Both the position numbers and the translations under genes were made by a program. 64,000 nucleotides of DNA from an uncultured Eubacterium sp. (GTDB lineage Bacteria; Bacillota; Clostridia; Peptostreptococcales; Anaerovoracaceae), in assembly GCA_946555345.1 (NCBI GenBank), contig CAMNSS010000017.1, positions 1 through 64,000 of the forward strand, given 5' to 3'. Shown here piece by piece: positions 1 through 64,000 of the stretch; positions within the stretch are counted from its first letter, which is position 1, and the number at the start of each line of letters is the position of its first letter. The notes below the pieces were generated by a model that saw only the letters and a list, made by a program, of their open reading frames with translations, was not told where the DNA came from and did not search any database.

Positions 1-55
1 GGGTTAGTTCCCCCAGCCGCCGCCCCATCCCGGCGGCCAGTATGATTGCCTGCAT
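1..55 (-). CDS. Nucleotidyltransferase, N-terminal fragment (cut by window edge)
   Basis: Only the first 18 codons lie in the window, starting at the ATG at 53-55 and running off base 1. They read MQAIILAAGMGRRLGELT, the textbook N-terminus of an NTP_transferase fold enzyme: beta strand, then the LAAGxGxRL nucleotide-binding loop. Such enzymes make NDP-sugars or CDP-alcohols. An AAGGAG ribosome binding site lies 6 bases upstream (about 62-67), so the start is secure. It is the last visible gene of the minus-strand flagellin-associated cluster. A choline/alcohol-phosphate cytidylyltransferase or sugar-1-phosphate nucleotidyltransferase are both possible; substrate specificity cannot be judged from this piece. 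Confidence 0.85.
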   Translation of the reverse strand, partial: MQAIILAAGMGRRLGELT

Positions 56-434
56 CTTTTTCTCCTTCTGCCAGGGGCTGGCCGCCCCTGGCGCTTGCGC
101 CTTTGCTTGTTCCTGCTACGTCTGCGTCCCTGCCTGCGTGCTGCATTCCAGTCGGCGTTCTGGCCGATCCACTACACTGCTACCCTTGCCAGCCCCATTG
201 CGCCAACCTGCGCTATGTCCGCATCCTTGCCTATGGCTATTACTCTATTAGCGTACCGTATTTACGTCTTCGTCTGCCCTGATTTGTCCAATCAGTATGC
301 TGTGTCTGCACCGATTGCCGCCGTTACAATTTCAACTGGTACGCCGTGGATTTCTCCGCTTGCACAGAAGCTAGGGCATATCTTCTTACGCTTTACGCTG
401 CATTTATTGGAAATTCCAATAAATGCATATTTTA
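56..434 (-). other. Gap upstream of the nucleotidyltransferase; hairpins, no gene
   Basis: About 380 bases between the GNAT gene stop and the nucleotidyltransferase start. Plus-strand open frames here show no family signal, are compositionally odd (Cys/Pro/Ala rich) and overlap the minus-strand leader, so I do not call them. A perfect 9-bp hairpin lies at 70-92 (GCCAGGGGC arm, 5-base loop), ending three bases before the ribosome binding site of the nucleotidyltransferase. A small GGCGCAAGCGCC stem sits beside it. Confidence 0.5.
399..427. repeat. 29-bp near-perfect palindrome after the GNAT gene
   Basis: Two 14-base arms (TGCATTTATTGGAA and its exact complement) flank a single central A. It sits 8 bases beyond the stop of the 435-1277 gene. 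There is no T-run, so it is not a classical intrinsic terminator. It could be a protein-binding site or an mRNA 3' stabilising stem. Confidence 0.6.
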
Positions 435-1277
435 CTAATCCAGCAACCAGTTTTCCATGTACTTATTCGTGAACTTCCAACCAAGTTTTTTATGGAGTTT
501 AACCGATGCAATATTTTCCAAATTCACGCTTGTCTTGCGTATGTCAGAAAATCCGCTACATGTGCAATAGTAAAATAAAATTGGAGCAAACCCATATAAT
601 TTATATTCTTCCTTGATAATCATCGCATCCGCATAACGTTTTCCGTTTTCGAGATGCCCGCTGGTATAGGCCAGAATCTCATCCTTATCGTTTACAATCG
701 CGACATAATTCCTGTCTTCAAATGTAGCTTTTATTTCATCTTCCGTCTGGTAGGGAATATGATAGTACTTGATCATGTCCTGACCGTCTATCAGCGCATT
801 GATTTGGTCATTGTAACTGTAATCAGCCCTTATGATGCGAAAGTTTTGATGCTCCAGGATTTTCTTGCTTCTCTGGTAATTTCGCTGGTGCGCCTCTTTG
901 AACGGCGCTGAATCCAATGTAAGGAAAACATTCGTATCTTTCAGGATAAACCCTTTTTCCTGCATTTGTTCTTCCATTTTCAACAGTTCCGCCTTCTTTT
1001 TATCCTTCACAAAACGCGTCCGGATCAGAGCCGGCTTGTCAAGCTCCGGCAAATCCCAGGATTGGCCAGGATCTATATGGAACAGCAGGCGGTAATACTT
1101 TTCTTCATCCAGAAAAAAGATAAGGCAACGATCGGAAACATGGTATTGAATCCGATTTAATTCAATAAAGCGTTTGATATCGTCTGAAAAAATATTATTA
1201 TTGGTAAATTTAACGCCTTTCTTCCGCATATCGTTGATTAACGTTCCATACGCCTCAATATCTTTCAATTCTTTCAT
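435..1277 (-). CDS. GNAT-type acyltransferase, cluster paralog 1
   Basis: A 280-residue soluble protein. The C-terminal half (about 150-280) has GNAT-like spacing: a strand pair around NDKDEILAYTSG, the segment IKEEYKLYGFAPILFYY, and a closing NIASVKLHKKLGWKFTNKY, which is the usual GNAT ending (N-x-A-x-x-L-Y/H-x-K-x-G-W). The N-terminal half is an unfamiliar partner domain shared with the paralog at 11413-12261. It lies 39 bases downstream of a carrier-protein gene. Known GNAT enzymes use acyl-CoA or acyl-ACP donors, so transfer of a carrier-bound acyl or aminoacyl group to a flagellar sugar is plausible. That role is inferred from context. The AAAGGAG site is somewhat far from the ATG (about 10 bases). 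Confidence 0.75.
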   Translation of the reverse strand: MKELKDIEAYGTLINDMRKKGVKFTNNNIFSDDIKRFIELNRIQYHVSDRCLIFFLDEEKYYRLLFHIDPGQSWDLPELDKPALIRTRFVKDKKKAELLKMEEQMQEKGFILKDTNVFLTLDSAPFKEAHQRNYQRSKKILEHQNFRIIRADYSYNDQINALIDGQDMIKYYHIPYQTEDEIKATFEDRNYVAIVNDKDEILAYTSGHLENGKRYADAMIIKEEYKLYGFAPILFYYCTCSGFSDIRKTSVNLENIASVKLHKKLGWKFTNKYMENWLLD

Positions 1278-1316
1278 TTATTCCATTCTCCTTTAGGAAT
1301 TTTTATCCGTTTTGTT

Positions 1317-1568
1317 TTAAACTGATCCAAGAATGCGCCCGATCATCTCAACCACGGAATCAACGGTCCTGAAATTATTCGGAACGACATATTGTGCTTC
1401 AATTTCAATGCCAAACGTATCTTCCAATTCCATCATCATTGGAACAATATCAAATGAAGAAATGATTCCATAAACCAACAAATCCTTGTCCTGATTGTCC
1501 TGAATTTCCTCATTTACCGTACACAATGCATTCAATACTTTTTTCCTCAGATCCGCTTTGTTGTCCAT
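1317..1568 (-). CDS. Stand-alone acyl/peptidyl carrier protein with altered attachment motif
   Basis: An 83-residue acidic four-helix carrier protein, closely related to the one at 7495-7737. The phosphopantetheine site reads IISSFDIV, with the attachment serine at residue 38. The Asp that normally precedes it (DSF/DSL) is Ser here, whereas the sister protein keeps IIDSFDIV. That Asp helps recognition by 4'-phosphopantetheinyl transferase, so loading may be less efficient or use a particular transferase. AGAGGA precedes the ATG at normal spacing. It sits between the DltA-like gene and a GNAT gene, so it may receive the adenylated acid and hand it to the GNAT. Confidence 0.85.
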   Translation of the reverse strand: MDNKADLRKKVLNALCTVNEEIQDNQDKDLLVYGIISSFDIVPMMMELEDTFGIEIEAQYVVPNNFRTVDSVVEMIGRILGSV

Positions 1569-1683
1569 TTTATGATTCCTCTCTTATCACATTGTAATGG
1601 TTTTATAAAATTTGTCGCTGATCATTACATCAAGATATCCTTGCGTCGTCGTACCATCCGTCTATGCTCAAATTCTACACCTA

Positions 1684-1800
1684 TTATTCTAGCATCCAGT
1701 TTTCCATATATTTATCTGTAAACTTCCAGCCCAGCTTTTCATAAAGCTTGACAGACGCTGAACTTGCTAAATCTATGCTTGTTTTCCGCGCAAAATTTCC
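1684..1800 (-). pseudogene. C-terminal remnant of a GNAT paralog
   Basis: Read on the minus strand, about 39 codons end in TAA at 1684-1686 and include RKTSIDLASSASVKLYEKLG followed by WKFTDKYMENWMLE. This matches 24 of 34 C-terminal residues of the intact GNAT at 435-1277. No start codon or N-terminal domain precedes it: the upstream sequence runs into the gap before the DltA-like stop at 1887. It is a truncated extra copy, probably left by recombination between repeated ACP-GNAT modules. Homology fades somewhere between 1800 and 1815. Confidence 0.85.
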
Positions 1801-1886
1801 ATGCGCTTTTTGCAAAACGATCCAAAGGTACGCCCGCTCGGTTTAACCGCCAGCCTGTTTATCCTAAAACAACCCCGCCCGCTTGA

Positions 1887-3425
1887 TTATATTAGCATCT
1901 GTAATTTCTTTCGATCCACTTTTCCATTCTGGTTTCGAGGTAGCTCGCTCAGGCAGATGATTTTTGACGGAACCATATATTCCGGAAGCCGCTGGCTTAA
2001 CGCCTCTTTTATCCGATTCCGAATTTTCTGTTCATCATTTTGTTCTGCCGCATCAGGCGCAAGGACGACAAATGCAGCTAAACGCCGCAATTTGTTATGA
2101 GCATCTAATTTTGGAATTACGACAGCGCTCGAAACGATTCCTAAACGTAACAGGTTCTGTTCGATGTCGCTTAACTCAATCCGATATCCGTGAAGCTGGA
2201 TCTGCATATCGGACCTGCCGCTAAAATGCAGAACGCCGTCTTCGTCCAAATAGCCCTGATCCCCTGTTTTATACGCATACCGCTGCTCAAAGCCTTGCAA
2301 ATATGGCACAAATGCTGCTTTTGTCAATTCCGGCTGCCTAAAATATCCTCGGCCAACCGTATCGCTTTTGATCACAATTTCACCTGCTTCATTCCGATCT
2401 GCCAGCGTCCCATCCGTCCGCCAGATTTCAATGCTGCAATCCGGCTTCGGCTTTCCTACCGGAAGCGCGCTTTCATCCTCTGCCAATTCTCTCGTTATAA
2501 TCTGGGATGTAACGGCCACCGTCGCCTCCGTAGGTCCGTATGCATTGATAATATCCGCAGCAGGAAACCGATCCATAAGCCGCTTCGCCGTCATATTGGG
2601 CAAAACCTCGCCGCAGAAAAAAAACATTTTTAACTTTGGCAAAAGAGCCTGTGAAAATTTTTTACTCATTAAACACATATCGGCTAACGAAGGCGTTGAG
2701 ACCCATACAACCGCTTCAGACTGCTCCATGGCCTGCAACACGCGCTTAAATTTATCCTGTATTGCATCGTCTATAATATACAGCGTTCCGCCCGTAAATA
2801 AACTGGTATACACATCCATGACAGACAGGTCAAAAGAGAACGGGGACTGGTTCAAGAAAACAAAATCGTCTCCCTGATATGGCTTCACCATGGATTCAGA
2901 CCATTGCAAAAAACGATCGATACAGCCTGCCGTAATTTCGACGCCCTTTGGCTTTCCCGTGCTTCCCGAAGTAAAGAGAATATATAAAATATCGTCTCCT
3001 TGGATCGCAGGGATAATATTGCCGCAATCCTGTTCACCATTGCAAATCCGTACGATCTCTTCCAGTGGGATCACCGAAAAAAAATCATCCTGCAACGACT
3101 CTGCCGCAAACACGATATGAGGCTGTATCGTTTCCATGATATCCCGCATGCGCTCCCTCGGCATGGACGTATCAACCGGACAATACGGATGCGCCGCTTT
3201 CATGCAGGCTAAAAAGATTACCAGCATATAAGGATTCTTATTACCATATACGATAATAGGCGATTTATCTTTCGGTACATTTTGATTGATATATGCCGCC
3301 AGTACATTAGAAAAACGTTCTAATGCTTCATACGTCAAAACCGCTTCCCGGCAGCTGTCATTGCGCACCGCAATCCGCTTCGGGCATTCCTGCGCATATT
3401 GTTTTATATTCTCCAGTAATTGCAT
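1887..3425 (-). CDS. DltA-like amino acid-activating (adenylation) enzyme
   Basis: A 512-residue adenylate-forming enzyme of the NRPS A-domain/DltA branch. Visible core motifs are the P-loop LFTSGSTGKPKGV near 150, SPFSFDLSVMD near 192-202, FFFCGEVLP, NAYGPTEATV near 295, KTGDQGY and NQNGKVDRKKL near 500, with the catalytic Lys. The FDLSVMD segment is very close to DltA, where the Asp of FD (around residue 197) binds the substrate amino group, so an amino acid substrate is likely. No DltB or DltD is nearby, so this is not a teichoic acid D-alanylation operon. It probably loads one of the cluster's carrier proteins. The ATG at 3423-3425, behind AAGGAG with 7-base spacing, is preferred over an upstream ATG at 3464. 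The identity of the amino acid is unknown. Confidence 0.85.
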   Translation of the reverse strand: MQLLENIKQYAQECPKRIAVRNDSCREAVLTYEALERFSNVLAAYINQNVPKDKSPIIVYGNKNPYMLVIFLACMKAAHPYCPVDTSMPRERMRDIMETIQPHIVFAAESLQDDFFSVIPLEEIVRICNGEQDCGNIIPAIQGDDILYILFTSGSTGKPKGVEITAGCIDRFLQWSESMVKPYQGDDFVFLNQSPFSFDLSVMDVYTSLFTGGTLYIIDDAIQDKFKRVLQAMEQSEAVVWVSTPSLADMCLMSKKFSQALLPKLKMFFFCGEVLPNMTAKRLMDRFPAADIINAYGPTEATVAVTSQIITRELAEDESALPVGKPKPDCSIEIWRTDGTLADRNEAGEIVIKSDTVGRGYFRQPELTKAAFVPYLQGFEQRYAYKTGDQGYLDEDGVLHFSGRSDMQIQLHGYRIELSDIEQNLLRLGIVSSAVVIPKLDAHNKLRRLAAFVVLAPDAAEQNDEQKIRNRIKEALSQRLPEYMVPSKIICLSELPRNQNGKVDRKKLQMLI

Positions 3426-3482
3426 GACATTTCTCCTTTTGCCCTGATCCTGCAACACGCTCACTGCAAATGAAATGATTCA

Positions 3483-6251
3483 TCACGCCTGCTTATATGC
3501 TCCGCTTTGATACGTTTCTTTCAGGCTGCGCCGGTTAATCTTCCCATTCGCATTGTGCGGCAGTTCCTCCTGCCATATGATTTTCTCCGGGATCATGTAG
3601 TCTGTAAGCTGCGTCTGCAACTGCTCCTTCACCTCTTTTTTCTCAAGCTGCTTTCCACTGTAAAACATCACGATCTTATTTCTTTTGTCATCGTAAATGC
3701 AAGCGCTCATGGAAATTCCCTCAATCTTGCCTGCGGCAGTTTCGATCTCGCCCAGCTCTACCCGGTGCCCCTTGTGCTTGATCTGATAATCTTTTCGTCC
3801 GGCATACATCAGTTCACCCTGTTCATTGTATCTTCCAAGGTCGCCTGTCCGGTATATTTTTTCCGGATATTGCGTATTTGCGGGATTCTGGATAAATGCC
3901 TTTTCCGTCTGTTCCGAGTTGTTGTAATACCCATACGCCAGACCGCATCCCCGTACGCAGATTTCCCCGAGTTCATCCCCTTCCACCAGCGCATTGTTTT
4001 CGTTTAAAACCAAAAGCTCCATATTCCTGCACGGCTTGCCGATCGGCAGGGGTTCATCGTTTTCAAAATCTCTGTCTACAATATAATAGGAACAGTTCAT
4101 CGTAATCTCTGTCATTCCATAAAGGTTCGCAAACGTCGCATCAGGCAAAGCCGCCCGCCACATATTCAGTTGCTTATTCGGCATCACTTCACCGCAAAAA
4201 AAGACTTTATTCAGGGTATCCGATTTCCAAGAAGACAAAGCGCGTACATTGGCAACCAGGCAGAGAGCCGACGGCACCCAGCAAATCGTCGTAATCTTTT
4301 TTGCATTGAGATAATCCAAAAGCTGTACCGGAAAACCAAAAAGTTCCTTCGGGATAATATGCACAGTGCACCCGTTTCGCACGCCCGTATAAATGTCAAA
4401 CGTGGAATTGTCAAAATAAAACGGCGACTGGTTTCCAAGCACATCGCGATCCGTGATTCCAAGCGTGCTGCCAATCCATTCTGCACTGTCAATGATCGCC
4501 CTGTGGCTGATCAATACCCCCTTGGGAAACCCTGTCGAGCCACTGGTAAAAAGTACGTAGAGCGGATCGGTTTCCAGCATGGATGCTTTAATCCGTTCAA
4601 GCGCCCGCACATCGCCAAATTCCTCAACCGCATCTTCATAAGAAACGACAGGAATCTCAAAATGCTCCGCCGTTTCCATATTTTCCTCATCTGCGATAAC
4701 CAGTTTCGGCTTTAAAATATCCATGATTTTCTGCATACGCTCTATCGGCATCGCTTCATCGATTGGACAATAGAAATTCCCGCTGTACACAACGCCAAAA
4801 AATGCCGTCACGCTATGCACGGATTTGCGCATTAAAACAGCAACCGGCTGCTTTTCAATGCCAAACTTCTTCGCAATATGGCTGCCGATGCTTCTCGCAT
4901 ATTCCCGCAGCTGATAGTAACGGATGAATTCCCGCTCATCGGAAAAAGCGGTTTTGCTTCCATACTGGTACGCACTGTGTTCCAAATAATCCAAAACGTT
5001 TGTGATCATTCCATCCTCCTCAAAATGAAGCAAACCATAAAGGGTTTGCGCATTCACGCAATAATCGGCAAAATATGCTACATATTCATCTGTATTCATA
5101 TAACGGATATTTTCATAAGATACAATCCGGTATATTTTTTCCGCCGCTTCCGCTTCCAAACCGAAATGTTTTAAAACGCAAGAATAGGGAGGAACCTCAC
5201 TGCCCGACCATTCGCACGCCGCTTCTGCAATGTCATCATAACAAATCCTGGATTCTTCATGGCCGATTATCCCAAAAATACACTTCAGCATATAGGCAAT
5301 AATTCGCGGATGCCATTCTTCAAGGCTCCTGCTTACGACAATGCTGGACTTCTGCCTGATAATTTCCTCTGCCAATGGGATATCCGCCAATTCATCCGAC
5401 TCCCTGATATATGCGATCGCCTCTTCAAAGTTTTTCTCAATCTGCGCTTTGTCCAGTAATTCCGGATCATAAAACGCATTTATAATATCTTTTTTTAACC
5501 ATTTTTCCCTGATGAAGCGTTCCATCATGAGATCCAGCGGCGAAAATGCATAGTATTTATACGGGATTTTGCTCATTTCATATTCCCGGAAACAATATTT
5601 GCTTAAATATCCATCTTTGTCCATCTGCGGATAGAGCCCTGCAAAATCATTTCCCGAAATTGCGATACGGATACACGGCGTTTTCATTTGATTTGCTTTA
5701 ATCAGGTTGCCTCCGTATCCCGCCACGCTCTTGATGCTGTAAATATACACGTCGCTTACCTTGGCAACGTGCTGATATTCCTGATATTGCCTTACTTCTC
5801 CCCTGTAAAAATTATAATAATTATAATACTTCACCGTATGCTGTGCAGAAAACCCGGGACAGGCCTTTAGCGCTGCGGTAAGCTGCGACATTGCGCCGCC
5901 TCCCATAACAACGGCCAGCTTCTTTCGCTGCACAACTGCGCGGACAACATAGATGCTGGCATAGTCAATATATTCCACAAGCTGCAACAGGTTCAATTTA
6001 TTCTGTGAACGGATAAACTGCCCGGTAATCACAATATATCGATCAGGGCCGATTTCATAATCGTCAAACCAGACAGTTTCAACCCCGTATTCGGAAAACG
6101 GTTGCAACTCCAGTTCCTCCGCAAAGTCCGTCAGATGAACGATATCGGAAAAAAACGGCAGCAATTCCTTGATAAAGCGTTCCGATCCTTCATCATTTCC
6201 ATAAACGGCAATCCTGCCGGATTGCAGCTTGCGGTCAATCTGTGTTCTCAT
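3483..6251 (-). CDS. WcbI-like domain fused to a DltA-like adenylation domain
   Basis: 922 residues in two parts. Residues 1-400 resemble the separate protein encoded just upstream (6257-7498): a Rossmann-like start (GRIAVYGNDEGSERF), a WcbI-type core starting KLAVVMGGGAMSQL near residue 108, and the shared DVYIYS...YPQMDKDGYL segment. The WcbI Cys position (GTC in the neighbour) is Gly here, so this half may be non-catalytic. Residues 415-915 form a full A domain: LFTSGSTGFPKGV near 567, SPFYFDNSTFD with the amino-group-binding Asp, FFCGEVMP, NLYGMTEITM, RTGDLGRY and NANGKINRRSL. It is 5 bases downstream of its paralog, so both are co-translated. I infer amino acid activation coupled to a glycan-handling domain; the fusion is unfamiliar to me. 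Confidence 0.8.
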   Translation of the reverse strand: MRTQIDRKLQSGRIAVYGNDEGSERFIKELLPFFSDIVHLTDFAEELELQPFSEYGVETVWFDDYEIGPDRYIVITGQFIRSQNKLNLLQLVEYIDYASIYVVRAVVQRKKLAVVMGGGAMSQLTAALKACPGFSAQHTVKYYNYYNFYRGEVRQYQEYQHVAKVSDVYIYSIKSVAGYGGNLIKANQMKTPCIRIAISGNDFAGLYPQMDKDGYLSKYCFREYEMSKIPYKYYAFSPLDLMMERFIREKWLKKDIINAFYDPELLDKAQIEKNFEEAIAYIRESDELADIPLAEEIIRQKSSIVVSRSLEEWHPRIIAYMLKCIFGIIGHEESRICYDDIAEAACEWSGSEVPPYSCVLKHFGLEAEAAEKIYRIVSYENIRYMNTDEYVAYFADYCVNAQTLYGLLHFEEDGMITNVLDYLEHSAYQYGSKTAFSDEREFIRYYQLREYARSIGSHIAKKFGIEKQPVAVLMRKSVHSVTAFFGVVYSGNFYCPIDEAMPIERMQKIMDILKPKLVIADEENMETAEHFEIPVVSYEDAVEEFGDVRALERIKASMLETDPLYVLFTSGSTGFPKGVLISHRAIIDSAEWIGSTLGITDRDVLGNQSPFYFDNSTFDIYTGVRNGCTVHIIPKELFGFPVQLLDYLNAKKITTICWVPSALCLVANVRALSSWKSDTLNKVFFCGEVMPNKQLNMWRAALPDATFANLYGMTEITMNCSYYIVDRDFENDEPLPIGKPCRNMELLVLNENNALVEGDELGEICVRGCGLAYGYYNNSEQTEKAFIQNPANTQYPEKIYRTGDLGRYNEQGELMYAGRKDYQIKHKGHRVELGEIETAAGKIEGISMSACIYDDKRNKIVMFYSGKQLEKKEVKEQLQTQLTDYMIPEKIIWQEELPHNANGKINRRSLKETYQSGAYKQA

Positions 6252-6256
6252 GAGCC

Positions 6257-7498
6257 TTACCAGCCTTTCCTAATTTTTAAAACAGCCTGTATATATGATG
6301 CGTAATGTATCACATATTCTTTAAAAGTCATCAGGCGGATGCCTTTGCAAGTCATTACTTCATATCGGGTGTTTTCGTCAATCCATGATAACCCTAAGTA
6401 TTTTGCAACCGATGGATAGATCGGCATATCGCTGCTCCTATGTATGTACTCAGGCGCTTCCTTAATAATTTCGTCAAGCGCTTCCTCGCATATCTCCAAA
6501 TGGCCTAAAACTTGCTTCACATATTCCCACAACAACGCCTTCTTCGGATGGGTAAAGTCTTGCCATAGCATTTTCGCCTGGTACTGGCTTTTGATAAAGT
6601 CCCCTACCTTCACTTCGAGTCCCTTTTCTGCCATTTTCAGCGTTTTGAAACATATCCTCAGGTGTTTTTTCAATTCTTTTTCACTGTAGTAATCATCCGC
6701 TGATAAAATGCGGCAGATTTCCTCCGGTGATTTTCCTTCTTCCACCAGCCTTGTAATGTTCGCATCTTCCCTGCTGTACATCAAATGCCAGAATTTATTG
6801 TCAAACGGCGCCGCCACTTCAAACAGCCAGTTAGCATTGTAGCCCATATTGTGAAGCTGCGGCCAATAACCGGGAAAAGTCGCCTTTGAAACTCCGATCA
6901 TCTTGCAGTCCGCAGGAAGGTTTTTTCTCTGCATATTATACGCTTCACTGGGATGGAGCAACTTATTCGCATAGACATATATATCACAAATATCTTTCGC
7001 ATAATATAAGCGGCGGATCTCTGCGATCGTATCCTTTTCTTTGATATTTCCCTGTACAAAAATGCTGACGTACTGATCCGTAAATGCCGGGACGCTGCCA
7101 AGCGAATAATAGACGTCCCTTAAAATGCAAGTGCCGTAAAAAAGAGCCAGCTTCTTGTCCTCCAATACAGCTTCCGCCACCCTGTAATCGATAAAATCCT
7201 CAAACATAGCATATCCATCGCATTCCAACTGGCTGGCGATGTTATCAAAAGCGATAAAAACGCCCAGCACGACATAATACCTGCCTTTCAGCTCCTGCGC
7301 CTGGTATTGGCGGATATCCAGCTCACCGCAAAACCGCTTTTCGCCCCATTCCGTACTCGTATTGGTCACACAAAATGCAAAGTTCAGCTTATCCTTATAC
7401 ATTTCATAAAACTCATGCGCCCTCATTCCTGCGCCGAAAAGCACGATTTCCTTATTTTGCAGTTGCTCCAGCATTCTTTGCCTTAATAATTCTTTCAT
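6257..7498 (-). CDS. WcbI-like polysaccharide biosynthesis protein
   Basis: 413 residues. The N-terminus (EIVLFGAGMRAHEFYEMYKD) looks like the small Rossmann-type domain often placed before sugar-modifying enzymes. From about residue 115 the core reads KLALFYGTCILRDVYYSL, similar to the conserved G-N/T-C start of WcbI-family proteins, which are thought to bind CoA and act as acyltransferases on capsular sugars. The rest is paralogous to the N-terminal 400 residues of the next gene. The start overlaps the carrier-protein stop by 4 bases (ATGA), indicating translational coupling. Role in sugar acylation is inferred; the family assignment itself is moderate. Confidence 0.6.
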   Translation of the reverse strand: MKELLRQRMLEQLQNKEIVLFGAGMRAHEFYEMYKDKLNFAFCVTNTSTEWGEKRFCGELDIRQYQAQELKGRYYVVLGVFIAFDNIASQLECDGYAMFEDFIDYRVAEAVLEDKKLALFYGTCILRDVYYSLGSVPAFTDQYVSIFVQGNIKEKDTIAEIRRLYYAKDICDIYVYANKLLHPSEAYNMQRKNLPADCKMIGVSKATFPGYWPQLHNMGYNANWLFEVAAPFDNKFWHLMYSREDANITRLVEEGKSPEEICRILSADDYYSEKELKKHLRICFKTLKMAEKGLEVKVGDFIKSQYQAKMLWQDFTHPKKALLWEYVKQVLGHLEICEEALDEIIKEAPEYIHRSSDMPIYPSVAKYLGLSWIDENTRYEVMTCKGIRLMTFKEYVIHYASYIQAVLKIRKGW

Positions 7499-7737
7499 CC
7501 TTTAATTACTCGCTCCACCACTTCAACGATACTGTCCACAGTCCTGAAATTATCAGGCGTCACGTCTTCCGCTTCAATCTCGATTTCAAATGCGTCTTCC
7601 AGTTCTACCATCATGGCAACGATATCAAATGAATCGATGATATCGTTCAAAAGAAGATCCTGGTCCTGATTCTCCATGATTTCGTCATTCACTTCACAAA
7701 TTGCTTCCAATACTCTTTCTCTGATGCTCTTTTCCAT
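7495..7737 (-). CDS. Stand-alone acyl/peptidyl carrier protein
   Basis: 80 residues, acidic, helix-rich, with a canonical phosphopantetheine attachment motif NDIIDSFDIV (Ser36). Residues after the site (ELEDAFEIEIEAEDVTPDNF) fit the carrier-protein helix II/III pattern. It precedes the WcbI-like gene with a 4-base stop/start overlap and lies downstream of the methyltransferase. Its closest relative in the window is the carrier protein at 1317-1568, so the two arose by duplication. The likely partners are the two DltA-like adenylating enzymes downstream. Confidence 0.9.
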   Translation of the reverse strand: MEKSIRERVLEAICEVNDEIMENQDQDLLLNDIIDSFDIVAMMVELEDAFEIEIEAEDVTPDNFRTVDSIVEVVERVIKG

Positions 7738-7794
7738 TTTTTATTTTCCTTTCCGGCTATCAATAAATGTTGCTGGCAACGCCAGGTTTGCCCA

Positions 7795-8907
7795 CTAAAG
7801 AATCTCAATCGCAACCCGTTCTCCCGAACGCGTTATATTTTCTAAAAAACATGCCGCTATATAGCGGAACTCGTGCCCTGTCTCTTCAATGAATTCCATA
7901 AACGCCTTATATTCATCTTCCCGCCATCCGATATGCCCGATAAATTCATCAAAACAAATCACCGTGCCGCTTCCGATGTTATCTTTTAGCAAGGAAAGCA
8001 CGCATTTCGCAGAGCTGTACAGATCGGAATCGATATGGATGAAAGAACATTGTTCGCCTTTATGCTGAGAGGCAAATTCCGGCAGCGTTTCATCAAACCA
8101 GCCTTTCACCAGCCTTACGTTATCATTGACCTCCGGCAGCTTTCCATCTACGCTCAATCCGCCTTTTTCTAATCCTGGAAGCCATTTTTCCGGCATCCCT
8201 TCAAACCCGTCGAACCCATAAATCAGATGTTCCCCGATTCGTTCAGAAATAATGTTGATCGAAAATCCCTTATGCACGCCAAATTCCAAATACAGGCCGT
8301 CCCGATACGGTAAATGATCCAGCACATAATCAAAATATGTCCAAATATCGTCAAAGAGCGTTGTTTTGCCCGGCACGTTTTCTCCCTCGATAAAATTCTC
8401 GACCATGAATTTTGCCGCATCCGCCTCATAGTACTTCTTCAAGTAAAGATGCCGCGAACGCACAAACGGATTTCCCAGCCGGTTGATGACCGTATTGAGT
8501 TTCGCATCGATCGCATTCACTTTTCTATCAATGCTATACTGATTGTTATGCGCCGCCGTATCTGCAACATAAGCAAAATAAGCGATGCCTTTTTCTGTCA
8601 CGAAATCCAGGATTCTCGCCATATGCGAACGCCTGATAACCGCAGGCACGATTTTTTCTGGATCAATGCCCAGGCCAGTCAATTCTTCATATATTTCGTT
8701 CTGGTAAATAACCGAACTGATAAAGATAAAATCAAAACCAGCCGTTTTTATCTCACTGGGTGATATGATTGGTTTTCCTTTAAAAAGCCTTCCCTGCTTT
8801 TCAAGATCGCTGTCTACATAGCATACGATTTCAGAAACAGCAGCATCAAAACATTGGTCAATGCCCTCAGCCATCTGCCCTGTTCCCCATATCATCAATT
8901 TTTTCAT
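7795..8907 (-). CDS. TylF-type methyltransferase with N-terminal Rossmann-like domain
   Basis: 370 residues from the ATG at 8905-8907, which has GGAGG close upstream; the frame stays open to a GTG at 8961 that has no good binding site. Residues 1-110 (KKLMIWGTGQMAEGIDQ, VCYVDSD, PIISPSEI) form a PglD-like nucleotide-binding fold. From about 190 onward the protein matches the TylF/macrocin O-methyltransferase family: the SAM loop YLEFGVHKGFS, FDGFEGMPEKW, then HIDSDLYSSAKCVL and CFDEFIG. TylF enzymes methylate sugar hydroxyls with SAM, usually with metal. Here the target is probably a flagellar glycan or its substituent. Confidence 0.8.
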   Translation of the reverse strand: MKKLMIWGTGQMAEGIDQCFDAAVSEIVCYVDSDLEKQGRLFKGKPIISPSEIKTAGFDFIFISSVIYQNEIYEELTGLGIDPEKIVPAVIRRSHMARILDFVTEKGIAYFAYVADTAAHNNQYSIDRKVNAIDAKLNTVINRLGNPFVRSRHLYLKKYYEADAAKFMVENFIEGENVPGKTTLFDDIWTYFDYVLDHLPYRDGLYLEFGVHKGFSINIISERIGEHLIYGFDGFEGMPEKWLPGLEKGGLSVDGKLPEVNDNVRLVKGWFDETLPEFASQHKGEQCSFIHIDSDLYSSAKCVLSLLKDNIGSGTVICFDEFIGHIGWREDEYKAFMEFIEETGHEFRYIAACFLENITRSGERVAIEIL

Positions 8908-8957
8908 AAGCCCTCCCATCATTCTTTCTTCGCAACGGACAGATACCTGTTCCCTGC

Positions 8958-10370
8958 TCACTTCAATGCTTGTAATTTGCTGTACAAAATTTTTCCCGAT
9001 TCATTCCGCGGCAGGCTCTCAATCCGCAAAATACGAAAGGCCTTCTGGTGAATCTGCGTTTTTTCCGATAGGAACTGCACAATCTCCTGGGGATCTGCCT
9101 GCCCTGCCACATGAATCATCATTTGATTATCCGCCCCTGTGCAGGCGCATTCTACCGGGTATTGCTTCTGGATCATCCGTTCGCATTCATCCAAGCTCAC
9201 GCGGCTGCCAAACATCTTTAAGAACCGCTTTTTGCGCCCGGTTATATAGTAGTATCCATCTTCATCCCGTTTTGCCATATCCCCGGTCTTGTAAACACCC
9301 CGGCGTTCATCCCCCTTAATCAAATCTGCTCCGCATTCTGCATATCCCAGCGTAACGTTTGCCCCCTGGTAAACCAGCTCCCCTGTTTTCCCTGGCTCAT
9401 CGATGGTCTCCCCATGAGCACCAATTAAATGAAAGGCTCCACCCGGTATCGCAATGCCGATGCTTCCATATTTGTCTAGCGATTGCCCGGGCGGCAAGTA
9501 TCCCATCCGCGCGGTCGCCTCCGTAGCGCCATACATGACAACAAAGCGTTTTTGGTGCTTCACCGCATATTCAGCAAATTTCTTATGTAATTCAGGCGCC
9601 AATTTCCCGCCTGCCTGCGTCATCGTTTTTAAATAAGGAAGATCCATCTGGAAAAACCGAATTTTTTCCAGCATTTCATACGTATACGGAACACCGGCAA
9701 AAGAAGTCGCCCGATGCGATTTTAATTGCTCCCAAAATTCACCCTGCATGACGTTCTTCTCGGTCAGGACAATGGAAGCGCCTGTATACAGATGCGTATT
9801 GATGATGGAAAGCCCATACGTATAGCTCATCGGCAGCGTCGTGATTGCCCGTTCGCAATCATCAATCCCAAGATATTCCACAATCGACTCTGTATTGGAG
9901 ATGAGATTTTCATAAGACTGCCTGACAAATTTCGGGCTGCCCGTTGACCCCGATGTAGTCAGCAGCAAGGCAAGCTCTTCATGCATCGGATATTCATTCA
10001 GAAAAGGCGTATGAACCAAACAAAAAGAGCCAATGCCAATCACATAGCCATAGCCTGGTTCCTGACAGAATTCTTCTTGGCAGTCCTGTGGAATCCAAAG
10101 ATAATCGGGCTGGTACAAATGAACCAGGTTCCACAAAAGCTCCCTGTCCATGCGTGCGTCTAAAAGAACGGGAACAATGCCGTGCCCAAGAAACGAAACA
10201 TAACCCATCACAGATTCGTATTCCAGCTTGCACAAGCTGAACACGAGACACCGCCGCCCGATTGCTTCATAAACCTGCTCAGCATCCCGCTTCAGCGTCC
10301 CATACGAAATGCAATCCCCTGCTTCCGTTATAATCGCTGTATTACCGCTATAATCATCAAGCTTCCACAT
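8958..10370 (-). CDS. AMP-dependent ligase, carboxylic acid type
   Basis: 470 residues of the adenylate-forming superfamily: LTTSGSTGSPKFV near 138, VMYGATEATARMGY, YKTGDMAKRDEDGYYYITGR, GSRVSLDECE and the C-terminal NESGKILYSKL. At the position where the two DltA-like enzymes carry the amino-binding Asp (SPFxFD) this one reads PMSYTYGL. Its substrate is therefore more likely a simple or hydroxylated carboxylic acid than an amino acid. A carrier protein lies upstream (11165-11398) with an MBL-fold hydrolase between, which suggests acid activation, loading and hydrolytic proofreading. AAGGAG with 7-base spacing supports the ATG at 10368-10370. Confidence 0.85.
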   Translation of the reverse strand: MWKLDDYSGNTAIITEAGDCISYGTLKRDAEQVYEAIGRRCLVFSLCKLEYESVMGYVSFLGHGIVPVLLDARMDRELLWNLVHLYQPDYLWIPQDCQEEFCQEPGYGYVIGIGSFCLVHTPFLNEYPMHEELALLLTTSGSTGSPKFVRQSYENLISNTESIVEYLGIDDCERAITTLPMSYTYGLSIINTHLYTGASIVLTEKNVMQGEFWEQLKSHRATSFAGVPYTYEMLEKIRFFQMDLPYLKTMTQAGGKLAPELHKKFAEYAVKHQKRFVVMYGATEATARMGYLPPGQSLDKYGSIGIAIPGGAFHLIGAHGETIDEPGKTGELVYQGANVTLGYAECGADLIKGDERRGVYKTGDMAKRDEDGYYYITGRKKRFLKMFGSRVSLDECERMIQKQYPVECACTGADNQMMIHVAGQADPQEIVQFLSEKTQIHQKAFRILRIESLPRNESGKILYSKLQALK

Positions 10371-10391
10371 ATTCAAACTCCTTTTACCCTG

Positions 10392-11063
10392 TTAAAATGC
10401 CGAAATTTCTTCCATGGAAAATACCCGCCCGTGACCCGGGTAAACCAAAGTTTCTTTCGCAAAACACCTTAAAACAGGCTCAGTAACCGCCTCGTAAGCC
10501 GCCCGGTTTCCCCCGGGAAGCGCTGTAACCAGCTCATGCTCATAGGAAAGCGTATCGCCACTGAATAAATGCGTTCCATCTATATCGGCCAGAATGCTCC
10601 CCGGAGAATGTCCCGGCGCTTCCCGCAATGTGATGCGATGGCCCTGCCAGTCGAGCGTCATGGCATCCTCAAAAACAATGTCCGCCGGATTCGCATAATA
10701 CGGCTCGATTTTATCCCCATTTTCGGGAAGCGGTGCATCTTTCGCCTTAAATGCTAAAATCACATGAAAGTATTTCGATATATTCTTGCCTGGGTCTTGT
10801 ATCCTGTCGCTGCAATTTTTTGACGCAACCACTTTTGCGCCGGAATACGCTTGCATTTCCTTTAACGATACAATGTGGTCATAATGCTCATGCGTCAAAA
10901 TAATATAATCCAACCGCAACGCTTTCTTTTCCAAACAACAGCGGGCAGCCTTCCCGTCTGATGGATCAATCAGCACGGCGCTGCCTGTTCCCTTCGCTTC
11001 TAAAATATACATATTCGTCTCGTTCAGCTGGTCTGTAAAGCAATGAACCTCTAAGTTCTGCAA
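10392..11063 (-). CDS. MBL-fold metallohydrolase
   Basis: 223 residues with a complete glyoxalase II-like metal site: THEHYDH near residue 60, a later HSPGS, the bridging Asp in FSGDTLS and the distal PGHGRVF. Such proteins hydrolyse thioesters such as S-lactoylglutathione, acyl-CoA or acyl-ACP. Between an ACP gene and an acid-activating ligase, a thioesterase or editing role is attractive but inferred. The frame can start at GTG (11067-11069), but that codon is only one base after GGAGG; the TTG at 11061-11063 has 7-base spacing and is preferred. Confidence 0.8.
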   Translation of the reverse strand: MQNLEVHCFTDQLNETNMYILEAKGTGSAVLIDPSDGKAARCCLEKKALRLDYIILTHEHYDHIVSLKEMQAYSGAKVVASKNCSDRIQDPGKNISKYFHVILAFKAKDAPLPENGDKIEPYYANPADIVFEDAMTLDWQGHRITLREAPGHSPGSILADIDGTHLFSGDTLSYEHELVTALPGGNRAAYEAVTEPVLRCFAKETLVYPGHGRVFSMEEISAF

Positions 11064-11164
11064 GAACACGCCTCCTTTTATGCACGGGAAGGTTTTGCAA
11101 GCATTGGCCTGCCTGGCCTATATCCCCTGATACACGGCAAAGGCCGCCAGATATTTTTCGGCAT

Positions 11165-11398
11165 TTAAATCTCCACGCCATATTTTTTCAATATTTCAAT
11201 TCCTTTGTCGTAGGAATTGATCTGGATAATATCCGCTCCTTCCAGCGAAATTTGAAAAGCATCCTCCAGGCCCGTAATAAAAAACATATGCCCGATTGAA
11301 TCCCAGGCTTCCGTGACGCCCATCGCAATATCCGGGCCAATTTGTTCCGGCGGCAGGTCAAAAGCCTTGGCAAATACTTCTACATACTTTTCCTTCAT
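11165..11398 (-). CDS. Third stand-alone acyl carrier protein
   Basis: 77 residues from the ATG at 11396-11398, with AAGGAG 7 bases upstream. The attachment site is EAWDSIGHMFF (Ser34), typical of discrete carrier proteins in sugar-acylation and vio-type flagellar loci, and different from the IIDSFDIV type of the other two here. It lies 14 bases after the GNAT gene at 11413-12261 and before the MBL hydrolase and acid ligase. These genes probably form one activation, loading and transfer module. Confidence 0.88.
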   Translation of the reverse strand: MKEKYVEVFAKAFDLPPEQIGPDIAMGVTEAWDSIGHMFFITGLEDAFQISLEGADIIQINSYDKGIEILKKYGVEI

Positions 11399-11412
11399 TT
11401 TCTTGCTCCTTT

Positions 11413-12261
11413 TTATCCGTCTTCCCGCAACCAATTATCCGTATACCTGTTTGTGAACTCCCATCCCAGCCTTTCATGAAGCCTGATGGATTCCGCATTA
11501 TCCAACAGCATATACCCTTTCAGGACAGGATACTCTAAAAAGCTGCCCCTGTAATATTGTAAAATCGGCGCAAGGCTGTATTTAACCTTATACTCATCGC
11601 GTACGACAAATTCCGCACCATAGCAGCCGCCGTTTATTGTAATGCAATGATAAGCCAATACCTGGTCCGTGTCGTCCAAGATACAGAGCACATTACCGCT
11701 GTCATAAAGCGCTTTTGTTTCCGCTTCCGCCTGATACGGAAAATGGTAATAACGCATCATGTCCTGCTGCCTGAGCAATGCTTCAACCTGTTCGTGGTAA
11801 GAATAATCGACCGTTTCAAGCCTGAAATTCATCGCTTCAAGCATTTTTTCCAGCCGTTGGAACTGCTTTCGGTATTCCTCCCTGCGTTCATCTATATTCC
11901 ACTTGATCTGCACCGCAGTATCCTTCAAGACAAACCCATCGGCCTTTAGCCACTTTTCCATCGCAAGCTGCGCATCTTTCTTGCGGTCCTTTAGGTAATC
12001 GATCTGTACAAGGACAGGTTTTCCCACGCCCGGCAAACGGTACGCTTTCTTGTAATCCGTATGCAAAAACGCCCGGTAATACTTTTTCTCATCAGCCAGA
12101 AAAGTGACGCCGCCCTCATGTCGTACTTGATAGAACCGTCCGCCCTGGAGCAATCGATTTACATCGTCCTGCATCAAGTAATTATTTGTAAATAGCTCCC
12201 TTGATTTCCGCAGTACGTTTACTTCGTTCATATACGCATCCGGATTTTGTAAACGCTCCAT
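11413..12261 (-). CDS. GNAT-type acyltransferase, cluster paralog 2
   Basis: 282 residues, colinear over its whole length with the 280-residue protein at 435-1277. Shared blocks include an N-terminal FTNN, DEKKYYR near residue 80, FQRLEKMLEAMNFRL, QQDMMRYYHFPYQ near 165, and the GNAT ending NAESIRLHERLGWEFTNRY. The conserved MxRYYHxPYQ segment may form part of the acceptor pocket. A strong AAGGAGG site precedes the ATG. Like its paralog it is adjacent to a carrier-protein gene, which argues that carrier-bound acyl groups are its donors. Confidence 0.75.
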   Translation of the reverse strand: MERLQNPDAYMNEVNVLRKSRELFTNNYLMQDDVNRLLQGGRFYQVRHEGGVTFLADEKKYYRAFLHTDYKKAYRLPGVGKPVLVQIDYLKDRKKDAQLAMEKWLKADGFVLKDTAVQIKWNIDERREEYRKQFQRLEKMLEAMNFRLETVDYSYHEQVEALLRQQDMMRYYHFPYQAEAETKALYDSGNVLCILDDTDQVLAYHCITINGGCYGAEFVVRDEYKVKYSLAPILQYYRGSFLEYPVLKGYMLLDNAESIRLHERLGWEFTNRYTDNWLREDG

Positions 12262-12307
12262 GAAAGCATTCCTCCTTCGGTCTTTTAAGCAATGAATCCA
12301 GTCAGTT

Positions 12308-13096
12308 TTATTCCTGCGCCATCCTCGTTAATTTCCCATAACAGCCGCACTTCCTGTCAACCTTATCGTGGTAGCGCATCATCTGCGGCGTGACGGAAAA
12401 CGTATAGCTCCGCTTGCCTTCCTGTTTTAACGCCCTTGCAATATGACTGCTGATGATGGGGTAATACCCTTTATCCCGGTAATCGGGATGGACGATCGTC
12501 CCGCTGATGACGGCATACTTTTTCGTCTCCGCATAAGCCGCCGTGTGCGCTATGATCCTGCCCCCCTCCCTGATGACATAGCTGCGCCCCGTCCCGCTCC
12601 GCATCCTGCTTTTCAACTGGCATGCCAGATTTTCCTCATCGTAATGCCCGCCCAGCTTCTGGTCCATGCCGATCAGGCGCGCAATTTCTGCGGCATCCGT
12701 CTCCGCCGCCCTTTCCACATTCATGTAACCAGGCAACCGGTTTTCACTGCAAACCTCGTAAACTGAACCATATTCGGCTTGGTAAATGCCGTTTGCCTCC
12801 TCTGCAAGCCTGCGGACTATGGTTTCCGGACCGGAAACCATCTTTGGCTGGAATTGTCCCATAACCCGGACTGCCGCCGCCATGTCTCCCGCGCCGTTTC
12901 TGCCATAAACCTGAAAGCTCTCATGGTACCGGAGCAAAACCAGCTCCGGCCTGCTTTTTTCGCCCTGTACCCAGACATCCATGTCGGCATGTTCTTTTTT
13001 CCCATTGACGAGGTCCATGTAAATGTACAGACAGTTTTCGATATCTTCCTCAAGGTACGGAAGCAACTGTTCGTAGTGTGTGATTTTCCCAAGCAT
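12308..13096 (-). CDS. GNAT-family N-acetyltransferase
   Basis: 262 residues. A variable N-terminal domain is followed from about 125 by a GNAT domain: MNVERAAETDAAEIARLI, the acetyl-CoA-binding strand AVISGTIVHPDYRDKGYYP (a Q/RxxGxG/A-like loop), and a C-terminal helix leading to a Cys/Gly ending. It resembles the broad family annotated as GNAT acetyltransferases with an N-terminal domain. It is first in a tight tandem after the CDP-glycerol-transferase-like gene and is not closely related to the other two GNATs. No strong ribosome binding site is visible. Acylation of a sugar amine is plausible but not shown. Confidence 0.75.
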   Translation of the reverse strand: MLGKITHYEQLLPYLEEDIENCLYIYMDLVNGKKEHADMDVWVQGEKSRPELVLLRYHESFQVYGRNGAGDMAAAVRVMGQFQPKMVSGPETIVRRLAEEANGIYQAEYGSVYEVCSENRLPGYMNVERAAETDAAEIARLIGMDQKLGGHYDEENLACQLKSRMRSGTGRSYVIREGGRIIAHTAAYAETKKYAVISGTIVHPDYRDKGYYPIISSHIARALKQEGKRSYTFSVTPQMMRYHDKVDRKCGCYGKLTRMAQE

Positions 13097-13129
13097 CGTT
13101 AATCGCCCGCGTACTCGCTTTCCTTCTTC

Positions 13130-14683
13130 CTAAAACTGCAATTTCCCCATGAGGAACGAGAATATTTTTTCCCCCGCATCACCATTTAGGTTGCCGAACC
13201 CTTTCTGCGCATCCTCCATGCGCCCTTCCCGCATCGGATCCTTGCCGGATTTCACGATTTGGAGGAAATCTTGCCGGTATAGCTGGTTTTCATTTCTTAC
13301 TTTTTCCTCCAACGACAAGCTAAAATAATTGTGCAAATAGCTGACGGGCTGGTTTTCATTGTACAAAAAACGATATTGCGGCTCAAAAAGAGCGATTGGT
13401 TTTCCCGTTATCATGTACTCGGAAATCAGGGAAGTAAAAGTCGTATAAAAAGCATCCGAACGTTGGAATGCAGGGATATAATCCGCATTCCGGTCGATGA
13501 CCATGTTCTCCGATTCCTCAATCAGCTGTTCCATTTCTGCGATAAATTCCATTTCCCGTACAAGCCCCCTGCTCCTGAGCATATCCTTCATCAGCGGGTG
13601 CGGCCTCCAGATGACGCCAAAATCTGAAAGCTCCTTCATGTCCCGGAGGAATCCTCCGATTGCTTTGATCCCGAAACTGTCTTCTGTAGAACCCTTCGCC
13701 GTTTCCCATTCCCGCCATGCCGCGAAATACGCTAAACCAATATTAAGCAGCAAAACATGCCTGTCTCCAAGTTTCCGCTCCCACTCCTCGGGCAAAGGCT
13801 GTTTTTCTTTCAATTTGTTGACGATGGCGTCCGCCTTCGGCGAGCCGAATGTGAGAAGTTTTTCTTTCGCAACGCCCGCGTCGCTGTACAGCTTCGCCAC
13901 CCGCCTCGACTGCACGACGACATAATCCACATACTGCAGCGCCTTCGTCTGGCACATGAACGGGTGCGTCGCCACCGGGTTAAACGCGCCAAAATTTGCG
14001 TAAGGGCTGTACACGAGCAGGTCCGTGTGCTGCTTCAGGGCCTGCGAGTGGTATTCGTCCGGGATGCGCGTCAGCGTGTTCGTGTCGTCGTACGGGTTGT
14101 GGATGAAAATCATGTCCGGGCGCGCCTTTTCGATGTCGTATTCCTTGTATGAAACGGTTGGCACGCAATCCGGGAATTCCTCCCCCTCATAGGCAAACTC
14201 GCCCTTTTCCTCCGCCAGGTACAGCTTGTAGTACGGCACGGGCATCACCGTCACGTTGCAATTTTCATAGCCGATTGCCGCCTGCCAGATGCTTTCCAAC
14301 GCGGTCCACATGGACGCCTTGTAGGGGAGGAACAGGATTTCCAGTTTATCGTCAGGCAACCCGTATTTAATGCCGTGGCTTATCCTGGACAGCAATTCCC
14401 TGCACCGTTTTATGTATGGCTTCAATGAGCCGCCCTCCTGCGTGATGAGGTAAAGCTGCTCGCACAGCTCCTCGAGCAGCGCCACGGTCTGTGTCCCTTC
14501 CCCCGCCACATTTTCTATGGCATTGCCAACTGCAACGGCGCAGTCCTGGCAGTCGGCGCACAAAGAAACCAGAACGCTTTCGCCCGTTTTATCCGCTTCC
14601 CGCTGACAGCGTTCAATATGGGAAAAGGCCTCTTCCATCGTATTCAGTAATTCTATTAGCTGTTTTTTCTGGTATCTCCGCAC
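13130..14683 (-). CDS. CDP-glycerol glycerophosphotransferase-like protein
   Basis: About 517 residues, soluble. The central part (about 115-480) has features of the TagB/TagF-like GT-B fold family: EILFLPYKASMWTALESIW, IFIHNPYD, VYSPYANFGAF, VVVQSRRVAKLYSDAGV, LLTFGSPKAD, VIWRPHPLMKD and SDAFYTTFTSLISEYMITGKPIALF (the usual D-x-x-T-S end). In C. difficile a protein of this type takes part in phosphodiester-linked flagellin decoration. I chose the GTG at 14681-14683, preceded by GAGGAG at 7 bases; the frame stays open to 14743. A sigma-28-like promoter lies about 200 bases upstream. The polyol or amino-alcohol phosphate it transfers is unknown. Confidence 0.75.
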   Translation of the reverse strand: MRRYQKKQLIELLNTMEEAFSHIERCQREADKTGESVLVSLCADCQDCAVAVGNAIENVAGEGTQTVALLEELCEQLYLITQEGGSLKPYIKRCRELLSRISHGIKYGLPDDKLEILFLPYKASMWTALESIWQAAIGYENCNVTVMPVPYYKLYLAEEKGEFAYEGEEFPDCVPTVSYKEYDIEKARPDMIFIHNPYDDTNTLTRIPDEYHSQALKQHTDLLVYSPYANFGAFNPVATHPFMCQTKALQYVDYVVVQSRRVAKLYSDAGVAKEKLLTFGSPKADAIVNKLKEKQPLPEEWERKLGDRHVLLLNIGLAYFAAWREWETAKGSTEDSFGIKAIGGFLRDMKELSDFGVIWRPHPLMKDMLRSRGLVREMEFIAEMEQLIEESENMVIDRNADYIPAFQRSDAFYTTFTSLISEYMITGKPIALFEPQYRFLYNENQPVSYLHNYFSLSLEEKVRNENQLYRQDFLQIVKSGKDPMREGRMEDAQKGFGNLNGDAGEKIFSFLMGKLQF

Positions 14684-15111
14684 ACACAATCTCCTCTGTC
14701 TAAATGCCGGCTTGCCTGCAAGCCGATCGCTTTTATGTAACACAGCCGCTTCACCGCTTCTTTTTCAGAAATAAACTTTGTCATATTTCCAAAATATTCC
14801 CGATTTGCTTGGCTTCTGAAATAAGCACCGATTTTATATATTTTATTTTTTACAAAATAAGATATATATACTTTAATATATATCGGCATAACCACATCAA
14901 AGCTTAGTTATTTTTCCGTAAAAAGTCTATCCAAAAATTAGGGGATTCCCGCTATATTACCCGATAAAAATGATTGCGGCTCTATGCCTGCGCCAAATCA
15001 ATCCGGGCGGACAATGCCGAGATAACGCTTGAGGATATAAGTTTCGTTCTTTACCGCATTCCGTTTTTTACGCTAATTCCTGCCATGCTTTAACGCCATG
15101 CCATCGTTCCC
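14684..15111 (-). other. Gap between glycosyltransferase and modification genes
   Basis: 428 bases without a supportable gene. It holds a very AT-rich stretch (about 14830-14885) and the sigma-28-like promoter at 14880-14906. I see no clear intrinsic terminator after the glycosyltransferase, so read-through transcription is possible. Confidence 0.5.
14880..14906 (-). promoter_or_regulatory. Sigma-28 (SigD)-like promoter
   Basis: Minus strand: TAAG (14903-14906), 16 bases, then CCGATAT (14880-14886), in the context GCCGATATA. This fits the Firmicutes flagellar sigma consensus TAAA-N15-CCGATAT. The flagellin promoter at 17809-17834 has the same -35 TAAG and -10 CCGATAT. It would put the modification genes from 14683 downward under flagellar control. 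Confidence 0.6.
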
Positions 15112-16557
15112 TTACTCAATCTGTCCCCTGACCTCCGGCGGGATCGCCTCATAAGCCAGCTGCGCAAGCTCCGCAAACCCTTCTTCACCCGCAAACCGAT
15201 ACAAAAACAGCAAATCCTTCAAATTATTGGCGTCGTACAGCTTGCAGAGAAACTGCCAATAGCCTTCCGCGCCCATTCCCGGCTTGTGTTCCATTTTAAA
15301 TGCCACGATCAAAATTTTAATGGCGTCCCCAGAATACTGGTTGACCTGCAACGCCTTCACCGCATACTGCACCGCTTTCGGCAGATTCCCTTCCGAAAGC
15401 GCCTGCATCGCAATCACTTTATTCGGAACTTCCAGATCCCCCGCCATCGTCGTAACGTCAGCGCCTGTATACTGTTCTAGTTTTTGCAAAGCGCGCTCAA
15501 ACAGTTCTGCGGACTGTTTCATGTCGCCGTCCCGAAAGTACATGATCGCAGTATAATAATCCAAGTCGGGATAACGATCCCCGCCATAAGGCTTCAAGGT
15601 TTCATTTATTTTCAAAAATTCTTCTTTTGTCGCAGACGCCGGCTCTGTGTGCCTGATCCGCATGATTTGCATCCCCGCCCTGATATATGCGATCTCATCA
15701 TCCGGACTAGCAACTCCCTCCGGTTTCATGCCGTCATCCCAGAGCAGCTTGCGGTAGCAGTCCAAAGCGGCCTCCTGCTTATCCTGCATGATATACGCAT
15801 CGCCAAGATACATCAGCCGCATCGCATTGTGCGGATTTTCTTCTAAGTCAGCCTTGAGCATTCTGACATTCCGCTCACCTTTATCCGGCCTGCTGATATG
15901 CGCGCCGTATCCCGTATGAAAAATGGTAATTTCGTTCTGCGCATCATAAGCAGCCATTCTCTCCTTTCCAGCGTAGGTGAGTATCTCATGTATTCTGTAT
16001 TGATAACGCAATCCCGGAACATTGCGAAAAAACCTGTCCTGCGGGAAAGCGCCCATAATCTGGCCGTTTTCATTCAAATTAACAATTTTCGTCCTTAAAA
16101 AGTCGATCTCTTTATGCGGATGAATCTCCGCCAGCCGCTTTATCGCTTTTTTTGCATCTTCCTCCGGCAAAAACTCATCCGCATCGAGGAATGCGATCCA
16201 GTTTCCGCTCGCCTGCTCGATGGCGTAATTCTTTGCGGCAGAAAAATCATCATTCCATTCAAAATGGAATACCTTTGCCCCCATTTTTTCCGCCAGCTCT
16301 GCGGTTTTATCTTCTGAACCTGTATCCACCACGATCTGTTCAAAGACAAACCCCTTCCCCCAGGAAAGCGCCTTCTCGATATTCCGTTCTTCATTTTTAA
16401 CGATCATGCACTGTGAGAGCCTGATGGATGAAGCAGGTGAAACCGCACCCTGCCGCGCATGATTTTTATGTCCGTTCGCAATGCTGCCGTGACCGTTTGC
16501 CCTATGCTTTTGATTATTTTTTTTCTTAGACTTTTTTTTATTTGCTGATTTCGCCAT
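15112..16557 (-). CDS. Family 2 glycosyltransferase with TPR region (flagellin glycosyltransferase candidate)
   Basis: 481 residues starting at the ATG 16555-16557 (GGAGG, 7 bases). A very basic Lys/Asn-rich tail of about 35 residues is followed by a GT2 domain: LSQCMIVKNEERNIEKAL, IVVDTGSEDKTAELAE, FHFEWNDDFSAAKNYA and the metal-binding FLDADEF near 124. From about 250 onward tetratricopeptide-like helices occur (NAMRLMYLGDAYIMQDKQEA, KAVQYAVKALQVNQYSG). This GT2-plus-TPR layout is that of clostridial flagellin O-glycosyltransferases, including the enzyme that adds GlcNAc to C. difficile flagellin. It is next to flagellin and has its own sigma-A promoter. The sugar is not determinable here. 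Confidence 0.85.
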   Translation of the reverse strand: MAKSANKKKSKKKNNQKHRANGHGSIANGHKNHARQGAVSPASSIRLSQCMIVKNEERNIEKALSWGKGFVFEQIVVDTGSEDKTAELAEKMGAKVFHFEWNDDFSAAKNYAIEQASGNWIAFLDADEFLPEEDAKKAIKRLAEIHPHKEIDFLRTKIVNLNENGQIMGAFPQDRFFRNVPGLRYQYRIHEILTYAGKERMAAYDAQNEITIFHTGYGAHISRPDKGERNVRMLKADLEENPHNAMRLMYLGDAYIMQDKQEAALDCYRKLLWDDGMKPEGVASPDDEIAYIRAGMQIMRIRHTEPASATKEEFLKINETLKPYGGDRYPDLDYYTAIMYFRDGDMKQSAELFERALQKLEQYTGADVTTMAGDLEVPNKVIAMQALSEGNLPKAVQYAVKALQVNQYSGDAIKILIVAFKMEHKPGMGAEGYWQFLCKLYDANNLKDLLFLYRFAGEEGFAELAQLAYEAIPPEVRGQIE

Positions 16558-16744
16558 AAATGCGCCTCCAATTAAATCATTTTTTTGGAGCAATGCCCGA
16601 TGAAACGGCAAAAGAAATAAGCGTCCTCAAGCAGGCCCCGGACGATCCATAAAACAACCGCCTCACAGATCATATTCCATGCTACGCAAACACTACGCCG
16701 CAAACACAAAGGAATGAAGCTTATAAACAATAAAACTCATTTTC

Positions 16745-16773
16745 ATTATAAAGGATGCCATGAATATCTTCAA
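16745..16773 (-). promoter_or_regulatory. Sigma-A promoter for the glycosyltransferase
   Basis: Minus strand TTGAAG (16768-16773), 17 bases, TATAAT (16745-16750). It starts just after the flagellin terminator and about 190 bases before the glycosyltransferase ATG, so that gene need not depend on flagellin read-through. Confidence 0.65.
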
Positions 16774-16778
16774 CATGA

Positions 16779-16812
16779 AAAAAGAGCCGAATCCGAAGAT
16801 GCGGCTCTTTTT
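16779..16812 (-). terminator. Intrinsic terminator of flagellin
   Basis: 11-bp stem (16779-16789 with 16802-16812, GAGCCG core) and a 12-base loop. On the minus strand it is followed by a T-run, 37 bases after the flagellin stop. Confidence 0.88.
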
Positions 16813-16848
16813 CGTTCATGAGAATTATCTTTTCTCTGACAAACAGAG

Positions 16849-17703
16849 TTACTGTAATAACTGCAGTACGCCCTGTGGAACCATGTTGGCCTGAGCCAGC
16901 ATAGCCTGTGATGCCTGGATAAGGATGTTGTTCTTCGTGTAAGCCATCATTTCCTTAGCCATGTCTACGTCACGGATTCTGGATTCAGCTGCTGTAATGT
17001 TCTCGTTCTGAACGCTCAAGTTGCTGATCGTGTGTTCCAGTCTGTTCTGTAATGCACCGAAATCTGAACGCATTGAGGAAATACCGTCGATTGCCTGGTT
17101 GATAACTGTGATCGCTGCCTTAGCATCTGCTGCCTTTGAAATGTCGATATCGTTGAGGACAACATCTACATCAGCACCTGATTCATCTTTACCAGTTATT
17201 TCCGCTGCGGACATCGTCGTCAGTCCGATGCTGATCGTGTTGTGGCTCTGTCCAGTTTCGCCAACGTGCAGGTCGATCTGCGTCTTTGATCCGTCAAACA
17301 GCTTCGTGCCGTTGAAGTTGGATGCATCGCTGATTCTGTCGATTTCCTTGCACAGTGCAGTGATTTCCTTCTGCATTTCGATTCTGTTGGAGCTGCTGTA
17401 AGTTCCGTTTGCGGACTGTACAGCCAGCGCTACCATTCTGTTCAGCATGCTGTGTACTTCTGTTAAAGCACCTTCAGCAGTCTGTACGAGGGATACGCCG
17501 TCTTCTGCATTTTTCTGAGCTGTTTCGAGACCAGTCATCTGTGCTCTCATCTTCTCGGAAATAGCCAGACCTGCGGCGTCATCGCCTGCTCTGTTGATTC
17601 TGTAACCTGATGATAACTTTTCCAGGTTCTTCGTCAGAGCGCTGTTGTTGTTTGTCAGATTTCTGTGTGAGTTTAAAGCTGGAATGTTGTGTTGAATTCT
17701 CAT
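16849..17703 (-). CDS. hag: Flagellin
   Basis: 284 residues from MRIQHNIPALN; the ATG at 17701-17703 has AGGAGG about 9 bases upstream, so the longer reading frame is not used. The N-terminal D0/D1 region (LSSGYRINRAGDDAAGLAISEKMRAQ..., NAEDGVSLVQTAEGAL) and the C-terminal region (FGALQNRLEHTISNL, ESRIRDVDMAKEMM, ILIQASQAMLAQAN, VLQLLQ) are canonical. The central section (about 140-210) is short, with Ser/Thr-containing loops such as GETGQSHNTISIGLTTMS that could carry O-glycans. The sigma-28 promoter gives a leader of roughly 100 bases, and a strong terminator follows. Filament subunit exported by the flagellar type III system. Confidence 0.97.
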   Translation of the reverse strand: MRIQHNIPALNSHRNLTNNNSALTKNLEKLSSGYRINRAGDDAAGLAISEKMRAQMTGLETAQKNAEDGVSLVQTAEGALTEVHSMLNRMVALAVQSANGTYSSSNRIEMQKEITALCKEIDRISDASNFNGTKLFDGSKTQIDLHVGETGQSHNTISIGLTTMSAAEITGKDESGADVDVVLNDIDISKAADAKAAITVINQAIDGISSMRSDFGALQNRLEHTISNLSVQNENITAAESRIRDVDMAKEMMAYTKNNILIQASQAMLAQANMVPQGVLQLLQ

Positions 17704-17808
17704 TTTCCTTACCTCCTGGTACATTTCAGAGGAACTTCCATTTTTCCTCCTACATAAATACTTAAAAATAATTAAATTTTTAACCGTAAGTTTTGGCTTA
17801 CATAATGG

Positions 17809-17834
17809 ATATCGGAATAATCCGGGAAGACTTA
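17809..17834 (-). promoter_or_regulatory. Sigma-28 promoter of flagellin
   Basis: Minus strand TAAG (17831-17834), 15 bases, CCGATAT (17809-17815). This is an excellent match to the flagellar sigma consensus, placed about 105 bases before the flagellin start codon. Confidence 0.85.
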
Positions 17835-18301
17835 ATAGTTTTTTTAAAATTTTTTAAGATTTTTGCGGACAGGTCCTAAATTGGATTTCTCACATCTATG
17901 CATCATTAATTATATATAAATCACAACTACTAGCAAACTAGCGGCTATGCCCATTCCCTGGAAAGGTCTTTTCCTGCCAGCCGCTTTAACAGCAATCCTA
18001 AAACTTGATACCGCATCACCGCCAGAAGCAATCGCTTAAAGCAGCAACCCGGCGATCCGCTAACATCTAACGCTTTCATTTCCAAAACGATTTGAACAAC
18101 CACAATTATAACAATGTTATAACGATGCAGACGCCAACCCAAAGTGATTGAACGCGCAATCACCTGATCCTGCGCCATTTCCCACAGTACGCTTTCTATA
18201 AATTTAGAAAATAGATTTCCCGTCTAAGCAAACCCATATGATCCGTCATATTTTTCAAAAAATTCCATATTCGATTGATTGAAACCGCCTGCGGGAAACC
18301 G
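17835..18301. other. Gap between divergent flagellin and surface-protein genes
   Basis: About 470 bases. An open frame on the minus strand (17945-18178) has no ribosome binding site, family resemblance or plausible protein composition. Apart from the two outward promoters flanking it, I see nothing specific. Confidence 0.5.
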
Positions 18302-18330
18302 TTGCTTTTTTATCAGTTTTTCGATATACT
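18302..18330 (+). promoter_or_regulatory. Sigma-A promoter of the surface protein
   Basis: TTGCTT (18302-18307), 17 bases, TATACT (18325-18330), about 190 bases upstream of the ATG at 18523. Confidence 0.6.
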
Positions 18331-18522
18331 AACCTTATATCATGGCGTTTTTTGCCGATAGGATATTTAGAAGTATAGACTGCTTTGGTTGCATATGAAA
18401 TATTACATTAATATAATAATTGCGGCTATAACGATTTACGGCGCTATGGCGTTACGGCGATGAACGCTCGTGGCGGCAGCGCCTGCACGATAAATAAATT
18501 TTGTGACGAGGAAGGTTTTAAT

Positions 18523-21500
18523 ATGGTAAGCTGTGCAAAATCCCAAAAGAGAACACATAAAGTACTGGTAATTTTCCTGATGATTTTGATGGCGGTCGTC
18601 TTCATCCCGATGGCACAGGAAGCTGAGGCGGAGACAACGCAAACAAAAAATATAGATATCAGCACCGGTTCGGTCGAATTTACAGGGCAAGGTGTTTTTC
18701 AGTATGACGCAAGCGGAGCAAAAAAACAAATTTATGATGCCGACGCCAATACAAATTTCATCATTACAGGATCAAGCAGCGGAACGGCTGATATAAGGCC
18801 CAACACCATTACCGTAAGCGGCGGTCCTCATAACATCACCCTGAAAGACGTGCATATTACACAAGGTTCATATAATAATTCATACTGTGCCTTCCAGCTC
18901 AACGGCGATGCTACTGTAGCATTGTCCGGAACGAATGAATTGATTAGCAACTCCTATCCAGGCCTCTATGTACCGCAAAACGCAAGGCTCACGATCAAAG
19001 GTACCGATGCGGATAAACTGACGGCAAGGACAGAAGGAATTTCCACCAGCGCCGGAATCGGCGCACTAGCAGGCAACTGCGGAACCATCACCATTGACGG
19101 CGGAACCATCGACGCAAAAGGCGGCCAGACCGGCGCCGGCATCGGCGGAAGCGCCTCTGGGTCTTGTGGAACGATTACCATTAATGGCGGCAACATCACG
19201 GCAACAGGCGGAGAAGATGTTACGCTTGAAGATGGCGCGCCCGGCATTGGCTGCGGCAGCAAAGGCGAGCGCGGTACGATAATCATTACCGGCGGCAAGA
19301 TTAACGCCATCGGCGGATACGGCACGAGCGGAAAATACCAATCTCCGGGGCTCGTTGCAGGAACAGTTTCCTCAAAAGGAAACACCGTGGAGGTAACCGC
19401 TACCACGAACAAAAAAGGATATCCGATTCTGCTAAAACCAGAGAGCACCGATCTACCCGAAACATTTAATGGAATCATATGGACATGGAATAATACTTCC
19501 TCGCCAGAAAGGGCAACAGCCTACGGCGATGTGATTCTGTCCAATACAGCAGGATCAACAACACTAGAGGACAATAGCACCGTAAAATATCCTGCATTTA
19601 CCTTGAATGCAGGCCAAACGCTGACGGTAAGCTGGCCGAACTCACTGACAACGCCAAACGGCAGTGCGTTTGTCGGCAGCGGAACGATTACGGGAAACGG
19701 TTATATCATAGGGGAAATCTCCGCTTCCAAAACGACCCCGGATAACCTCAGGTATACCGATCCGCTAAATCTCAACTATTCCGTAGATCGCAATGCAACT
19801 GACTATGTTTCAGTGGCCGGCACTGGCAAGGATGAAGATCCCCCTGTCTTCACAGGCAGGGCGTTAAGGCTCAACGGGGACATCCTGCACATTTTGGAAA
19901 ACAGAACACTCGACAGCGGCGTCACCCGCTGGTCCGACCGCGATAACTGGTATCCAACGATTACCCTCAGCAGCGACATACACAGCGGCGCAGTGCAGGA
20001 AGACGAAATCATCCATGCAGGAGCTTATGAGATCCGCTTCCGCCATAAATACAATCTTTATACGGAATTCACCATTGACGCCACTGTTGCACAGAAAGAA
20101 CTCACACAAAACATGGTAGATTACCAGACCACGTATACCTACGGGGAAGAAAACGAAATCACCGTTATGGATTACGACAGAGGGGAAGAACTCGTACAGG
20201 GACAGGATTATGAGATGTCTTTTACCGATGCTTCCGGAAAACCAGCCACGACCGACCGGATCGACGAACTGAACGTCGGCGAATGGCGGGCGGTCATCAC
20301 CGGTAAGGGAGACTATACCACGGTATCGCCAGAAAATGAAAATAACAGAATCGTAATAGAATTTTACATTGAGCCTGCATCCCTGGACAATGCCGAAATC
20401 ACGGGACTGCCTACGAACGCCACCTATACTGGTTCTACGCAGAAAGCAAAGCTCAGCGGCCTCAAGGTCGTATTAGACGGCAAAACCGTTCCAGCGAACG
20501 CTTACACACTGGAATATGCGAACAATTCCATTGGCGCAGATATCACCGACCAGAACCAGCACTTGACCTATACGGGAACGGTAACGGTAACGGCTACTGC
20601 AGTTGAGAACGGGAACTACATCGGCGTTGCCGCTGGAAGTTTTGAGATTGCACCGGCTGCATTGATCATGACAAAAGCGACTGCATCTTATACAGACGCA
20701 GAAGGCGCTGTTATTTACGAACGGCCATATGATGGCACGAAAGAAGTAAGGATCACTGATATACAGTTCAGCGGCTTTAAAAGCAACGACAAGCTCTCGG
20801 TCCAAGCGGATTATGAAGGTCCGACCAGCGATCCGGAGGATGATTTGATGGGAAGCCTTGCCAGTGCAAATGTCGGAGACTACACGACAGCATCGATCAG
20901 CAACGTGAAATTGAAGGGAGAACTGGCCTTTAACTATACGGTAACGGATAACCCGAAAGCGAATCTTTCCAGGAAGTTCCGCATTACGCAACTTCCTATT
21001 CCAAAGCCTGAACTCTCCGTCAGCGCTAAAGTGAGCCAGGCGGATGCGACGACATTTGCCTGCACAGTCGATATAACCAATCAGCCGAAGGGAGCGGAAT
21101 ACCAATACAGGCTCGACGATGGAGACTGGCAGGACAGCAATGTATTTGACCAGATCGTCCCGCAGAGCAAACACACTTATTATGCAAGGGCAAAGACCAA
21201 CGACAATATGAGACCGGAAAATGAAGGCGAAGTCGGCGTTCTCGTATATACGACACCGAAGCTGCCGCAGGAAGCGCCTGGCTCATTTACATTATCCTTT
21301 GAACCAGATGCCAGCGGCGAAACCTTTACCGCAACCATCCCGAAAGTAGAAGGAGCGGTCTACAGCTTCGACGGTATCAACTTTAACAAGAACAACATCA
21401 AGAAAAAGTGCGAGCCGAATACGGAATACACGGGCTACATCAGATTCCCTGAAACCAAGGAATACGCCGCCAGCGATATCGTATCCGATACGCAGGTAAC

Positions 21501-22527
21501 GCCGATGCTACAGGTGAAGACACCTAAGATCTCACCGTCAGGCAATACCTTCTACGAACCGATCAGCGTATCCATTACCTGTGCGACGGAAGGCGCAACC
21601 ATCTACTATACGACCGATGGCAACTACCCGGTAGAGGATGAGTCCAATAAATACAAGGGACCGTTCACCGTTTCAGAGGATACGACGGTAATGGCCGTTG
21701 CAATTAAAGAAGGCATGGATGACAGTGAAAGCGCCCAGATTGACTATATCAAGACAGAACACGAAGCGATGACGCAAGTTGAATATACGAGCGGAATCAC
21801 CATATCCAACGATTTGACGGGCAAGAGCGAGGATGAAATCATCTCTGCGCTCAGCACGGCGATCACAAAGGACGGCGGCGGTTACAATTACCAGAACATC
21901 TCATACTATAACATCAGGGTAAAAGTAAGCTATGACGGCGGGCAAAATTATGATTATGCGACAGCGGATAACTTCCCAGAAGGAGGCGTAAAGATCATCA
22001 TGCCGTATCCGGAAGGGACGAACAAGGATAACTATAATTTCAGGATCGCCCATATGTATTCGCAATCCAGCGAACGGCTGAATGTCACGGCAGGAGATAT
22101 CGAAATGCCTGCCCCGGCAAAGACTGGCGAAGGACTTGAATTTACGATTCATGGGACTTCCCCACTGGCGATTGGCTGGGTAGCTTCCGGCGCAAACAGC
22201 GACGATCCGAACGGCGGCGGCAATGACCCGAACAATCCGGATGACCCAAATAATCCAAATGGCGGTACTGACGGCAATACGAACGGAACTGACGTGAATG
22301 GAAATCCTGCTGGGACTGCCAACGCTGCTGCTGGCGGAGATGCGAACGGCAGTGACGGGAATGGAAGCGGCGGCGATGCCAACGGAGACGGTGACAGTGC
22401 ATTGGATAAAGCGGTCAAAGCAGTCCGTACAGGGGATGTGACAAACCCATATTTCTGGGCGCCGTTACTGCTCTTATCCAGCGCAATCGGCATCATCACC
22501 GCACTGGTACGAAAACGCAGGCTGTAA
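18523..22527 (+). CDS. Large modular cell-surface protein
   Basis: 1334 residues from the ATG at 18523, preceded by GAGGAAGG; a longer frame from 18460 lacks a binding site. A Sec signal peptide (about 1-38) has a Lys-rich n-region, a long hydrophobic core and an EAEA cleavage region. Residues 60-300 are Gly-rich repeats (GGTIDAKGGQTGAGIGG type) likely forming a right-handed beta-helix. A YDG-type module occurs near 720-830 (YERPYDGTKEVRITDI...). A CHB_HEX_C-like module occurs near 1000-1080 (ATIYYTTDGNYPVED...). Then come an Asn/Gly/Asp/Pro linker (about 1222-1290) and a C-terminal membrane helix ending RKRRL. No LPXTG is present; a TGD motif precedes the helix. Likely a membrane-anchored adhesin or carbohydrate-binding protein, ligand unknown. 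Confidence 0.85.
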   Translation: MVSCAKSQKRTHKVLVIFLMILMAVVFIPMAQEAEAETTQTKNIDISTGSVEFTGQGVFQYDASGAKKQIYDADANTNFIITGSSSGTADIRPNTITVSGGPHNITLKDVHITQGSYNNSYCAFQLNGDATVALSGTNELISNSYPGLYVPQNARLTIKGTDADKLTARTEGISTSAGIGALAGNCGTITIDGGTIDAKGGQTGAGIGGSASGSCGTITINGGNITATGGEDVTLEDGAPGIGCGSKGERGTIIITGGKINAIGGYGTSGKYQSPGLVAGTVSSKGNTVEVTATTNKKGYPILLKPESTDLPETFNGIIWTWNNTSSPERATAYGDVILSNTAGSTTLEDNSTVKYPAFTLNAGQTLTVSWPNSLTTPNGSAFVGSGTITGNGYIIGEISASKTTPDNLRYTDPLNLNYSVDRNATDYVSVAGTGKDEDPPVFTGRALRLNGDILHILENRTLDSGVTRWSDRDNWYPTITLSSDIHSGAVQEDEIIHAGAYEIRFRHKYNLYTEFTIDATVAQKELTQNMVDYQTTYTYGEENEITVMDYDRGEELVQGQDYEMSFTDASGKPATTDRIDELNVGEWRAVITGKGDYTTVSPENENNRIVIEFYIEPASLDNAEITGLPTNATYTGSTQKAKLSGLKVVLDGKTVPANAYTLEYANNSIGADITDQNQHLTYTGTVTVTATAVENGNYIGVAAGSFEIAPAALIMTKATASYTDAEGAVIYERPYDGTKEVRITDIQFSGFKSNDKLSVQADYEGPTSDPEDDLMGSLASANVGDYTTASISNVKLKGELAFNYTVTDNPKANLSRKFRITQLPIPKPELSVSAKVSQADATTFACTVDITNQPKGAEYQYRLDDGDWQDSNVFDQIVPQSKHTYYARAKTNDNMRPENEGEVGVLVYTTPKLPQEAPGSFTLSFEPDASGETFTATIPKVEGAVYSFDGINFNKNNIKKKCEPNTEYTGYIRFPETKEYAASDIVSDTQVTPMLQVKTPKISPSGNTFYEPISVSITCATEGATIYYTTDGNYPVEDESNKYKGPFTVSEDTTVMAVAIKEGMDDSESAQIDYIKTEHEAMTQVEYTSGITISNDLTGKSEDEIISALSTAITKDGGGYNYQNISYYNIRVKVSYDGGQNYDYATADNFPEGGVKIIMPYPEGTNKDNYNFRIAHMYSQSSERLNVTAGDIEMPAPAKTGEGLEFTIHGTSPLAIGWVASGANSDDPNGGGNDPNNPDDPNNPNGGTDGNTNGTDVNGNPAGTANAAAGGDANGSDGNGSGGDANGDGDSALDKAVKAVRTGDVTNPYFWAPLLLLSSAIGIITALVRKRRL

Positions 22528-22611
22528 CGAACGCAAACCAAGCAGGAAAAAACGTAGTTGCAGTAATTGGTATGAAAATATAACTCCCGCATCATAAAAA
22601 ACGTAACGCAA

Positions 22612-22658
22612 AAAGGGAGGGAACGCATTAGGATCAACCGAATGCGTTCCCTCCCTTT
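22612..22658. terminator. Bidirectional terminator
   Basis: Perfect 18-bp stem (22612-22629 with 22641-22658), 11-base loop. A T5 run follows on the minus strand, serving the vanXY transcript; the plus side, serving the surface-protein gene, has a weaker T-run. Confidence 0.85.
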
Positions 22659-22827
22659 CGTTATATGTCCTTGTTGCATGGTATTACCGCTCTTTTATGC
22701 TACTGTTTTTCCAAGCGATTGACAGCGAACGATCCCTTCCCCAAAATATTGCGTCCCTGCGACCCAGATATCCACTTCACCGCGCCATTCCCGCATACAC
22801 TGTTCCTCCAAGCATTCTCCCCCATCG

Positions 22828-23580
22828 CTACGCCTGCACAGTCACGATGAAGCCACCCGCATTATTGCCCGATACCTGATAGAATTTCGTATCTGGCACT
22901 GGCACAAGCGTTTTGTCGCCATCGGCAGGAACATAATAGACTTCCATCACAGAACCTTCTGCCTGTTCATAGACCAGCCTGGAATCTTCCCGAAAATCTT
23001 CAAGAAAAGCGATATATTCCTCCAGCGCCAGCCCGTTTTCCACCATGATCTTTGCGTGGGGATTCCCTACATACCGAAAATGCCACGGCTCATGCGAAAT
23101 CCCGGTAACCTTCTCTTTACCCTTTGCATACCGCTCGACAAAACCGAAATCTGCGCTGGCCTTCCGAAATTCATCGCAAATTCCCTCGTAAGGAAAGGCC
23201 GGGCAGATAAAATCAATCCCTTCCCCTGCAAGTCCCAGGTCGATGGCAAGCCCCGTCTGATGCTCGCTGTGGCCAGGCAGAGCGACATACCTCTCGGTAA
23301 ACGCCGCCCCGTTCTGCTGAACCGATTCCGCATATAACGCCGCCTGCTCCTTTCCGGAACGATAGCCGCTTACAGGGATGATCGAGCCTTGCGCTGAAAT
23401 TTTTTCAAAAGCCAGCCGCAAAATATTCGCAGCGTCCCGCATCATCAAAACCTTAGGAAAATGGACATCGACAGGCATTAAATTCTTGGTACTGCAATCC
23501 GCCAATGGATGATGCACATTGACAAGCTGCAAAACGCCAGTGCGGGATTTTTCCTTTTCTAACATAATCGTCTTCATCAT
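22828..23580 (-). CDS. vanXY: VanXY/VanY-type D,D-carboxypeptidase
   Basis: 250 residues, M15B peptidase family. The zinc and catalytic motifs are intact: PGHSEHQTGLAIDL (SxHxxGxxxD) near 105-118 and EPWHFRYV near 175. Family members remove terminal D-Ala (or hydrolyse D-Ala-D-Ala) from peptidoglycan precursors. There is no signal peptide, so it is cytoplasmic as expected for VanXY. Its start overlaps the vanG stop by 4 bases, so it is translationally coupled. Length matches VanXY-G type enzymes. A terminator follows directly; the vanT that follows vanXY in the E. faecalis vanG operon is absent. Confidence 0.88.
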   Translation of the reverse strand: MMKTIMLEKEKSRTGVLQLVNVHHPLADCSTKNLMPVDVHFPKVLMMRDAANILRLAFEKISAQGSIIPVSGYRSGKEQAALYAESVQQNGAAFTERYVALPGHSEHQTGLAIDLGLAGEGIDFICPAFPYEGICDEFRKASADFGFVERYAKGKEKVTGISHEPWHFRYVGNPHAKIMVENGLALEEYIAFLEDFREDSRLVYEQAEGSVMEVYYVPADGDKTLVPVPDTKFYQVSGNNAGGFIVTVQA

Positions 23581-24626
23581 GCTACATACAGCCCGATCAG
23601 CTTGTCCAACATCTGGGCAAAAGGCAGGCCGATTCCTTTCATCATATTGGGATAGCGGCTGTGGGAAGTAAATCCTGGAATCGTATTGACCTCATTAAAA
23701 ACGATTTCCCCAGACGGCGTGTAAAACAGATCCACCCGCGCAAACCCGGAACAGCCCAAAGCCTTATAGATGGTAATCGCAGCTTCCTGTATCCGTTTTT
23801 CCGCCTGTGCATCGATCCTGGCAGGCATATAAATCGTAGACGCTTCCTGTGTATATTTCTCCGTAAAATCGAAAAAACCATCCGGCGTCTCGATTTCATC
23901 TACCCGGCCAACGGTCAGCTCGTCTATGCCAAGCACCGCACAGCCAACCTCAAACCCAGGAATCGTCTCCTCTGCAATTACCTCCGCATCATGCGCAAAA
24001 GCTAGCTCAATGGCAGCGTCAAGCGCTTTTTCTTCATACACCTTGGTAATTCCCAGCGACGAACCCGCACGGACAGGCTTTACGAAAATCGGATAAGTGA
24101 AAGCCGCTGCGATTTTTTGCAACGCTTCCTTCTTGTGGAAGCGGTTAAATGTTACCGACAAAGGAACGGATATCCCTGCAAGGCTGGCGAGCTTGTGCGC
24201 CCGGTTCTTATCCATGCAAAGCGCAGACGAAAGGCTGTTGCAGCCGACCACGGGAATGCCCGCTAATTCAAACAATCCCTGCACCGTGCCGTCTTCCCCG
24301 TTCTTTCCATGCAGCACGATGAAAGCCAAATCGATTTTGATGATATGAAAGCGTTCTTCCTCCAATTCCAGAAATCCCTTCACATCGGGGTTTTGCGAAA
24401 CGGCCACAGGATGCAAGCTGTTGCGATCTTCATGCCACGTGTTGCCTGCAACCTTCCCCGCCTCGCCCGTGTAATGATACCACCGTCCATCCCTGGTGAT
24501 GCCGATGGCAACGACGTCAAACCGTTCTCTGTTGATATGCTCCAGCACAGAGAAAGCCGATTGGAGCGATACTTCGTACTCCGTTGAATTACCGCCAAAA
24601 ATTACTGCAATTCTTTTCTTTTTCAT
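23577..24626 (-). CDS. vanG: VanG-type D-Ala:D-Ser (or D-Ala) ligase
   Basis: 349 residues, ATP-grasp ligase. Long stretches agree with what I recall of enterococcal VanG: FGGNSTEYEVSLQSAFSVLE, VLHGKNGEDGTVQG, SSALCMDKNRAHKLASLAGI, KPVRAGSSLGITKV, the omega-loop segment DGFFDFTEKYT...STIYMPARID, then FNEVNTIPGFTSHSRYPNMM. The loop resembles VanG/VanC/VanE (D-Ser) ligases, not VanA (D-Lac) or housekeeping Ddl. The ATG at 24624-24626 is chosen; an in-frame GTG at 24635 is possible. It sits between vanW and vanXY, the order of the vanG operon. A D-Ser specificity call still needs a biochemical test. Confidence 0.9.
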   Translation of the reverse strand: MKKKRIAVIFGGNSTEYEVSLQSAFSVLEHINRERFDVVAIGITRDGRWYHYTGEAGKVAGNTWHEDRNSLHPVAVSQNPDVKGFLELEEERFHIIKIDLAFIVLHGKNGEDGTVQGLFELAGIPVVGCNSLSSALCMDKNRAHKLASLAGISVPLSVTFNRFHKKEALQKIAAAFTYPIFVKPVRAGSSLGITKVYEEKALDAAIELAFAHDAEVIAEETIPGFEVGCAVLGIDELTVGRVDEIETPDGFFDFTEKYTQEASTIYMPARIDAQAEKRIQEAAITIYKALGCSGFARVDLFYTPSGEIVFNEVNTIPGFTSHSRYPNMMKGIGLPFAQMLDKLIGLYVA

Positions 24627-24764
24627 GCTAATCACCTATTCCTTTCGTTTCGTGCAAATGCAAAGTGCAATGATGCGCCTTCGTTTTCATGCGATAGACA
24701 GACAACGCACGGGAAATGTGCAGACAGCGCCCTGCGCCACCGATATGCAAATCTGCGATACGCC

Positions 24765-25586
24765 TTACCCATCAAACAAAATCCCGTCAGGGAGCTTGTA
24801 CCCGATCGCGCACCGGTTGACATATAATTCCGTTTCAACAGCTTCGCTCCCGTCCGCCTTAACATCCCGTTCCAGCCGGCAAACGGAAGCGATCTGATAG
24901 GCTTGTCCATTTTCCTTGATGTAAGAGACGGATGGATTGCATATGCAATATTCCCGTTCCACAGGGGTTTGTGAACGAATGCGTCCATACATATAGCGTT
25001 CATCAAAGCTGAGCTCAACCTGAAACGCATTGCCGCTGTCATTGCGCATTTTCAAATCCAGCCATCCTTCATTGACCGTGGCATCGATTCCGCAAGGCAG
25101 ATCATCTTCGGCCGCAGGAATTGATAAAACGCTGTGACCATGCCGCTCCACGATGTGCAGGGGCGTATGCAGGAACAGCCAGAACAAAAAATTGCTGAGC
25201 TGGCACAAACCGCCGCCGTAAGAACCGACAATCCTTCCATCCACAAAATTCAATCCATCCTTATATTTTTCACGCTTGTCCGCCCACCGCACGAGCTGCC
25301 AAAAGGAAAAGGTCTCCCCCGGCGCAATCACCACTTGATTGACGGTCCTCGCAGCCAGCTTCAGGTTATGCACCTTGTTCACTTGGTATTTCATATCGAA
25401 CCCGCTGTTTTCATTGAGCATGAGCGATGATGCTTCAAATACCGTATGCGGAAGCAGGCGGTCAGATATTTGCTTTGCATATTTATTCTTGTCCAAGCGC
25501 ATTTTTAAGTAAAAAAATTTCTTCCGCTGCCATTTTCGCAAGGGCAGCAAAAATGGAAATATCTGTGTCAATCTTTTTCTTGGCAT
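24765..25586 (-). CDS. vanW: VanW family protein
   Basis: 273 residues, with AAGGAG at normal spacing before the ATG. It carries VanW-family blocks: NKVHNLKLAARTVNQVVIAP, GETFSFWQLV and GRIVGSYGGGLCQLSNFLFW (the G-G-x-C-Q-x-S core), then VERHGHSV. VanW is a poorly understood accessory of vanB and vanG clusters. There is no clear signal peptide; the N-terminus is basic. It is 138 bases upstream of vanG in the same direction, so it probably starts this short operon. No vanRS or vanU gene is upstream within the window. Confidence 0.88.
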   Translation of the reverse strand: MPRKRLTQIFPFLLPLRKWQRKKFFYLKMRLDKNKYAKQISDRLLPHTVFEASSLMLNENSGFDMKYQVNKVHNLKLAARTVNQVVIAPGETFSFWQLVRWADKREKYKDGLNFVDGRIVGSYGGGLCQLSNFLFWLFLHTPLHIVERHGHSVLSIPAAEDDLPCGIDATVNEGWLDLKMRNDSGNAFQVELSFDERYMYGRIRSQTPVEREYCICNPSVSYIKENGQAYQIASVCRLERDVKADGSEAVETELYVNRCAIGYKLPDGILFDG

Positions 25587-25977
25587 CCTGGTTACTCCTT
25601 TCGTCCAAGCCTAACGCCGCCCGCTATGGCAGCAGCCGCCGTTAAGAAGCGGTTTTGGGGGCGGATTGTCCTGCCGTTTATCAACGGTTTATAAACGAGT
25701 AAACCCGCCGCCTTAGAAGCAGCAACATCTTGTTTCACGATGGTTTCCCCAATGCAAAACGCGCTTGCTTCAATACTGCAATCGTATCAGAAACAAGCGC
25801 GTCATTTATTGACTTCCTCACAAGGTATTCTATTGTTTTTCTGTAGACTATCTTACGATTTTCCTACGGGGGTTTATTTGATTTATTGAAATGATTAACA
25901 AAATGCACTCTGGCCGCATAACCAAGCGGGGAACTTTCCGCACTCCAGCCTTTCCATTCCAAAAACAAGACCTGCCA
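25587..25977. other. vanW upstream gap
   Basis: About 390 bases without a gene, lying between the crotonase 3' end and vanW. It includes the inverted repeat at 25759-25802, listed separately. I could not identify a convincing vanW promoter or a VanR-type direct repeat. Confidence 0.4.
25759..25802 (-). terminator. Probable terminator of the crotonase transcript
   Basis: A 9-bp stem (ACGCGCTTG at 25759-25767 with its complement at 25794-25802) and a 26-base loop. On the minus strand it is followed by TTTTGC. The long loop makes the call moderate. Confidence 0.5.
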
Positions 25978-26050
25978 GCCCTTTGCACCAGGCCTGTTCC
26001 GGCTCTCCCTGTTCTGCTATTCCCTGCCCTTTACGCCAGGCCTGTTCTGG
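25978..26050. repeat. 48-bp-period degenerate tandem duplication
   Basis: The 25-base blocks 25978-26002 and 26026-26050 match at 22 positions (GCCCTTT..CCAGGCCTGTT core). The duplication spans the crotonase stop at 26017, so part of one copy encodes the last residues of that protein. Confidence 0.75.
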
Positions 26051-26817
26051 TACTTCCCATGCGGGCGCTTTTCCAAAAATGCTGCGGTTGCCTCCTGCCG
26101 GTCTTCGCTGTCGTAGCATTTTGCAAACAAGTCCCGCTCAAGCGCTAAGCCTTGTGATACCGGAAGTTCAAGCCCCTGCTTGATCGCTTGGCGCATAAGC
26201 GCTATGGCGTGCGGCGATTTATCTGCGATCGTCCCTGCGATTTCCATCGCCTTATCCATCAAATCTTCTTTTTCCGTCAAATATTCCACAAGATTGTAAT
26301 GATAGCATTCTTCTGCGCTCAGCATCCTTCCCGTGAGCAGGATATCGCACGCACGGGACGATCCTGCGATCCTGGGCAGGAGCTGCGTAGCGGTCCAGCA
26401 CGGAATGCCTGCGAGATTGATCGTCGGAATGCCAATCTTGGCGCTCTTCGCCGCAACGGTAATATCTGCCGCCAGAATCAATTCCATTCCCCCGCCAAGG
26501 GCATAACCGTCAACAGCGGCAATGACGGGAATCGGGCTGTGATAGATCGCCATCGCACAGGCCTGCCCCCTTTCCGAAAATCCAGAAGCGGTTTCACCCG
26601 TAAGCTGGCTTTCCTCCTTGATATCGCCGCCTGCGGTAAACGCCCGGCCGGAGGAACTGTTTAAAATGATTACATAATTATCCGGGGCTTTGCCAGCCTC
26701 CGTAACTGCCTCCGTCAGCTCTGCAAGCGTCTGCGAACGAAACGCATTCAGCGCCTCCGGCCTGTTTAATGTAATAACCGCAATATTGCCTTCTTTTCTC
26801 ATCAAAATATCTTTCAT
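26017..26817 (-). CDS. Enoyl-CoA hydratase/isomerase (crotonase) family protein
   Basis: 266 residues from the ATG at 26815-26817 (GGTGG-type site close by); upstream in-frame codons are less well placed. Crotonase features are ITLNRPEALNAF, the first oxyanion-hole segment RAFTAGGDIKE, the second GYALGGGMELILAADI, and LPRIAGSSRACDILLTGR. The segment that usually reads PE-x-x-L-G-x-x-P-G-x-G-G-T-Q reads PTINLAGIPCWTATQ, so the common catalytic Glu is Thr. It may be an isomerase, thioesterase or lyase of the superfamily, not a normal hydratase. It is a single gene, with no beta-oxidation neighbours in the window. The tail after about 250 is built from the tandem duplication. Confidence 0.8.
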   Translation of the reverse strand: MKDILMRKEGNIAVITLNRPEALNAFRSQTLAELTEAVTEAGKAPDNYVIILNSSSGRAFTAGGDIKEESQLTGETASGFSERGQACAMAIYHSPIPVIAAVDGYALGGGMELILAADITVAAKSAKIGIPTINLAGIPCWTATQLLPRIAGSSRACDILLTGRMLSAEECYHYNLVEYLTEKEDLMDKAMEIAGTIADKSPHAIALMRQAIKQGLELPVSQGLALERDLFAKCYDSEDRQEATAAFLEKRPHGKYQNRPGVKGRE

Positions 26818-27063
26818 CAAATCCACCTTCACCAAATATTTCAAGAACAACCCCTGGATTCCCCGCCTGGGAAACCGGCTCGTCATGTACGGATACAGAA
26901 CAACCGGTATTTGGGAATCCCCCTTAAACTGTCCACGGGAAAGCCGCCCTGACGGCAGCTTCTATTTCATATTATAAAGGGTTCGGCTGGGAATGGCAAT
27001 CCACGCTTTGCTTTTCCCTCCTGCTCCCCTGCCAGCAGATTTTACCTAAATATTCATAAAAGG

Positions 27064-27093
27064 TTGGACAACACACGGAAAGAATCATATAAT
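27064..27093 (+). promoter_or_regulatory. Sigma-A promoter before the binding protein/kinase pair
   Basis: TTGGAC (27064-27069), 18 bases, TATAAT (27088-27093). A second TATAAT-like element lies some 12 bases further on. Confidence 0.6.
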
Positions 27094-27120
27094 AAAAGCA
27101 TCATATAATATCCATAAAGA

Positions 27121-27167
27121 GGAAGGGAAGCAATCGCTTTTGGCAAAAGCATTGCGTTCCTTCTTTT
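27121..27167 (+). terminator. Terminator-like hairpin in the leader
   Basis: An imperfect long stem (27121-27141 with 27145-27163) closes over a 3-base GGC loop and is followed by TTTT. It begins about 28 bases after the promoter -10 box and about 170 bases before the open reading frame, which suggests attenuation of this transcript. Confidence 0.55.
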
Positions 27168-27338
27168 AAGCGTATTACAAAAACATTAAGCGGAAGGCTA
27201 GCGGGAATCAGGATTCAAAGCTTCAAATGTTCGCCGGCATTTACGGCTTCAAGCATATTAAGCGTTCGCCAGCACGGAGGACGCCTGGCAATGCGCATTA
27301 TCCCTCTCAGCTTTTTCGCAGAAAGGCGGATTACAACA

Positions 27339-28820
27339 ATGAATCATCCAAGGAACTTCATCAAGAAACTATGCGCGGTATGCCTTGCCGTCCTGCTCCT
27401 GTCTGGTCTTGCCGGATGTGGCAGCAAAAGCCCGTTAGATCCAAAAGATCCCGTAACCCTGACGATCTGGCACTATTATAACGGCGCACAACAGCAGGCT
27501 TTTGATTCCCTGGTGGAAGAGTTTAACGGCACCTTCGGGCAGGAAAACGGAATTTATGTGCAGAGCTACTCGCATGGATCGGTTTCTGACCTGGAAACGG
27601 CCGTGCGGGACGCCATCGCCGAAAAAGTCGGGGCGGATCCCATCCCAGATATCTTTTCCTCTTATGCAGACACAGCATATGAAGCAGAGCAGGCAGGCGC
27701 GCTGGCCAACCTGTCGGATTACCTGGGCAAAGACGAGCTGGATAAATACGTAGACTCTTATATTGATGAAGGGTGCATCGCCACCGATGGCACGCTGCGA
27801 ATATTCCCTACTGCGAAGTCTACCGAAATCATGATGCTCAATAAAACAGATTGGAAAGCTTTTTCGGAAGCGACAGGCGCTAAATTAAAGGATCTTAAAA
27901 CCATGGAAGGCGTCACCGAGACTGCAAAGGCTTACTATGAATGGACGGACAGCCTCACGCCGGACGTGCCAGGAGACGGCAAAGCATTTTATGGGAGAGA
28001 CGCTGTAGCCAACTATTTCATCATCGGAATGCAGCAACTCGGCGTAGAGATCTTCCAAGTCGAAAACGGCGAGCTGGCCTTAAACCTGCCAAAACAGGAA
28101 CTGCACCGTCTCTGGGAAAATTACTACATCCCTATCGTAAAGGGTTACTTCGGCGCTTATGGAAAATTCCGCTCCGATGATGTGAAGACCGGGGACATCC
28201 TGGCATACACAGGATCGACCTCCTCCGCCATGTATTTCCCTGACCAGGTCGAACAGGAAAGCGGCAGCCATCCGATCGAATATACCGCAATGGCCGCCCC
28301 AATCTTCAAGGGCGGGGATAAATACGCCGTACAGCAAGGAGCCGGAATGGTAGTCAGCAAATCTGACGAAAAACATGAATATGCCGCAGTGGAATTTTTG
28401 AAATGGTTCACCCAGACAGAAAACAACCTTGAATTTAGCAGCGTATCCGGATACCTTCCGGTATTAAAAGAAGCCAATAACGCAGAAAAATTAGATCAGG
28501 TAATCGATTCCAAGGAGCTGGACGTAGCGCCTAAGACTTATGACTGCCTGACGACGGTTTTCGATGAAATGGACAGCTTAACGCTTTATACAAACAAAAG
28601 CTTTGACAACGGCTCTGCGGCCAGGAAAGTGCTGGAATATAACCTGTCTGACAAAGCGGCGGAAGACCGCACTGCCGTAGCCGCTGCCGTGCAGCAAGGC
28701 GCCAGCTTGGAAGATGCTGTAGCGCCTTACATAACGGAAGAAGCATTTAATGCATGGTATCAATCGTTTTGTGATGCATTAGATGCCGCAGTAAAGGGAA
28801 ACGCTGTGGTAAATGAATAA
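27339..28820 (+). CDS. Extracellular solute-binding lipoprotein
   Basis: 493 residues from the ATG at 27339 (AAAGGCGG upstream). An alternative ATG at 27291, with GGAGG 10 bases away, would add 16 residues before the signal. A lipoprotein signal runs to the lipobox LSGLAGC, with lipidated Cys near 27. Then a family 1 solute-binding fold is seen: PVTLTIWHYYNGAQQQAFDSLVEEFN, an internal region with IFSSYADTAYEAEQ, and AMAAPIFKGGDKYAVQQGAGMVV. Such proteins bind sugars or oligosaccharides. No permease or ATPase gene is adjacent. The next gene, 9 bases downstream, is a sensor kinase, so it may deliver ligand to the kinase's external domain. Confidence 0.85.
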   Translation: MNHPRNFIKKLCAVCLAVLLLSGLAGCGSKSPLDPKDPVTLTIWHYYNGAQQQAFDSLVEEFNGTFGQENGIYVQSYSHGSVSDLETAVRDAIAEKVGADPIPDIFSSYADTAYEAEQAGALANLSDYLGKDELDKYVDSYIDEGCIATDGTLRIFPTAKSTEIMMLNKTDWKAFSEATGAKLKDLKTMEGVTETAKAYYEWTDSLTPDVPGDGKAFYGRDAVANYFIIGMQQLGVEIFQVENGELALNLPKQELHRLWENYYIPIVKGYFGAYGKFRSDDVKTGDILAYTGSTSSAMYFPDQVEQESGSHPIEYTAMAAPIFKGGDKYAVQQGAGMVVSKSDEKHEYAAVEFLKWFTQTENNLEFSSVSGYLPVLKEANNAEKLDQVIDSKELDVAPKTYDCLTTVFDEMDSLTLYTNKSFDNGSAARKVLEYNLSDKAAEDRTAVAAAVQQGASLEDAVAPYITEEAFNAWYQSFCDALDAAVKGNAVVNE

Positions 28821-28829
28821 GGATATGTC

Positions 28830-31800
28830 ATGGATGGCAAACGTCAAAAAAAGAAAAAGTCAACAATATTCAAGATTCTCCTCGTTCCGTTAATCATTAT
28901 TATGCTGGTGCAAGGCACGATCACGATCGGCACGCTGGTAGCACAAAGGGTCACGAAAACACTGGAAGAATATTCGAGCAGCATGATGAGCCGTTTAGTA
29001 GAAAACAGGCAGATGATCCTGCAAAACGACATGAACCAAAAATGGTCGACCATCTACGAACAGGAAAATCTCCTCAATGAATACTTACAGCAGTTTCTGG
29101 ACGAGAAAAACCTTCCTTTGGAAGAAACGCTGCAATCCGGCGAATTGAAATTGCTGCTGCTGGAACAGCTCTTTCCCGTGTGCCTGGACATTTTGACCGG
29201 CAGCTCCACGACCGGAATCTTCTTAGTCCTGACTGGGGAGGATATGCAAAATCCCAGTGATTTTGACGGCTTCTTCGTGCGGGATTCCGAGCCTGATACG
29301 AATCCGGCCAACCATACGGACTTGCTATTGGAGCGGGGGAGCAAAGAGCTTTCCAGGGCGCGGAACATCCCTCTGGATACTGGCTGGACGACATATTTTC
29401 ATATGGACGGCCTGGATCAAAACCCCGCTGACGATTATTTTTATGAGCCATGGAGAGCTGGCATAAAGCACCAAAAGGCCGATGCGTCCGACCTGGGCTA
29501 TTGGTCGCCGCCGTTTACGCTGAACAATGAGGGGACGGACTCCTATGAAATGATTACATACTCGATCCCCCTCCGGCACGAGGGAAACGTGTATGGCGTG
29601 CTGGGCATTGAAATTTCCTGCCAATACCTGAGCGGCTATTTCCCAGAGGCTGAACGAAACGATTCCCAGCAATCCGGCTATATGCTGGCGATCAAAGAAA
29701 ATAACGGCAGCTATACGCCCCTGACTGGCAAAGGCATTCTCTATACACAGATCTGTTCCCAAGAAGAACACTTCTCCCTGAAAAAAGCGGAATATGAAAA
29801 CCTCTACCAAGTACAGGATATAAAGATAGGCGGGGAAAAGCTCTACGCTGTGGCATGCCCTTTAAAGCTTTATGGAAATAACGTCCCTTACGACAACACC
29901 GAATGGGTACTGCTTGGGCTTGATACGGAAGAGGATCTCTTTGGCATGAGCCACCAGCTCTATATCTGGATGCTCATCGCCATTTTAATCGGCTTGGCAT
30001 TTGGGATTTTAGGGATTTATGTCCTGATCCGGCATTTGACTAAACCAATCCAGCGGTTGATGCATTGCATTGAGGAAGGCGAAGAGGCAATCCAAGCATT
30101 TGAATTGTCCAATATCTTGGAAATCGATGCTTTGTATGATGCGATGCGCCATCTGATGGGACGCCAAAAGGAAACGGAAAATGCACTACTGGAAGAAACA
30201 GAACGTTACAAGGTCGCATTAGAATCCTCCGAAGACATTTTCTTCTCCTATGACCTGCATACCCAAATTCCGGACCTCGTCAACCATAAAGCCATGAACG
30301 GGCAATGGCAGCACCTGAAAGCCGATCACGGAGGCCTTATCAATCCCGATTATATTTATGAACCGGACCGGGCAGCGGCGGCGGCAGTCCTGCAAGAAAA
30401 CACTGACAATCCATATGCAGAATTTCGTATGCGCTGGCCGGGAGAAATGGAATTTACCTGGGTTGCCCTTACCGGAAAAGCGATCTATGATACAGACGGG
30501 CGGCGCTGGAAACTCGTAGGCAGGATTGAAAACATTCAAGCCCAGAAAGAATGGGAGGCAAAACAGTTTGAAAAAACGATGACCGATAGCGTCACTGGGC
30601 TTTATTCATTCAGCGCCGGCATACAGCAGATGGAACAAAGCCGCAGGGAACAGCGGGAAGGAACCATTTCACTTCTATGCCTTGGCAATTTACAAGAAAC
30701 CAAGGAAAAAAATGGAACAGTGTTTAGCGATATGATCTTGGAAGAAATTGGTAATTTAATCCAAGAACAATGTCAAATGGCCTTTGAAACAGTCCGTTGC
30801 CAAAGCACTGCCCTGCGCTTTAACCAAGATGAATTTATCATATGGCTGGAAGGACAATCCAGGCCATGGGCAGCAGAATTTACAGAAAACCTCCTCGATC
30901 AGGTTATCTCCAACTTCGACCAGGATTTGGATATCCAAATATGCGCTGGGCTGGCGTCCGGTGAACCGGAAGACTCCGAAGAAGACCTGATCCGGAAAGC
31001 AAAACTGGCGCAAAAGGCTGCGGCTTCCATTGCGAATCAGCAGATATTCTTTTATGAGGATATTCCAGCTACAAAACGCACTGGGCTGCCCGCAACACAA
31101 GGACAGGATATCGACAGCCTGGGCTATGATAAGAATGCCGGCCTGGTTTCCATTGCGCTCAACCTGTTTGGAAAGGGAGACGACTTTTCCGCGCAAATGA
31201 TGCTGATGATTCAAAAAATCGGCCGCTTTTACCAAGCGGACGCTGTGCTGGTTTCGCTATTGCACACGGATTTTAACTCTAACTATCTGAATTACCAGTG
31301 GCATCAGAACAAAAAATCAATCACAAGGACGGTAAGAAAATATACCGATGATGAAAAACACGCTTTTTATCACTGGCTAGATCAATCCGAGGTAAAGTAT
31401 TTTTCCAGGGAAGACAGCCAGCGCAGTGAAATCCAATGCTTTTTAAGCGTCGAGGCGGGACAGAGCGGAATCCTGCTGCCGCTGTACGATAATGAGAATT
31501 ATGTTGGGAATTTCTGTATACTGGGGCTTGACGCCAGCCTTTTGAACGATCCGGAAAAAGAACAAGATTTTGCGGAAGTCGGCAGGGCAATCCAAAGCCA
31601 GCTGAACCAACACCAGCATGATATCGTCAGCCAGGCAAAATCTGAATTTCTTTCCCGGATGAGCCATGAAATCCGTACGCCTATGAATGGGATTATCGGC
31701 ATGACGGCAATCGCCTTACAAGACGGCCAGAACCCGGAACGGATCATCGACTGTCTGCAAAAAATACAATCCTCTTCCAACTACCTGCTAGGGCTGATTA

Positions 31801-32762
31801 ACGATATCCTCGATATGTCTAAAATCGAAAGCGGGAAAATGAAGCTCGAGCTAGCTAACTTCAAAATAGAAGAGATGCTGCATACCGTTTGCGAATTGGC
31901 CGCAACACAGGCTGCGGCTAAGAACATCAACTTCTCCCAGGAAATTTCGTTAACGCATCATTGGTTTTTCGCCGACCAAATGCGCATTAGCCAGGTTTTG
32001 ATCAACCTGCTTGGGAATGCAGTTAAATTCACCCCGGAAAATGGAACGATTACCCTTTCCATACAGGAAACAGGCGCTACGGAAGAAAGCACTTGCCTCT
32101 GTTTTTCCGTAACGGATACAGGCATCGGGATTAGCAAGGAAGACCAGGAACGGGTGTTTAACTCCTTTGAACAATCCTCTAACAGTAATTACGCCAGCCA
32201 GAAAGGAACTGGCCTAGGGCTTTCGATCAGCAGCCGCTTGGTTCAAATGATGGGAAGCAGCATCCAGCTCGAAAGCGAACCGGGAAAAGGCAGTAAATTC
32301 AGCTTCACGGTTTCCTTAGAAATCGGCGAAAGCGAAGAAAAGGAAACGAAAAAAGAAGAAATTTCCTTTGCAGGACACCGCATCCTGATTGTGGAAGACA
32401 ATGAATTAAATGCAGAAATTGCACAGAGCCTGTTAGAAGAACGCGGATTTGAAGTGAACTGCGTCCACGACGGTGCGCAAGCGGTAGCGCGAATCGAATC
32501 CACCGAACCGAATACCTACGACGTAATCCTGATGGATATCATGATGCCAGTAATGGATGGCCTGGAAGCAACGCGCACGATTCGGGGCATGGACCGCCCG
32601 GACTGCCGCACGATACCAATCATCGCCATGTCTGCAAACGCTTTTGACGATGATTTGAAAAAATCCGTAGAATGCGGCATGAACGGACATCTGGCGAAAC
32701 CCGTGGAGGTGGAAAAGTTATATCAAATGATCCATGCTACATTGCAAGAAAAGAAACAATAA
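28830..32762 (+). CDS. Hybrid sensor histidine kinase/response regulator
   Basis: 1310 residues. A Lys-rich start is followed by TM1 (about 12-38), a large extracellular Cache-like sensor (about 40-375), TM2 (near 377-400, [19 protein letters not shown]), HAMP (about 400-445) and a PAS-like region (about 455-580). A degenerate GGDEF-like domain follows (about 590-750; the active loop reads RFNQDEF), then a GAF-like stretch (about 770-930). HisKA has [10 protein letters not shown] with the phospho-His near 947. HATPase has [10 protein letters not shown] and GTGLGLSI. The C-terminal receiver has [10 protein letters not shown] and phospho-Asp in [10 protein letters not shown] near 1235. It probably phosphorylates its own receiver or passes the signal to a regulator elsewhere; no output DNA-binding protein is adjacent. 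Confidence 0.92.
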
Positions 32763-33032
32763 AAATGCCATGCTGCCGGAAAAGTCCAAAGACGAACGGG
32801 CAGAAAGGTGGAAAACGGACGGAAGTAATGTGCTAGCGAAAGCACGCCTGCGTAACTCTGCCCAGGGCTTTCACTAGCTATCATTTCTACGCGACATTGT
32901 CCAACTTCCCGCTGGCTGCCATTTCCGCACGGCAACACCCGGCTTCCCGCCAGCAACCGCTTTGCATAATGTCATAGGCGCACGAAACAAAGTTTCAAAA
33001 TACACATTATATAACGATAGCGAGGACAAAAC

Positions 33033-33557
33033 ATGAAGACTTTAAAAGACTATATCACAAGCATCCCTGATTTCCCTGAACCGGGTATCATATTCAGGGA
33101 CGTCACTTCGGTAATCGGCGACGCAGAAGGACTAAAACTTGCGATCAATCAAATGCAAGCCAAATTAGAAGGAATCGGATTTGATGCCATCGCCGGGTTG
33201 GAATCCCGCGGTTTCCTCTTCGGAATGCCGATTGCATACAACCTGGGCAAGCCATTTATCCCTGTAAGGAAAAAAGGCAAACTGCCGAGGGAAACGGTCA
33301 GCGCATCTTATGAACTTGAATACGGCACTGCCGAAATAGAAGTTCACAAAGAAGATGTGATGCCGGGAATGCGGATCGTCCTCATCGATGACCTGATCGC
33401 CACCGGCGGCACGCTGAATGCGGCGGCACAGCTCTTTAAAACATTGAAAGCGCCTGTCGTAAAAATAGTTTGCCTTCTTGAACTAAAAGGATTAAACGGC
33501 AGGGCAAAGCTTGCGGATTACGATGTCGATACGATCATCGCATACGACGGGAAATAG
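33033..33557 (+). CDS. apt: Adenine phosphoribosyltransferase
   Basis: 174 residues, the normal length. It has the expected start (KDYITSIPDFPEPGIIFRDVT), GLESRGFLFG, VRKKGKLPRET and the PRPP-binding VLIDDLIATGGTL. It converts adenine and PRPP to AMP in purine salvage. GCGAGGA precedes the ATG. The gene stands alone on the plus strand, facing a nucleoside-type ABC transporter operon across a shared terminator, a functional grouping around purine salvage. Confidence 0.97.
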   Translation: MKTLKDYITSIPDFPEPGIIFRDVTSVIGDAEGLKLAINQMQAKLEGIGFDAIAGLESRGFLFGMPIAYNLGKPFIPVRKKGKLPRETVSASYELEYGTAEIEVHKEDVMPGMRIVLIDDLIATGGTLNAAAQLFKTLKAPVVKIVCLLELKGLNGRAKLADYDVDTIIAYDGK

Positions 33558-33760
33558 ATACTGGCTTGTCCGGTTAACGTTCCTAAGATAGCCGATGTAC
33601 CTGCGCCTCTTGCCAGCCGGTGCAACAACGCAGCCACTATATGCGCATACGCAATGCACCGCACCATTATAAGCTAGCCCCTTCCTGTCCTCCATCACAG
33701 CCTCCCTCCTGTGCAAGAAACCATGCCCGCACCTGTTGCGGGGCTTCCCTGATACAAAAG

Positions 33761-33788
33761 AAAAATCCGGCGTAAGCCGGATTTTTTT
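33761..33788. terminator. Bidirectional terminator between apt and the ABC operon
   Basis: 11-bp stem (33761-33771 with 33776-33786, ATCCGGC core), 4-base loop, with A-run and T-run flanks on both sides. It suits both converging transcripts. Confidence 0.92.
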
Positions 33789-33802
33789 CCCTATAAGCAT
33801 GC

Positions 33803-34789
33803 CTACCGATCTTCCCTGAAATACGGCAAGCCGAGGCTCTCAGGCGGCTGGTCCTCCCGTCTTTTGCGAATGCTCGTAAAGACGAGAACTACGATGGTAA
33901 CGACATAAGGTAGCATTTTATATAACTCCTTCGTCGCCATGCCTGCTCCCGGAAGAAACAGGTGCAGGATATAAAGCCCGCCGAACAAAATCGAACCGAA
34001 AACGGCAATGTTCGGTTTCCACAGCGTGAAAATAACCAATGCGATCGCCAGCCATCCCCTGTCCCCAAAGGCGTCGTTCGACCACACGCCGCTGGCATAA
34101 TCCATGACATAAAAGAGGCCGCCCAGCCCGGCAATCATGCAGCCTATGCAGATTGCGAAATATTTATAGCGATTGATATTGATTCCCGCCGCATCCGCCG
34201 TAGCAGGATTTTCCCCCACTGCGCGAAGCTGCAAACCGATCCTAGTATGCCCCAGGACGTAAGCCGTTACGAAAGCGATAACCACGGCAAGGTAGGTGAG
34301 AAATCCATAGGATAGAAATATTTTTCCGAACCATCCGAGGTCATCTGCAAAGGGCAAGGTTTTGCTGAAGTAGGCGCTTGTCCTCGAAAGGGCGATCGAG
34401 GGAACGGAACTGCCCGTCAGCTTCATCAACGAGCCGCCGAAGAAATTTCCGAATCCCACGCCGAACGTCGTCATCGCAAGACCAACCACATTCTGGTTTG
34501 CCCGCAGCGTCACGGTCAGCACACTGAACAAAAGCCCCATCAGAAGCGCACCCAGAAGGCACGATGCCATCGGGATGAAAATCGCAAGGAAAGGATTGAG
34601 ATCCCCCGTGCAGCTTTGCTCATAGAGGAACGAACCGATGACGCCGCAGATGCCGCCGACATACATGACGCCCGGAATCCCCAGGTTAAGGCTTCCCACC
34701 TTCTCGGAAATCGTCTCCCCTGTGCAGCCGAAGAGAAGCGGCATGCCCTGCACGATCGCACGAGGAATAAACGCAACCAAATCAAACAT
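33803..34789 (-). CDS. Nucleoside-type ABC transporter permease (NupQ-like)
   Basis: 328 residues with about eight to nine hydrophobic segments. The start SEKVGSLNLGIPGVMYVGGICG and the EAA-like loop region (RAVGENPATADAAGININRYKYFAICIGC) are characteristic of branched permeases that pair with BMP-family binding proteins. It is the last gene of the operon, directly abutting the other permease. In characterised homologs these systems import nucleosides or purines. Sequence alone does not fix the substrate. Confidence 0.88.
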   Translation of the reverse strand: MFDLVAFIPRAIVQGMPLLFGCTGETISEKVGSLNLGIPGVMYVGGICGVIGSFLYEQSCTGDLNPFLAIFIPMASCLLGALLMGLLFSVLTVTLRANQNVVGLAMTTFGVGFGNFFGGSLMKLTGSSVPSIALSRTSAYFSKTLPFADDLGWFGKIFLSYGFLTYLAVVIAFVTAYVLGHTRIGLQLRAVGENPATADAAGININRYKYFAICIGCMIAGLGGLFYVMDYASGVWSNDAFGDRGWLAIALVIFTLWKPNIAVFGSILFGGLYILHLFLPGAGMATKELYKMLPYVVTIVVLVFTSIRKRREDQPPESLGLPYFREDR

Positions 34790-35893
34790 CTACGCTTCCT
34801 CCTTTCCTGATTTTTTTCTCATATGCACCTTATAATTGATGAAAAATTCACAGCCGATGATAAAGAACAGGATGATTCCAGTCAGGATATCGGCAAACGA
34901 CTGATTCAGGCCAAAATTCGTGGAAATCGCACCCGCGCCCTGCTCCAGAAAAACGATCAGAAGGCTGGCGAAAATCATTGCAATCACGTTAAACTGCGCC
35001 AGCCACGAAACCATGATCCCCAGAAATCCCCTTCCGCCTGCCAGCGTCGTCGTAATCGTATGGTCGATCCCTGAGACGATCAGCCAACCGGTCAGCCCGC
35101 AAATCGCACCCGACAACAAAAGCGTCCTGATGATAACCCTGTCCACCTTGATGCCGACATAACTTGCCGTCCTTTGGCTTTCCCCCACGACAGAAATCTC
35201 GTATCCCTGCTTGCTGTATTTCAGGTATACGAACATCGCCGCAGTGATCACCGCCACAAAGAGAATGACGAAAAGATAGCTGTTCGTGCCGATATACGGA
35301 AGCCAGCCCGCCATTGACGACTGATTGATAATGCCGACTTTGCCCGATCCCTTCGGCACTTCCCAAATGATGACGAAGTACGCCACGAGCTGGATCGCCA
35401 CATAATTCATCATCAGCGTGAAAAGCGTTTCGTTCGTATTCCACTTCGCTTTGAAAAACGCTGGAATCATCGCCCATACCGCACCGCAAACGACCGCCGC
35501 GATAAAGCAGATGAGAATGAGCAGTCCGCTCGGTATCGTATCGCCCATGTATATCATGCAAAGCGCAGTCGCCCATGCGCCGATCAGGATCTGGCCTTCG
35601 CCGCCCAGATTCCAGAACTTCATCTTAAAGGCAGGCGTCAGGGCAAGCGCCACGCTGAGCAAAATCGCCAGTTCCTTCAAGAGAATCCATGTCTTTCGTT
35701 CTGTCCCGATCGCACCGTCGATCATCGTACCGAAAACGCTGAACGGATCGAGTCCCGTCATCGCCATGGTAACGATCGCACAAACGATGAGGGCGGCAAG
35801 GATTGCGCCGATTCTGATTGCCCAGACCTTCGCCAGCGGAAGCTCTTTCCGCTTGGTAATATGAAAAAGCGGTTCTTTATTCTGTTTGCGCAT
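34790..35893 (-). CDS. Nucleoside-type ABC transporter permease (NupP-like)
   Basis: 367 residues from the ATG at 35891-35893, preceded by GGAGGTGA; that start lies inside the 3' end of the ATPase gene, so the two overlap by 17 bases. It is a multi-spanning membrane protein with the family signatures KMKFWNLGGEGQILIGAWA, FKAKWNTNETLFTLMMNYVA and GGRGFLGIMVSWLAQFN. It forms the heteromeric permease with the downstream gene product. Confidence 0.88.
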   Translation of the reverse strand: MRKQNKEPLFHITKRKELPLAKVWAIRIGAILAALIVCAIVTMAMTGLDPFSVFGTMIDGAIGTERKTWILLKELAILLSVALALTPAFKMKFWNLGGEGQILIGAWATALCMIYMGDTIPSGLLILICFIAAVVCGAVWAMIPAFFKAKWNTNETLFTLMMNYVAIQLVAYFVIIWEVPKGSGKVGIINQSSMAGWLPYIGTNSYLFVILFVAVITAAMFVYLKYSKQGYEISVVGESQRTASYVGIKVDRVIIRTLLLSGAICGLTGWLIVSGIDHTITTTLAGGRGFLGIMVSWLAQFNVIAMIFASLLIVFLEQGAGAISTNFGLNQSFADILTGIILFFIIGCEFFINYKVHMRKKSGKEEA

Positions 35894-37448
35894 CGCCGTC
35901 ACCTCCCCCAAGCTTTGTCATCATCATGCCGATCTCGTTTTTATCCGCCCTCCTGCCATCGACGATCCCGCTCACCTTCCCGCCGCAGAGGACGAGAATC
36001 CTATCGCTCAGCTCCATGAGAACATCGAGATCCTCCCCGACGTAAATCACCGCCACGCCCTTTTTCTTCTGCTGGTTGAGCAGGTCATAAATCGTATACG
36101 ACGAATTGATATCAAGCCCGCGGACGATGTAAGCCGAAAGCAGCACGGTCGGGGAAGAAGCGATTTCCCGTCCCACCAGCACCTTCTGCACATTGCCGCC
36201 TGAAAGCTTCCGCACGGATGTGGAAAGGCTCGACGTACTGATTTCCAGCTCATCTACCACCTTTTCCGCCAGCTTCCTCGGCGTCTTGCGATCCGTAAAG
36301 AAGGATTTTCCCTTTCGGAAAGAACGGAGCATCATATTATCCGTAAGATCCATATTGCCGACAAGCCCCATTCCCAGCCTGTCTTCGGGGACGAAGGAAA
36401 GGGCAACGCCCATCGCCGCAATGCGGAGCGGGTCTTTGCCGATCAGGGAATCAGCTTCCCCCTGGTCGTCGATATAGTCTATCGTCCCGCTGAGAACGGG
36501 CTGCAAGCCTGCGATTGCCTCCAAAAGCTCTTTTTGCCCGCAGCCGGAAATCCCGGCGATTCCGAGGATTTCCCCCGAATTGGCGGTGAACGAAACATCA
36601 TCCAATTTCAAAATTCCATCGGCGCTTTTTACCGTAAGACCTTCTACTTTGATGCGCGGCTTCGGATCGACGGGTTCCGGCCTTTCGATATCGAGCTTGA
36701 CCATCCTGCCGACCATCATGTTGGTCATTTCCTGCTCGTTCGTTTCAGCGGTGACCATTTCCCCGATAAATTCGCCCTTGCGCAGCACTGCCACGCGGTC
36801 TGAGATTTCCAGCACTTCATGAAGCTTATGCGTAATAATGACGACGGTTTTTCCCGCTGCCTTCATATTGCGCAGCACGGTGAAGAGCTTTTCCGTCTCC
36901 TGCGGCGTAAGCACCGCCGTCGGCTCGTCGAGGATAAGGATATCCGCACCACGGTAAAGAACCTTGACGATTTCCACCGTCTGCTTCTGGGAAACCGACA
37001 TATTATATATCTTTTGCTGTGGATCGATATCGAACTCATACAGCTCGCAAATGCTGCGTATTTTTTCAGCCGCCTTTTTTAAATCCAGCTTTCCCTCTTC
37101 CTTGAGCCCGAGCACGATATTTTCTGCCGCCGTAAACACATCGACCAGTTTGAAGTGCTGGTGGATCATGCCGATGCCGTAATCAAAGGCTTCCTTCGGC
37201 GAATGGATGGAGGCCAGCTCCCCATTGATGTAGATTTCCCCTCCATCGGGATAATAAATCCCGGAAAGCATATTCATCAACGTGGTTTTCCCACTGCCGT
37301 TTTCGCCGAGCAGCGAGAGGATTTCCCCACGGTAAATATCGAGATTAACTTTTTCATTAGCCTTTACCGTGCCGAACGTCTTCGTGACGTCCCGCATCGA
37401 TACGGCCACCTGCCTATCGGACAAACAAATCAACACCTTTCTTTCCAT
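35877..37448 (-). CDS. Nucleoside-type ABC transporter ATPase (NupO-like, two cassettes)
   Basis: 523 residues with two ABC modules. Module 1 has the Walker A GENGSGKT near 50, signature MSVSQKQTVEI and Walker B ILILDEPTAVLTP. Module 2 has a degenerate Walker A (GISGCGQKE), signature LSGGNVQKVLVGREI and a modified Walker B/D-loop VLLSAYIVRGLDI. This one-active, one-degenerate arrangement is typical of the sugar/nucleoside subfamily. The annotated ATG is 8 bases from a 19-bp hairpin; a TTG nearer the conserved domain (about residue 9) is an alternative start with AAAGGTG upstream. Confidence 0.9.
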   Translation of the reverse strand: MERKVLICLSDRQVAVSMRDVTKTFGTVKANEKVNLDIYRGEILSLLGENGSGKTTLMNMLSGIYYPDGGEIYINGELASIHSPKEAFDYGIGMIHQHFKLVDVFTAAENIVLGLKEEGKLDLKKAAEKIRSICELYEFDIDPQQKIYNMSVSQKQTVEIVKVLYRGADILILDEPTAVLTPQETEKLFTVLRNMKAAGKTVVIITHKLHEVLEISDRVAVLRKGEFIGEMVTAETNEQEMTNMMVGRMVKLDIERPEPVDPKPRIKVEGLTVKSADGILKLDDVSFTANSGEILGIAGISGCGQKELLEAIAGLQPVLSGTIDYIDDQGEADSLIGKDPLRIAAMGVALSFVPEDRLGMGLVGNMDLTDNMMLRSFRKGKSFFTDRKTPRKLAEKVVDELEISTSSLSTSVRKLSGGNVQKVLVGREIASSPTVLLSAYIVRGLDINSSYTIYDLLNQQKKKGVAVIYVGEDLDVLMELSDRILVLCGGKVSGIVDGRRADKNEIGMMMTKLGGGDGDAQTE

Positions 37449-37456
37449 ATTCTTTG

Positions 37457-37499
37457 CACCCCTCGCCCTGCGCTTAGCTAAAGCGCAGGGCGAGGGGTG
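37457..37499 (-). promoter_or_regulatory. 19-bp perfect hairpin at the ATPase gene start
   Basis: Perfect 19-base arms (37457-37475 and 37481-37499) with a 5-base loop, ending 8 bases before the ATPase ATG. The only purine-rich Shine-Dalgarno candidate for that ATG (GAGGGGTG) is inside the stem. There is no T-run. It probably limits ATPase translation or stabilises the upstream mRNA end. Confidence 0.7.
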
Positions 37500-37805
37500 T
37501 TTCCTGCAAGTGGTCGAAATGCATCACAATAGCATCCAAAACCTTGGCATCACGCCTCGGCAGCTAATCCGCATCACGATCCAGACACTGCCCCGCACGC
37601 CGCCGCCAGCATAACAAAGCAAACGCTACGCACTGTTGCCAGCCTAAACGGTCTTCACGCACGCCGCCAGCCATCACAGTCCAAATACCATGCCGCCAGC
37701 CAAAGCTCCCCATATTGCACAAAAAATCACATCCTGCGCCAACCCGCCAGACGCCCAGGCCTGTCCTTTTCTCTGCAATACCTGCTACAAAATGGCATAC
37801 ACCAC
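37500..37805. other. Gap between binding protein and ATPase genes
   Basis: About 300 bases without a gene, containing degenerate repeats of a GCCGCCAGC-type motif (about 37600-37700). No riboswitch or promoter was recognised. Confidence 0.4.
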
Positions 37806-37830
37806 GAAAACCCCGGGCAAGCCGGGGCTT
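37806..37830 (-). terminator. Terminator/attenuator after the binding-protein gene
   Basis: A short GC-only stem, CCCCGG (37811-37816) with CCGGGG (37822-37827), then TTTTC on the minus strand, about 20 bases after the stop at 37850. It would make the binding protein more abundant than the downstream transporter parts. Confidence 0.75.
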
Positions 37831-37849
37831 TCTCTGGCGTATCTATGCG

Positions 37850-39058
37850 TTAGAATTTTGTATCCAGCAATACAATGTCGTCGATCTTGAGATCGAAATA
37901 CGGAGCTGACCTGAACTCTGATTCGAGGAATGCGCCGTCCTTGATAACCTCTGTATCCGGCGTGTAGTCCGCATCCGTGTCTACGTCCGCCTGATACGAG
38001 TCAAGCGTCTTTCCTTCCACCGTAAACATCGACGTATCGAAGACCTTGAGTTCGCCTGCTTCGAGTTTAGCCTGGGCTTCTTCGATCGCCTTCGCTGTTC
38101 CTTCCGCAGCGACATCTTCATTAATGTCCGTCAGTACAACCGAGCCTGTTGCCAGTGTGCCTGTCCAATCTGCATCGATCGCTTCACCGTCCATCGCAGC
38201 CTTGATCGCATATTCGTAATACGGCGTCCAATCAATTCGGGATGAAACGATAAAGGTTTCCGGGCAAGCATCCTTCGTGCTTCCATTGTAGGATACGTTC
38301 GGAACGCCTTTGCTTTCACATGCTGTCGGTGCGCCCATCGAATCAGCGTGCTGTGAAATCAGGACGCAACCATCGTTGATCAGCTTGTTGGCAGCTTCCT
38401 TTTCGAGCGCTTCATCGTACCATGAGCCTGTGAAGGTTACTTCCATCGTAGCCGATTCGCAAACCGAACGCGCGCCCAGGAAGAAGGATGTGTATCCTGA
38501 TACGACTTCCGCATATGTGAATGCACCGACATAACCGAGCTTTGCCTGATCTGCGGTAATGTCCCCAGCTTCGATCATTTCATTGATCTTCATTCCGGCA
38601 GCGATTCCTGCGAGGTATCTTCCTTCATAAATGGAAGCAAACGCATTGTGGTAATTGTCAAGCCCTTCCGTGTGTGCCTTCGTTCCCGTTGAGTGGCAGA
38701 ACTGCACGTCAGGGAAATCCTTCGCCGCCTGGATCATGAAATCTTCATGGCCGAACGAATCGGCAAAGATGATTCCGCAGCCAGCGTCAACCAGTTCAGC
38801 CGCTGCATCATAGCACTCTTGCCCTTCCGGGATATTCGTCTTGATCACTGCTTCCACATTGAGGTTTTCACATGCAGCATTCGCAGCATCAATAAAGTTC
38901 TTGTCATAGGTTGAGTTTTCGTCATGCAAGCAGATAAATCCAACCTTGAACGCCGCATCCCCCGAATCATCCCCGCCAGATCCGCATCCTGTCAGCGTTA
39001 CTGAAAATGCAAAGATCATCATGAACGCAAGTACCAACGATAATACTTTTTTCTTCAT
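37850..39058 (-). CDS. BMP-family substrate-binding lipoprotein
   Basis: 402 residues from the ATG at 39056-39058 (AAGGAGG). Signal peptide with lipobox VTLTGC, lipidated Cys near residue 25, then a Gly/Asp linker. The mature part is a BMP/PnrA-like fold: FKVGFICLHDENSTYDKNFIDAA, AGCGIIFADSFGHEDFM, HNAFASIYEGRYLAGIAAG, VLISQHADSMGAP and VPNVSYNGSTKD. BMP proteins bind nucleosides for ABC import. First gene of the operon binding protein - ATPase - permease - permease. An in-frame extension to 39199 has no binding site and is not used. Confidence 0.92.
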   Translation of the reverse strand: MKKKVLSLVLAFMMIFAFSVTLTGCGSGGDDSGDAAFKVGFICLHDENSTYDKNFIDAANAACENLNVEAVIKTNIPEGQECYDAAAELVDAGCGIIFADSFGHEDFMIQAAKDFPDVQFCHSTGTKAHTEGLDNYHNAFASIYEGRYLAGIAAGMKINEMIEAGDITADQAKLGYVGAFTYAEVVSGYTSFFLGARSVCESATMEVTFTGSWYDEALEKEAANKLINDGCVLISQHADSMGAPTACESKGVPNVSYNGSTKDACPETFIVSSRIDWTPYYEYAIKAAMDGEAIDADWTGTLATGSVVLTDINEDVAAEGTAKAIEEAQAKLEAGELKVFDTSMFTVEGKTLDSYQADVDTDADYTPDTEVIKDGAFLESEFRSAPYFDLKIDDIVLLDTKF

Positions 39059-39649
39059 TTCTTTCCTCCTTAAAGCTGAAATGTTTAGATAAATGAAACA
39101 AAGACAGGCTGATAACCTGTCCGCCAATTTCCACGGTGTGAACCATTGTCCCGGGGGAGTCCATCTGTTCTGGCATGCAAACTGCGGACAAACCGCCAAG
39201 CCGCAACATAAACTGTGAATCCGCCCAAATCAACCAATAGTCGTAACTAAGGCGTTACGGTAGACACGCACTATCCATCTCTCCGTGCTTATACTGGCTT
39301 TTCTCATGATGGTATTGAACCATACATTGAGTTTAACCCCTGAATTTAGCAGTGTCAACAAAAATTCGAGCGCATTCGCAAAATTTTGTCCCTGCCCCCA
39401 GGGCTTGGCAAGCAGCAGCGCAAGCCGTCCCGCGGCTTCATCGGAAGGCGGCCGTGCGATTTTGTAATTTATTACGCTAATGCGTTATCATGTCAAGCCA
39501 AACATTCCTCTGCCGTTGCCGTCAAATCCTGGCGTCCTGGGGCTTCCTATAACGGCGGTCCTGTGTTTTTGCAATTTATCATAATGATGCACTGTCTTGT
39601 TATCGCACTATTGCGCTAACGTGCCGTTGTGCCAGACCGAGCCTTCCTC
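39059..39649. other. Long gap upstream of the BMP operon
   Basis: About 590 bases without a gene. A small hairpin GACAGG/CCTGTC lies at 39103-39121 on the leader. I looked for a purine riboswitch core on the minus strand because of the transporter's likely substrate and did not find one. Promoter elements were not clear. Confidence 0.4.
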
Positions 39650-40486
39650 TTATCCTGCCGTCTCCCCCTGGCATCCAGGGCAATACACGCTGCTCCTGCC
39701 GGAAACGACAATGCGGCAAAGCGTCCTCCCGCATTTCGGGCAGGATTCCCCCGCATGGCCATAAACTTGCAGGAACGGCGTGTTGCGGTAATCCTTTCCT
39801 TTTGTTTGCAGGTATTCTTCCGGTGCAATCTCATTCTTTTCAATAAAAAATGACAGCCGCTGCGGGATAATCCCTGCAAGGCGTTCCCAATCCTTGCCCG
39901 CTAAACGATTCGCAGGACACGCAGGGTAAATCCCAACGGTAAACAAAATCTCATCCGAATAAATATTGCCGATCCCCGCCACGATGCTTTGATCCAACAA
40001 ACAGTCCTTGACTGCCCGCTTCCGTTTCCCCATATGCTCTTGCAGAAACGCCCCGGTCAGCGCAGGATCAAACGGCTCTATACCCAATTTGGAAATTCCG
40101 CTGTATGTATCCGCTTCATCTTTTCGCAAAAGCCAGAACCGCCCGAAGCGGCGCGTATCGGAAAAGCGCAGCTCTTTTGCATTGTCCAGGCGGAAGACAA
40201 GATGCGTGTGCTTTTCTTCGGGAAAATCCAGCGGCGCAAGGAGCAGTCCGCCCGTCATGCGCAAGTGCAGGATGATGCGGCTGCCGTTATCCAAGAAGGC
40301 CATCAGGAATTTTCCCCTGCGCCCCATGCCGCAAATCGTCCTGCCCATAAGGCTTTTGCGAAATCCGCCTTCGCCCGGGTGAGCGATGATTTCCGGGCGT
40401 CTTATCATCAGCCCTGTGATCGAACGCCCCCGGATTTGCGGTTCTATCACTCGTTTAACGGTTTCAACTTCTGGAAGCTCCGGCAT
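39650..40486 (-). CDS. fpg: Formamidopyrimidine-DNA glycosylase
   Basis: 278 residues starting MPELPEVETVKRV, the conserved N-terminus whose Pro2 is the catalytic nucleophile. The ATG at 40484-40486 has AAGGAGG upstream; the longer frame is spurious. Other features: LHLRMTGGLL, TRRFGRFWLL, IVAGIGNIYSDEILF (H2TH region), then the zinc finger CPKCGR...VYCPGC near the C-terminus. It excises 8-oxoguanine and ring-opened purines. Monocistronic as far as can be seen. Confidence 0.96.
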   Translation of the reverse strand: MPELPEVETVKRVIEPQIRGRSITGLMIRRPEIIAHPGEGGFRKSLMGRTICGMGRRGKFLMAFLDNGSRIILHLRMTGGLLLAPLDFPEEKHTHLVFRLDNAKELRFSDTRRFGRFWLLRKDEADTYSGISKLGIEPFDPALTGAFLQEHMGKRKRAVKDCLLDQSIVAGIGNIYSDEILFTVGIYPACPANRLAGKDWERLAGIIPQRLSFFIEKNEIAPEEYLQTKGKDYRNTPFLQVYGHAGESCPKCGRTLCRIVVSGRSSVYCPGCQGETAG

Positions 40487-40856
40487 TGCGTGTCCCTCCT
40501 TTCGCATGAAAAAAGCAAATTGTACGCTCGGCGTTGCGGCATTGCCATATTGCGCCCCCTTTCCTCCTTTCACATAAATCAGCAACTCTGGCCGTCCACC
40601 TTCTGCGGTGCTGCAGCGTTGCACCAGCGTCATATCGCATTCTCCCTTGCCAGCCTCCGCATAGGCGGCAGCCCTGACCGTCCTCCCGCTGTTTACATTG
40701 CGAACGGCCAACTTAAAGTAATCCGCTGTTTCCCAAAATGCAGCATGACAATCATAAAAATAATCCACTGTTGCTTTTCAAGGCAGAATGCGGCTTGGAG
40801 AAGCTAGCTCGATCCCAGGCTGCCGCCTCCGATTCCATCCCCAAACCCCGGACGCT
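40487..40856. other. Gap around fpg; no separate gene
   Basis: About 370 bases. Open frames here are extensions or shadows of fpg and the DUF1848 gene. No promoter or structured RNA was recognised. Confidence 0.4.
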
Positions 40857-41780
40857 TCATCGCTTTGCCGCTTTGCGGAAAGACTTCTGGACGCCTTGCG
40901 TAATGATATCATCCGGCTTTACCTTACCAATCAGTAAAGGGGACGCAGGATCATGCGCCTTGTAATTTTCGATTGCTTTCTGCGGATTTTTGTTGGCATA
41001 ACAATACTTGCACCCGTTCGGACAGCTATCATAAGCGCCGATATCACGGGTTTCTATGCAGTGGCAGCCCTGGCGCGCGCCCTTGTGTTTTAAGGACTTA
41101 AAATCAATGCCGTTCGCACCGCCCAAAATATCAAGCGTCATGCAGCCCGCAGGATGGATTCCATAACGGGAAAAATCCCCATTAATCCCGCATGTCTGGA
41201 TAAAAATCCCATGCCGCCTGGCAATCGCACCCAGCCCCTTCGCCAGCGTATCCATATCCCGTTCCGACATGATGATAAGCTCCGGCATATTGTATTCTAC
41301 CTTTTTATACATCTCCACAAAGCTAAAGATGCACCTGTCGATATGCGGCGCAAGCTTTTCTGCCATCCGCTCAAAGGTGGCAAAGTGCCGCTCAATGGTG
41401 TAATCCTTCGTCAGCAAAACAGGATCATACCGCCAAGCAACACGCTCTTTTCCCACCACCCCTGATAGCTTGGCCAGCGTCTCCATGCTTTCTGCAATCC
41501 CCGGCACGCCTGGCTCAACGTCCTTTCCATAAGCAGTAATCGTATAGTAAAAGTAAGCCGGAAACCTATCTGTAATTTCATGCAAATGCGGCAGGACCGG
41601 CTTGTAGTTTTTCGAGCAAAACACGACGCAGTCCACCAGCTCAGGCGTGAGCGCATAACGTGATACTTTGCCAGGAAAAAGCGGATTGCGTGAAAGGGCA
41701 TACCCTTCCGAAAAACGCCGCAAAAGCCAATCCGTATAATATTGCACGATATCTGTCCTGCCACCAGTATTGATAATCAT
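40857..41780 (-). CDS. DUF1848 family protein
   Basis: 307 residues from the ATG at 41778-41780 (AAGGAG, 7 bases). It has the DUF1848 layout: an early SGGRTDI-like INTGGRTDIVQYYTDWLLRRF, RYALTPELVDCVVFCSKNYKP, YYTITAYGKDVEPGVP, WRYDPVLLT, FSFVEMYKK, then a Cys cluster CHCIETRDIGAYDSCPNGCKYCYAN. The CxxGCxYCYA block looks like an Fe-S binding site of radical-SAM-like proteins, which this family resembles. Function is unknown. It is followed after 67 bases upstream by the polyferredoxin-like gene. Confidence 0.8.
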   Translation of the reverse strand: MIINTGGRTDIVQYYTDWLLRRFSEGYALSRNPLFPGKVSRYALTPELVDCVVFCSKNYKPVLPHLHEITDRFPAYFYYTITAYGKDVEPGVPGIAESMETLAKLSGVVGKERVAWRYDPVLLTKDYTIERHFATFERMAEKLAPHIDRCIFSFVEMYKKVEYNMPELIIMSERDMDTLAKGLGAIARRHGIFIQTCGINGDFSRYGIHPAGCMTLDILGGANGIDFKSLKHKGARQGCHCIETRDIGAYDSCPNGCKYCYANKNPQKAIENYKAHDPASPLLIGKVKPDDIITQGVQKSFRKAAKR

Positions 41781-41847
41781 CAAAATCTCCTTTTCCCTGC
41801 GGCCGCCGCTTCTATCCTGCAAGCGGGTTTCGCTGTCCTCAAAAGTA

Positions 41848-42666
41848 TTAAAGCGCATCCTTCGGACAATTCCTAGCGCATTCAAAACAAAGGATGCATT
41901 CTGTCCCATTCTTTCGGTTTCGGGAGTTGTCCGTCATATCCACGTCCATCGGACAGATTCTTTTGCACTTGCCACAAGACACGCATTTGCTTTTGTCGCA
42001 AGTAACCCGAAGCAGCGAAAAATAACTCATCGGCTTTAAAAATACCGTAATCGGGCATATGTATTTGCAAAACGCACGATTGTCCTGAAAGGCAAAAGCC
42101 AATAAGATTCCAGACGCATAGTACAGCACATTTCCTATGATAAACGCCCAAAACATGATTCTCTCAATGTTTCCGGCCTGCGCAAGGAATAATGCTGCAA
42201 CAAACAGAAACGAAGCCGCAAATGTAAGATACCTGATCCACCCAAGCCGTTTCCTTGGCGCCGCTGGGACCTTGTAGGGGAGAAAGTCAAGCGCCATCGC
42301 CGTCCAGCAAGCATAACCGCACCAGCCCCTGCCGAACAGCAGCGGCCCAAAAATCTTAGCGACTGCATAATGGATCGTCGCCGCTTCAAAGACCCCGGTA
42401 AATAAATAATACCAGAACCCCTCGATCTGCATATTCTCACCGCTGGCAAGCCCCAGGTAAATGAGCATATAAAGCCCTACGAGAAGCTGGGTAATGCGCC
42501 GCGCATGTTTGTAATTCCTAAGAAACAAGAAAATGCCTAACGCTATGGAAATGCCTATATAGAGGAAATTGAACAAATAAAACAGGTTATCCATGGCCTG
42601 CCAAAGCACGACCGCTAGCGTCCCAAATATCGCCAGTATCATCACTGGCAACAAATATTGTTTCAT
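41848..42666 (-). CDS. Membrane 4Fe-4S polyferredoxin-like protein (NapH/CcoG-like)
   Basis: 272 residues. About six membrane helices, with FGRGWCGYACWTAMALDFLPYK and AFCKYICPITVFLKPM between them (both CxxxCP-like redox motifs), then two C-terminal ferredoxin clusters: CDKSKCVSCGKCKRICP and CILCFECARNCP. It belongs to the 4Fe-4S binding domain family that moves electrons from or to membrane partners. No partner dehydrogenase is adjacent, so its pathway is unknown. Confidence 0.85.
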   Translation of the reverse strand: MKQYLLPVMILAIFGTLAVVLWQAMDNLFYLFNFLYIGISIALGIFLFLRNYKHARRITQLLVGLYMLIYLGLASGENMQIEGFWYYLFTGVFEAATIHYAVAKIFGPLLFGRGWCGYACWTAMALDFLPYKVPAAPRKRLGWIRYLTFAASFLFVAALFLAQAGNIERIMFWAFIIGNVLYYASGILLAFAFQDNRAFCKYICPITVFLKPMSYFSLLRVTCDKSKCVSCGKCKRICPMDVDMTDNSRNRKNGTECILCFECARNCPKDAL

Positions 42667-42725
42667 CCTGAGCCTCCCAAAACCCTGGTTTCCCTTCCAT
42701 TCATTTTTTCAATGCGTCTTTCCAG

Positions 42726-42822
42726 CAAACCGAGGATTGCCGCTTTCCATACAGCGCCCCGGCAAACCGGGAATTGCCGTTTTCCATACAGCTCCCTGAC
42801 AAGCCAAGGATTGCCGTTTTCC
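42726..42822. repeat. 37-bp tandem repeat, 2.6 copies
   Basis: Copies at 42726-42762, 42763-42799 and 42800-42822 share the core GATTGCCGTTTTCCATACAG with a few changes. They fill the gap between the MBL and polyferredoxin genes, upstream of the latter. Confidence 0.88.
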
Positions 42823-42875
42823 CCAAATCACAAAAATAATACTAGGTTTTCTGCAAATGCGTATTCATAACAAGA

Positions 42876-43457
42876 TTACGCAAAACGTTTTTCGCCTATA
42901 TGCGCATAATGCACGATTTTCGGCTTGTAACGCATAATATGCGCCCAGTCGCTTTGCAAATCCGCATTTTCCCCATATGCATCAAGGTATTCGATCGGCT
43001 CTAAGTCCCCCACAACGCAAATACCATTATCCAAAATAACGGATATGCTGTCCCTGCTGTGGCTTGGCGTTGGAATAATCTCCCCTGCAATCCCCAGTTT
43101 CGCAAGGAACGTCCGGCTCTGCCCGCAAGTGATGCAGACAGCGCCTTTTTCATCAATCGGATCGTACCTTAAATGTTTTTCCCGCTTAAAAATGCCATCC
43201 GCAAAATGCACATACGGAAGCTGGCTGTCAATGAGCAGCAGGCCGGCTCCCATTTTGGCAAGCGTTCCGACAAGCCCGATATGGTCGGGATGGTAGTGCG
43301 TCGCCAAAACGTAAGTGATATCAGCCAAAGATAAATGATTTTCTTTTAGCGCTTTGTAGAATGCGGGCAATGTCCCCGCATAATCCGTATCGATCAATAA
43401 GCCGCTTCTTCCGCGTACGAAATAGGTGTTTGTATTCCCATAGCGCAATCTTACCAT
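42876..43457 (-). CDS. MBL-fold metallohydrolase
   Basis: 193 residues from the ATG at 43455-43457 (GGGAG, 7 bases; an in-frame GTG directly precedes). Metal-site motifs are ATHYHPDHIG near 53-62, PTPSHSRDSISV, VVGDLEP and a final VHYAHIGEKRF. Shorter than glyoxalase II and lacking its C-terminal domain. Substrate unknown. It stands alone between two repeat-bearing gaps. Confidence 0.82.
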   Translation of the reverse strand: MVRLRYGNTNTYFVRGRSGLLIDTDYAGTLPAFYKALKENHLSLADITYVLATHYHPDHIGLVGTLAKMGAGLLLIDSQLPYVHFADGIFKREKHLRYDPIDEKGAVCITCGQSRTFLAKLGIAGEIIPTPSHSRDSISVILDNGICVVGDLEPIEYLDAYGENADLQSDWAHIMRYKPKIVHYAHIGEKRFA

Positions 43458-43835
43458 CACGATTCTCCCTTTTTATGAGCGTAATAAGCGGCAAACAAAA
43501 AACCTAGGCAAATGGAAAACGCATCTGGCGCAAGGGCAATCCAGAAAACAAAATCTCCGGCGCAAGGCCAAACGCAACCCAGCCCTTAGCAGAACATACA
43601 GGCCTTCACTTTCCATTGCCATCATGTTTTAATAATATTCTAGCACGAAACGGTACATTTATCGATTCGTTTCTATCAATAAAGTGTGCAAGACGAAACC
43701 GAAGATTCCTTTGCACATATGCCGCCAGCTTCAGGTCGGCGCTTCGCAAGGCGCTTTCTTTGCCTTTTTGCCCCAGCTTTAGCTGGCTGGGCAAAACGGA
43801 CAGCGCAGGTGAAATTCCGCCATATCGCATCTGCC
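43458..43835. other. Gap with degenerate 32-bp repeats
   Basis: About 380 bases without a gene. Two GGCGCAAGG-centred units about 32 bases apart occur around 43525-43582. No terminator was evident after the ECF operon. Confidence 0.45.
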
Positions 43836-46649
43836 TTAGCGATATACCTCCATACCGTACTTTGTTTTTACCCTGCCGAGCTTTTCCGTCATCGGCTTCA
43901 ATAAAAGAAACAGGAAAACCGCTGTCGCAACCGCATGCATCAGATTGAGATACGCCGCGCTTCCATATACCATCACCGCCATTTCCAAGGTCGGCTTTTC
44001 CGTCATCGCCAGGATCGTCCAGATATCCACGATAAATCCATAGATAAAAAATGCGGCAACGACGCCGAATACAATGACTGGCATCTTCCGGACCTGTCCT
44101 GCACGCCTGTGAAAAATCAAACCCGCCAAATAACCGATCAAGGCCATTGCCATCATTTGCCACGGCGTCCACGGACCCTGCCCGAACAAGAAATTCGAGA
44201 CAAAAGCGGACATTGCGCCTACGAGAAATCCTGCTTCCTTTCCCAACGCCACACCGGAAATAATGACGATCGCTACAACTGGCTTAAAGCTCGGCACCAT
44301 CATAAACGCCGCCCTCCCGCAAACAGCCACGGCAATCATCACTGCCAAAATGACGATTTCCCTCGCCTTCGGCTTTCTTCGCTCAAAGCTGACGAAAAAT
44401 GGGACCATCGCATAAATTACAATCAAAAAACATACCACAAAATAACGCTTATTATCGAAAATATAAAACCCTGCCAATATGGTCAGCGCCGCCATGGCCA
44501 GCATGGCGATATCGATTCGTTTTTTCGGCAAACGCTTGGGTTGTTTATCTGGCAAGCTCACTGATTTTAATGGTTTCAGCGCATCCGGCGCAGTCTCCAA
44601 GTACTCCGGTTTTAGCGGTTTCCGCACGCCCGGCGCAGTCTTCGCCTCCGCCGATTCCCCTGCTATATTACCGCCCTCCGGGCCGCCAGACAAGCTGCCA
44701 CCAGAAAACAGGCCTCTATCCATGCTGTCCGGCTTTCCATCATCAAAATGCGGCTCGCCTGCAATCTCTCCACCGCTTCCGTGCGTTCGCCCGCCTATAA
44801 ATCTACAATCAGAAGGCGGCTGGCCATCGAAAGCGCCGCTCAGCTTTCCATCATCAGAAGGCGGCTGGCCGTCGAAAGCGCCGCCCGCAGCCGCTCCATC
44901 ATCCCAAAACGGTGACCCGCCTGCAATCCCTCCGCCGCCATCTCCTTTTCCAGCGAGGTTATCCCGCACCAGCTCCACAATATCATCTACCGTAACAGCA
45001 TTCTCAAAAATATGCCGCGACATCCGGTTCGCCGCCGTCGTATAGAAACTGTTGCCGGAAAAAAAGGCTCTCGGCGTATTGATCGTGATGATCTTCCCAT
45101 CGAAAAACATCGCGCACCGATCGCCATGCTTGCCGCAAAACTCCACGTCATGCGATACCATGATAACCGTAACGCCCTTCTCTTTTAAACGGCGCAAAAG
45201 CGCCGCCATCTTACATTTGAAACTGCTGTCAAGCCCCTTGGTTGGCTCATCCAGAAAAAGAATCTCCGGCTCTAACAGAAGAACCTTTGCCAGAGCCGCC
45301 CTTTGCTGTTCGCCGCCCGAAAGATCAAACGGATGCATCTCCAAAAGATGCCCGATTTCAACGACCTGTGCGATTTCTTCTACCCTGCGTTCTTTCTCTG
45401 CATCAGGCACATCAAAACTCCCGCGCCCCTCGAAAATTTCCAAAAGATCGAGCCTTACTGTTTTTTCCACGAATATGCTCTGCGGATTTTGCGGCAAAAC
45501 GCCCAGCATCCCGGAAAACAATTCATTCCGCTTGTACTTTTCGATATTCCGATCCTTGATTTTAATCACGCCCCGATAAGGCTTTTTGATTCCGCTGGCA
45601 AGGGCGAGCGCCGTGCTCTTGCCCGTCCCGTTCCCGCCGACCAGGCAAAAAAGCTCGCCCGGATACACCTGAAAAGACAAATCCTTTATCACATCAACGT
45701 CCTGGCGGTTATACCGGAACCAGACATCCTTCATCTCAAGAACCGGGCTTGCATCCGGCTTGCTTTCCTCCTCTATCGGAAACCCACGCCGCCTAATATC
45801 CCGCCCAGCAAAAAGCGACGTCAGCCAGTTCCGCCCGCCCCGCACGTCAATCGGGCAGGCAAGCTGCCTGCCGGTTCCGTCCTGGTAAAGCAAAGCATAC
45901 GCTTGTAAAGGCGTCGGCATCGCCATAAACATCGGATGATTTTTTTCTGCCAGGATTGCGCCTGCATTGGCGGGCGTATCATGCGCAATGATCCGTCCTT
46001 GATCCAGCACAATAGCTCTGTCACACAGGGGAATCACATCCTCCAGCCTGTGTTCCGTGATAATCACCGTCGTGCCGGATTCCCGGTTAATTTTCCGCAC
46101 GGTTTCAAGAAAATCGCCCGCCGCAATGGGGTCAAGCTGCGAAGTCGGCTCGTCCAAAATCAAAACGTCCGGCTGCATCGCCATCACCGAAGCCAGGTTC
46201 AGAAGCTGCTTTTGCCCACCTGACAAATGGTTCACGTCCTTGTGGAACCAAGATTGCATCCCGAAAAAGCTCGCCATTTCCGCCACCCGCAAGCGTATGG
46301 ACTTCGTATCCATCCCCAGGTTTTCCAGCCCGAAAGCCAGTTCATGCCATACTTTATCGGTCACAATCTGGCTGTCCGGGTTTTGCAAAACATAACCGAT
46401 CCTGGCAGCCTGCTGCTTTTTTTCAAGCGCTTCGAGCGGTTTTCCATAAAAAAGAATCTCGCCCGTTCTCTCCCCGTGCGGCGCTAGCGCAGGCTTGAGG
46501 TTTCGCAAAAGCGTACTCTTGCCAGACCCCGACTGACCGCAAACGACCACCATTTCGCCCATTTCCACATCGAAGCTGATATCCCGCAGCGCCGGTGCGT
46601 CCTTGCCCGGATAGGTAAATGTCAGATTCTTGATTGCAAACGTCGCCAT
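43836..46649 (-). CDS. ECF transporter: two ATPases fused to an S component
   Basis: 937 residues from the ATG at 46647-46649 (AGAGGTGATC upstream); a longer frame reaches 46835 but is not needed. Cassette 1 (about 1-240) has Walker A GQSGSGKS, LSGGQKQLLNLA and LILDEPTSQLDP. Cassette 2 (about 305-540) has GGNGTGKS, LSGGEQQRAALAK and LFLDEPTKGLDS. A Gly/Ser/Asp/Pro linker (about 563-708) carries duplicated AFDGQPPSD units. The C-terminal part (about 710-930) has six or so helices of the ECF S-component type (AREIVILAVMIAVAVCGRAAF, VAIVIISGVALGKEAGFLVG). Usually EcfA1, EcfA2 and S are separate proteins. The cobalamin riboswitch at 48313-48396 suggests vitamin B12 as substrate. Confidence 0.88.
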   Translation of the reverse strand: MATFAIKNLTFTYPGKDAPALRDISFDVEMGEMVVVCGQSGSGKSTLLRNLKPALAPHGERTGEILFYGKPLEALEKKQQAARIGYVLQNPDSQIVTDKVWHELAFGLENLGMDTKSIRLRVAEMASFFGMQSWFHKDVNHLSGGQKQLLNLASVMAMQPDVLILDEPTSQLDPIAAGDFLETVRKINRESGTTVIITEHRLEDVIPLCDRAIVLDQGRIIAHDTPANAGAILAEKNHPMFMAMPTPLQAYALLYQDGTGRQLACPIDVRGGRNWLTSLFAGRDIRRRGFPIEEESKPDASPVLEMKDVWFRYNRQDVDVIKDLSFQVYPGELFCLVGGNGTGKSTALALASGIKKPYRGVIKIKDRNIEKYKRNELFSGMLGVLPQNPQSIFVEKTVRLDLLEIFEGRGSFDVPDAEKERRVEEIAQVVEIGHLLEMHPFDLSGGEQQRAALAKVLLLEPEILFLDEPTKGLDSSFKCKMAALLRRLKEKGVTVIMVSHDVEFCGKHGDRCAMFFDGKIITINTPRAFFSGNSFYTTAANRMSRHIFENAVTVDDIVELVRDNLAGKGDGGGGIAGGSPFWDDGAAAGGAFDGQPPSDDGKLSGAFDGQPPSDCRFIGGRTHGSGGEIAGEPHFDDGKPDSMDRGLFSGGSLSGGPEGGNIAGESAEAKTAPGVRKPLKPEYLETAPDALKPLKSVSLPDKQPKRLPKKRIDIAMLAMAALTILAGFYIFDNKRYFVVCFLIVIYAMVPFFVSFERRKPKAREIVILAVMIAVAVCGRAAFMMVPSFKPVVAIVIISGVALGKEAGFLVGAMSAFVSNFLFGQGPWTPWQMMAMALIGYLAGLIFHRRAGQVRKMPVIVFGVVAAFFIYGFIVDIWTILAMTEKPTLEMAVMVYGSAAYLNLMHAVATAVFLFLLLKPMTEKLGRVKTKYGMEVYR
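44809..44884. repeat. 45-bp-period repeat inside the ECF fusion linker
   Basis: The 31-base blocks 44809-44839 and 44854-44884 differ at one position. They are in frame and encode two AFDGQPPSD units of the linker. Confidence 0.9.
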
Positions 46650-47512
46650 ACGATCACCTCTTTTCCTTCTGCGATGACAGGGAAAAAACAAAGAACAGCA
46701 TAGGCCAAGTAACTGGCCAGTCCCATGCCGCCCGATTCCGCCATGACAATATGCGGGTAAAAAGAAACAGCGCACGCTCCCATGACTGCCCCCGCTAAAA
46801 CGATTCCTGCCGCCGCCAGCAGGATAATGCCGCAAACCGCATCCCGCCTGTCAAACCGGTAGATGGAAAACGTGCTTCTCTTCGCCGTGCCATATCCCCG
46901 GCAGCGCATGGAATCCGCTGAATCGATTGCATGTTCCAACGCCCAGGTAAACATCACCGAAACGATTTTGATCCCGTGCCGCACTTTTTCCTTCACGCTC
47001 CCGTTTGAAACGTCCCGGCCGATGCATTTCTGCCCGTCCGATATTTTTTTGATCTGCATCTTATAATTGGGAACAAAGCGCATGACCATGGAAAAAATCA
47101 TCGAAACGGCCGGTACCAGTTTCCCGAAGAGAAAGACGAATTTATCGCTTGTCATGATTTTGTTGTAGCAGGAAAACCAGAGCAATACAGAAGAAAGCAT
47201 GAAGCCCGTCAAAAGACCATAAATGACAGCCTCCAAACTCACATACCGCGACTGGGTATAATAAAACAAGATCGTGCCGCCCTGTTGGTTTATCAGAGGA
47301 TTCACAATGACAACCAAAAGCAGCATGGGCAGCAGGAAACACAGGAAAAACCGCAGTGTCTCCTTGCCGCCCAATAACAATGCATAGGTTAGCGATGCTG
47401 CCATGGAAATGCCGAGAAAGACAGGATGGATCAAAAATATCCCGATTCCTATGACAGCACAGAAAAAAAGAAAATTGATAACCGGATGGTAAGTTGCAAA
47501 TGTGCTTTGCAT
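46622..47512 (-). CDS. ecfT: ECF transporter T component
   Basis: 296 residues. The ATG at 47510-47512 overlaps the lipoprotein stop (TGATG), so coupling is likely; an upstream in-frame ATG at 47524 is possible. Multi-spanning membrane protein with the EcfT coupling motif SMRCRGYGTAKRS near 215-228, preceded by the cytoplasmic segment FVPNYKMQIKKISDGQKC. EcfT links the ATPases to the S component. Its 3' end overlaps the ATPase fusion by 28 bases. Confidence 0.9.
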   Translation of the reverse strand: MQSTFATYHPVINFLFFCAVIGIGIFLIHPVFLGISMAASLTYALLLGGKETLRFFLCFLLPMLLLVVIVNPLINQQGGTILFYYTQSRYVSLEAVIYGLLTGFMLSSVLLWFSCYNKIMTSDKFVFLFGKLVPAVSMIFSMVMRFVPNYKMQIKKISDGQKCIGRDVSNGSVKEKVRHGIKIVSVMFTWALEHAIDSADSMRCRGYGTAKRSTFSIYRFDRRDAVCGIILLAAAGIVLAGAVMGACAVSFYPHIVMAESGGMGLASYLAYAVLCFFPVIAEGKEVIVWRRLQSRI

Positions 47513-47952
47513 CACTGCGCCCATTCTTCAAACGACCAGCTTACTTCATCGCCCGCTTTGAGCGTGCAAGCATCGGCTGATTTCATCACCTGCTCGTCAT
47601 TGACCTCATAAATCCAGCCTGCCGTATCCGTCGCAGCAACGCCGCCGATGGAAGTCACATATGGGGAATCGCTCGACTGGTCAAGTACAACCGCACATCC
47701 GGAAGCATCCGCATAAGCATTGAGCGCATCCAGCACCGTACCATCCTTGGAAATTTCCACAACCACATCTTCGGCATCCGCTACGCTGGATTCATCAGGA
47801 TACTCGATTTCCAGCGTAACGCTGATCATCTCATCCGCACCCTGCGCTGTGCCGTCATTGCCGCCGCCATCGCTATCGCTACTTCCGCCGCCGCATGAAG
47901 CAAGTGCAAAGGCTAAAATCATTGCCATTAAGATCACTGATAGTTTTTTCAT
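47512..47952 (-). CDS. Lipoprotein with transcobalamin-like (DUF4430) domain
   Basis: 146 residues from the ATG at 47950-47952 (AAGGAG plus a nearer GGAG). Signal peptide MKKLSVILMAMILAFALASC with lipidated Cys20, a Gly/Ser/Asp linker, then a small beta domain (about 45-146): ISVTLEIEYPDES, VVVEISKDGTVLDALNAYA, GWIYEVNDEQVMKSADACTL and GDEVSWSFEEW. This pattern fits the DUF4430 family, whose fold resembles the C-terminal domain of animal transcobalamin/intrinsic factor. First gene behind the cobalamin riboswitch and co-translated with EcfT. It probably captures cobalamin or a corrinoid at the surface for the ECF transporter; this is inference. Confidence 0.82.
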   Translation of the reverse strand: MKKLSVILMAMILAFALASCGGGSSDSDGGGNDGTAQGADEMISVTLEIEYPDESSVADAEDVVVEISKDGTVLDALNAYADASGCAVVLDQSSDSPYVTSIGGVAATDTAGWIYEVNDEQVMKSADACTLKAGDEVSWSFEEWAQ

Positions 47953-48312
47953 TTTCTCCGTTCTCCTTTTCATCGTTATAAAGATAAGCGGGCTGTCCTG
48001 ATCCCGCAGCTTCGCATTGTAGCAAAAACACAGCCGGTTCCGCTAATTCTGTTTCAGAAGCGGGTTTCGCTGATATTCCCAGAAGGTTCACTGGATATTC
48101 GGGATGGGGTTCAGGATGTTCGCTGGAGAGCCCGCACAAGCTTCCAAACGCCCGCCAGGCTTTCCAAACAAACCCAGAACACTCGCCGGACATCCTGGGA
48201 AAGCTACAAGGCTCGCTAAACATCTTGCATATGCGAAATATCGCAAACGCTATTTCCTGTATAATAAAAAAGCGCTTGTCCTATCTCAGAAGACTCACCG
48301 TTATTAGCCGCC
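47953..48312 (-). other. Leader between riboswitch and lipoprotein gene
   Basis: About 360 bases of leader. It has a T-run (TTTTTT on the minus strand near 48265-48270) shortly after the riboswitch, which could be part of the expression platform. It also has two 20-base GCCCGC...TTTCCAAAC tandem copies (about 48126-48165). No gene. Confidence 0.45.
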
Positions 48313-48396
48313 AGCATCGCTCCCGACTTAAATCCTTTCGCGGATATCACGGTTGCTGAGACACAGTGCCGGAACTTCACCGGCTTTCGCAATGCT
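48313..48396 (-). promoter_or_regulatory. Cobalamin (B12) riboswitch
   Basis: On the minus strand the core reads GCGAAAGCCGGTGAAGTTCC, then GGCACTG and CTCAGCAACCGTGA, and later AAGTCGGGAG ending in GCTGGCGGC. These match the cobalamin riboswitch blocks (GGGAA-GGTGAAAATCC, CCGCAACTGTAA and the AAGCCAGAAGACCTGCC B12 box). AGCATTGC (48389-48396) pairs over 8 bp with GCGATGCT (48313-48320), closing the element; flanks may extend it to about 48300-48405. It faces the lipoprotein-EcfT-ECF fusion operon. In the family, adenosyl- or hydroxocobalamin binding shuts expression off. Confidence 0.82.
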
Positions 48397-48542
48397 ACGC
48401 TTTCTTTATTAACTAACTGTATTATTAATTCACTAATATTTTACGATATCACAACGAAAAGGTCAATCCATTTCATCATTTTTCTGCCGATAGACTCCGC
48501 CTCCAAAACAGCGGAGCGATACAAGATATGGCGCCTGAATTA

Positions 48543-48571
48543 AAAAACTGCGCCGGGGCGGCGCAGTTTTT
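48543..48571. terminator. Bidirectional terminator after asnS
   Basis: A 12-bp stem AAAAACTGCGCC with its complement (48543-48554 and 48560-48571), a 5-base loop and flanking A/T runs. It lies 280 bases after the asnS stop on the minus strand; the bases between hold no recognisable gene. Confidence 0.85.
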
Positions 48572-48850
48572 CAATTCAGAAAAGGCTTCCTATTCTGCTT
48601 CGGCATAACACCGGCCATTTTCCTCCGCTCCAGCCGCTCACCATTGCAATTTATGCCCACAGCACCACGACCTCTTGATGCGCTGCTGATGTTCAACCGC
48701 TGCGGTGCGCTTCAGAAAATACGCTCTAGCTTTCTGCCCGCCGCTATCGCAGCGGCAACCGCCATAGTAACAGCAACGGCAGCCGCTATAGCCCTCAGTG
48801 GTTGCCCGCAGCTTCCGCTCCGCCCCAGCATGCTTCTGCCTAAAATTTGC

Positions 48851-50245
48851 CTAAAACTCCGCCGATTTCGGCGTGCGCGGAAACGGCAGCACGTCCCTAA
48901 TATTGCCCATGCCTGTGATATACATGATAATCCGTTCAAATCCCAGCCCATAGCCAGAATGCTTCACGCCGCCGTACTTGCGGAGATCGAGATACCAACG
49001 ATAATCTTCCTCCGTCATGCCCATCTCTTCGATCCTCGACTTCAAGACATCGTAACGCTCTTCCCTCTGGCTGCCGCCGATGATTTCCCCTACGCCTGGC
49101 ACGAGCAAGTCGCAAGCGGCGACCGTCTTTCCATCGTCGTTCAGCCGCATATAGAAGGCTTTGATCTCCTTCGGGTAATCCGTCACAAAAACCGGCTTTT
49201 TATATACTTTTTCCGTGATATAACGCTCATGCTCCGTCTGTAAATCGATTCCCCATTCCACAGGATACTGGAATTTCTCACCCGATTTTTGCAAGAGGTC
49301 TACCGCCTGCGTATACGTAATCCGTTCAAAATCAGAACCAACGATATTTTCCAGCCTGTCGAGCAGGCCTTTATCGATGAACTTGCCGAAAAACTCCATT
49401 TCCTCCGGCGCATTTTCCATGACATAGCGGATCACGTACTTGATCATCGCCTCCGCCACATCCATGTTGTCCGCCAAATCGGCAAACGCCATTTCAGGCT
49501 CGATCATCCAAAATTCGGACGCGTGCCTTGCCGTGTTGGAATTTTCCGCCCGGAAGGTCGGCCCGAACGTGTATACGTTGCGGAACGCCAGGGCAAAGGT
49601 TTCGGCTTCCAACTGCCCGCTTACCGTAAGGCCCGCTTCCTTGCCAAAGAAATCCTCGCTGTAGTCGATCTTCCCGCCAGAGCTGCGCGGCGGTGCTTCC
49701 ATGTCGAGCGTCGTTACCCGGAACATTTCGCCCGCGCCCTCGCAGTCGCTGCCCGTGATAATCGGCGTATGCACATACACGAAATTATTTTCCTGAAAGA
49801 ATCGGTGAAGGGCGTAGGCCGCCAGGGAACGCACGCGGAAAACTGCCGCAAACGTATTGCTTCTCGGGCGCAGGTGTGCGATTTCACGCAAAAACTCCAT
49901 GCTGTGCCGTTTCTTTTGCAACGGATAATCCGCTTCAGAACCAGCCTCGACCGTGACCTCTTTCGCCTTGATTTCAAACGGCTGTTTCGCCTGCGGCGTC
50001 AGGACAAAATTCCCCCTAACCCGGAGAGCCGCCGCAATCGGCGCTTTGGAAATCTCATCGAAATTATCGAGAAACTCCGCTTCATAAACGACCTGGACCG
50101 AACGGAAGAACGAACCGTCGTTCAACTCGATAAAGCCAAACTTGTTCGAACCCCGGTTTGTCCTGATCCAGCCGGAAACGGTGATTTCATGGTCAGCATA
50201 CTGTTCGCTTTCCCTGTATAGTTTTCTGATTTCTACATCCTTCAT
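48851..50245 (-). CDS. asnS: Asparaginyl-tRNA synthetase
   Basis: 464 residues from [12 protein letters not shown] (ATG 50243-50245). OB-fold anticodon domain (about 1-100, [22 protein letters not shown]), then the class II core: motif 2 [25 protein letters not shown] and motif 3 [15 protein letters not shown]. The C-terminal [14 protein letters not shown] is typical of AsnRS. It charges tRNA-Asn directly, so the organism need not rely only on the amidotransferase route. The last gene of the greA-lysK operon. Confidence 0.97.
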
Positions 50246-50270
50246 GATCGAAAGCCCCCTGTGTTTTGTG

Positions 50271-50789
50271 TTATTTTTCAAGCATTTTTACTGCATCGAC
50301 CGATAAATGAAGCTCCTGCTCCTTTTTCATCGTATCTAAGAATCCATCAATTTCTTTCTCGATATCGGGATATTCCCTGATAACATCCATGATTTCCTTC
50401 GGAATTGCTTTGGAAAAGTCCACCTTTGCCGCCTTTACGCCAGCCTGGCTCTCCATCGCTTTTACAGCGTCAATGGACAGCCTTTTTTCCTGCTCGTCGC
50501 GCATCGTCGCCAGATATGCATTCACGCTTTCCTCGAAAGCAGGATACTTCTTGAACGCCTGCATGATTTCTTCCGGCACAGTCCCGTCTTTTCCCACCGA
50601 AGCGTGAAAAAGGCCTTCAAGCGGCTTTACTTTCTCTTCTGTTTCCAGCGCTTCCCGGGCATCCGCTGACAGATGCATTTTCTGCTGGGTATCCGCCGCT
50701 TTTAAATACGTATCGACGACCTCGTCAAGTTCCGGGTACTTCCTGAGCGTTTCCAAGATTTTCTCTGAAATAGCGTTTTTCTTTTCCAT
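50271..50789 (-). CDS. Protein of three internal repeats, function unknown
   Basis: 172 residues, highly charged, helical, no signal or membrane segment. It consists of three units of about 55 residues, each with a similar run: [17 protein letters not shown]...[15 protein letters not shown] (about 10-48), [17 protein letters not shown]...[15 protein letters not shown] (about 68-105) and [17 protein letters not shown]...[15 protein letters not shown] (about 132-171). Good ribosome binding site (GAGGAGG). Between lysK and asnS in one operon, so a translation-linked or RNA-binding role is conceivable, but I recognise no family. Confidence 0.8.
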
Positions 50790-50852
50790 CCTTCTTCCTC
50801 CTCATTCAATGATCTATTTTCACAATCAGGCTTCCCTGATGCACCAATCGCT

Positions 50853-52874
50853 TTAACAGATCCGCGTCCCTTCCGGAACAATATCGTCCACAAAAATAAC
50901 CTGGCAGCCGCAAGCGTTGTTCGTTCCCGCTAAAAGCATACCTTCGCTCGTAACACCCGTAAGCCTTGCCGGCGCTAAATTGGCGACCACAATAATTTTC
51001 CTGCCTTCCAGCTCTTCCGGCTTATAATCGTTCTTGATGCTGGAAACGATCACCCTCTCCTTGATCCCGTCAAACAGCGTCAGCTTGTAGTTGCTGTGCG
51101 CTTTGCGGATTTCCTGGCACTTTAAGACCTTGCAAACCCGCAGGTCCATGGCAAAGAACTGGTCCGTGGTGATCTCCGGCTCTACGACAGGAGCAACCTC
51201 ATCCGGCTCGCCGTAAACCTTGACGGTTTCCGGCTCTTTTTCCGCTTCCAGCGCCGCCTGTTCCAAGGCTTCCTCTTCCTCCGTCTTCGGGAAACTGAAA
51301 TCCAGGAGGTGCATGAAACGCTCCTTCTCGATCGCATAGAGGAACAAGTAGAGGCGCGGTCCTCTCTCCTTGCTAATGAGCAGCTTGTACACCTTTTTAA
51401 AAAACTCGCCCTGCACTTGCTTCAAGTTTTCGATATCCGCACCGAACACTTCCTTCGGGATATCGTAGAGCTTTGTGTTGAGGGAATCAAGATCGTAACC
51501 GCCCGCTTGAATGAAATCATACAGCAGTGCGATTTCCTTCTTTTCGTCCTCCGTGAAAGTCTGGTAAAAATCCCAGTCCCGCCAGCCGCGCAGCTTGTTT
51601 GCCATTTCCGGGGCGCACTGTTCCAGCCAGTATTTCGCCAGCCCCAGGCGGGTGTCAAAATCTTCGTATTTATATGGCGTGCCGATTTTTTCAAAGACGG
51701 TCTCCATCATCGGCACGTTAAAATCGACGATTGAACCGAGCTGGACTAGAAGGTTCATCGGCACGGTTTTGATCTCATGCCCCTCGACCAGGCTAAATTC
51801 CATCACGGTCTGGTTATGTTCGTTGGCAGTCCCGTCCTTATAGGCGCGGTACATCTTATCAAACTCGAAATACTGCCGCAGGATTCCTTCATCGAAACAG
51901 AAGTCAAACGCTTTCTTCGGGTCTGTCTTGGAATAGAGCCAAAGAATAATTTCAGGCTCATATATTTTCAGCAGCGTTTCCGGCGTCAGGTTCAGCCCTG
52001 ACGATCCGGACATTTTCCCCGTCGAGCCTTTGATGCCGATAAATTCATAGCCCTGGAACATCGGCGGCTCCCAGTTGAAAATCTTGCGGCAGATCACGCT
52101 GCTCGTTTCATAACTTCCGCCCGGGCTTGCATGATCCTTGCCGCCCGGCTCGAAATCAACGCCTTCATACCGCCAGCGCATCGGCCAGTCGGCTTTCCAG
52201 GCGAGTTTGCAGTTAAAGTTCGTCTTAAAGTCAAACGTGCCCTTATGCCCGCATTCGCATTCGTACTCAGCGACCGTGTTATCGTCCGATATGGATGTAA
52301 TCTTCGTGGTGTCCTTATGGCACTCTGGGCAGAATATGCTGACAGGGAAATATGCGTCGCGTTCCCCTTCTTCCGCCGCCTGGGTACGGAAGCTGTCGAG
52401 AATATCGAAAATCTCCTTCCGTTTTGAAATCGCTTCGATCACGTCGTCCTTGTATTTTCCGGAAGTATACATTTCCGTCTGGTATTTATAATCCATCTCG
52501 ATGCCGAACTTCTTGATGGATTCCATAAATTCAGCTTCAAAATACTTCGCATAGTTGGCATGCTCGGTATCAAACGGATTCGGCACATCCGTGTAAGGCC
52601 TTCCGATATACTGCTCCATCACATTATCCGGGTCGGCGTCCTTGACGTTTTTCGGCACTTTGCGGAATCTGTCGTATTCATCCCATGAAAAGAGAAGCTT
52701 CGCCTTTTTGCCCTTTTTTTCAAGCGCTTTCGCCACGAACAGGCTGGTCGCAATGTCCCTGAAATTGCCGATATGAATCGAGCCGGAGGGGCTGATTCCC
52801 GCTGCACAGACATATTCTTCTTTATCTGGATTCCTTTTTATGATTCGATCTGCGATTTTTTCTGCCCAATGCAT
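50853..52874 (-). CDS. lysK: Class I lysyl-tRNA synthetase fused to a Trbp111-type tRNA-binding domain
   Basis: 673 residues. The Rossmann class I core has SGSIHIGNFRD near 30-40 and KMSGSSG near 287-293, with the LysRS1-type start MHWAEKIADRIIKRNPDKEEYVCAAGISPSG. A zinc-like Cys set (CPECH ... CECGH) lies near 182-218. This is the archaeal-type class I LysRS, not the usual bacterial class II LysS. After an acidic linker (about 545-570), residues 575-673 form a tRNA-binding OB domain (MDLRVCKVLKCQEIRKAHSN...IVVANLAPARLTGVTSEGMLLAG) like the MetRS C-terminal appendage. I have not knowingly met this fusion. It is 16 bases after greA. Confidence 0.92.
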   Translation of the reverse strand: MHWAEKIADRIIKRNPDKEEYVCAAGISPSGSIHIGNFRDIATSLFVAKALEKKGKKAKLLFSWDEYDRFRKVPKNVKDADPDNVMEQYIGRPYTDVPNPFDTEHANYAKYFEAEFMESIKKFGIEMDYKYQTEMYTSGKYKDDVIEAISKRKEIFDILDSFRTQAAEEGERDAYFPVSIFCPECHKDTTKITSISDDNTVAEYECECGHKGTFDFKTNFNCKLAWKADWPMRWRYEGVDFEPGGKDHASPGGSYETSSVICRKIFNWEPPMFQGYEFIGIKGSTGKMSGSSGLNLTPETLLKIYEPEIILWLYSKTDPKKAFDFCFDEGILRQYFEFDKMYRAYKDGTANEHNQTVMEFSLVEGHEIKTVPMNLLVQLGSIVDFNVPMMETVFEKIGTPYKYEDFDTRLGLAKYWLEQCAPEMANKLRGWRDWDFYQTFTEDEKKEIALLYDFIQAGGYDLDSLNTKLYDIPKEVFGADIENLKQVQGEFFKKVYKLLISKERGPRLYLFLYAIEKERFMHLLDFSFPKTEEEEALEQAALEAEKEPETVKVYGEPDEVAPVVEPEITTDQFFAMDLRVCKVLKCQEIRKAHSNYKLTLFDGIKERVIVSSIKNDYKPEELEGRKIIVVANLAPARLTGVTSEGMLLAGTNNACGCQVIFVDDIVPEGTRIC

Positions 52875-52890
52875 AAATACACCTCTCTCT

Positions 52891-53376
52891 TTATTTCATG
52901 ATTTCTATAATTTCATAGTTGATAACGCCGTCAGGAATCTCCACAGCCACTTGATCGCCCTTCTTATGCCCAATGAGCGCTTTGCCGACGGAAGATTCAT
53001 TTGAGATTTTGCCATTGAAAGGATCGGATTCCGTTGCGCCCACAAGCGCAAATTCCTCTTCAAACCCAGCATCCAAATCCTTCACCTTTACTTTAAGCCC
53101 TACGTTTACGACATCCCCTTTTACATCATCATCCTGAACGATCTTCGCCTTGCGGATCATCGTCTCCAGCTTGTGAATCCGCTCTTCCAGATCGGCCTGC
53201 TCGTTCTTCGCTGAATCATATTCAGCGTTTTCCGATATATCCCCGTAAGAAATCGCCTCCTTGATCCGTTCAGCGACTTCCGCCCTTCTTACGGATACCA
53301 ATTCTTCGTGTTCGGCTACGATTTTATCATATCCCTCTCTTGTCAACAGTATTTCTTCGTTCATGTTATCTGTCAT
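52891..53376 (-). CDS. greA: Transcription elongation factor GreA
   Basis: 161 residues. N-terminal coiled coil with LTREGYDKIVAEHEEL, the ERIKEAISYGDISENAEYDSAKNEQ tip region with acidic residues that reach the polymerase active site, and a C-terminal FKBP-like domain (SNESSVGKALIGHKKGDQVAVEIPDGVINYEI). It rescues backtracked RNA polymerase. AAGGAG at 9 bases; strong sigma-A promoter upstream. First gene of an operon with lysK, the repeat protein and asnS. Confidence 0.96.
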   Translation of the reverse strand: MTDNMNEEILLTREGYDKIVAEHEELVSVRRAEVAERIKEAISYGDISENAEYDSAKNEQADLEERIHKLETMIRKAKIVQDDDVKGDVVNVGLKVKVKDLDAGFEEEFALVGATESDPFNGKISNESSVGKALIGHKKGDQVAVEIPDGVINYEIIEIMK

Positions 53377-53414
53377 TTGGTAAATCTCCTTTCGACCTAT
53401 TGCCGTATCGAATT

Positions 53415-53443
53415 ATTATACTTGAAAACCTTATGATTGTCAA
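53415..53443 (-). promoter_or_regulatory. Consensus sigma-A promoter of the greA operon
   Basis: Minus strand TTGACA (53438-53443), 17 bases, TATAAT (53415-53420): a perfect match in both boxes and spacing, about 40 bases before the greA ATG. Confidence 0.92.
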
Positions 53444-53465
53444 CGATTGCAAGGCTTTTGGATTA

Positions 53466-53494
53466 TTGACATTCCCGCCCTGCAATGGTATTGT
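53466..53494 (+). promoter_or_regulatory. Sigma-A promoter of the HAD hydrolase gene
   Basis: TTGACA (53466-53471), 17 bases, TATTGT (53489-53494). It is divergent from the greA promoter, with the two -35 boxes only 22 bases apart. Confidence 0.75.
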
Positions 53495-53533
53495 AAGGTT
53501 GTCTAATATAGTATATACAAGGAGGCGGCAATT

Positions 53534-54172
53534 ATGAAAATAAGCGGAGCAATTTTTGACCTGGACGGGACACTTCTCGATTCCAATGAAATGTGGCACG
53601 GAGCGGCGGCCCGGTATATCACGTCTTTGATGAAAACGCCGGAAGCAAACCTGGGGGACAAGACAAAAGCCATGACGCTTCCAGAGCTGTGCGCCTATTT
53701 GAAAACCGAATACCGGATCGCCGCAACGGAGGAAAAAATCGCCAAGGGCTTCAACGCAATCCTGCGCGAAGGATACTTGGCCGGCGTTGCGTGCAAAGAG
53801 TACGTCCCGGTCCTGCTGGAAAAGTACAAACAGAAAGGCGTGAAGATGTGCGTTGTCACATCGACCGACCGGAAAGTCGCTGACGAAGTGCTGTCCCGCA
53901 TCGGGATCAGGGACTATTTCTTTCATATTATTACGCTGGAAGATTCGGGCGGCGGAAAAGACACGCCTGAGGTTTTCTTGAAAGCGTGCGAAACGCTCGG
54001 AACACCGAAAGACGAAACCGTCGTATTTGAAGACGGCCTGCTTTCCATCGGCGGCGCAAAGGATGCCGGGCTGTATGTGATCGCAGTAGCGGACAAGAGC
54101 GAGCGGCAAAACAAATCCGTGATCAAAAAGCTGGCGGACGAATACATCGAAGGCTTTGAAGAACTACTGTAA
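53534..54172 (+). CDS. HAD-superfamily hydrolase (beta-phosphoglucomutase/phosphatase-like)
   Basis: 212 residues with all four HAD motifs: FDLDGTLLDSNEMW (nucleophile Asp), VVTSTDRKVADEVL (motif II Thr/Ser), KDTPEVFLKACETLG (motif III Lys) and VVFEDGLLSIGGAKDAGL (motif IV acidic residues). Cap domain of the helical subclass I type. Phosphatase or phosphomutase acting on a small metabolite; substrate not deducible. Strong AAGGAGG site. First gene of a short plus-strand run. Confidence 0.88.
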   Translation: MKISGAIFDLDGTLLDSNEMWHGAAARYITSLMKTPEANLGDKTKAMTLPELCAYLKTEYRIAATEEKIAKGFNAILREGYLAGVACKEYVPVLLEKYKQKGVKMCVVTSTDRKVADEVLSRIGIRDYFFHIITLEDSGGGKDTPEVFLKACETLGTPKDETVVFEDGLLSIGGAKDAGLYVIAVADKSERQNKSVIKKLADEYIEGFEELL

Positions 54173-54313
54173 GCGGGCGTTTGCCGCTATGCGCTTTGCA
54201 AAACAGGCGGCGGGCAAAACCAGCACAGCGCAGCAAACAGAATGTAAGCCCCAACGGATGGAACGCACGCCGTTTCATAAATCCACATTACGAAAACAAA
54301 AAAGGAGGATACC

Positions 54314-54727
54314 ATGAAACAAGTAAAAATCGTATCGGGCGATTATGAATTTACCGGAACGCTTCTCACCGATAAGGCGCCGAAAACCTGCGCAGTGTTT
54401 GAAAAGATGCTGCCCATCAAAAGCAAGTTCATCCACGTCAGATGGAGCGGCGAAGGAATCTGGATTCCATACGGAGACCTGCGGACTGGATTGGACTACG
54501 AAAACCATATTTCCCACCCTGCGATCGGGGAAATGCTGCTCTACCCCGGCGGAATCAGCGAAATGGAGATCATCATGTCCTATGGGCGCTGTTGCTTCGC
54601 AAGCCAGTACGGGCAGTTGGCGGGAAACCACTTCCTGACGATCACCGAAGGGCTGGAGAGGCTGAACGAGTTTGGCAAAAAAGTCCTGTGGGAAGGCGGG
54701 CAGGATATTGAAATTACATTGGCCTGA
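54314..54727 (+). CDS. DUF3830 family protein
   Basis: 137 residues, cytoplasmic. The sequence (VKIVSGDYEFTGTLLTDKAPKTCAVFEKMLPI...HVRWSGEGIWIPY, then YPGGISEMEIIMSYGRCCFASQYGQLAGNHFLTI) matches the cyclophilin-like DUF3830 fold; members accompany amino acid or carbamate metabolism genes in other bacteria. AAGGAGG precedes the ATG by 7 bases. There is no functional partner here beyond the adjacent HAD gene. Confidence 0.8.
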   Translation: MKQVKIVSGDYEFTGTLLTDKAPKTCAVFEKMLPIKSKFIHVRWSGEGIWIPYGDLRTGLDYENHISHPAIGEMLLYPGGISEMEIIMSYGRCCFASQYGQLAGNHFLTITEGLERLNEFGKKVLWEGGQDIEITLA

Positions 54728-54769
54728 TATGCAGAGGAACGCTATATTGATGCTTCAGCGAGGTTCATC

Positions 54770-55474
54770 ATGAAGAAAAAAATAATCACTATTTTGGTTT
54801 TGTCATCAATATTTGCAATCAGCGGCTGCAATATGCAAAAAAATGCCCCAGAAAAAGAAGATTCCCATATTGAATCAAAACAAAAAACATATGCGGAAAT
54901 CGCGGAGACGCTAACGAAATTTGAAATCGGCGGCATTACGGAACAGCTCATAGATGAATTGGAAGCATCCTATGCGCAAATGCCGCCAGAAATCGAACTG
55001 GACAAAACCGCAATGCTGCTTTCCGCCCTTGGAATGGGGACGTTCGATTATGAGCAGAATACATGGACGCCATCTGCAAACGGCGTATACAGCTTCGATG
55101 CCGAGGTCTTCGATATCGAAAATATGTATACCGATTTTCTCCTAGGCGTCTCGGCGCTTGATGCAGACGAGCTGCATTTTGAAAACATCCGGGAAGATAC
55201 CAGCAAGGTAAACTGGGACGAAGGGACTGGAACAAGGACGGTTTCCTTTGAGTGGAAGGGCAAGGCCTTTTGCTTGGAAGCGGAAATGGAACACGATTGG
55301 TTTGACCTGGATGTTGCAAACGGCCTCAACAAAATCATCATCGAAAACCAGAGCAATAAGCGGCTGTTTTTCGCAAGCGACGGCTACCAGGAATGCATCG
55401 TCTTCTACCGCAGCACGGATTGGGCGGAGGCGTTTCAAGAGGAAACAGGGGTTGTACTTTCAGAATTGAATTGA
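54770..55474 (+). CDS. Lipoprotein of unknown function
   Basis: 234 residues with a lipoprotein signal (MKKKIITILVLSSIFAISGC, lipidated Cys20) followed by an acidic linker and an acidic alpha/beta mature part of about 200 residues. I recognise no domain. Aromatic and acidic residues dominate (YSFDAEVFDIENMYTDFLLG, EMEHDWFDLDVANGLNKI). 43 bases after the DUF3830 gene and before a terminator, so probably the last gene of the run. Confidence 0.8.
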   Translation: MKKKIITILVLSSIFAISGCNMQKNAPEKEDSHIESKQKTYAEIAETLTKFEIGGITEQLIDELEASYAQMPPEIELDKTAMLLSALGMGTFDYEQNTWTPSANGVYSFDAEVFDIENMYTDFLLGVSALDADELHFENIREDTSKVNWDEGTGTRTVSFEWKGKAFCLEAEMEHDWFDLDVANGLNKIIIENQSNKRLFFASDGYQECIVFYRSTDWAEAFQEETGVVLSELN

Positions 55475-55645
55475 TTTCCAAACAAAGAAGCGAAACGCAG
55501 AAGGCAATAGATTTATCGGGGATTTTGTATAGAAAAACTTATTTTAGAGACGCAAAAATAGGATTCCTTTCAAAATCTGCTTTCGGAATTAAATTAGGGC
55601 AAAAAAGCCTTGCAGACCGCCGCTAGCGACTACGCCAATACTTGA

Positions 55646-55686
55646 AAAAACCTTACGAGCTGCCATCAGCAGCCCACAAGGTTTTT
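55646..55686. terminator. Bidirectional terminator
   Basis: A 9-bp outer stem AAAAACCTT/AAGGTTTTT and an inner GCTGC/GCAGC stem separated by mismatches, 55646-55663 with 55669-55686. It lies between the converging lipoprotein and racemase genes. Confidence 0.8.
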
Positions 55687-55721
55687 CTTGTTTCCTTACT
55701 TTCCTGCACCCATTTCTTCCC

Positions 55722-56816
55722 TTAGATATACACCTTCTCGATATTATTCGAATTGGTCACATACACGATGGTCGCATAACACAGGTCAAACTCGATCACA
55801 TCGCCCACCTCGATCGTCCCATCATAATCCTCCACATCGAGAATCGTATGATCGCTGGACGCGCCCAGCACCGTGATCCCCGCCTCGCGCGGAATCAGCT
55901 CTTCCGGAAACGCATAATCGACCTTGCCCAGAGCCAGGAGCGCACGTTTGCGAATCCCCCGATCCTCATACGCCGGCTGGTTGCCAAACGCATCGAACAT
56001 GATTTCGCCCACCGGGTGTGTCGGCTTATCCTTCACCTCGATGACCTCTGCACGGAGGGTAAAAGCATCCTTGTGCATATAGCTCATATCGTAGCCCCAG
56101 AGATCCTGCAGATCCTTCGCCAGAAGAATCCCTTCCCCGACACGGAGCAGGTTGATCCTGGACGGAAGATTGTCTTCGATAATGCGCGGCAGGGTACTCG
56201 TCGCACCGCCCGAAATAAATTCTAGCTCCCGCCCGAGTTTTTCTTCGATGCGTTCTGCGATAGCGACCAGCTCGTTTAATTTTTCCGGCGTAGCGGCGAC
56301 CGCGCCGTAACAGCCCAGGTTCGTGCCAACGCCCGCCAGCTCCAGATTATATAAATCATTTTCCACCATCAGCGCCGCTTCCATCAGCTCATCCCTGTCC
56401 CAGAAGCCTTCCCGCAGGTCGCCCAGGTCCGCCATCAAAATCACCTGGTGCTTCTTGTCTTGGATTCCCGCCTGCTTATTGAGCGCCTTTAACACCTCGA
56501 TTTCACTGTTGAGGCTGATATCGGTAAGCCTTACCACATCCGCAACCTCGCTTAGCATCGGAATCCGAATCATCATCAGCGGCGTCTGAATCCCGTTTTC
56601 CTTGAGCGGTTCAAGCTGCTCCAGCCTTGAAGATGCGATAAACCTGCATCCTGCCCGTTCAAATTGTTCCACGCATTCCAGAAGCCCCGTACAGCCCTTG
56701 ATTACGCCTGCGATTTCCACGCCCTTATCATGGCACATACGTTGCACCTTTTCCACATTATGCCTCAGTTTATTGAGATCTACGACCAGCTTCGGATTCT
56801 TGCCGTGTGTCAACAT
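55722..56816 (-). CDS. Alanine/ornithine racemase family PLP enzyme
   Basis: 364 residues from the ATG at 56814-56816 (AAGGAGG, 9 bases). Fold type III: PKLVVDLNKLRHNVEKV, then the usual PLP-Lys segment, read here as EIAGVIKGCTGLLECV. Close to clostridial ornithine racemase in MIRIPMLSEVADVV, ILMADLGDLREGFWDRDEL, GEIMFDAFGNQPAYEDRGIRKRALLALG and TVLGASSDHTILDV. Alternative substrates include alanine or other basic amino acids. Directly follows two acyl-CoA synthetases in a tight tandem, an unusual pairing. Its product could feed D-amino acid catabolism; that is inference. Confidence 0.85.
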   Translation of the reverse strand: MLTHGKNPKLVVDLNKLRHNVEKVQRMCHDKGVEIAGVIKGCTGLLECVEQFERAGCRFIASSRLEQLEPLKENGIQTPLMMIRIPMLSEVADVVRLTDISLNSEIEVLKALNKQAGIQDKKHQVILMADLGDLREGFWDRDELMEAALMVENDLYNLELAGVGTNLGCYGAVAATPEKLNELVAIAERIEEKLGRELEFISGGATSTLPRIIEDNLPSRINLLRVGEGILLAKDLQDLWGYDMSYMHKDAFTLRAEVIEVKDKPTHPVGEIMFDAFGNQPAYEDRGIRKRALLALGKVDYAFPEELIPREAGITVLGASSDHTILDVEDYDGTIEVGDVIEFDLCYATIVYVTNSNNIEKVYI

Positions 56817-56820
56817 ATTC

Positions 56821-58620
56821 TTAATCCTCCTTCTTGTTATCTTCTGCAAACCGAATCAGTTTCTTGGAAGAATTTTTGATAAAGTCCGACTTCCGGATGA
56901 TCACCCGCTTGATCCTCCTGTAAAACGGCGCTTCCGCATTAAGCTTATCAACTTCCCTCCAAACCAGCTCCTTTGCCTGTTCTTCCGTATAGTCCGCACC
57001 CAGGGCTTCTTCCATCGCTTCTTGCTCCAGCTTGATGGAAGCAACGATAACGGTATCCTGCTCGTCTGCGCTCTCCTGTTCAAATACGAACGATTCCTCC
57101 ACAAAAGGAATATTGGAAAGCTGGTATTCGATCTCTTCCGGGTACACGTTCTTGCCATTTTTCGCAATGATGACGTTTTTCTTCCGTCCCGTTATGAACG
57201 CATATCCATCCGCATCGAGATAGCCCATATCGCCTGTATGGAACCAGCCCGCAGCATCGATGGATCTGGCGGTTTCCTCCGGCATTTCATAATATCCCAG
57301 CATTACATTATCGCCGTGCAGGCAGATCTCGCCGATTCCTTCTCCATTGACGTCGACGATTTTCATATCGCAGCCAGGAAAGCGCGTTCCGATCGAAGCT
57401 GCATTCGGCGCAGTGTCCGGGTTGAGCGCACCCATCGGCGCGCATTCCGTCAGCCCGTACCCCTGCAAAGCCAGAATGCCGAAATCCTTGATGCCGTTTA
57501 ACACATCTGGATTGATCGCCGCGCCGCCGCAGATCAAAATCCGCATCCTGCCGCCGAATACCGACGTAATCTGTTTGAAAAACACCTTGCCGAGATCGAT
57601 CCCCACCTTTTTCGTCTTGTTGTTGATGCGGATGATTTTCTTTAACATCTCTTCCTTGCCTTGCTTCCTGATGTTCTTCCAAATCGTCGAATAGAGCTTT
57701 TCAAAGAGTGCTGGAACGCCGAGGAACATCGTCGGCTTGGCTTCCGCCAGGTTTTTCGTGATGTATTTCAATCCCTGGCAGTAAGCGATCGCCGCGCCTT
57801 TATAGAGCGGCATCAGAAACCCGCAGGTACACTCATACGTATGGTGGAGCGGCAAGACCGAAAAGAAGATATCCCAGTCATGTACCTTGAGAACCGTCGG
57901 CGATACCATCAGGTCGGCGGCGATGTTCTTATGGGAGAGCATAACGCCTTTTGATGCGCCTGTCGTTCCCGAAGTAAACAGGAGGATGTTCATCGCCTCA
58001 TAATCCACCGGGGCGTCGAGAAAGCTCCGGTCGCCTTCATCCACCAGCTTCTTTCCTTCCTCCACCAGTGCTTTCCAGGACAATACGCCATCCCGCTCCG
58101 CTTCCGTGTTGAAGTTCACCAAGCATTCTATTTTCGTATCGCCGCTATCCTGCATCGCCTTGAACGCTTTTTCGTGCTTATTCGCAAAAATCACGCAGGA
58201 AACATCCGCCCGGATCACCAGTTTTTTCAGTTCTTCCTCCGTCAATTCCTTATCCAGCGGCACGACAATGCCCGTCCCGCAGACAGCGGCCAGGTAGGAA
58301 ATCGCCCACTGAGAGCAGTTTTCCCCGATCACGGCGATGCGCTTATCTTTCAGCCCCTTGGCAATCAACGCCGTCCCCATCCCGTTGACGGCGGCGAGCA
58401 TCTCTTTATAGGTGATCTTCCTGTATGGCGCATCATTGCTGTCCTTTTGCATAAACGCTACGTTGTCGCCATAAAGCGCTACGCTCGTCTCTAACATATG
58501 CTTTAGGTTTGCGATCGGCCTGCTTTCCTTATATTTCACGAATGGCCTTGGGTCTGCATTTATCTTCTCCACAAGCCCCTCTGCCCATTTCATTTGTTCG
58601 CCCATGTTCTCATTTACCAT
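56821..58620 (-). CDS. Long-chain acyl-CoA synthetase (AMP-forming), copy 2
   Basis: 599 residues: ILLFTSGTTGASKGVMLSHKNI near 215, PLHHTYECTCGFL, LQGYGLTECAP near 385, HTGDMGYLDADGYAFITGRKKNVI near 475 and the C-terminal KKLIRF. This is the FadD-like long-chain branch, cytoplasmic or membrane-peripheral. It activates fatty acids to acyl-CoA. Forms a tandem pair with the 579-residue homolog 26 bases upstream. An AGGAG site precedes the ATG. Confidence 0.9.
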   Translation of the reverse strand: MVNENMGEQMKWAEGLVEKINADPRPFVKYKESRPIANLKHMLETSVALYGDNVAFMQKDSNDAPYRKITYKEMLAAVNGMGTALIAKGLKDKRIAVIGENCSQWAISYLAAVCGTGIVVPLDKELTEEELKKLVIRADVSCVIFANKHEKAFKAMQDSGDTKIECLVNFNTEAERDGVLSWKALVEEGKKLVDEGDRSFLDAPVDYEAMNILLFTSGTTGASKGVMLSHKNIAADLMVSPTVLKVHDWDIFFSVLPLHHTYECTCGFLMPLYKGAAIAYCQGLKYITKNLAEAKPTMFLGVPALFEKLYSTIWKNIRKQGKEEMLKKIIRINNKTKKVGIDLGKVFFKQITSVFGGRMRILICGGAAINPDVLNGIKDFGILALQGYGLTECAPMGALNPDTAPNAASIGTRFPGCDMKIVDVNGEGIGEICLHGDNVMLGYYEMPEETARSIDAAGWFHTGDMGYLDADGYAFITGRKKNVIIAKNGKNVYPEEIEYQLSNIPFVEESFVFEQESADEQDTVIVASIKLEQEAMEEALGADYTEEQAKELVWREVDKLNAEAPFYRRIKRVIIRKSDFIKNSSKKLIRFAEDNKKED

Positions 58621-58646
58621 GTAACATTACCTCTCCTTCTCACGGC

Positions 58647-60386
58647 TCAATCATCCTCTTCTTCCCGGATTGCGCCGCCCATTCTCTTGATTTTGCGGGT
58701 GGTTGTCTTCTCAAATTCCGTTTCCCGTATCTTAAACCGCTTCACGCGCTTATAGGCGGACATCTTGTCGTTGACCTCCTCGATCGCATTCTTGATCACG
58801 TCGCGGATGCCCTCCTCCGTCAGCTCGCCCAGCTGCTCCTTTATCACATCGTAATTCGGGTAAACCTCGGCCTTCACCACGACGTCCCCGTCCCGCTTAT
58901 CAAGCGCTCCATACACGAGTACCTCTTCGATATACGGCTGCTCCGCCAGCAAAAGCTCAATCTCCTCCGGGAAAATGTTCTTCCCGTTCTTCGTCACAAT
59001 CACAGTCTTTTTCCTGCCGCAGATATACAGAAACCCGTCTTCGTCCATACGCCCGTAATCGCCCGTATACAGCCAGCCGTCCCGTAGCACCTCCGCCGTC
59101 GCCTCCGGGTTGTCATAATAGCCGACCATCACCGACGGTCCCTTGCATACGATTTCGCCCACGCCGTTCTCATCCTGGCCTACGATCTTGACCTCCGTTC
59201 CCGGCATCGGCTTGCCCACGGAATCCGCCTTGCTGTAATAATCCCTGTTGACAGCGATGATCGGTGCGTTTTCCGTCATGCCGTAGCCTTGTATCATTGG
59301 GAGTCCCAGCGCTTCATAATCCCTGATCACGTCGGGATTGATCGCCGCGCCTCCTGCGATAAACAGGGAAATATTATCCCCCAGGCTGCTATGGATCTTG
59401 GAAAAGATCTTCCGCATCGCTTCCTGGTTATTATATAGTTTGGTCTTTTTCGCCAGATTCATCATCCGTTTCATTTTTTTTGCCGCGCCTGATGCTTCCG
59501 CCTGTTTCCAGACTTTCTTGTGCATGGTTTCAAACACGATCGGCACGCCCAGCATGACCGTAGCCCGGCTTTCCTTCAAATTCGGCTGGATATAGCGCAA
59601 GCCCTCGCAGATCGCAACGAACACGCCCTGATAGATCGCCGTGAACACATGGCAAGTCAGCTCATACGTATGATGCATCGGCAGCACGGAAAGCCCGCCG
59701 CCCGGCCTTCTGATCTTCACGTATTTCGACATATTGTATACGTTTGCTGAAATGTTCTTATGGGAAAGCATCACGCCTTTGGATAATCCTGTCGTCCCCG
59801 ATGTAAAGAGCAATGCGCACATGACTTCCCGGTCGATGACCGCATCCAGAAATGCGCGGTTTCCTGCATCCAGCAGCTTCCTGCCTTCCGCAAGCAGCCC
59901 GTCCCAGGACAAAGCCTCCTGTGAATCTTCGCCAGCATCCATATTGATCCTGATGCCAATGCCGCCGATATCAGAAATCACATCTAAAACCTTGCCCGCC
60001 ATCTTGCCCGAAAAAATGATTGCATCCACCTTCGCCCGCTCCAAAAGATTGTGGATTTCAAGCCCGGTCAGTTCTTTATCCAGCGGCACGACAACTCCCG
60101 TCCCATTGACCACCGCCAGGTAGGATACGACCCATTTGTAGCTGTTCTCCCCGATTACGGCAATCTTCTTGTCTTTCAGCCCCATCTCCGTAAGCTTCGT
60201 TCCCAGCGCATCAACATCATCCTTGAATTGAACGTAAGAAATTGGCCTGTAATCACCGCGCGGAACATCCTTGACCAAAAATGCCGGATCTTCGCCGTAC
60301 AGTTCAGCGCTTGACTGCACCATGTCCCTGAGATCATTGATATACCGCATGCGGTATAAAACATCCTTGTATTTTTTACTGTTCAA
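58647..60386 (-). CDS. Long-chain acyl-CoA synthetase (AMP-forming), copy 1
   Basis: 579 residues. The start is a TTG at 60384-60386 behind GGAGG at 8 bases. Motifs: LLFTSGTTGLSKGVMLSHKN, SVLPMHHTYELTCHVF, IQGYGMTENAPI, TGDYGRMDEDGFLYICGRKKTVIV and, at the C-terminus, TTTRKIKRMGG. Colinear with the downstream copy, so a tandem duplication that has since diverged; different chain-length or substrate preferences are likely. No beta-oxidation genes are beside it. Confidence 0.9.
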   Translation of the reverse strand: MNSKKYKDVLYRMRYINDLRDMVQSSAELYGEDPAFLVKDVPRGDYRPISYVQFKDDVDALGTKLTEMGLKDKKIAVIGENSYKWVVSYLAVVNGTGVVVPLDKELTGLEIHNLLERAKVDAIIFSGKMAGKVLDVISDIGGIGIRINMDAGEDSQEALSWDGLLAEGRKLLDAGNRAFLDAVIDREVMCALLFTSGTTGLSKGVMLSHKNISANVYNMSKYVKIRRPGGGLSVLPMHHTYELTCHVFTAIYQGVFVAICEGLRYIQPNLKESRATVMLGVPIVFETMHKKVWKQAEASGAAKKMKRMMNLAKKTKLYNNQEAMRKIFSKIHSSLGDNISLFIAGGAAINPDVIRDYEALGLPMIQGYGMTENAPIIAVNRDYYSKADSVGKPMPGTEVKIVGQDENGVGEIVCKGPSVMVGYYDNPEATAEVLRDGWLYTGDYGRMDEDGFLYICGRKKTVIVTKNGKNIFPEEIELLLAEQPYIEEVLVYGALDKRDGDVVVKAEVYPNYDVIKEQLGELTEEGIRDVIKNAIEEVNDKMSAYKRVKRFKIRETEFEKTTTRKIKRMGGAIREEEDD

Positions 60387-60482
60387 ATATTATCCCTCCT
60401 ACTGCCATCGTTTAAATAGGACTATGGACATGGCGCTCTGTCCATGTCCATGCATTTCCTGTCTCCTCCTTATTTATCCGCC

Positions 60483-60896
60483 TTATTTGGCCGCCAAATA
60501 TTCTTCCAAAAGTTCAACCGCATCCTGGATACAGCCGCCGCAGCTCCGCAGGACCGTTCCCGTATCCACGCCTTTAATTTCCCTGCAAATGGCTGACTGG
60601 TTCTTTTCGATGAATTTCGCAGTCAGCTCTTTCATCGCTTTATAGCTCTTGGCCTTTGTCTTAGGCGCATCCATCGCCCCATCGGATTCCTCCATGCCTA
60701 CAACCGCCGCCATCGCCGATACCGCGCCGCACGTCCCCATCGTTCCCATGCCAAGGCCAAATGCCTCCATGATTTTAAATACTTCTTGTTCATCCTTGCC
60801 AAACCTGTCACAGAAAACACACGCTACAGCCTGTGCGCAGTTATATCCATTTTTGTGATTTTCCAATGCTTTGTTTGCTAATTCCGTCATTTTCAA
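60483..60896 (-). CDS. C_GCAxxG_C_C family protein
   Basis: 137 residues with the family pattern of Cys residues: GYNCAQAV near 20, AFGLGMGTMGTCGAVSAM near 47-64, a CR near 104 and the C-terminal SCGGCIQDAV. These probably bind a redox metal or Fe-S cluster. Its start overlaps the oxidoreductase stop by 4 bases (ATGA), so the two are co-translated and may work together. Function of the family is not established. Confidence 0.9.
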   Translation of the reverse strand: MKMTELANKALENHKNGYNCAQAVACVFCDRFGKDEQEVFKIMEAFGLGMGTMGTCGAVSAMAAVVGMEESDGAMDAPKTKAKSYKAMKELTAKFIEKNQSAICREIKGVDTGTVLRSCGGCIQDAVELLEEYLAAK

Positions 60897-62284
60897 GATT
60901 CCTTTCTACCATATTGTTCCGCTAATATCCTCGCAACATACACGCCGCTTGCCGACGCTTGCGAAAGCGAGTGGGTCACGCCGGAGCCATCGCCCAGCGC
61001 ATACAGTCCCTTTACCTTCGTCTGCAAATTTTCATCGACTTCTATCTTTGAATTATAAAACTTGACTTCCACACCGTAAAGCAGCGTATCTTCATTCGCC
61101 GTTCCCGGTGCAATTTTGTCAAGGGCGTATATCATTTCTATGATGTTATCCATCTGCCGCTTCGGAATGACGAGGCTCAAATCCCCCGGCGTCGCCTGGA
61201 GCGTCGGGCGCGTGAAACACTTCTCCATCCGCCGCGCGCTGCTTCTCCTGCCCTTTACCAGATCGCCAAACCGCTGCAACAGCACGCCGCCGCCCAGCAT
61301 ATTGGAAAGCCTGGCGATGGATTCCCCGTATTCGTTGCTGTCCTTAAAAGGCTCTGTAAACTGGTTGGAAACGAGCAGGGCAAAATTGGTGTTTTCCGAC
61401 CGCAGTGCAGGATCTGCATAGCTGTGTCCGTTTACCGTCACGATGCCGTTGGTATTCTCCGCTACCACCTCGCCGTAAGGGTTCATGCAAAAGGTCCGCA
61501 CCATATCGTTATACTGGTCGGTCTTATAGACGATTTTGCTTTCGTAAACATCGTCGGTAATGTGCTTGAACACCTCGGCCGGCAGCTCCACCCGCACACC
61601 GATGTCCACCCTGTTTTTCTTCTGCTGGATACCCAGTTTCCCGCAAACCTGCGCACTCCACTTCGAGCCGGAACGCCCCGTCGCCAGCACCAGGTCGTGG
61701 CAGTGATACGTTTCGCCATCTTCCGCCGTCACGAGGAAGCTCCCGTCGCTTTGAATTTCGACGTCCGTTATCGTCGTGTAAAACTGCATCTCCACTTTTT
61801 CCGCACAGGAATCAAAAATCCTCCCCAAGATCTTAACGTTCCGGTCCGTCCCCAGATGCCTTACCTTCGCTTCCAGAAGATGCAGGTCGTTTCGCAAGGC
61901 GATGGTCTTCAATTCGGAGCTGGCGGTGGAATAGAGCTTCGCATCCGCGCCGCCCATGCTGCAAAGCACCTCGTCCACATATTCCATCAAATCAAGTGCT
62001 TCTTCCACGCCTACATAAGTATGCAGATCCCCGCCGAACTGCGTGGTGATGTTATACTTTCCGTCCGATAACGTCCCCGCACCGCCGTACCCGTTCATGA
62101 TATGGCACGGCGAACACTTGACGCAATTTTTCGCACCCAGCTTAATCGGACATTGCCTTTTATGCAAAGGCGCGCCTTTATCGATCATCAAAATGCTGGC
62201 GTCGGCATTGAGCTTCGCCATTTCATAAGACATGAACACGCCGCTTGCCCCAGCGCCTACTATAATAATATCGTAATTTTTCAT
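60893..62284 (-). CDS. FAD-dependent oxidoreductase
   Basis: 463 residues from the ATG at 62282-62284 (GGAGG, 5 bases). N-terminal dinucleotide-binding YDIIIVGAGASGVFMSYEM, a Cys-rich early segment (CPIKLGAKNCVKCSPCHIMNGYGGAGTLSDGKYN), a middle LVLATGRSGSKW, and a C-terminal GLYALGDGSGVTHSLSQASASG typical of FAD return motifs. It resembles the conserved NAD(P)/FAD dehydrogenase family (COG2509-like) of unclear substrate. The CxxC near residue 38 could hold a cluster or disulfide. Coupled to the C_GCAxxG_C_C gene. Confidence 0.85.
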   Translation of the reverse strand: MKNYDIIIVGAGASGVFMSYEMAKLNADASILMIDKGAPLHKRQCPIKLGAKNCVKCSPCHIMNGYGGAGTLSDGKYNITTQFGGDLHTYVGVEEALDLMEYVDEVLCSMGGADAKLYSTASSELKTIALRNDLHLLEAKVRHLGTDRNVKILGRIFDSCAEKVEMQFYTTITDVEIQSDGSFLVTAEDGETYHCHDLVLATGRSGSKWSAQVCGKLGIQQKKNRVDIGVRVELPAEVFKHITDDVYESKIVYKTDQYNDMVRTFCMNPYGEVVAENTNGIVTVNGHSYADPALRSENTNFALLVSNQFTEPFKDSNEYGESIARLSNMLGGGVLLQRFGDLVKGRRSSARRMEKCFTRPTLQATPGDLSLVIPKRQMDNIIEMIYALDKIAPGTANEDTLLYGVEVKFYNSKIEVDENLQTKVKGLYALGDGSGVTHSLSQASASGVYVARILAEQYGRKES

Positions 62285-62924
62285 GTACCCCTCCATATTA
62301 AAACACAGATAATTTAATTTTATATTATTTTACCGCAAAATACCATAGATTTACGGCAAAAAGTCCAATTCGTGCGATGAGCGGGCGCAGACAGGTTGGA
62401 AAGGAGTACAGAGGGAAGGGCAAAGAGGCGGCAAAAAATGCAAAAAAACGCCAAGCGGGGGCAAAACCCCGCAAAAATGCAAAGAACCAGAACCGCCAAG
62501 CGGGGGCAAAACCCCTGCGAAAATGCAAAAGCGCTGCGGGCAGCTATGGGAAACTGCGAAAAAAGATCATGGGAATCCTGCAAAGGGTTTCCAGCCAGCA
62601 AGCAAACTGCAAAGGGATGAAAAAGGCAAAAGCCCCGCAAAAGCTCCGAGCGGTGTGCAAAAAAAAATGATGGTAAGGGATCACAAGAAATCTTGCAAAG
62701 AGCCAGCAAGGGGAAACAAAAGACTCGAAAAGACGGTACAACCCTTGTAATACCGGGCTATACCGCCTAATTAAAATTACTTTCTTATTACCGTATGTTC
62801 AAGGGTTTAGCGCAAAACGCATTTCATCCAGCTTACCGGGCAGTTATGCTCCGAAGATTCCCGGTTTTCAAACGATCTGGCGGTTACGCCCCGAAATCCC
62901 CCAGCCTTTCAAAATATCCAGAAA
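62285..62924. other. Repeat-rich gap between DUF1292 and oxidoreductase genes
   Basis: 640 bases without a supportable gene. It holds the 45-bp repeat at 62449-62531 and a diverged 40-bp-period duplication at about 62838-62918. Open frames on both strands are basic, repetitive and lack family signal. An AT-rich block at 62305-62335 may contain the oxidoreductase promoter, but I cannot place its boxes with confidence. Confidence 0.5.
62449..62531. repeat. 45-bp-period tandem repeat with GGGG/CCCC hairpins
   Basis: Two copies starting at 62449 and 62494. Each opens with an identical 22-base block whose GGGGGCAAAACCCC part can fold into a small hairpin, and each then runs through GCAAAAATGC-like sequence. 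Confidence 0.88.
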
Positions 62925-63197
62925 CTACGCTTCCTCCACTGCCAGCTTTTCAAACTCAGCCACAGCCTTCTTAAACTCCTCTTCATCCGTAATATCGATC
63001 ATCTCGAAATCCTCTTCGTATTCCTTGTAACCATAAATATATACGTCTTCCGTGCCGAGAGGGTTCAAGGCTATGTATTCCTTGCCCAGTGCATCGAATA
63101 CGCCTAAAATCCCGCACTCTTCCTCTTCGCCATCATCAAACTCGAGCGTCAGGATATCTTCCTCCTCGTATCCGTATAATTCCTTTTTCTCTGCCAT
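62925..63197 (-). CDS. DUF1292 family protein
   Basis: 90 residues, strongly acidic (many Asp/Glu pairs). ILTLEFDDGEEEECGILGVFDALGKEYIALNPLG, followed by a YIYGY segment, is the DUF1292 pattern common in Firmicutes. Function unknown; homologs are often near yrrK, RNA-processing or mreB-type genes. ATTCC-type spacing with GGAG (about 63205) supports the start. It lies 77 bases downstream of uvrC. Confidence 0.9.
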   Translation of the reverse strand: MAEKKELYGYEEEDILTLEFDDGEEEECGILGVFDALGKEYIALNPLGTEDVYIYGYKEYEEDFEMIDITDEEEFKKAVAEFEKLAVEEA

Positions 63198-63274
63198 TTC
63201 ATTCCTCCGTATCTAACCATTGATATCTTATACGTTACTATACCATTATGCTACCCTTTTCGCAACAAAATATT

Positions 63275-64000
63275 CTATTCCGCATGAAAATACTCCCATA
63301 CGCTGCGCGCGGCGCGGCGGTTCATGTCCGGCGCCTCTTCGAGTTCTGAAAGGCTCGCCTTCTTGATCCCCTCCACGCTCTTAAAATATTTCAGCAAGGC
63401 GTTTTTCCGCACCTCGCCAATCCCTGGTATCTCATCGAGAACGGAAACCGCCAGGTGTTTGCTTCGCAATTTCCGGTGATATTCGATCGCAAAACGGTGT
63501 ACTTCTTCCTGGATGCGCCCGATGTATTTAAACAACAGGGATTTGCCTTTGAGGGAAATTTCCACGAAATCGTTTTCGCCGCCAGAAGGCCTTGCGGGGC
63601 ATCCTGCCGCTCCTTCCGCAAAAGATGCTCCCTGATTTCTTGCAAAGCCGCCTTCCCGCCCTTGCGCAAAACCCGTCCCCGGATCTGCCGCAGCACGGTC
63701 TTTTTGCGCTGCCGCAGGGCCGCCTCTCTCTTGGTTTTTCACAAATCCATCTCCCGCTTGGTCCGCAGCGCCGCTTTCCTGCACTAGCGCCATGCCGTCC
63801 CTGCGGTATACGAGCGCCCTGGTCCTGTGCTTGTCATCCTTGACCATCCCCACGACCGGGATATCAAACCCCGCTGCCTCCGTGACCGCAAGAGCCGCCG
63901 CCACATGGCCCTTTCCACCATCCATGAAGATGATATCCGGCAGGACTGCAAATGATTCATCGCCTTGGAACACCCGGTTAAACCGCCGGGACAGCACTTC
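63275..64000 (-). CDS. uvrC: Excinuclease ABC subunit C, C-terminal part (cut by window edge), with an insertion
   Basis: 241 residues of the 3' part; the frame is open through base 64000. The RNase H-like endonuclease core is recognisable: LPDIIFMDGGKGHVAAAL, VVGMVKDDKHRTRALVYRRDG, then FVEISLKGKSLLFKYIGRIQEEVHRFAIEYHRKLR, and a final helix-hairpin-helix part (IPGIGEVRKNALLKYFKSV). Between the RTRALVYRRDG and ISL blocks, where other UvrC proteins have a short loop, about 70 extra residues of Gly/Ala/Gln/Arg-rich sequence are inserted (about 63575-63795). It makes the 3' incision in nucleotide excision repair. Effect of the insertion is unknown. Confidence 0.93.
   Translation of the reverse strand, partial: EVLSRRFNRVFQGDESFAVLPDIIFMDGGKGHVAAALAVTEAAGFDIPVVGMVKDDKHRTRALVYRRDGMALVQESGAADQAGDGFVKNQERGGPAAAQKDRAAADPGTGFAQGREGGFARNQGASFAEGAAGCPARPSGGENDFVEISLKGKSLLFKYIGRIQEEVHRFAIEYHRKLRSKHLAVSVLDEIPGIGEVRKNALLKYFKSVEGIKKASLSELEEAPDMNRRAARSVWEYFHAE

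Follow-up and report, generated by a model that had tools for sequence, protein, structure and literature searches.

Does the set of genes that follows a flagellin gene on this contig modify the flagellin, or does it adjoin it by chance? The window, the whole analysed stretch of 64,000 nucleotides, carries on its minus strand a flagellin gene, a gene for a GT2 glycosyltransferase with TPR repeats (GT2-TPR) and 14 more genes (Table 1), the last of them cut after 18 codons: base 1 of the window is the contig end, and the gene list is therefore incomplete. Pfam matches back the flagellin, GT2-TPR, the Glyphos_transf protein, GNAT1, the metallo-β-lactamase-fold (MBL) protein, the TylF/Methyltransf_24 protein, three AMP-binding enzymes, two carriers and the free WcbI. 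All 16 genes and the GNAT remnant of the initial annotation were confirmed at their coordinates, the remnant being real.

Table 1 Features of the flagellin-adjacent locus, in window coordinates.
Positions	Strand	Feature	Basis or remark
1..55	-	Nucleotidyltransferase, first 18 codons	Cut by contig end
435..1277	-	GNAT3, of GNAT2's family	Adjoins carrier 3 in both copies
1317..1568	-	Carrier protein 3, DltC-like (SSFDIV)	Pfam 20.1 bits, just under cut-off 20.8
about 1683..1788	-	GNAT remnant, last ~30 codons of a GNAT3-like gene	Open stretch of ~30 residues resembling the end of a complete GNAT
1887..3425	-	DltA-type D-amino-acid:carrier ligase	Start 3425 preferred over 3464
3483..6251	-	922-aa fusion: degenerate WcbI-like domain (Cys lost) and amino-acid adenylation domain	
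6257..7498	-	WcbI acyltransferase-like protein	Pfam PF18588, 50 bits, cut-off 29.2
7495..7737	-	Carrier protein 2, DltC-like (DSFDIV)	Pfam; paralogue 96% identical
7795..8961	-	TylF/Methyltransf_24 methyltransferase with C2185-like N-terminal domain	Pfam
8958..10376	-	AMP-forming ligase without the amino-acid-binding Asp	Pfam and binding-pocket residues
10392..11069	-	MBL-fold hydrolase	Pfam; metal ligands kept in alignment
11165..11398	-	Carrier protein 1 (WDSIGHM motif)	Pairs with organic-acid ligase
11413..12261	-	GNAT2, N-terminally extended GNAT-like protein	Adjoins carrier 1 in both copies
12308..13096	-	GNAT1 acyltransferase	Pfam, profile search; paralogue 83%
13130..14743	-	Glyphos_transf family phosphotransferase, CD0244 type (CDP-glycerol-transferase-like)	Pfam, E 3e-9
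15112..16611	-	GT2 glycosyltransferase with TPR repeats	Pfam; FliC-adjacent homologues in other genomes
16774..16820	-	Terminator-like hairpin just past flagellin, U-run at end of 3' arm	Fold -22 kcal/mol, z -5.4
16849..17724	-	Flagellin, Flagellin_N and _C	Pfam; smaller of two filament-type flagellins found in the genome

The gene content inclines us, by a modest degree, to flagellin modification: a phosphodiester core like that of Clostridioides difficile type A flagellin, carrying acyl and aminoacyl caps delivered by carrier proteins, with an envelope-glycan module recruited to the presumed flagellin target. The main rival, which we consider unlikely yet worth weighing at each step, is that the module modifies a glycan of the envelope (wall polymer, capsule or glycolipid) and came to lie beside flagellin by chance insertion, only FliC and GT2-TPR being flagellar.

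GT2-TPR likely attaches the first sugar to flagellin; its homologues adjoin FliC in loci L148, L149, L150, L185, L187 and L188. The strong hairpin with its U-run, which a consensus terminator scan did not list, comes after flagellin and makes a single transcript with flagellin doubtful; it weighs against flagellin modification. Both the hairpin and the distance from GT2-TPR to the phosphotransferase, some 370 bp, fit an envelope-glycan module.

The phosphotransferase looks like C. difficile CD0244, a likeness drawn from family and setting rather than from direct comparison with the CD0244 sequence. At E 1e-59 to 1e-70 it matches genes that three genomes of the same order carry in FliC-GT2 loci. 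Of 16 other genomes with a strong relative (E≤1e-40), 10 have it near flagellar genes, and six of these ten also have a GT2-TPR homologue beside FliC; in one of the ten, G426, the phosphotransferase is broken into three ORFs. This association argues for flagellin modification, while the six strong relatives with no flagellar gene within the fetched stretch suit an envelope glycan. To call flagellar genes, seeds taken from G482, G531 and the genome of the window were run in blastp (E≤1e-6). G482 and G531 are represented among the 16 loci as well, so that some hits are self-matches, although FliC and further flagellar genes are present in each. A separate tally of the four weak class matches (E 4e-17 to 4e-16) gave 0/4 flagellar, and G492 (E 7e-4) was left out of the fetched loci.

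The acyl module behaves otherwise: its relatives lie near flagellar genes in 0/12 loci for the NTP-AT fusion, 0/14 for GNAT1 and 0/20 for the adenylation domain, where the fetched stretches were often short (3.3 to 21.5 kb) and "none" is a lower bound. Against these sets the 10/16 of the phosphotransferase gives Fisher p values of 9e-4, 3e-4 and 3e-5, which overstate independence because several genomes within one set share a genus. The NTP-AT set comprises 11 matches spanning both domains (of 16 genomes) and G018, whose locus is counted in two of the sets; the GNAT1 set takes in every other genome at E≤1e-15, 14 in number; and the adenylation set joins nine genus-relative loci to the best 11 of 80 listed loci. 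These 80 came from 530 confirmed candidates, the 69 outside the flagellar test being at most 34% identical, and tblastn of all 80 with the window's flagellin, phosphotransferase, WcbI, GNATs and MBL protein gave no match. Some acyl-module relatives accompany LicD or MBOAT-like genes, and G004 and G018, in which no flagellin was detected, combine a partly similar gene set with LicD-type genes. Within the stretches fetched, none of the ten flagellar phosphotransferase loci holds such an acyl module. The settings of the relatives, the sets in G004 and G018 and the ten loci without the module count against flagellin modification, and the settings favour an envelope glycan; the contrast of the phosphotransferase with the three acyl-module sets counts for flagellin modification. 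The link of the locus to the flagellum rests on two genes.

Gene order elsewhere points to the nature of the core. In G554, from the window's order, Pfam gives FliC-GT2-HAD-NTP transferase-methyltransferase-phosphotransferase, the order reported for C. difficile cd0239-cd0244 in the relevant section of a 2023 paper (PMC10714395); G531 resembles it, judged by sequence start, and G482 has FliC-GT2-phosphotransferase-aminotransferase-NTP transferase. The orders in G554 and G482 support flagellin modification, and where the initial annotation had left the core unnamed, we would assign it to the phosphodiester type of C. difficile type A. In the part of a 2014 paper that treats this point, no CD0244 orthologue was co-located with other type A genes outside C. 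difficile (PMC4441256), and in the section of the 2023 paper PA1091 is already given a CD0244-like domain (PMC10714395); the family is now seen near flagellar genes in ten sampled genomes. With C. difficile type A (cd0240-cd0244) and the Pseudomonas aeruginosa b-type (pa1088-pa1091), the locus has in common FliC, the adjoining GT2-TPR, a CD0244-type phosphotransferase and, as far as its first 18 codons show, probably a nucleotidyltransferase. Unlike them, it has no HAD (CD0241-type) gene and no CD0243-type methyltransferase, both also absent from the second copy described below, which weakens the flagellar reading; a CobD-like enzyme is the probable fusion partner of its nucleotidyltransferase; it adds three ligases, three carriers, three GNATs, WcbI and MBL; and its gene set is duplicated in the genome.

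In full, the cut gene would probably encode a LicC-like cytidylyltransferase joined to a CobD-like PLP enzyme. The fusion is absent from the assembly and its character is read from its two ends only, which tempers the flagellar reading; the partner, read from relatives, best matches the threonine-phosphate decarboxylase CobD (178 bits, below the cut-off of 290.55), a match that supports it. The product would probably be a CDP-amino-alcohol, whose amine could be capped.

The activating enzymes differ in their predicted substrates. DltA passes NF003417 (555 bits, cut-off 476) and falls below TIGR01734 (524, cut-off 559.85), and its nearest structures by sequence are 3fcc/3dhv. Both DltA and the WcbI-fused ligase retain the Asp that binds the α-amino group. 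The third ligase, 54% identical to its closest relative found, a G366 ligase that adjoins LuxE, is missing this Asp and so likely uses an organic acid. These pockets agree with the earlier proposal that amino acids and one organic acid are activated, and lend support to capping.

Carrier 1 has no valid Pfam match; it has a 66% paralogue in the same genome and is 43% identical to a G366 carrier sited between GNAT1 and ligase homologues. GNAT2 and GNAT3 likewise have no valid Pfam match, and they are assigned by way of solved GNATs, to which a profile with two remote rows gives a weak match (best E 0.006); a pattern search for their family in a collection of genome contigs gave 27 matches, none confirmed. 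The free WcbI keeps, in alignment, the Gly-Thr-Cys of the pantetheine-binding site, so that PF18588 and the active-site Cys are both present. Pfam sees no WcbI-like domain in the 922-aa protein, where the Cys is replaced in both copies; this part matches the free WcbI at 21% (E 1e-16). Among 391 class genomes, the N-terminal half was found (E≤1e-8) only in that of the window, and a plasmid search with the 922-aa protein gave no record with one place covering 80%. Pattern matches to the WcbI family in viral contigs numbered 110, with 0 confirmed. The MBL protein is perhaps a thioesterase. Several candidates were rejected: a sub-cut-off PBC match of GNAT2 was taken as spurious, as was a carrier match within L187, which sits in a 241-aa reductase-like ORF; the G327 and G526 proteins first taken for WcbI homologues proved to be a DXD glycosyltransferase and LicD; and TylF matches in other flagellar loci are short, two scanned ORFs carrying FkbM-type or GT2 domains rather than TylF.

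We envisage the following order of events. GT2-TPR would place a sugar on flagellin. The missing fusion would decarboxylate phosphothreonine or phosphoserine to give a CDP-activated amino alcohol, and the CD0244-type phosphotransferase would transfer the phospho-amino-alcohol onto that sugar, as in the CDP-threonine proposal for C. difficile type A. A cap would then be added to the free amine or to a sugar hydroxyl: DltA and the WcbI-fused ligase would charge carriers 2 and 3 with amino acids and the third ligase carrier 1 with the organic acid, and the cognate pairs carrier 1-GNAT2, carrier 3-GNAT3 and carrier 2-WcbI would hand the groups on. A possible task of the MBL protein is to clear misloaded carriers, and of TylF to methylate. 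The initial annotation had likewise sent acyl and aminoacyl groups through carriers to the flagellar sugar; this is supported in part, by the ligase pockets, carrier pairing and phosphotransferase family, and the flagellar counts of the acyl genes do not support it. If correct, our scheme would bring together in a single locus two known themes, flagellin groups linked by a phosphodiester and acylation from carriers.

Contig C6 of the same genome carries a second, diverged copy, which bears on both readings. It comprises 12 paralogous genes and the first part of the same nucleotidyltransferase; neither a flagellin nor a GT2-TPR gene adjoins it, which speaks against flagellin modification and for an envelope glycan; the genome's other filament-type flagellin lies ~20 kb from it. 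Together with the flagellar counts of the acyl genes, this goes part of the way towards what the initial annotation had said would refute it, homologous gene sets mostly away from flagella. Both copies start with the phosphotransferase (81% identical between them) rather than GT2-TPR, which again suits an envelope glycan. That phosphotransferase, however, belongs to the flagellar-associated family, neither copy showed genes for the export of a wall or capsule polymer, and the genome's only MBOAT gene found lies on contig C1, apart from DltA and the carriers. A ketoreductase (3-oxoacyl-ACP reductase) occurs in the second copy only, and TylF is missing from it. The carrier-transferase pairing is the same in both though gene order is rearranged, which supports the proposed hand-over. 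Reading frames are open in 12/12 paralogous pairs, and dN/dS is 0.06-0.31 in the six computable pairs, synonymous sites being saturated in the other six: the measurable pairs are under purifying selection, the gene set is thus not a chance one, and flagellin modification gains by it.

The two copies probably make two cap versions. Across the collapsed gene we favour joining C6 to the right end of C17 and the left end of C17 to C27, because C17 holds ordinary chromosomal genes; C17 closed on itself is possible. A bolder extension, to which we give rather low credence, is an assembly line that builds a short acyl-aminoacyl chain on the flagellin amino alcohol, with cap modules swapped between fixed flanks and the Cys-less domain and carrier as WcbI's partner. 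The flanks would be phosphotransferase-GNAT1 on one side and the nucleotidyltransferase fusion on the other, giving one genome two alternative caps. If flagellin modification is right, the locus would show how flagellar surface chemistry could vary by exchange of ligase-carrier-transferase cassettes between fixed outer genes.

Teichoic acid D-alanylation, with an MBOAT from elsewhere in the genome, is improbable. The locus has a DltA-type ligase and DltC-like carriers in common with DltABCD and dlt-like operons, DltA matches its subfamily, and the C1 MBOAT is 64% identical to that of a genus relative; but DltB (MBOAT) and DltD are absent from both copies, the MBOAT has neither DltA nor a carrier as a neighbour, identity between the two DltA copies is just 50%, each being embedded in its module, and soluble GNAT and WcbI proteins are the presumed transferases. 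Least probable is a small secreted amide or peptide made by a minimal carrier-based pathway with no glycan link: the adenylation and carrier proteins are discrete and the MBL protein is weakly similar to SolJ of solanimycin biosynthesis (35.7 bits, far below cut-off), but the phosphotransferase, nucleotidyltransferase, WcbI and TylF are glycan-type genes, and the island genes scanned include no condensation domain, thioesterase domain or exporter.

The initial annotation knew of no described system of this kind. The combination was indeed not found in the literature searched; relatives of the components are known. The pertinent section of PMC4104973 describes WcbI as a capsule enzyme that binds CoA and is inactive alone, a partner being proposed as necessary. 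The free WcbI has the Pfam family and active-site Cys in common with Burkholderia pseudomallei WcbI (PDB 4bqn); here, in contrast, its neighbours are a carrier and the ligase whose fused domain, a second WcbI-like one, lacks the Cys; these are candidate partners and make the partner question testable. For Aeromonas, the portion of PMC7874193 on its flagellin glycosylation island describes a carrier, AMP synthetase and ketoreductase set; the group II set is ACP, 3-oxoacyl-ACP reductase, AMP synthetase, luxE and luxC. The window has the carrier and AMP ligase in common with it, the ketoreductase is matched in the second copy only, luxE/luxC were seen in neither copy, and the window has two further amino-acid ligases, WcbI and the phosphotransferase. 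No pseudaminic acid genes were seen in the island.

Amino-acid and peptidyl caps are already described, in the passages of PMC5207245 on C. difficile type B flagellin, as a taurinyl-Ala-Gly cap; there, according to the same passages and those of PMC5207246, ligase and acyltransferase genes adjoin the flagellin glycosyltransferase genes. Type B uses an ATP-grasp ligase and a FemAB-like protein, neither of which has a Pfam match among the island genes scanned, whereas the window uses adenylation domains, carriers and GNAT/WcbI transferases. A gene of the D-Ala-D-Ala ligase family (ATP-grasp) lies outside the island, at 23577-24635.

The initial annotation's gene inventory proved correct: every gene that it listed was located on the minus strand between 17724 and base 1. 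Its family assignments hold less firmly for carrier 1, GNAT2, GNAT3 and the WcbI part of the 922-aa fusion, which joins a WcbI-like domain to an amino-acid adenylation domain: no valid Pfam match was found for the first three, and the WcbI part was detectable solely by comparison with the free WcbI. A sub-cut-off Pfam match of GNAT2 was taken as spurious. A terminator-like hairpin directly follows flagellin. Upstream of flagellin and divergent from it lies a gene whose 1355-aa product is surface adhesin-like, with domains of the YDG and chitobiase C-terminal-like types.

Positions of the island genes and related features (window coordinates unless a contig or locus is named; C6, C17 and C27 are contigs of the window's own genome, C17 being that of the window), with identities between window and C6 paralogues
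Feature	Position	Strand	Identity to C6 paralogue
Flagellin, GT2-TPR, Glyphos_transf protein (phosphotransferase), GNAT1, GNAT2, carrier 1, MBL-fold hydrolase, AMP ligase, in this order	17724 downward	minus	phosphotransferase 81%, GNAT1 83%, GNAT2 45%, carrier 1 66%, MBL 53%, AMP ligase 49%
TylF-type methyltransferase, carrier 2, WcbI, 922-aa WcbI-ligase fusion, DltA	onward toward base 1	minus	carrier 2 96%, WcbI 79%, fusion 81%, DltA 50%
GNAT remnant, carrier 3, GNAT3, nucleotidyltransferase (first 18 codons)	ending at base 1	minus	carrier 3 71%, GNAT3 65%
Second copy (L025, L026)	C6:121576-135649		
Other filament-type flagellin	C6:99707-101587		
55 bases identical between contig ends	1-55; C6:135595-135649		
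Far end of fusion-like gene, right end of C17	C17:71165-71293		
Far end of fusion-like gene, left end of C27	C27:6-134		
G018 NTP_transferase/aminotransferase fusion	L035:222-2039		
Third WcbI gene	C17:69893-71149 (L027:5893-7149)		
1355-aa YDG protein	18460-22527		
VanY-like, D-Ala-D-Ala ligase family, VanW-like	22828-25586		
AMP-binding proteins, 599 and 579 aa	56821-60386		

Searches with the phosphotransferase, a CD0244-type protein, returned 8 of 148 genomes of the order at E<=1e-3 and 16 of 391 genomes of the class at E<=1e-15, the window's own included each time. Apart from the window's own, 16 genomes matched at E<=1e-40, and 10 of them had flagellar genes in the fetched stretch; none of four weaker class matches did, and the weak match in G492 (E 7e-4) stands outside both counts. 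In six of the ten flagellar loci (L148, L149, L150, L185, L187, L188), a GT2-TPR homologue adjoins FliC. By Pfam, genome G554 has the order FliC, GT2, HAD, NTP transferase, methyltransferase, phosphotransferase, which matches the published C. difficile cd0239-cd0244 (PMC10714395); there, the proposed role of CD0244 is to use CDP-threonine as donor and attach phosphothreonine to the GlcNAc of FliC. The arrangement in G531, judged from sequence start, resembles that of G554. In genome G482, FliC, GT2 and the phosphotransferase come first; an aminotransferase and an NTP transferase, both assigned by Pfam, are next, and then genes that appear LicD-like and methyltransferase-like. The phosphotransferases encoded near flagellar genes (L148-L151, L184, L185, L187-L189, L191) are free proteins of ~500 aa or proteins of ~850 aa. 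The acyl module was absent from all ten flagellar loci within the stretch fetched.

The same test gave flagellar genes at 0 of 12 loci for the NTP-AT fusion (nucleotidyltransferase joined to an aminotransferase/CobD-like enzyme), 0 of 14 for GNAT1 and 0 of 20 for the adenylation domain of the 922-aa fusion. Partly similar sets occur in two genus relatives, G004 and G018: each has genes for an adenylation domain, a GNAT1-like protein and a reductase or reductase-like protein, besides LicD-type genes (reductase and LicD in G004 assigned by sequence start); G004 additionally has a carrier, KAS III and MBL, and G018 an NTP-AT fusion. Flagellin was found in neither, and in the genus sample it was detected only in the window's own genome, 1 of 41. 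Taken together, these contexts suggest a flagellar core to which an acyl module of envelope-glycan type was added. The chief rival explanation, to which these acyl-side contexts also speak, is that the island decorates an envelope glycan instead of flagellin.

Among the closest relatives of the fusion's adenylation domain, several (L029, L030, L058-L068) sit in dlt-like sets that include a carrier and genes which, by sequence start only, resemble MBOAT and Asp/Glu or alanine racemases; a D-amino acid other than Ala is a possibility here. In genus g33 (L172, L174, L175, L177, L179-L182), a GNAT1-like gene adjoins a ~600-aa AMP-ligase-like gene in a similar neighbourhood.

Twelve island genes have paralogues, differently arranged, on contig C6. 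The C6 copy contains an SDR reductase with no counterpart in the window island, and is without TylF. All 12 pairs have open reading frames, and dN/dS is 0.06-0.31 in the six pairs with computable dS, synonymous sites being saturated in the remaining six. Divergence is lowest in the outer genes, namely phosphotransferase (dS 0.56), GNAT1 (dS 0.34) and the nucleotidyltransferase with its 55 bases, whereas inner genes have dS of 1.3 or more and are thus older; G+C is 0.52-0.53 in phosphotransferase and GNAT1 versus 0.38-0.48 in inner genes. From these differences we infer that an inner cassette was exchanged between common flanks. Both copies keep carrier 1 next to GNAT2, carrier 3 next to GNAT3, and the run carrier 2-WcbI-fusion, which suggests that these are cognate partners. 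No flagellin or GT2-TPR was seen beside the C6 copy; the other filament-type flagellin lies ~20 kb from it. Two genes lie ahead of the copy, one of the phage-integrase family and one whose product has a Cas12f1-like TNB domain.

Window base 1 is a contig end, and the nucleotidyltransferase gene cut there shares its 55 bases with the right end of C6. Since far ends of a gene like the G018 fusion lie at the ends of C17 and C27, a single near-identical gene, collapsed in assembly, probably terminates both locus copies and links the three contigs; a search of the assembly did not turn up the body of this gene. In the G018 relative, the second domain has its best match in threonine-phosphate decarboxylase CobD (TIGR01140), at 178 bits, below the equivalog cut-off of 290.55. 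Immediately past the far end on C17 is a third WcbI gene; next come a 175-aa gene, SerC and an apgM/proposed homoserine kinase gene, a run that may supply a phospho-amino acid.

DltA aligns end to end with PDB 3fcc (E 1e-130), the DltA of B. cereus. Its ten pocket residues, at columns chosen by GrsA numbering, read DLMSFCAVAK, against DLMSLCTVAK in 3fcc, by eye from the alignment. The 922-aa fusion has DNFWFCLMNK in both copies, including an Asp predicted to bind the alpha-amino group. The third ligase, that beside the MBL hydrolase, has TYSGQAMARK, without this Asp. It shares 54% identity with a ligase of genome G366 whose neighbours are homologues of GNAT1, carrier 1 and LuxE. The MBL hydrolase keeps its metal ligands in alignment, by what we presume to be the metal-ligand motif. 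The free WcbI matches PDB 4bqn weakly (E 0.011) and retains a Cys at the position of Cys14 in the B. pseudomallei protein; this Cys is lost from the fused domain. In B. pseudomallei WcbI, Cys14 makes a disulfide with CoA, and the protein by itself had no activity (PMC4104973).

From family and context at every step, we think that flagellin would be modified in three stages: a sugar would be placed on flagellin, a CDP-activated donor would supply a phospho-amino-alcohol, and the carriers would pass amino acids and an organic acid to the amine of that group or to a hydroxyl of the sugar. The initial annotation knew of no such system. For the combination this agrees with the literature matches listed, among which it did not appear and where coverage of subscription journals is thin. 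The island lacks one or more defining features of every named known system compared. The individual parts are already in print: phosphodiester-linked flagellin groups for P. aeruginosa b-type and type A (PMC10714395, PMC11833859), amino-acid caps in type B (PMC5207245, PMC5207246), and a carrier with a reductase and an AMP synthetase in the Aeromonas group II flagellin glycosylation island (PMC7874193).

Elsewhere in the window, genes for a VanY-like carboxypeptidase, a D-Ala-D-Ala ligase family protein and a VanW-like protein (Pfam names only) are consecutive, and the genes of two AMP-binding proteins stand side by side, away from the island.
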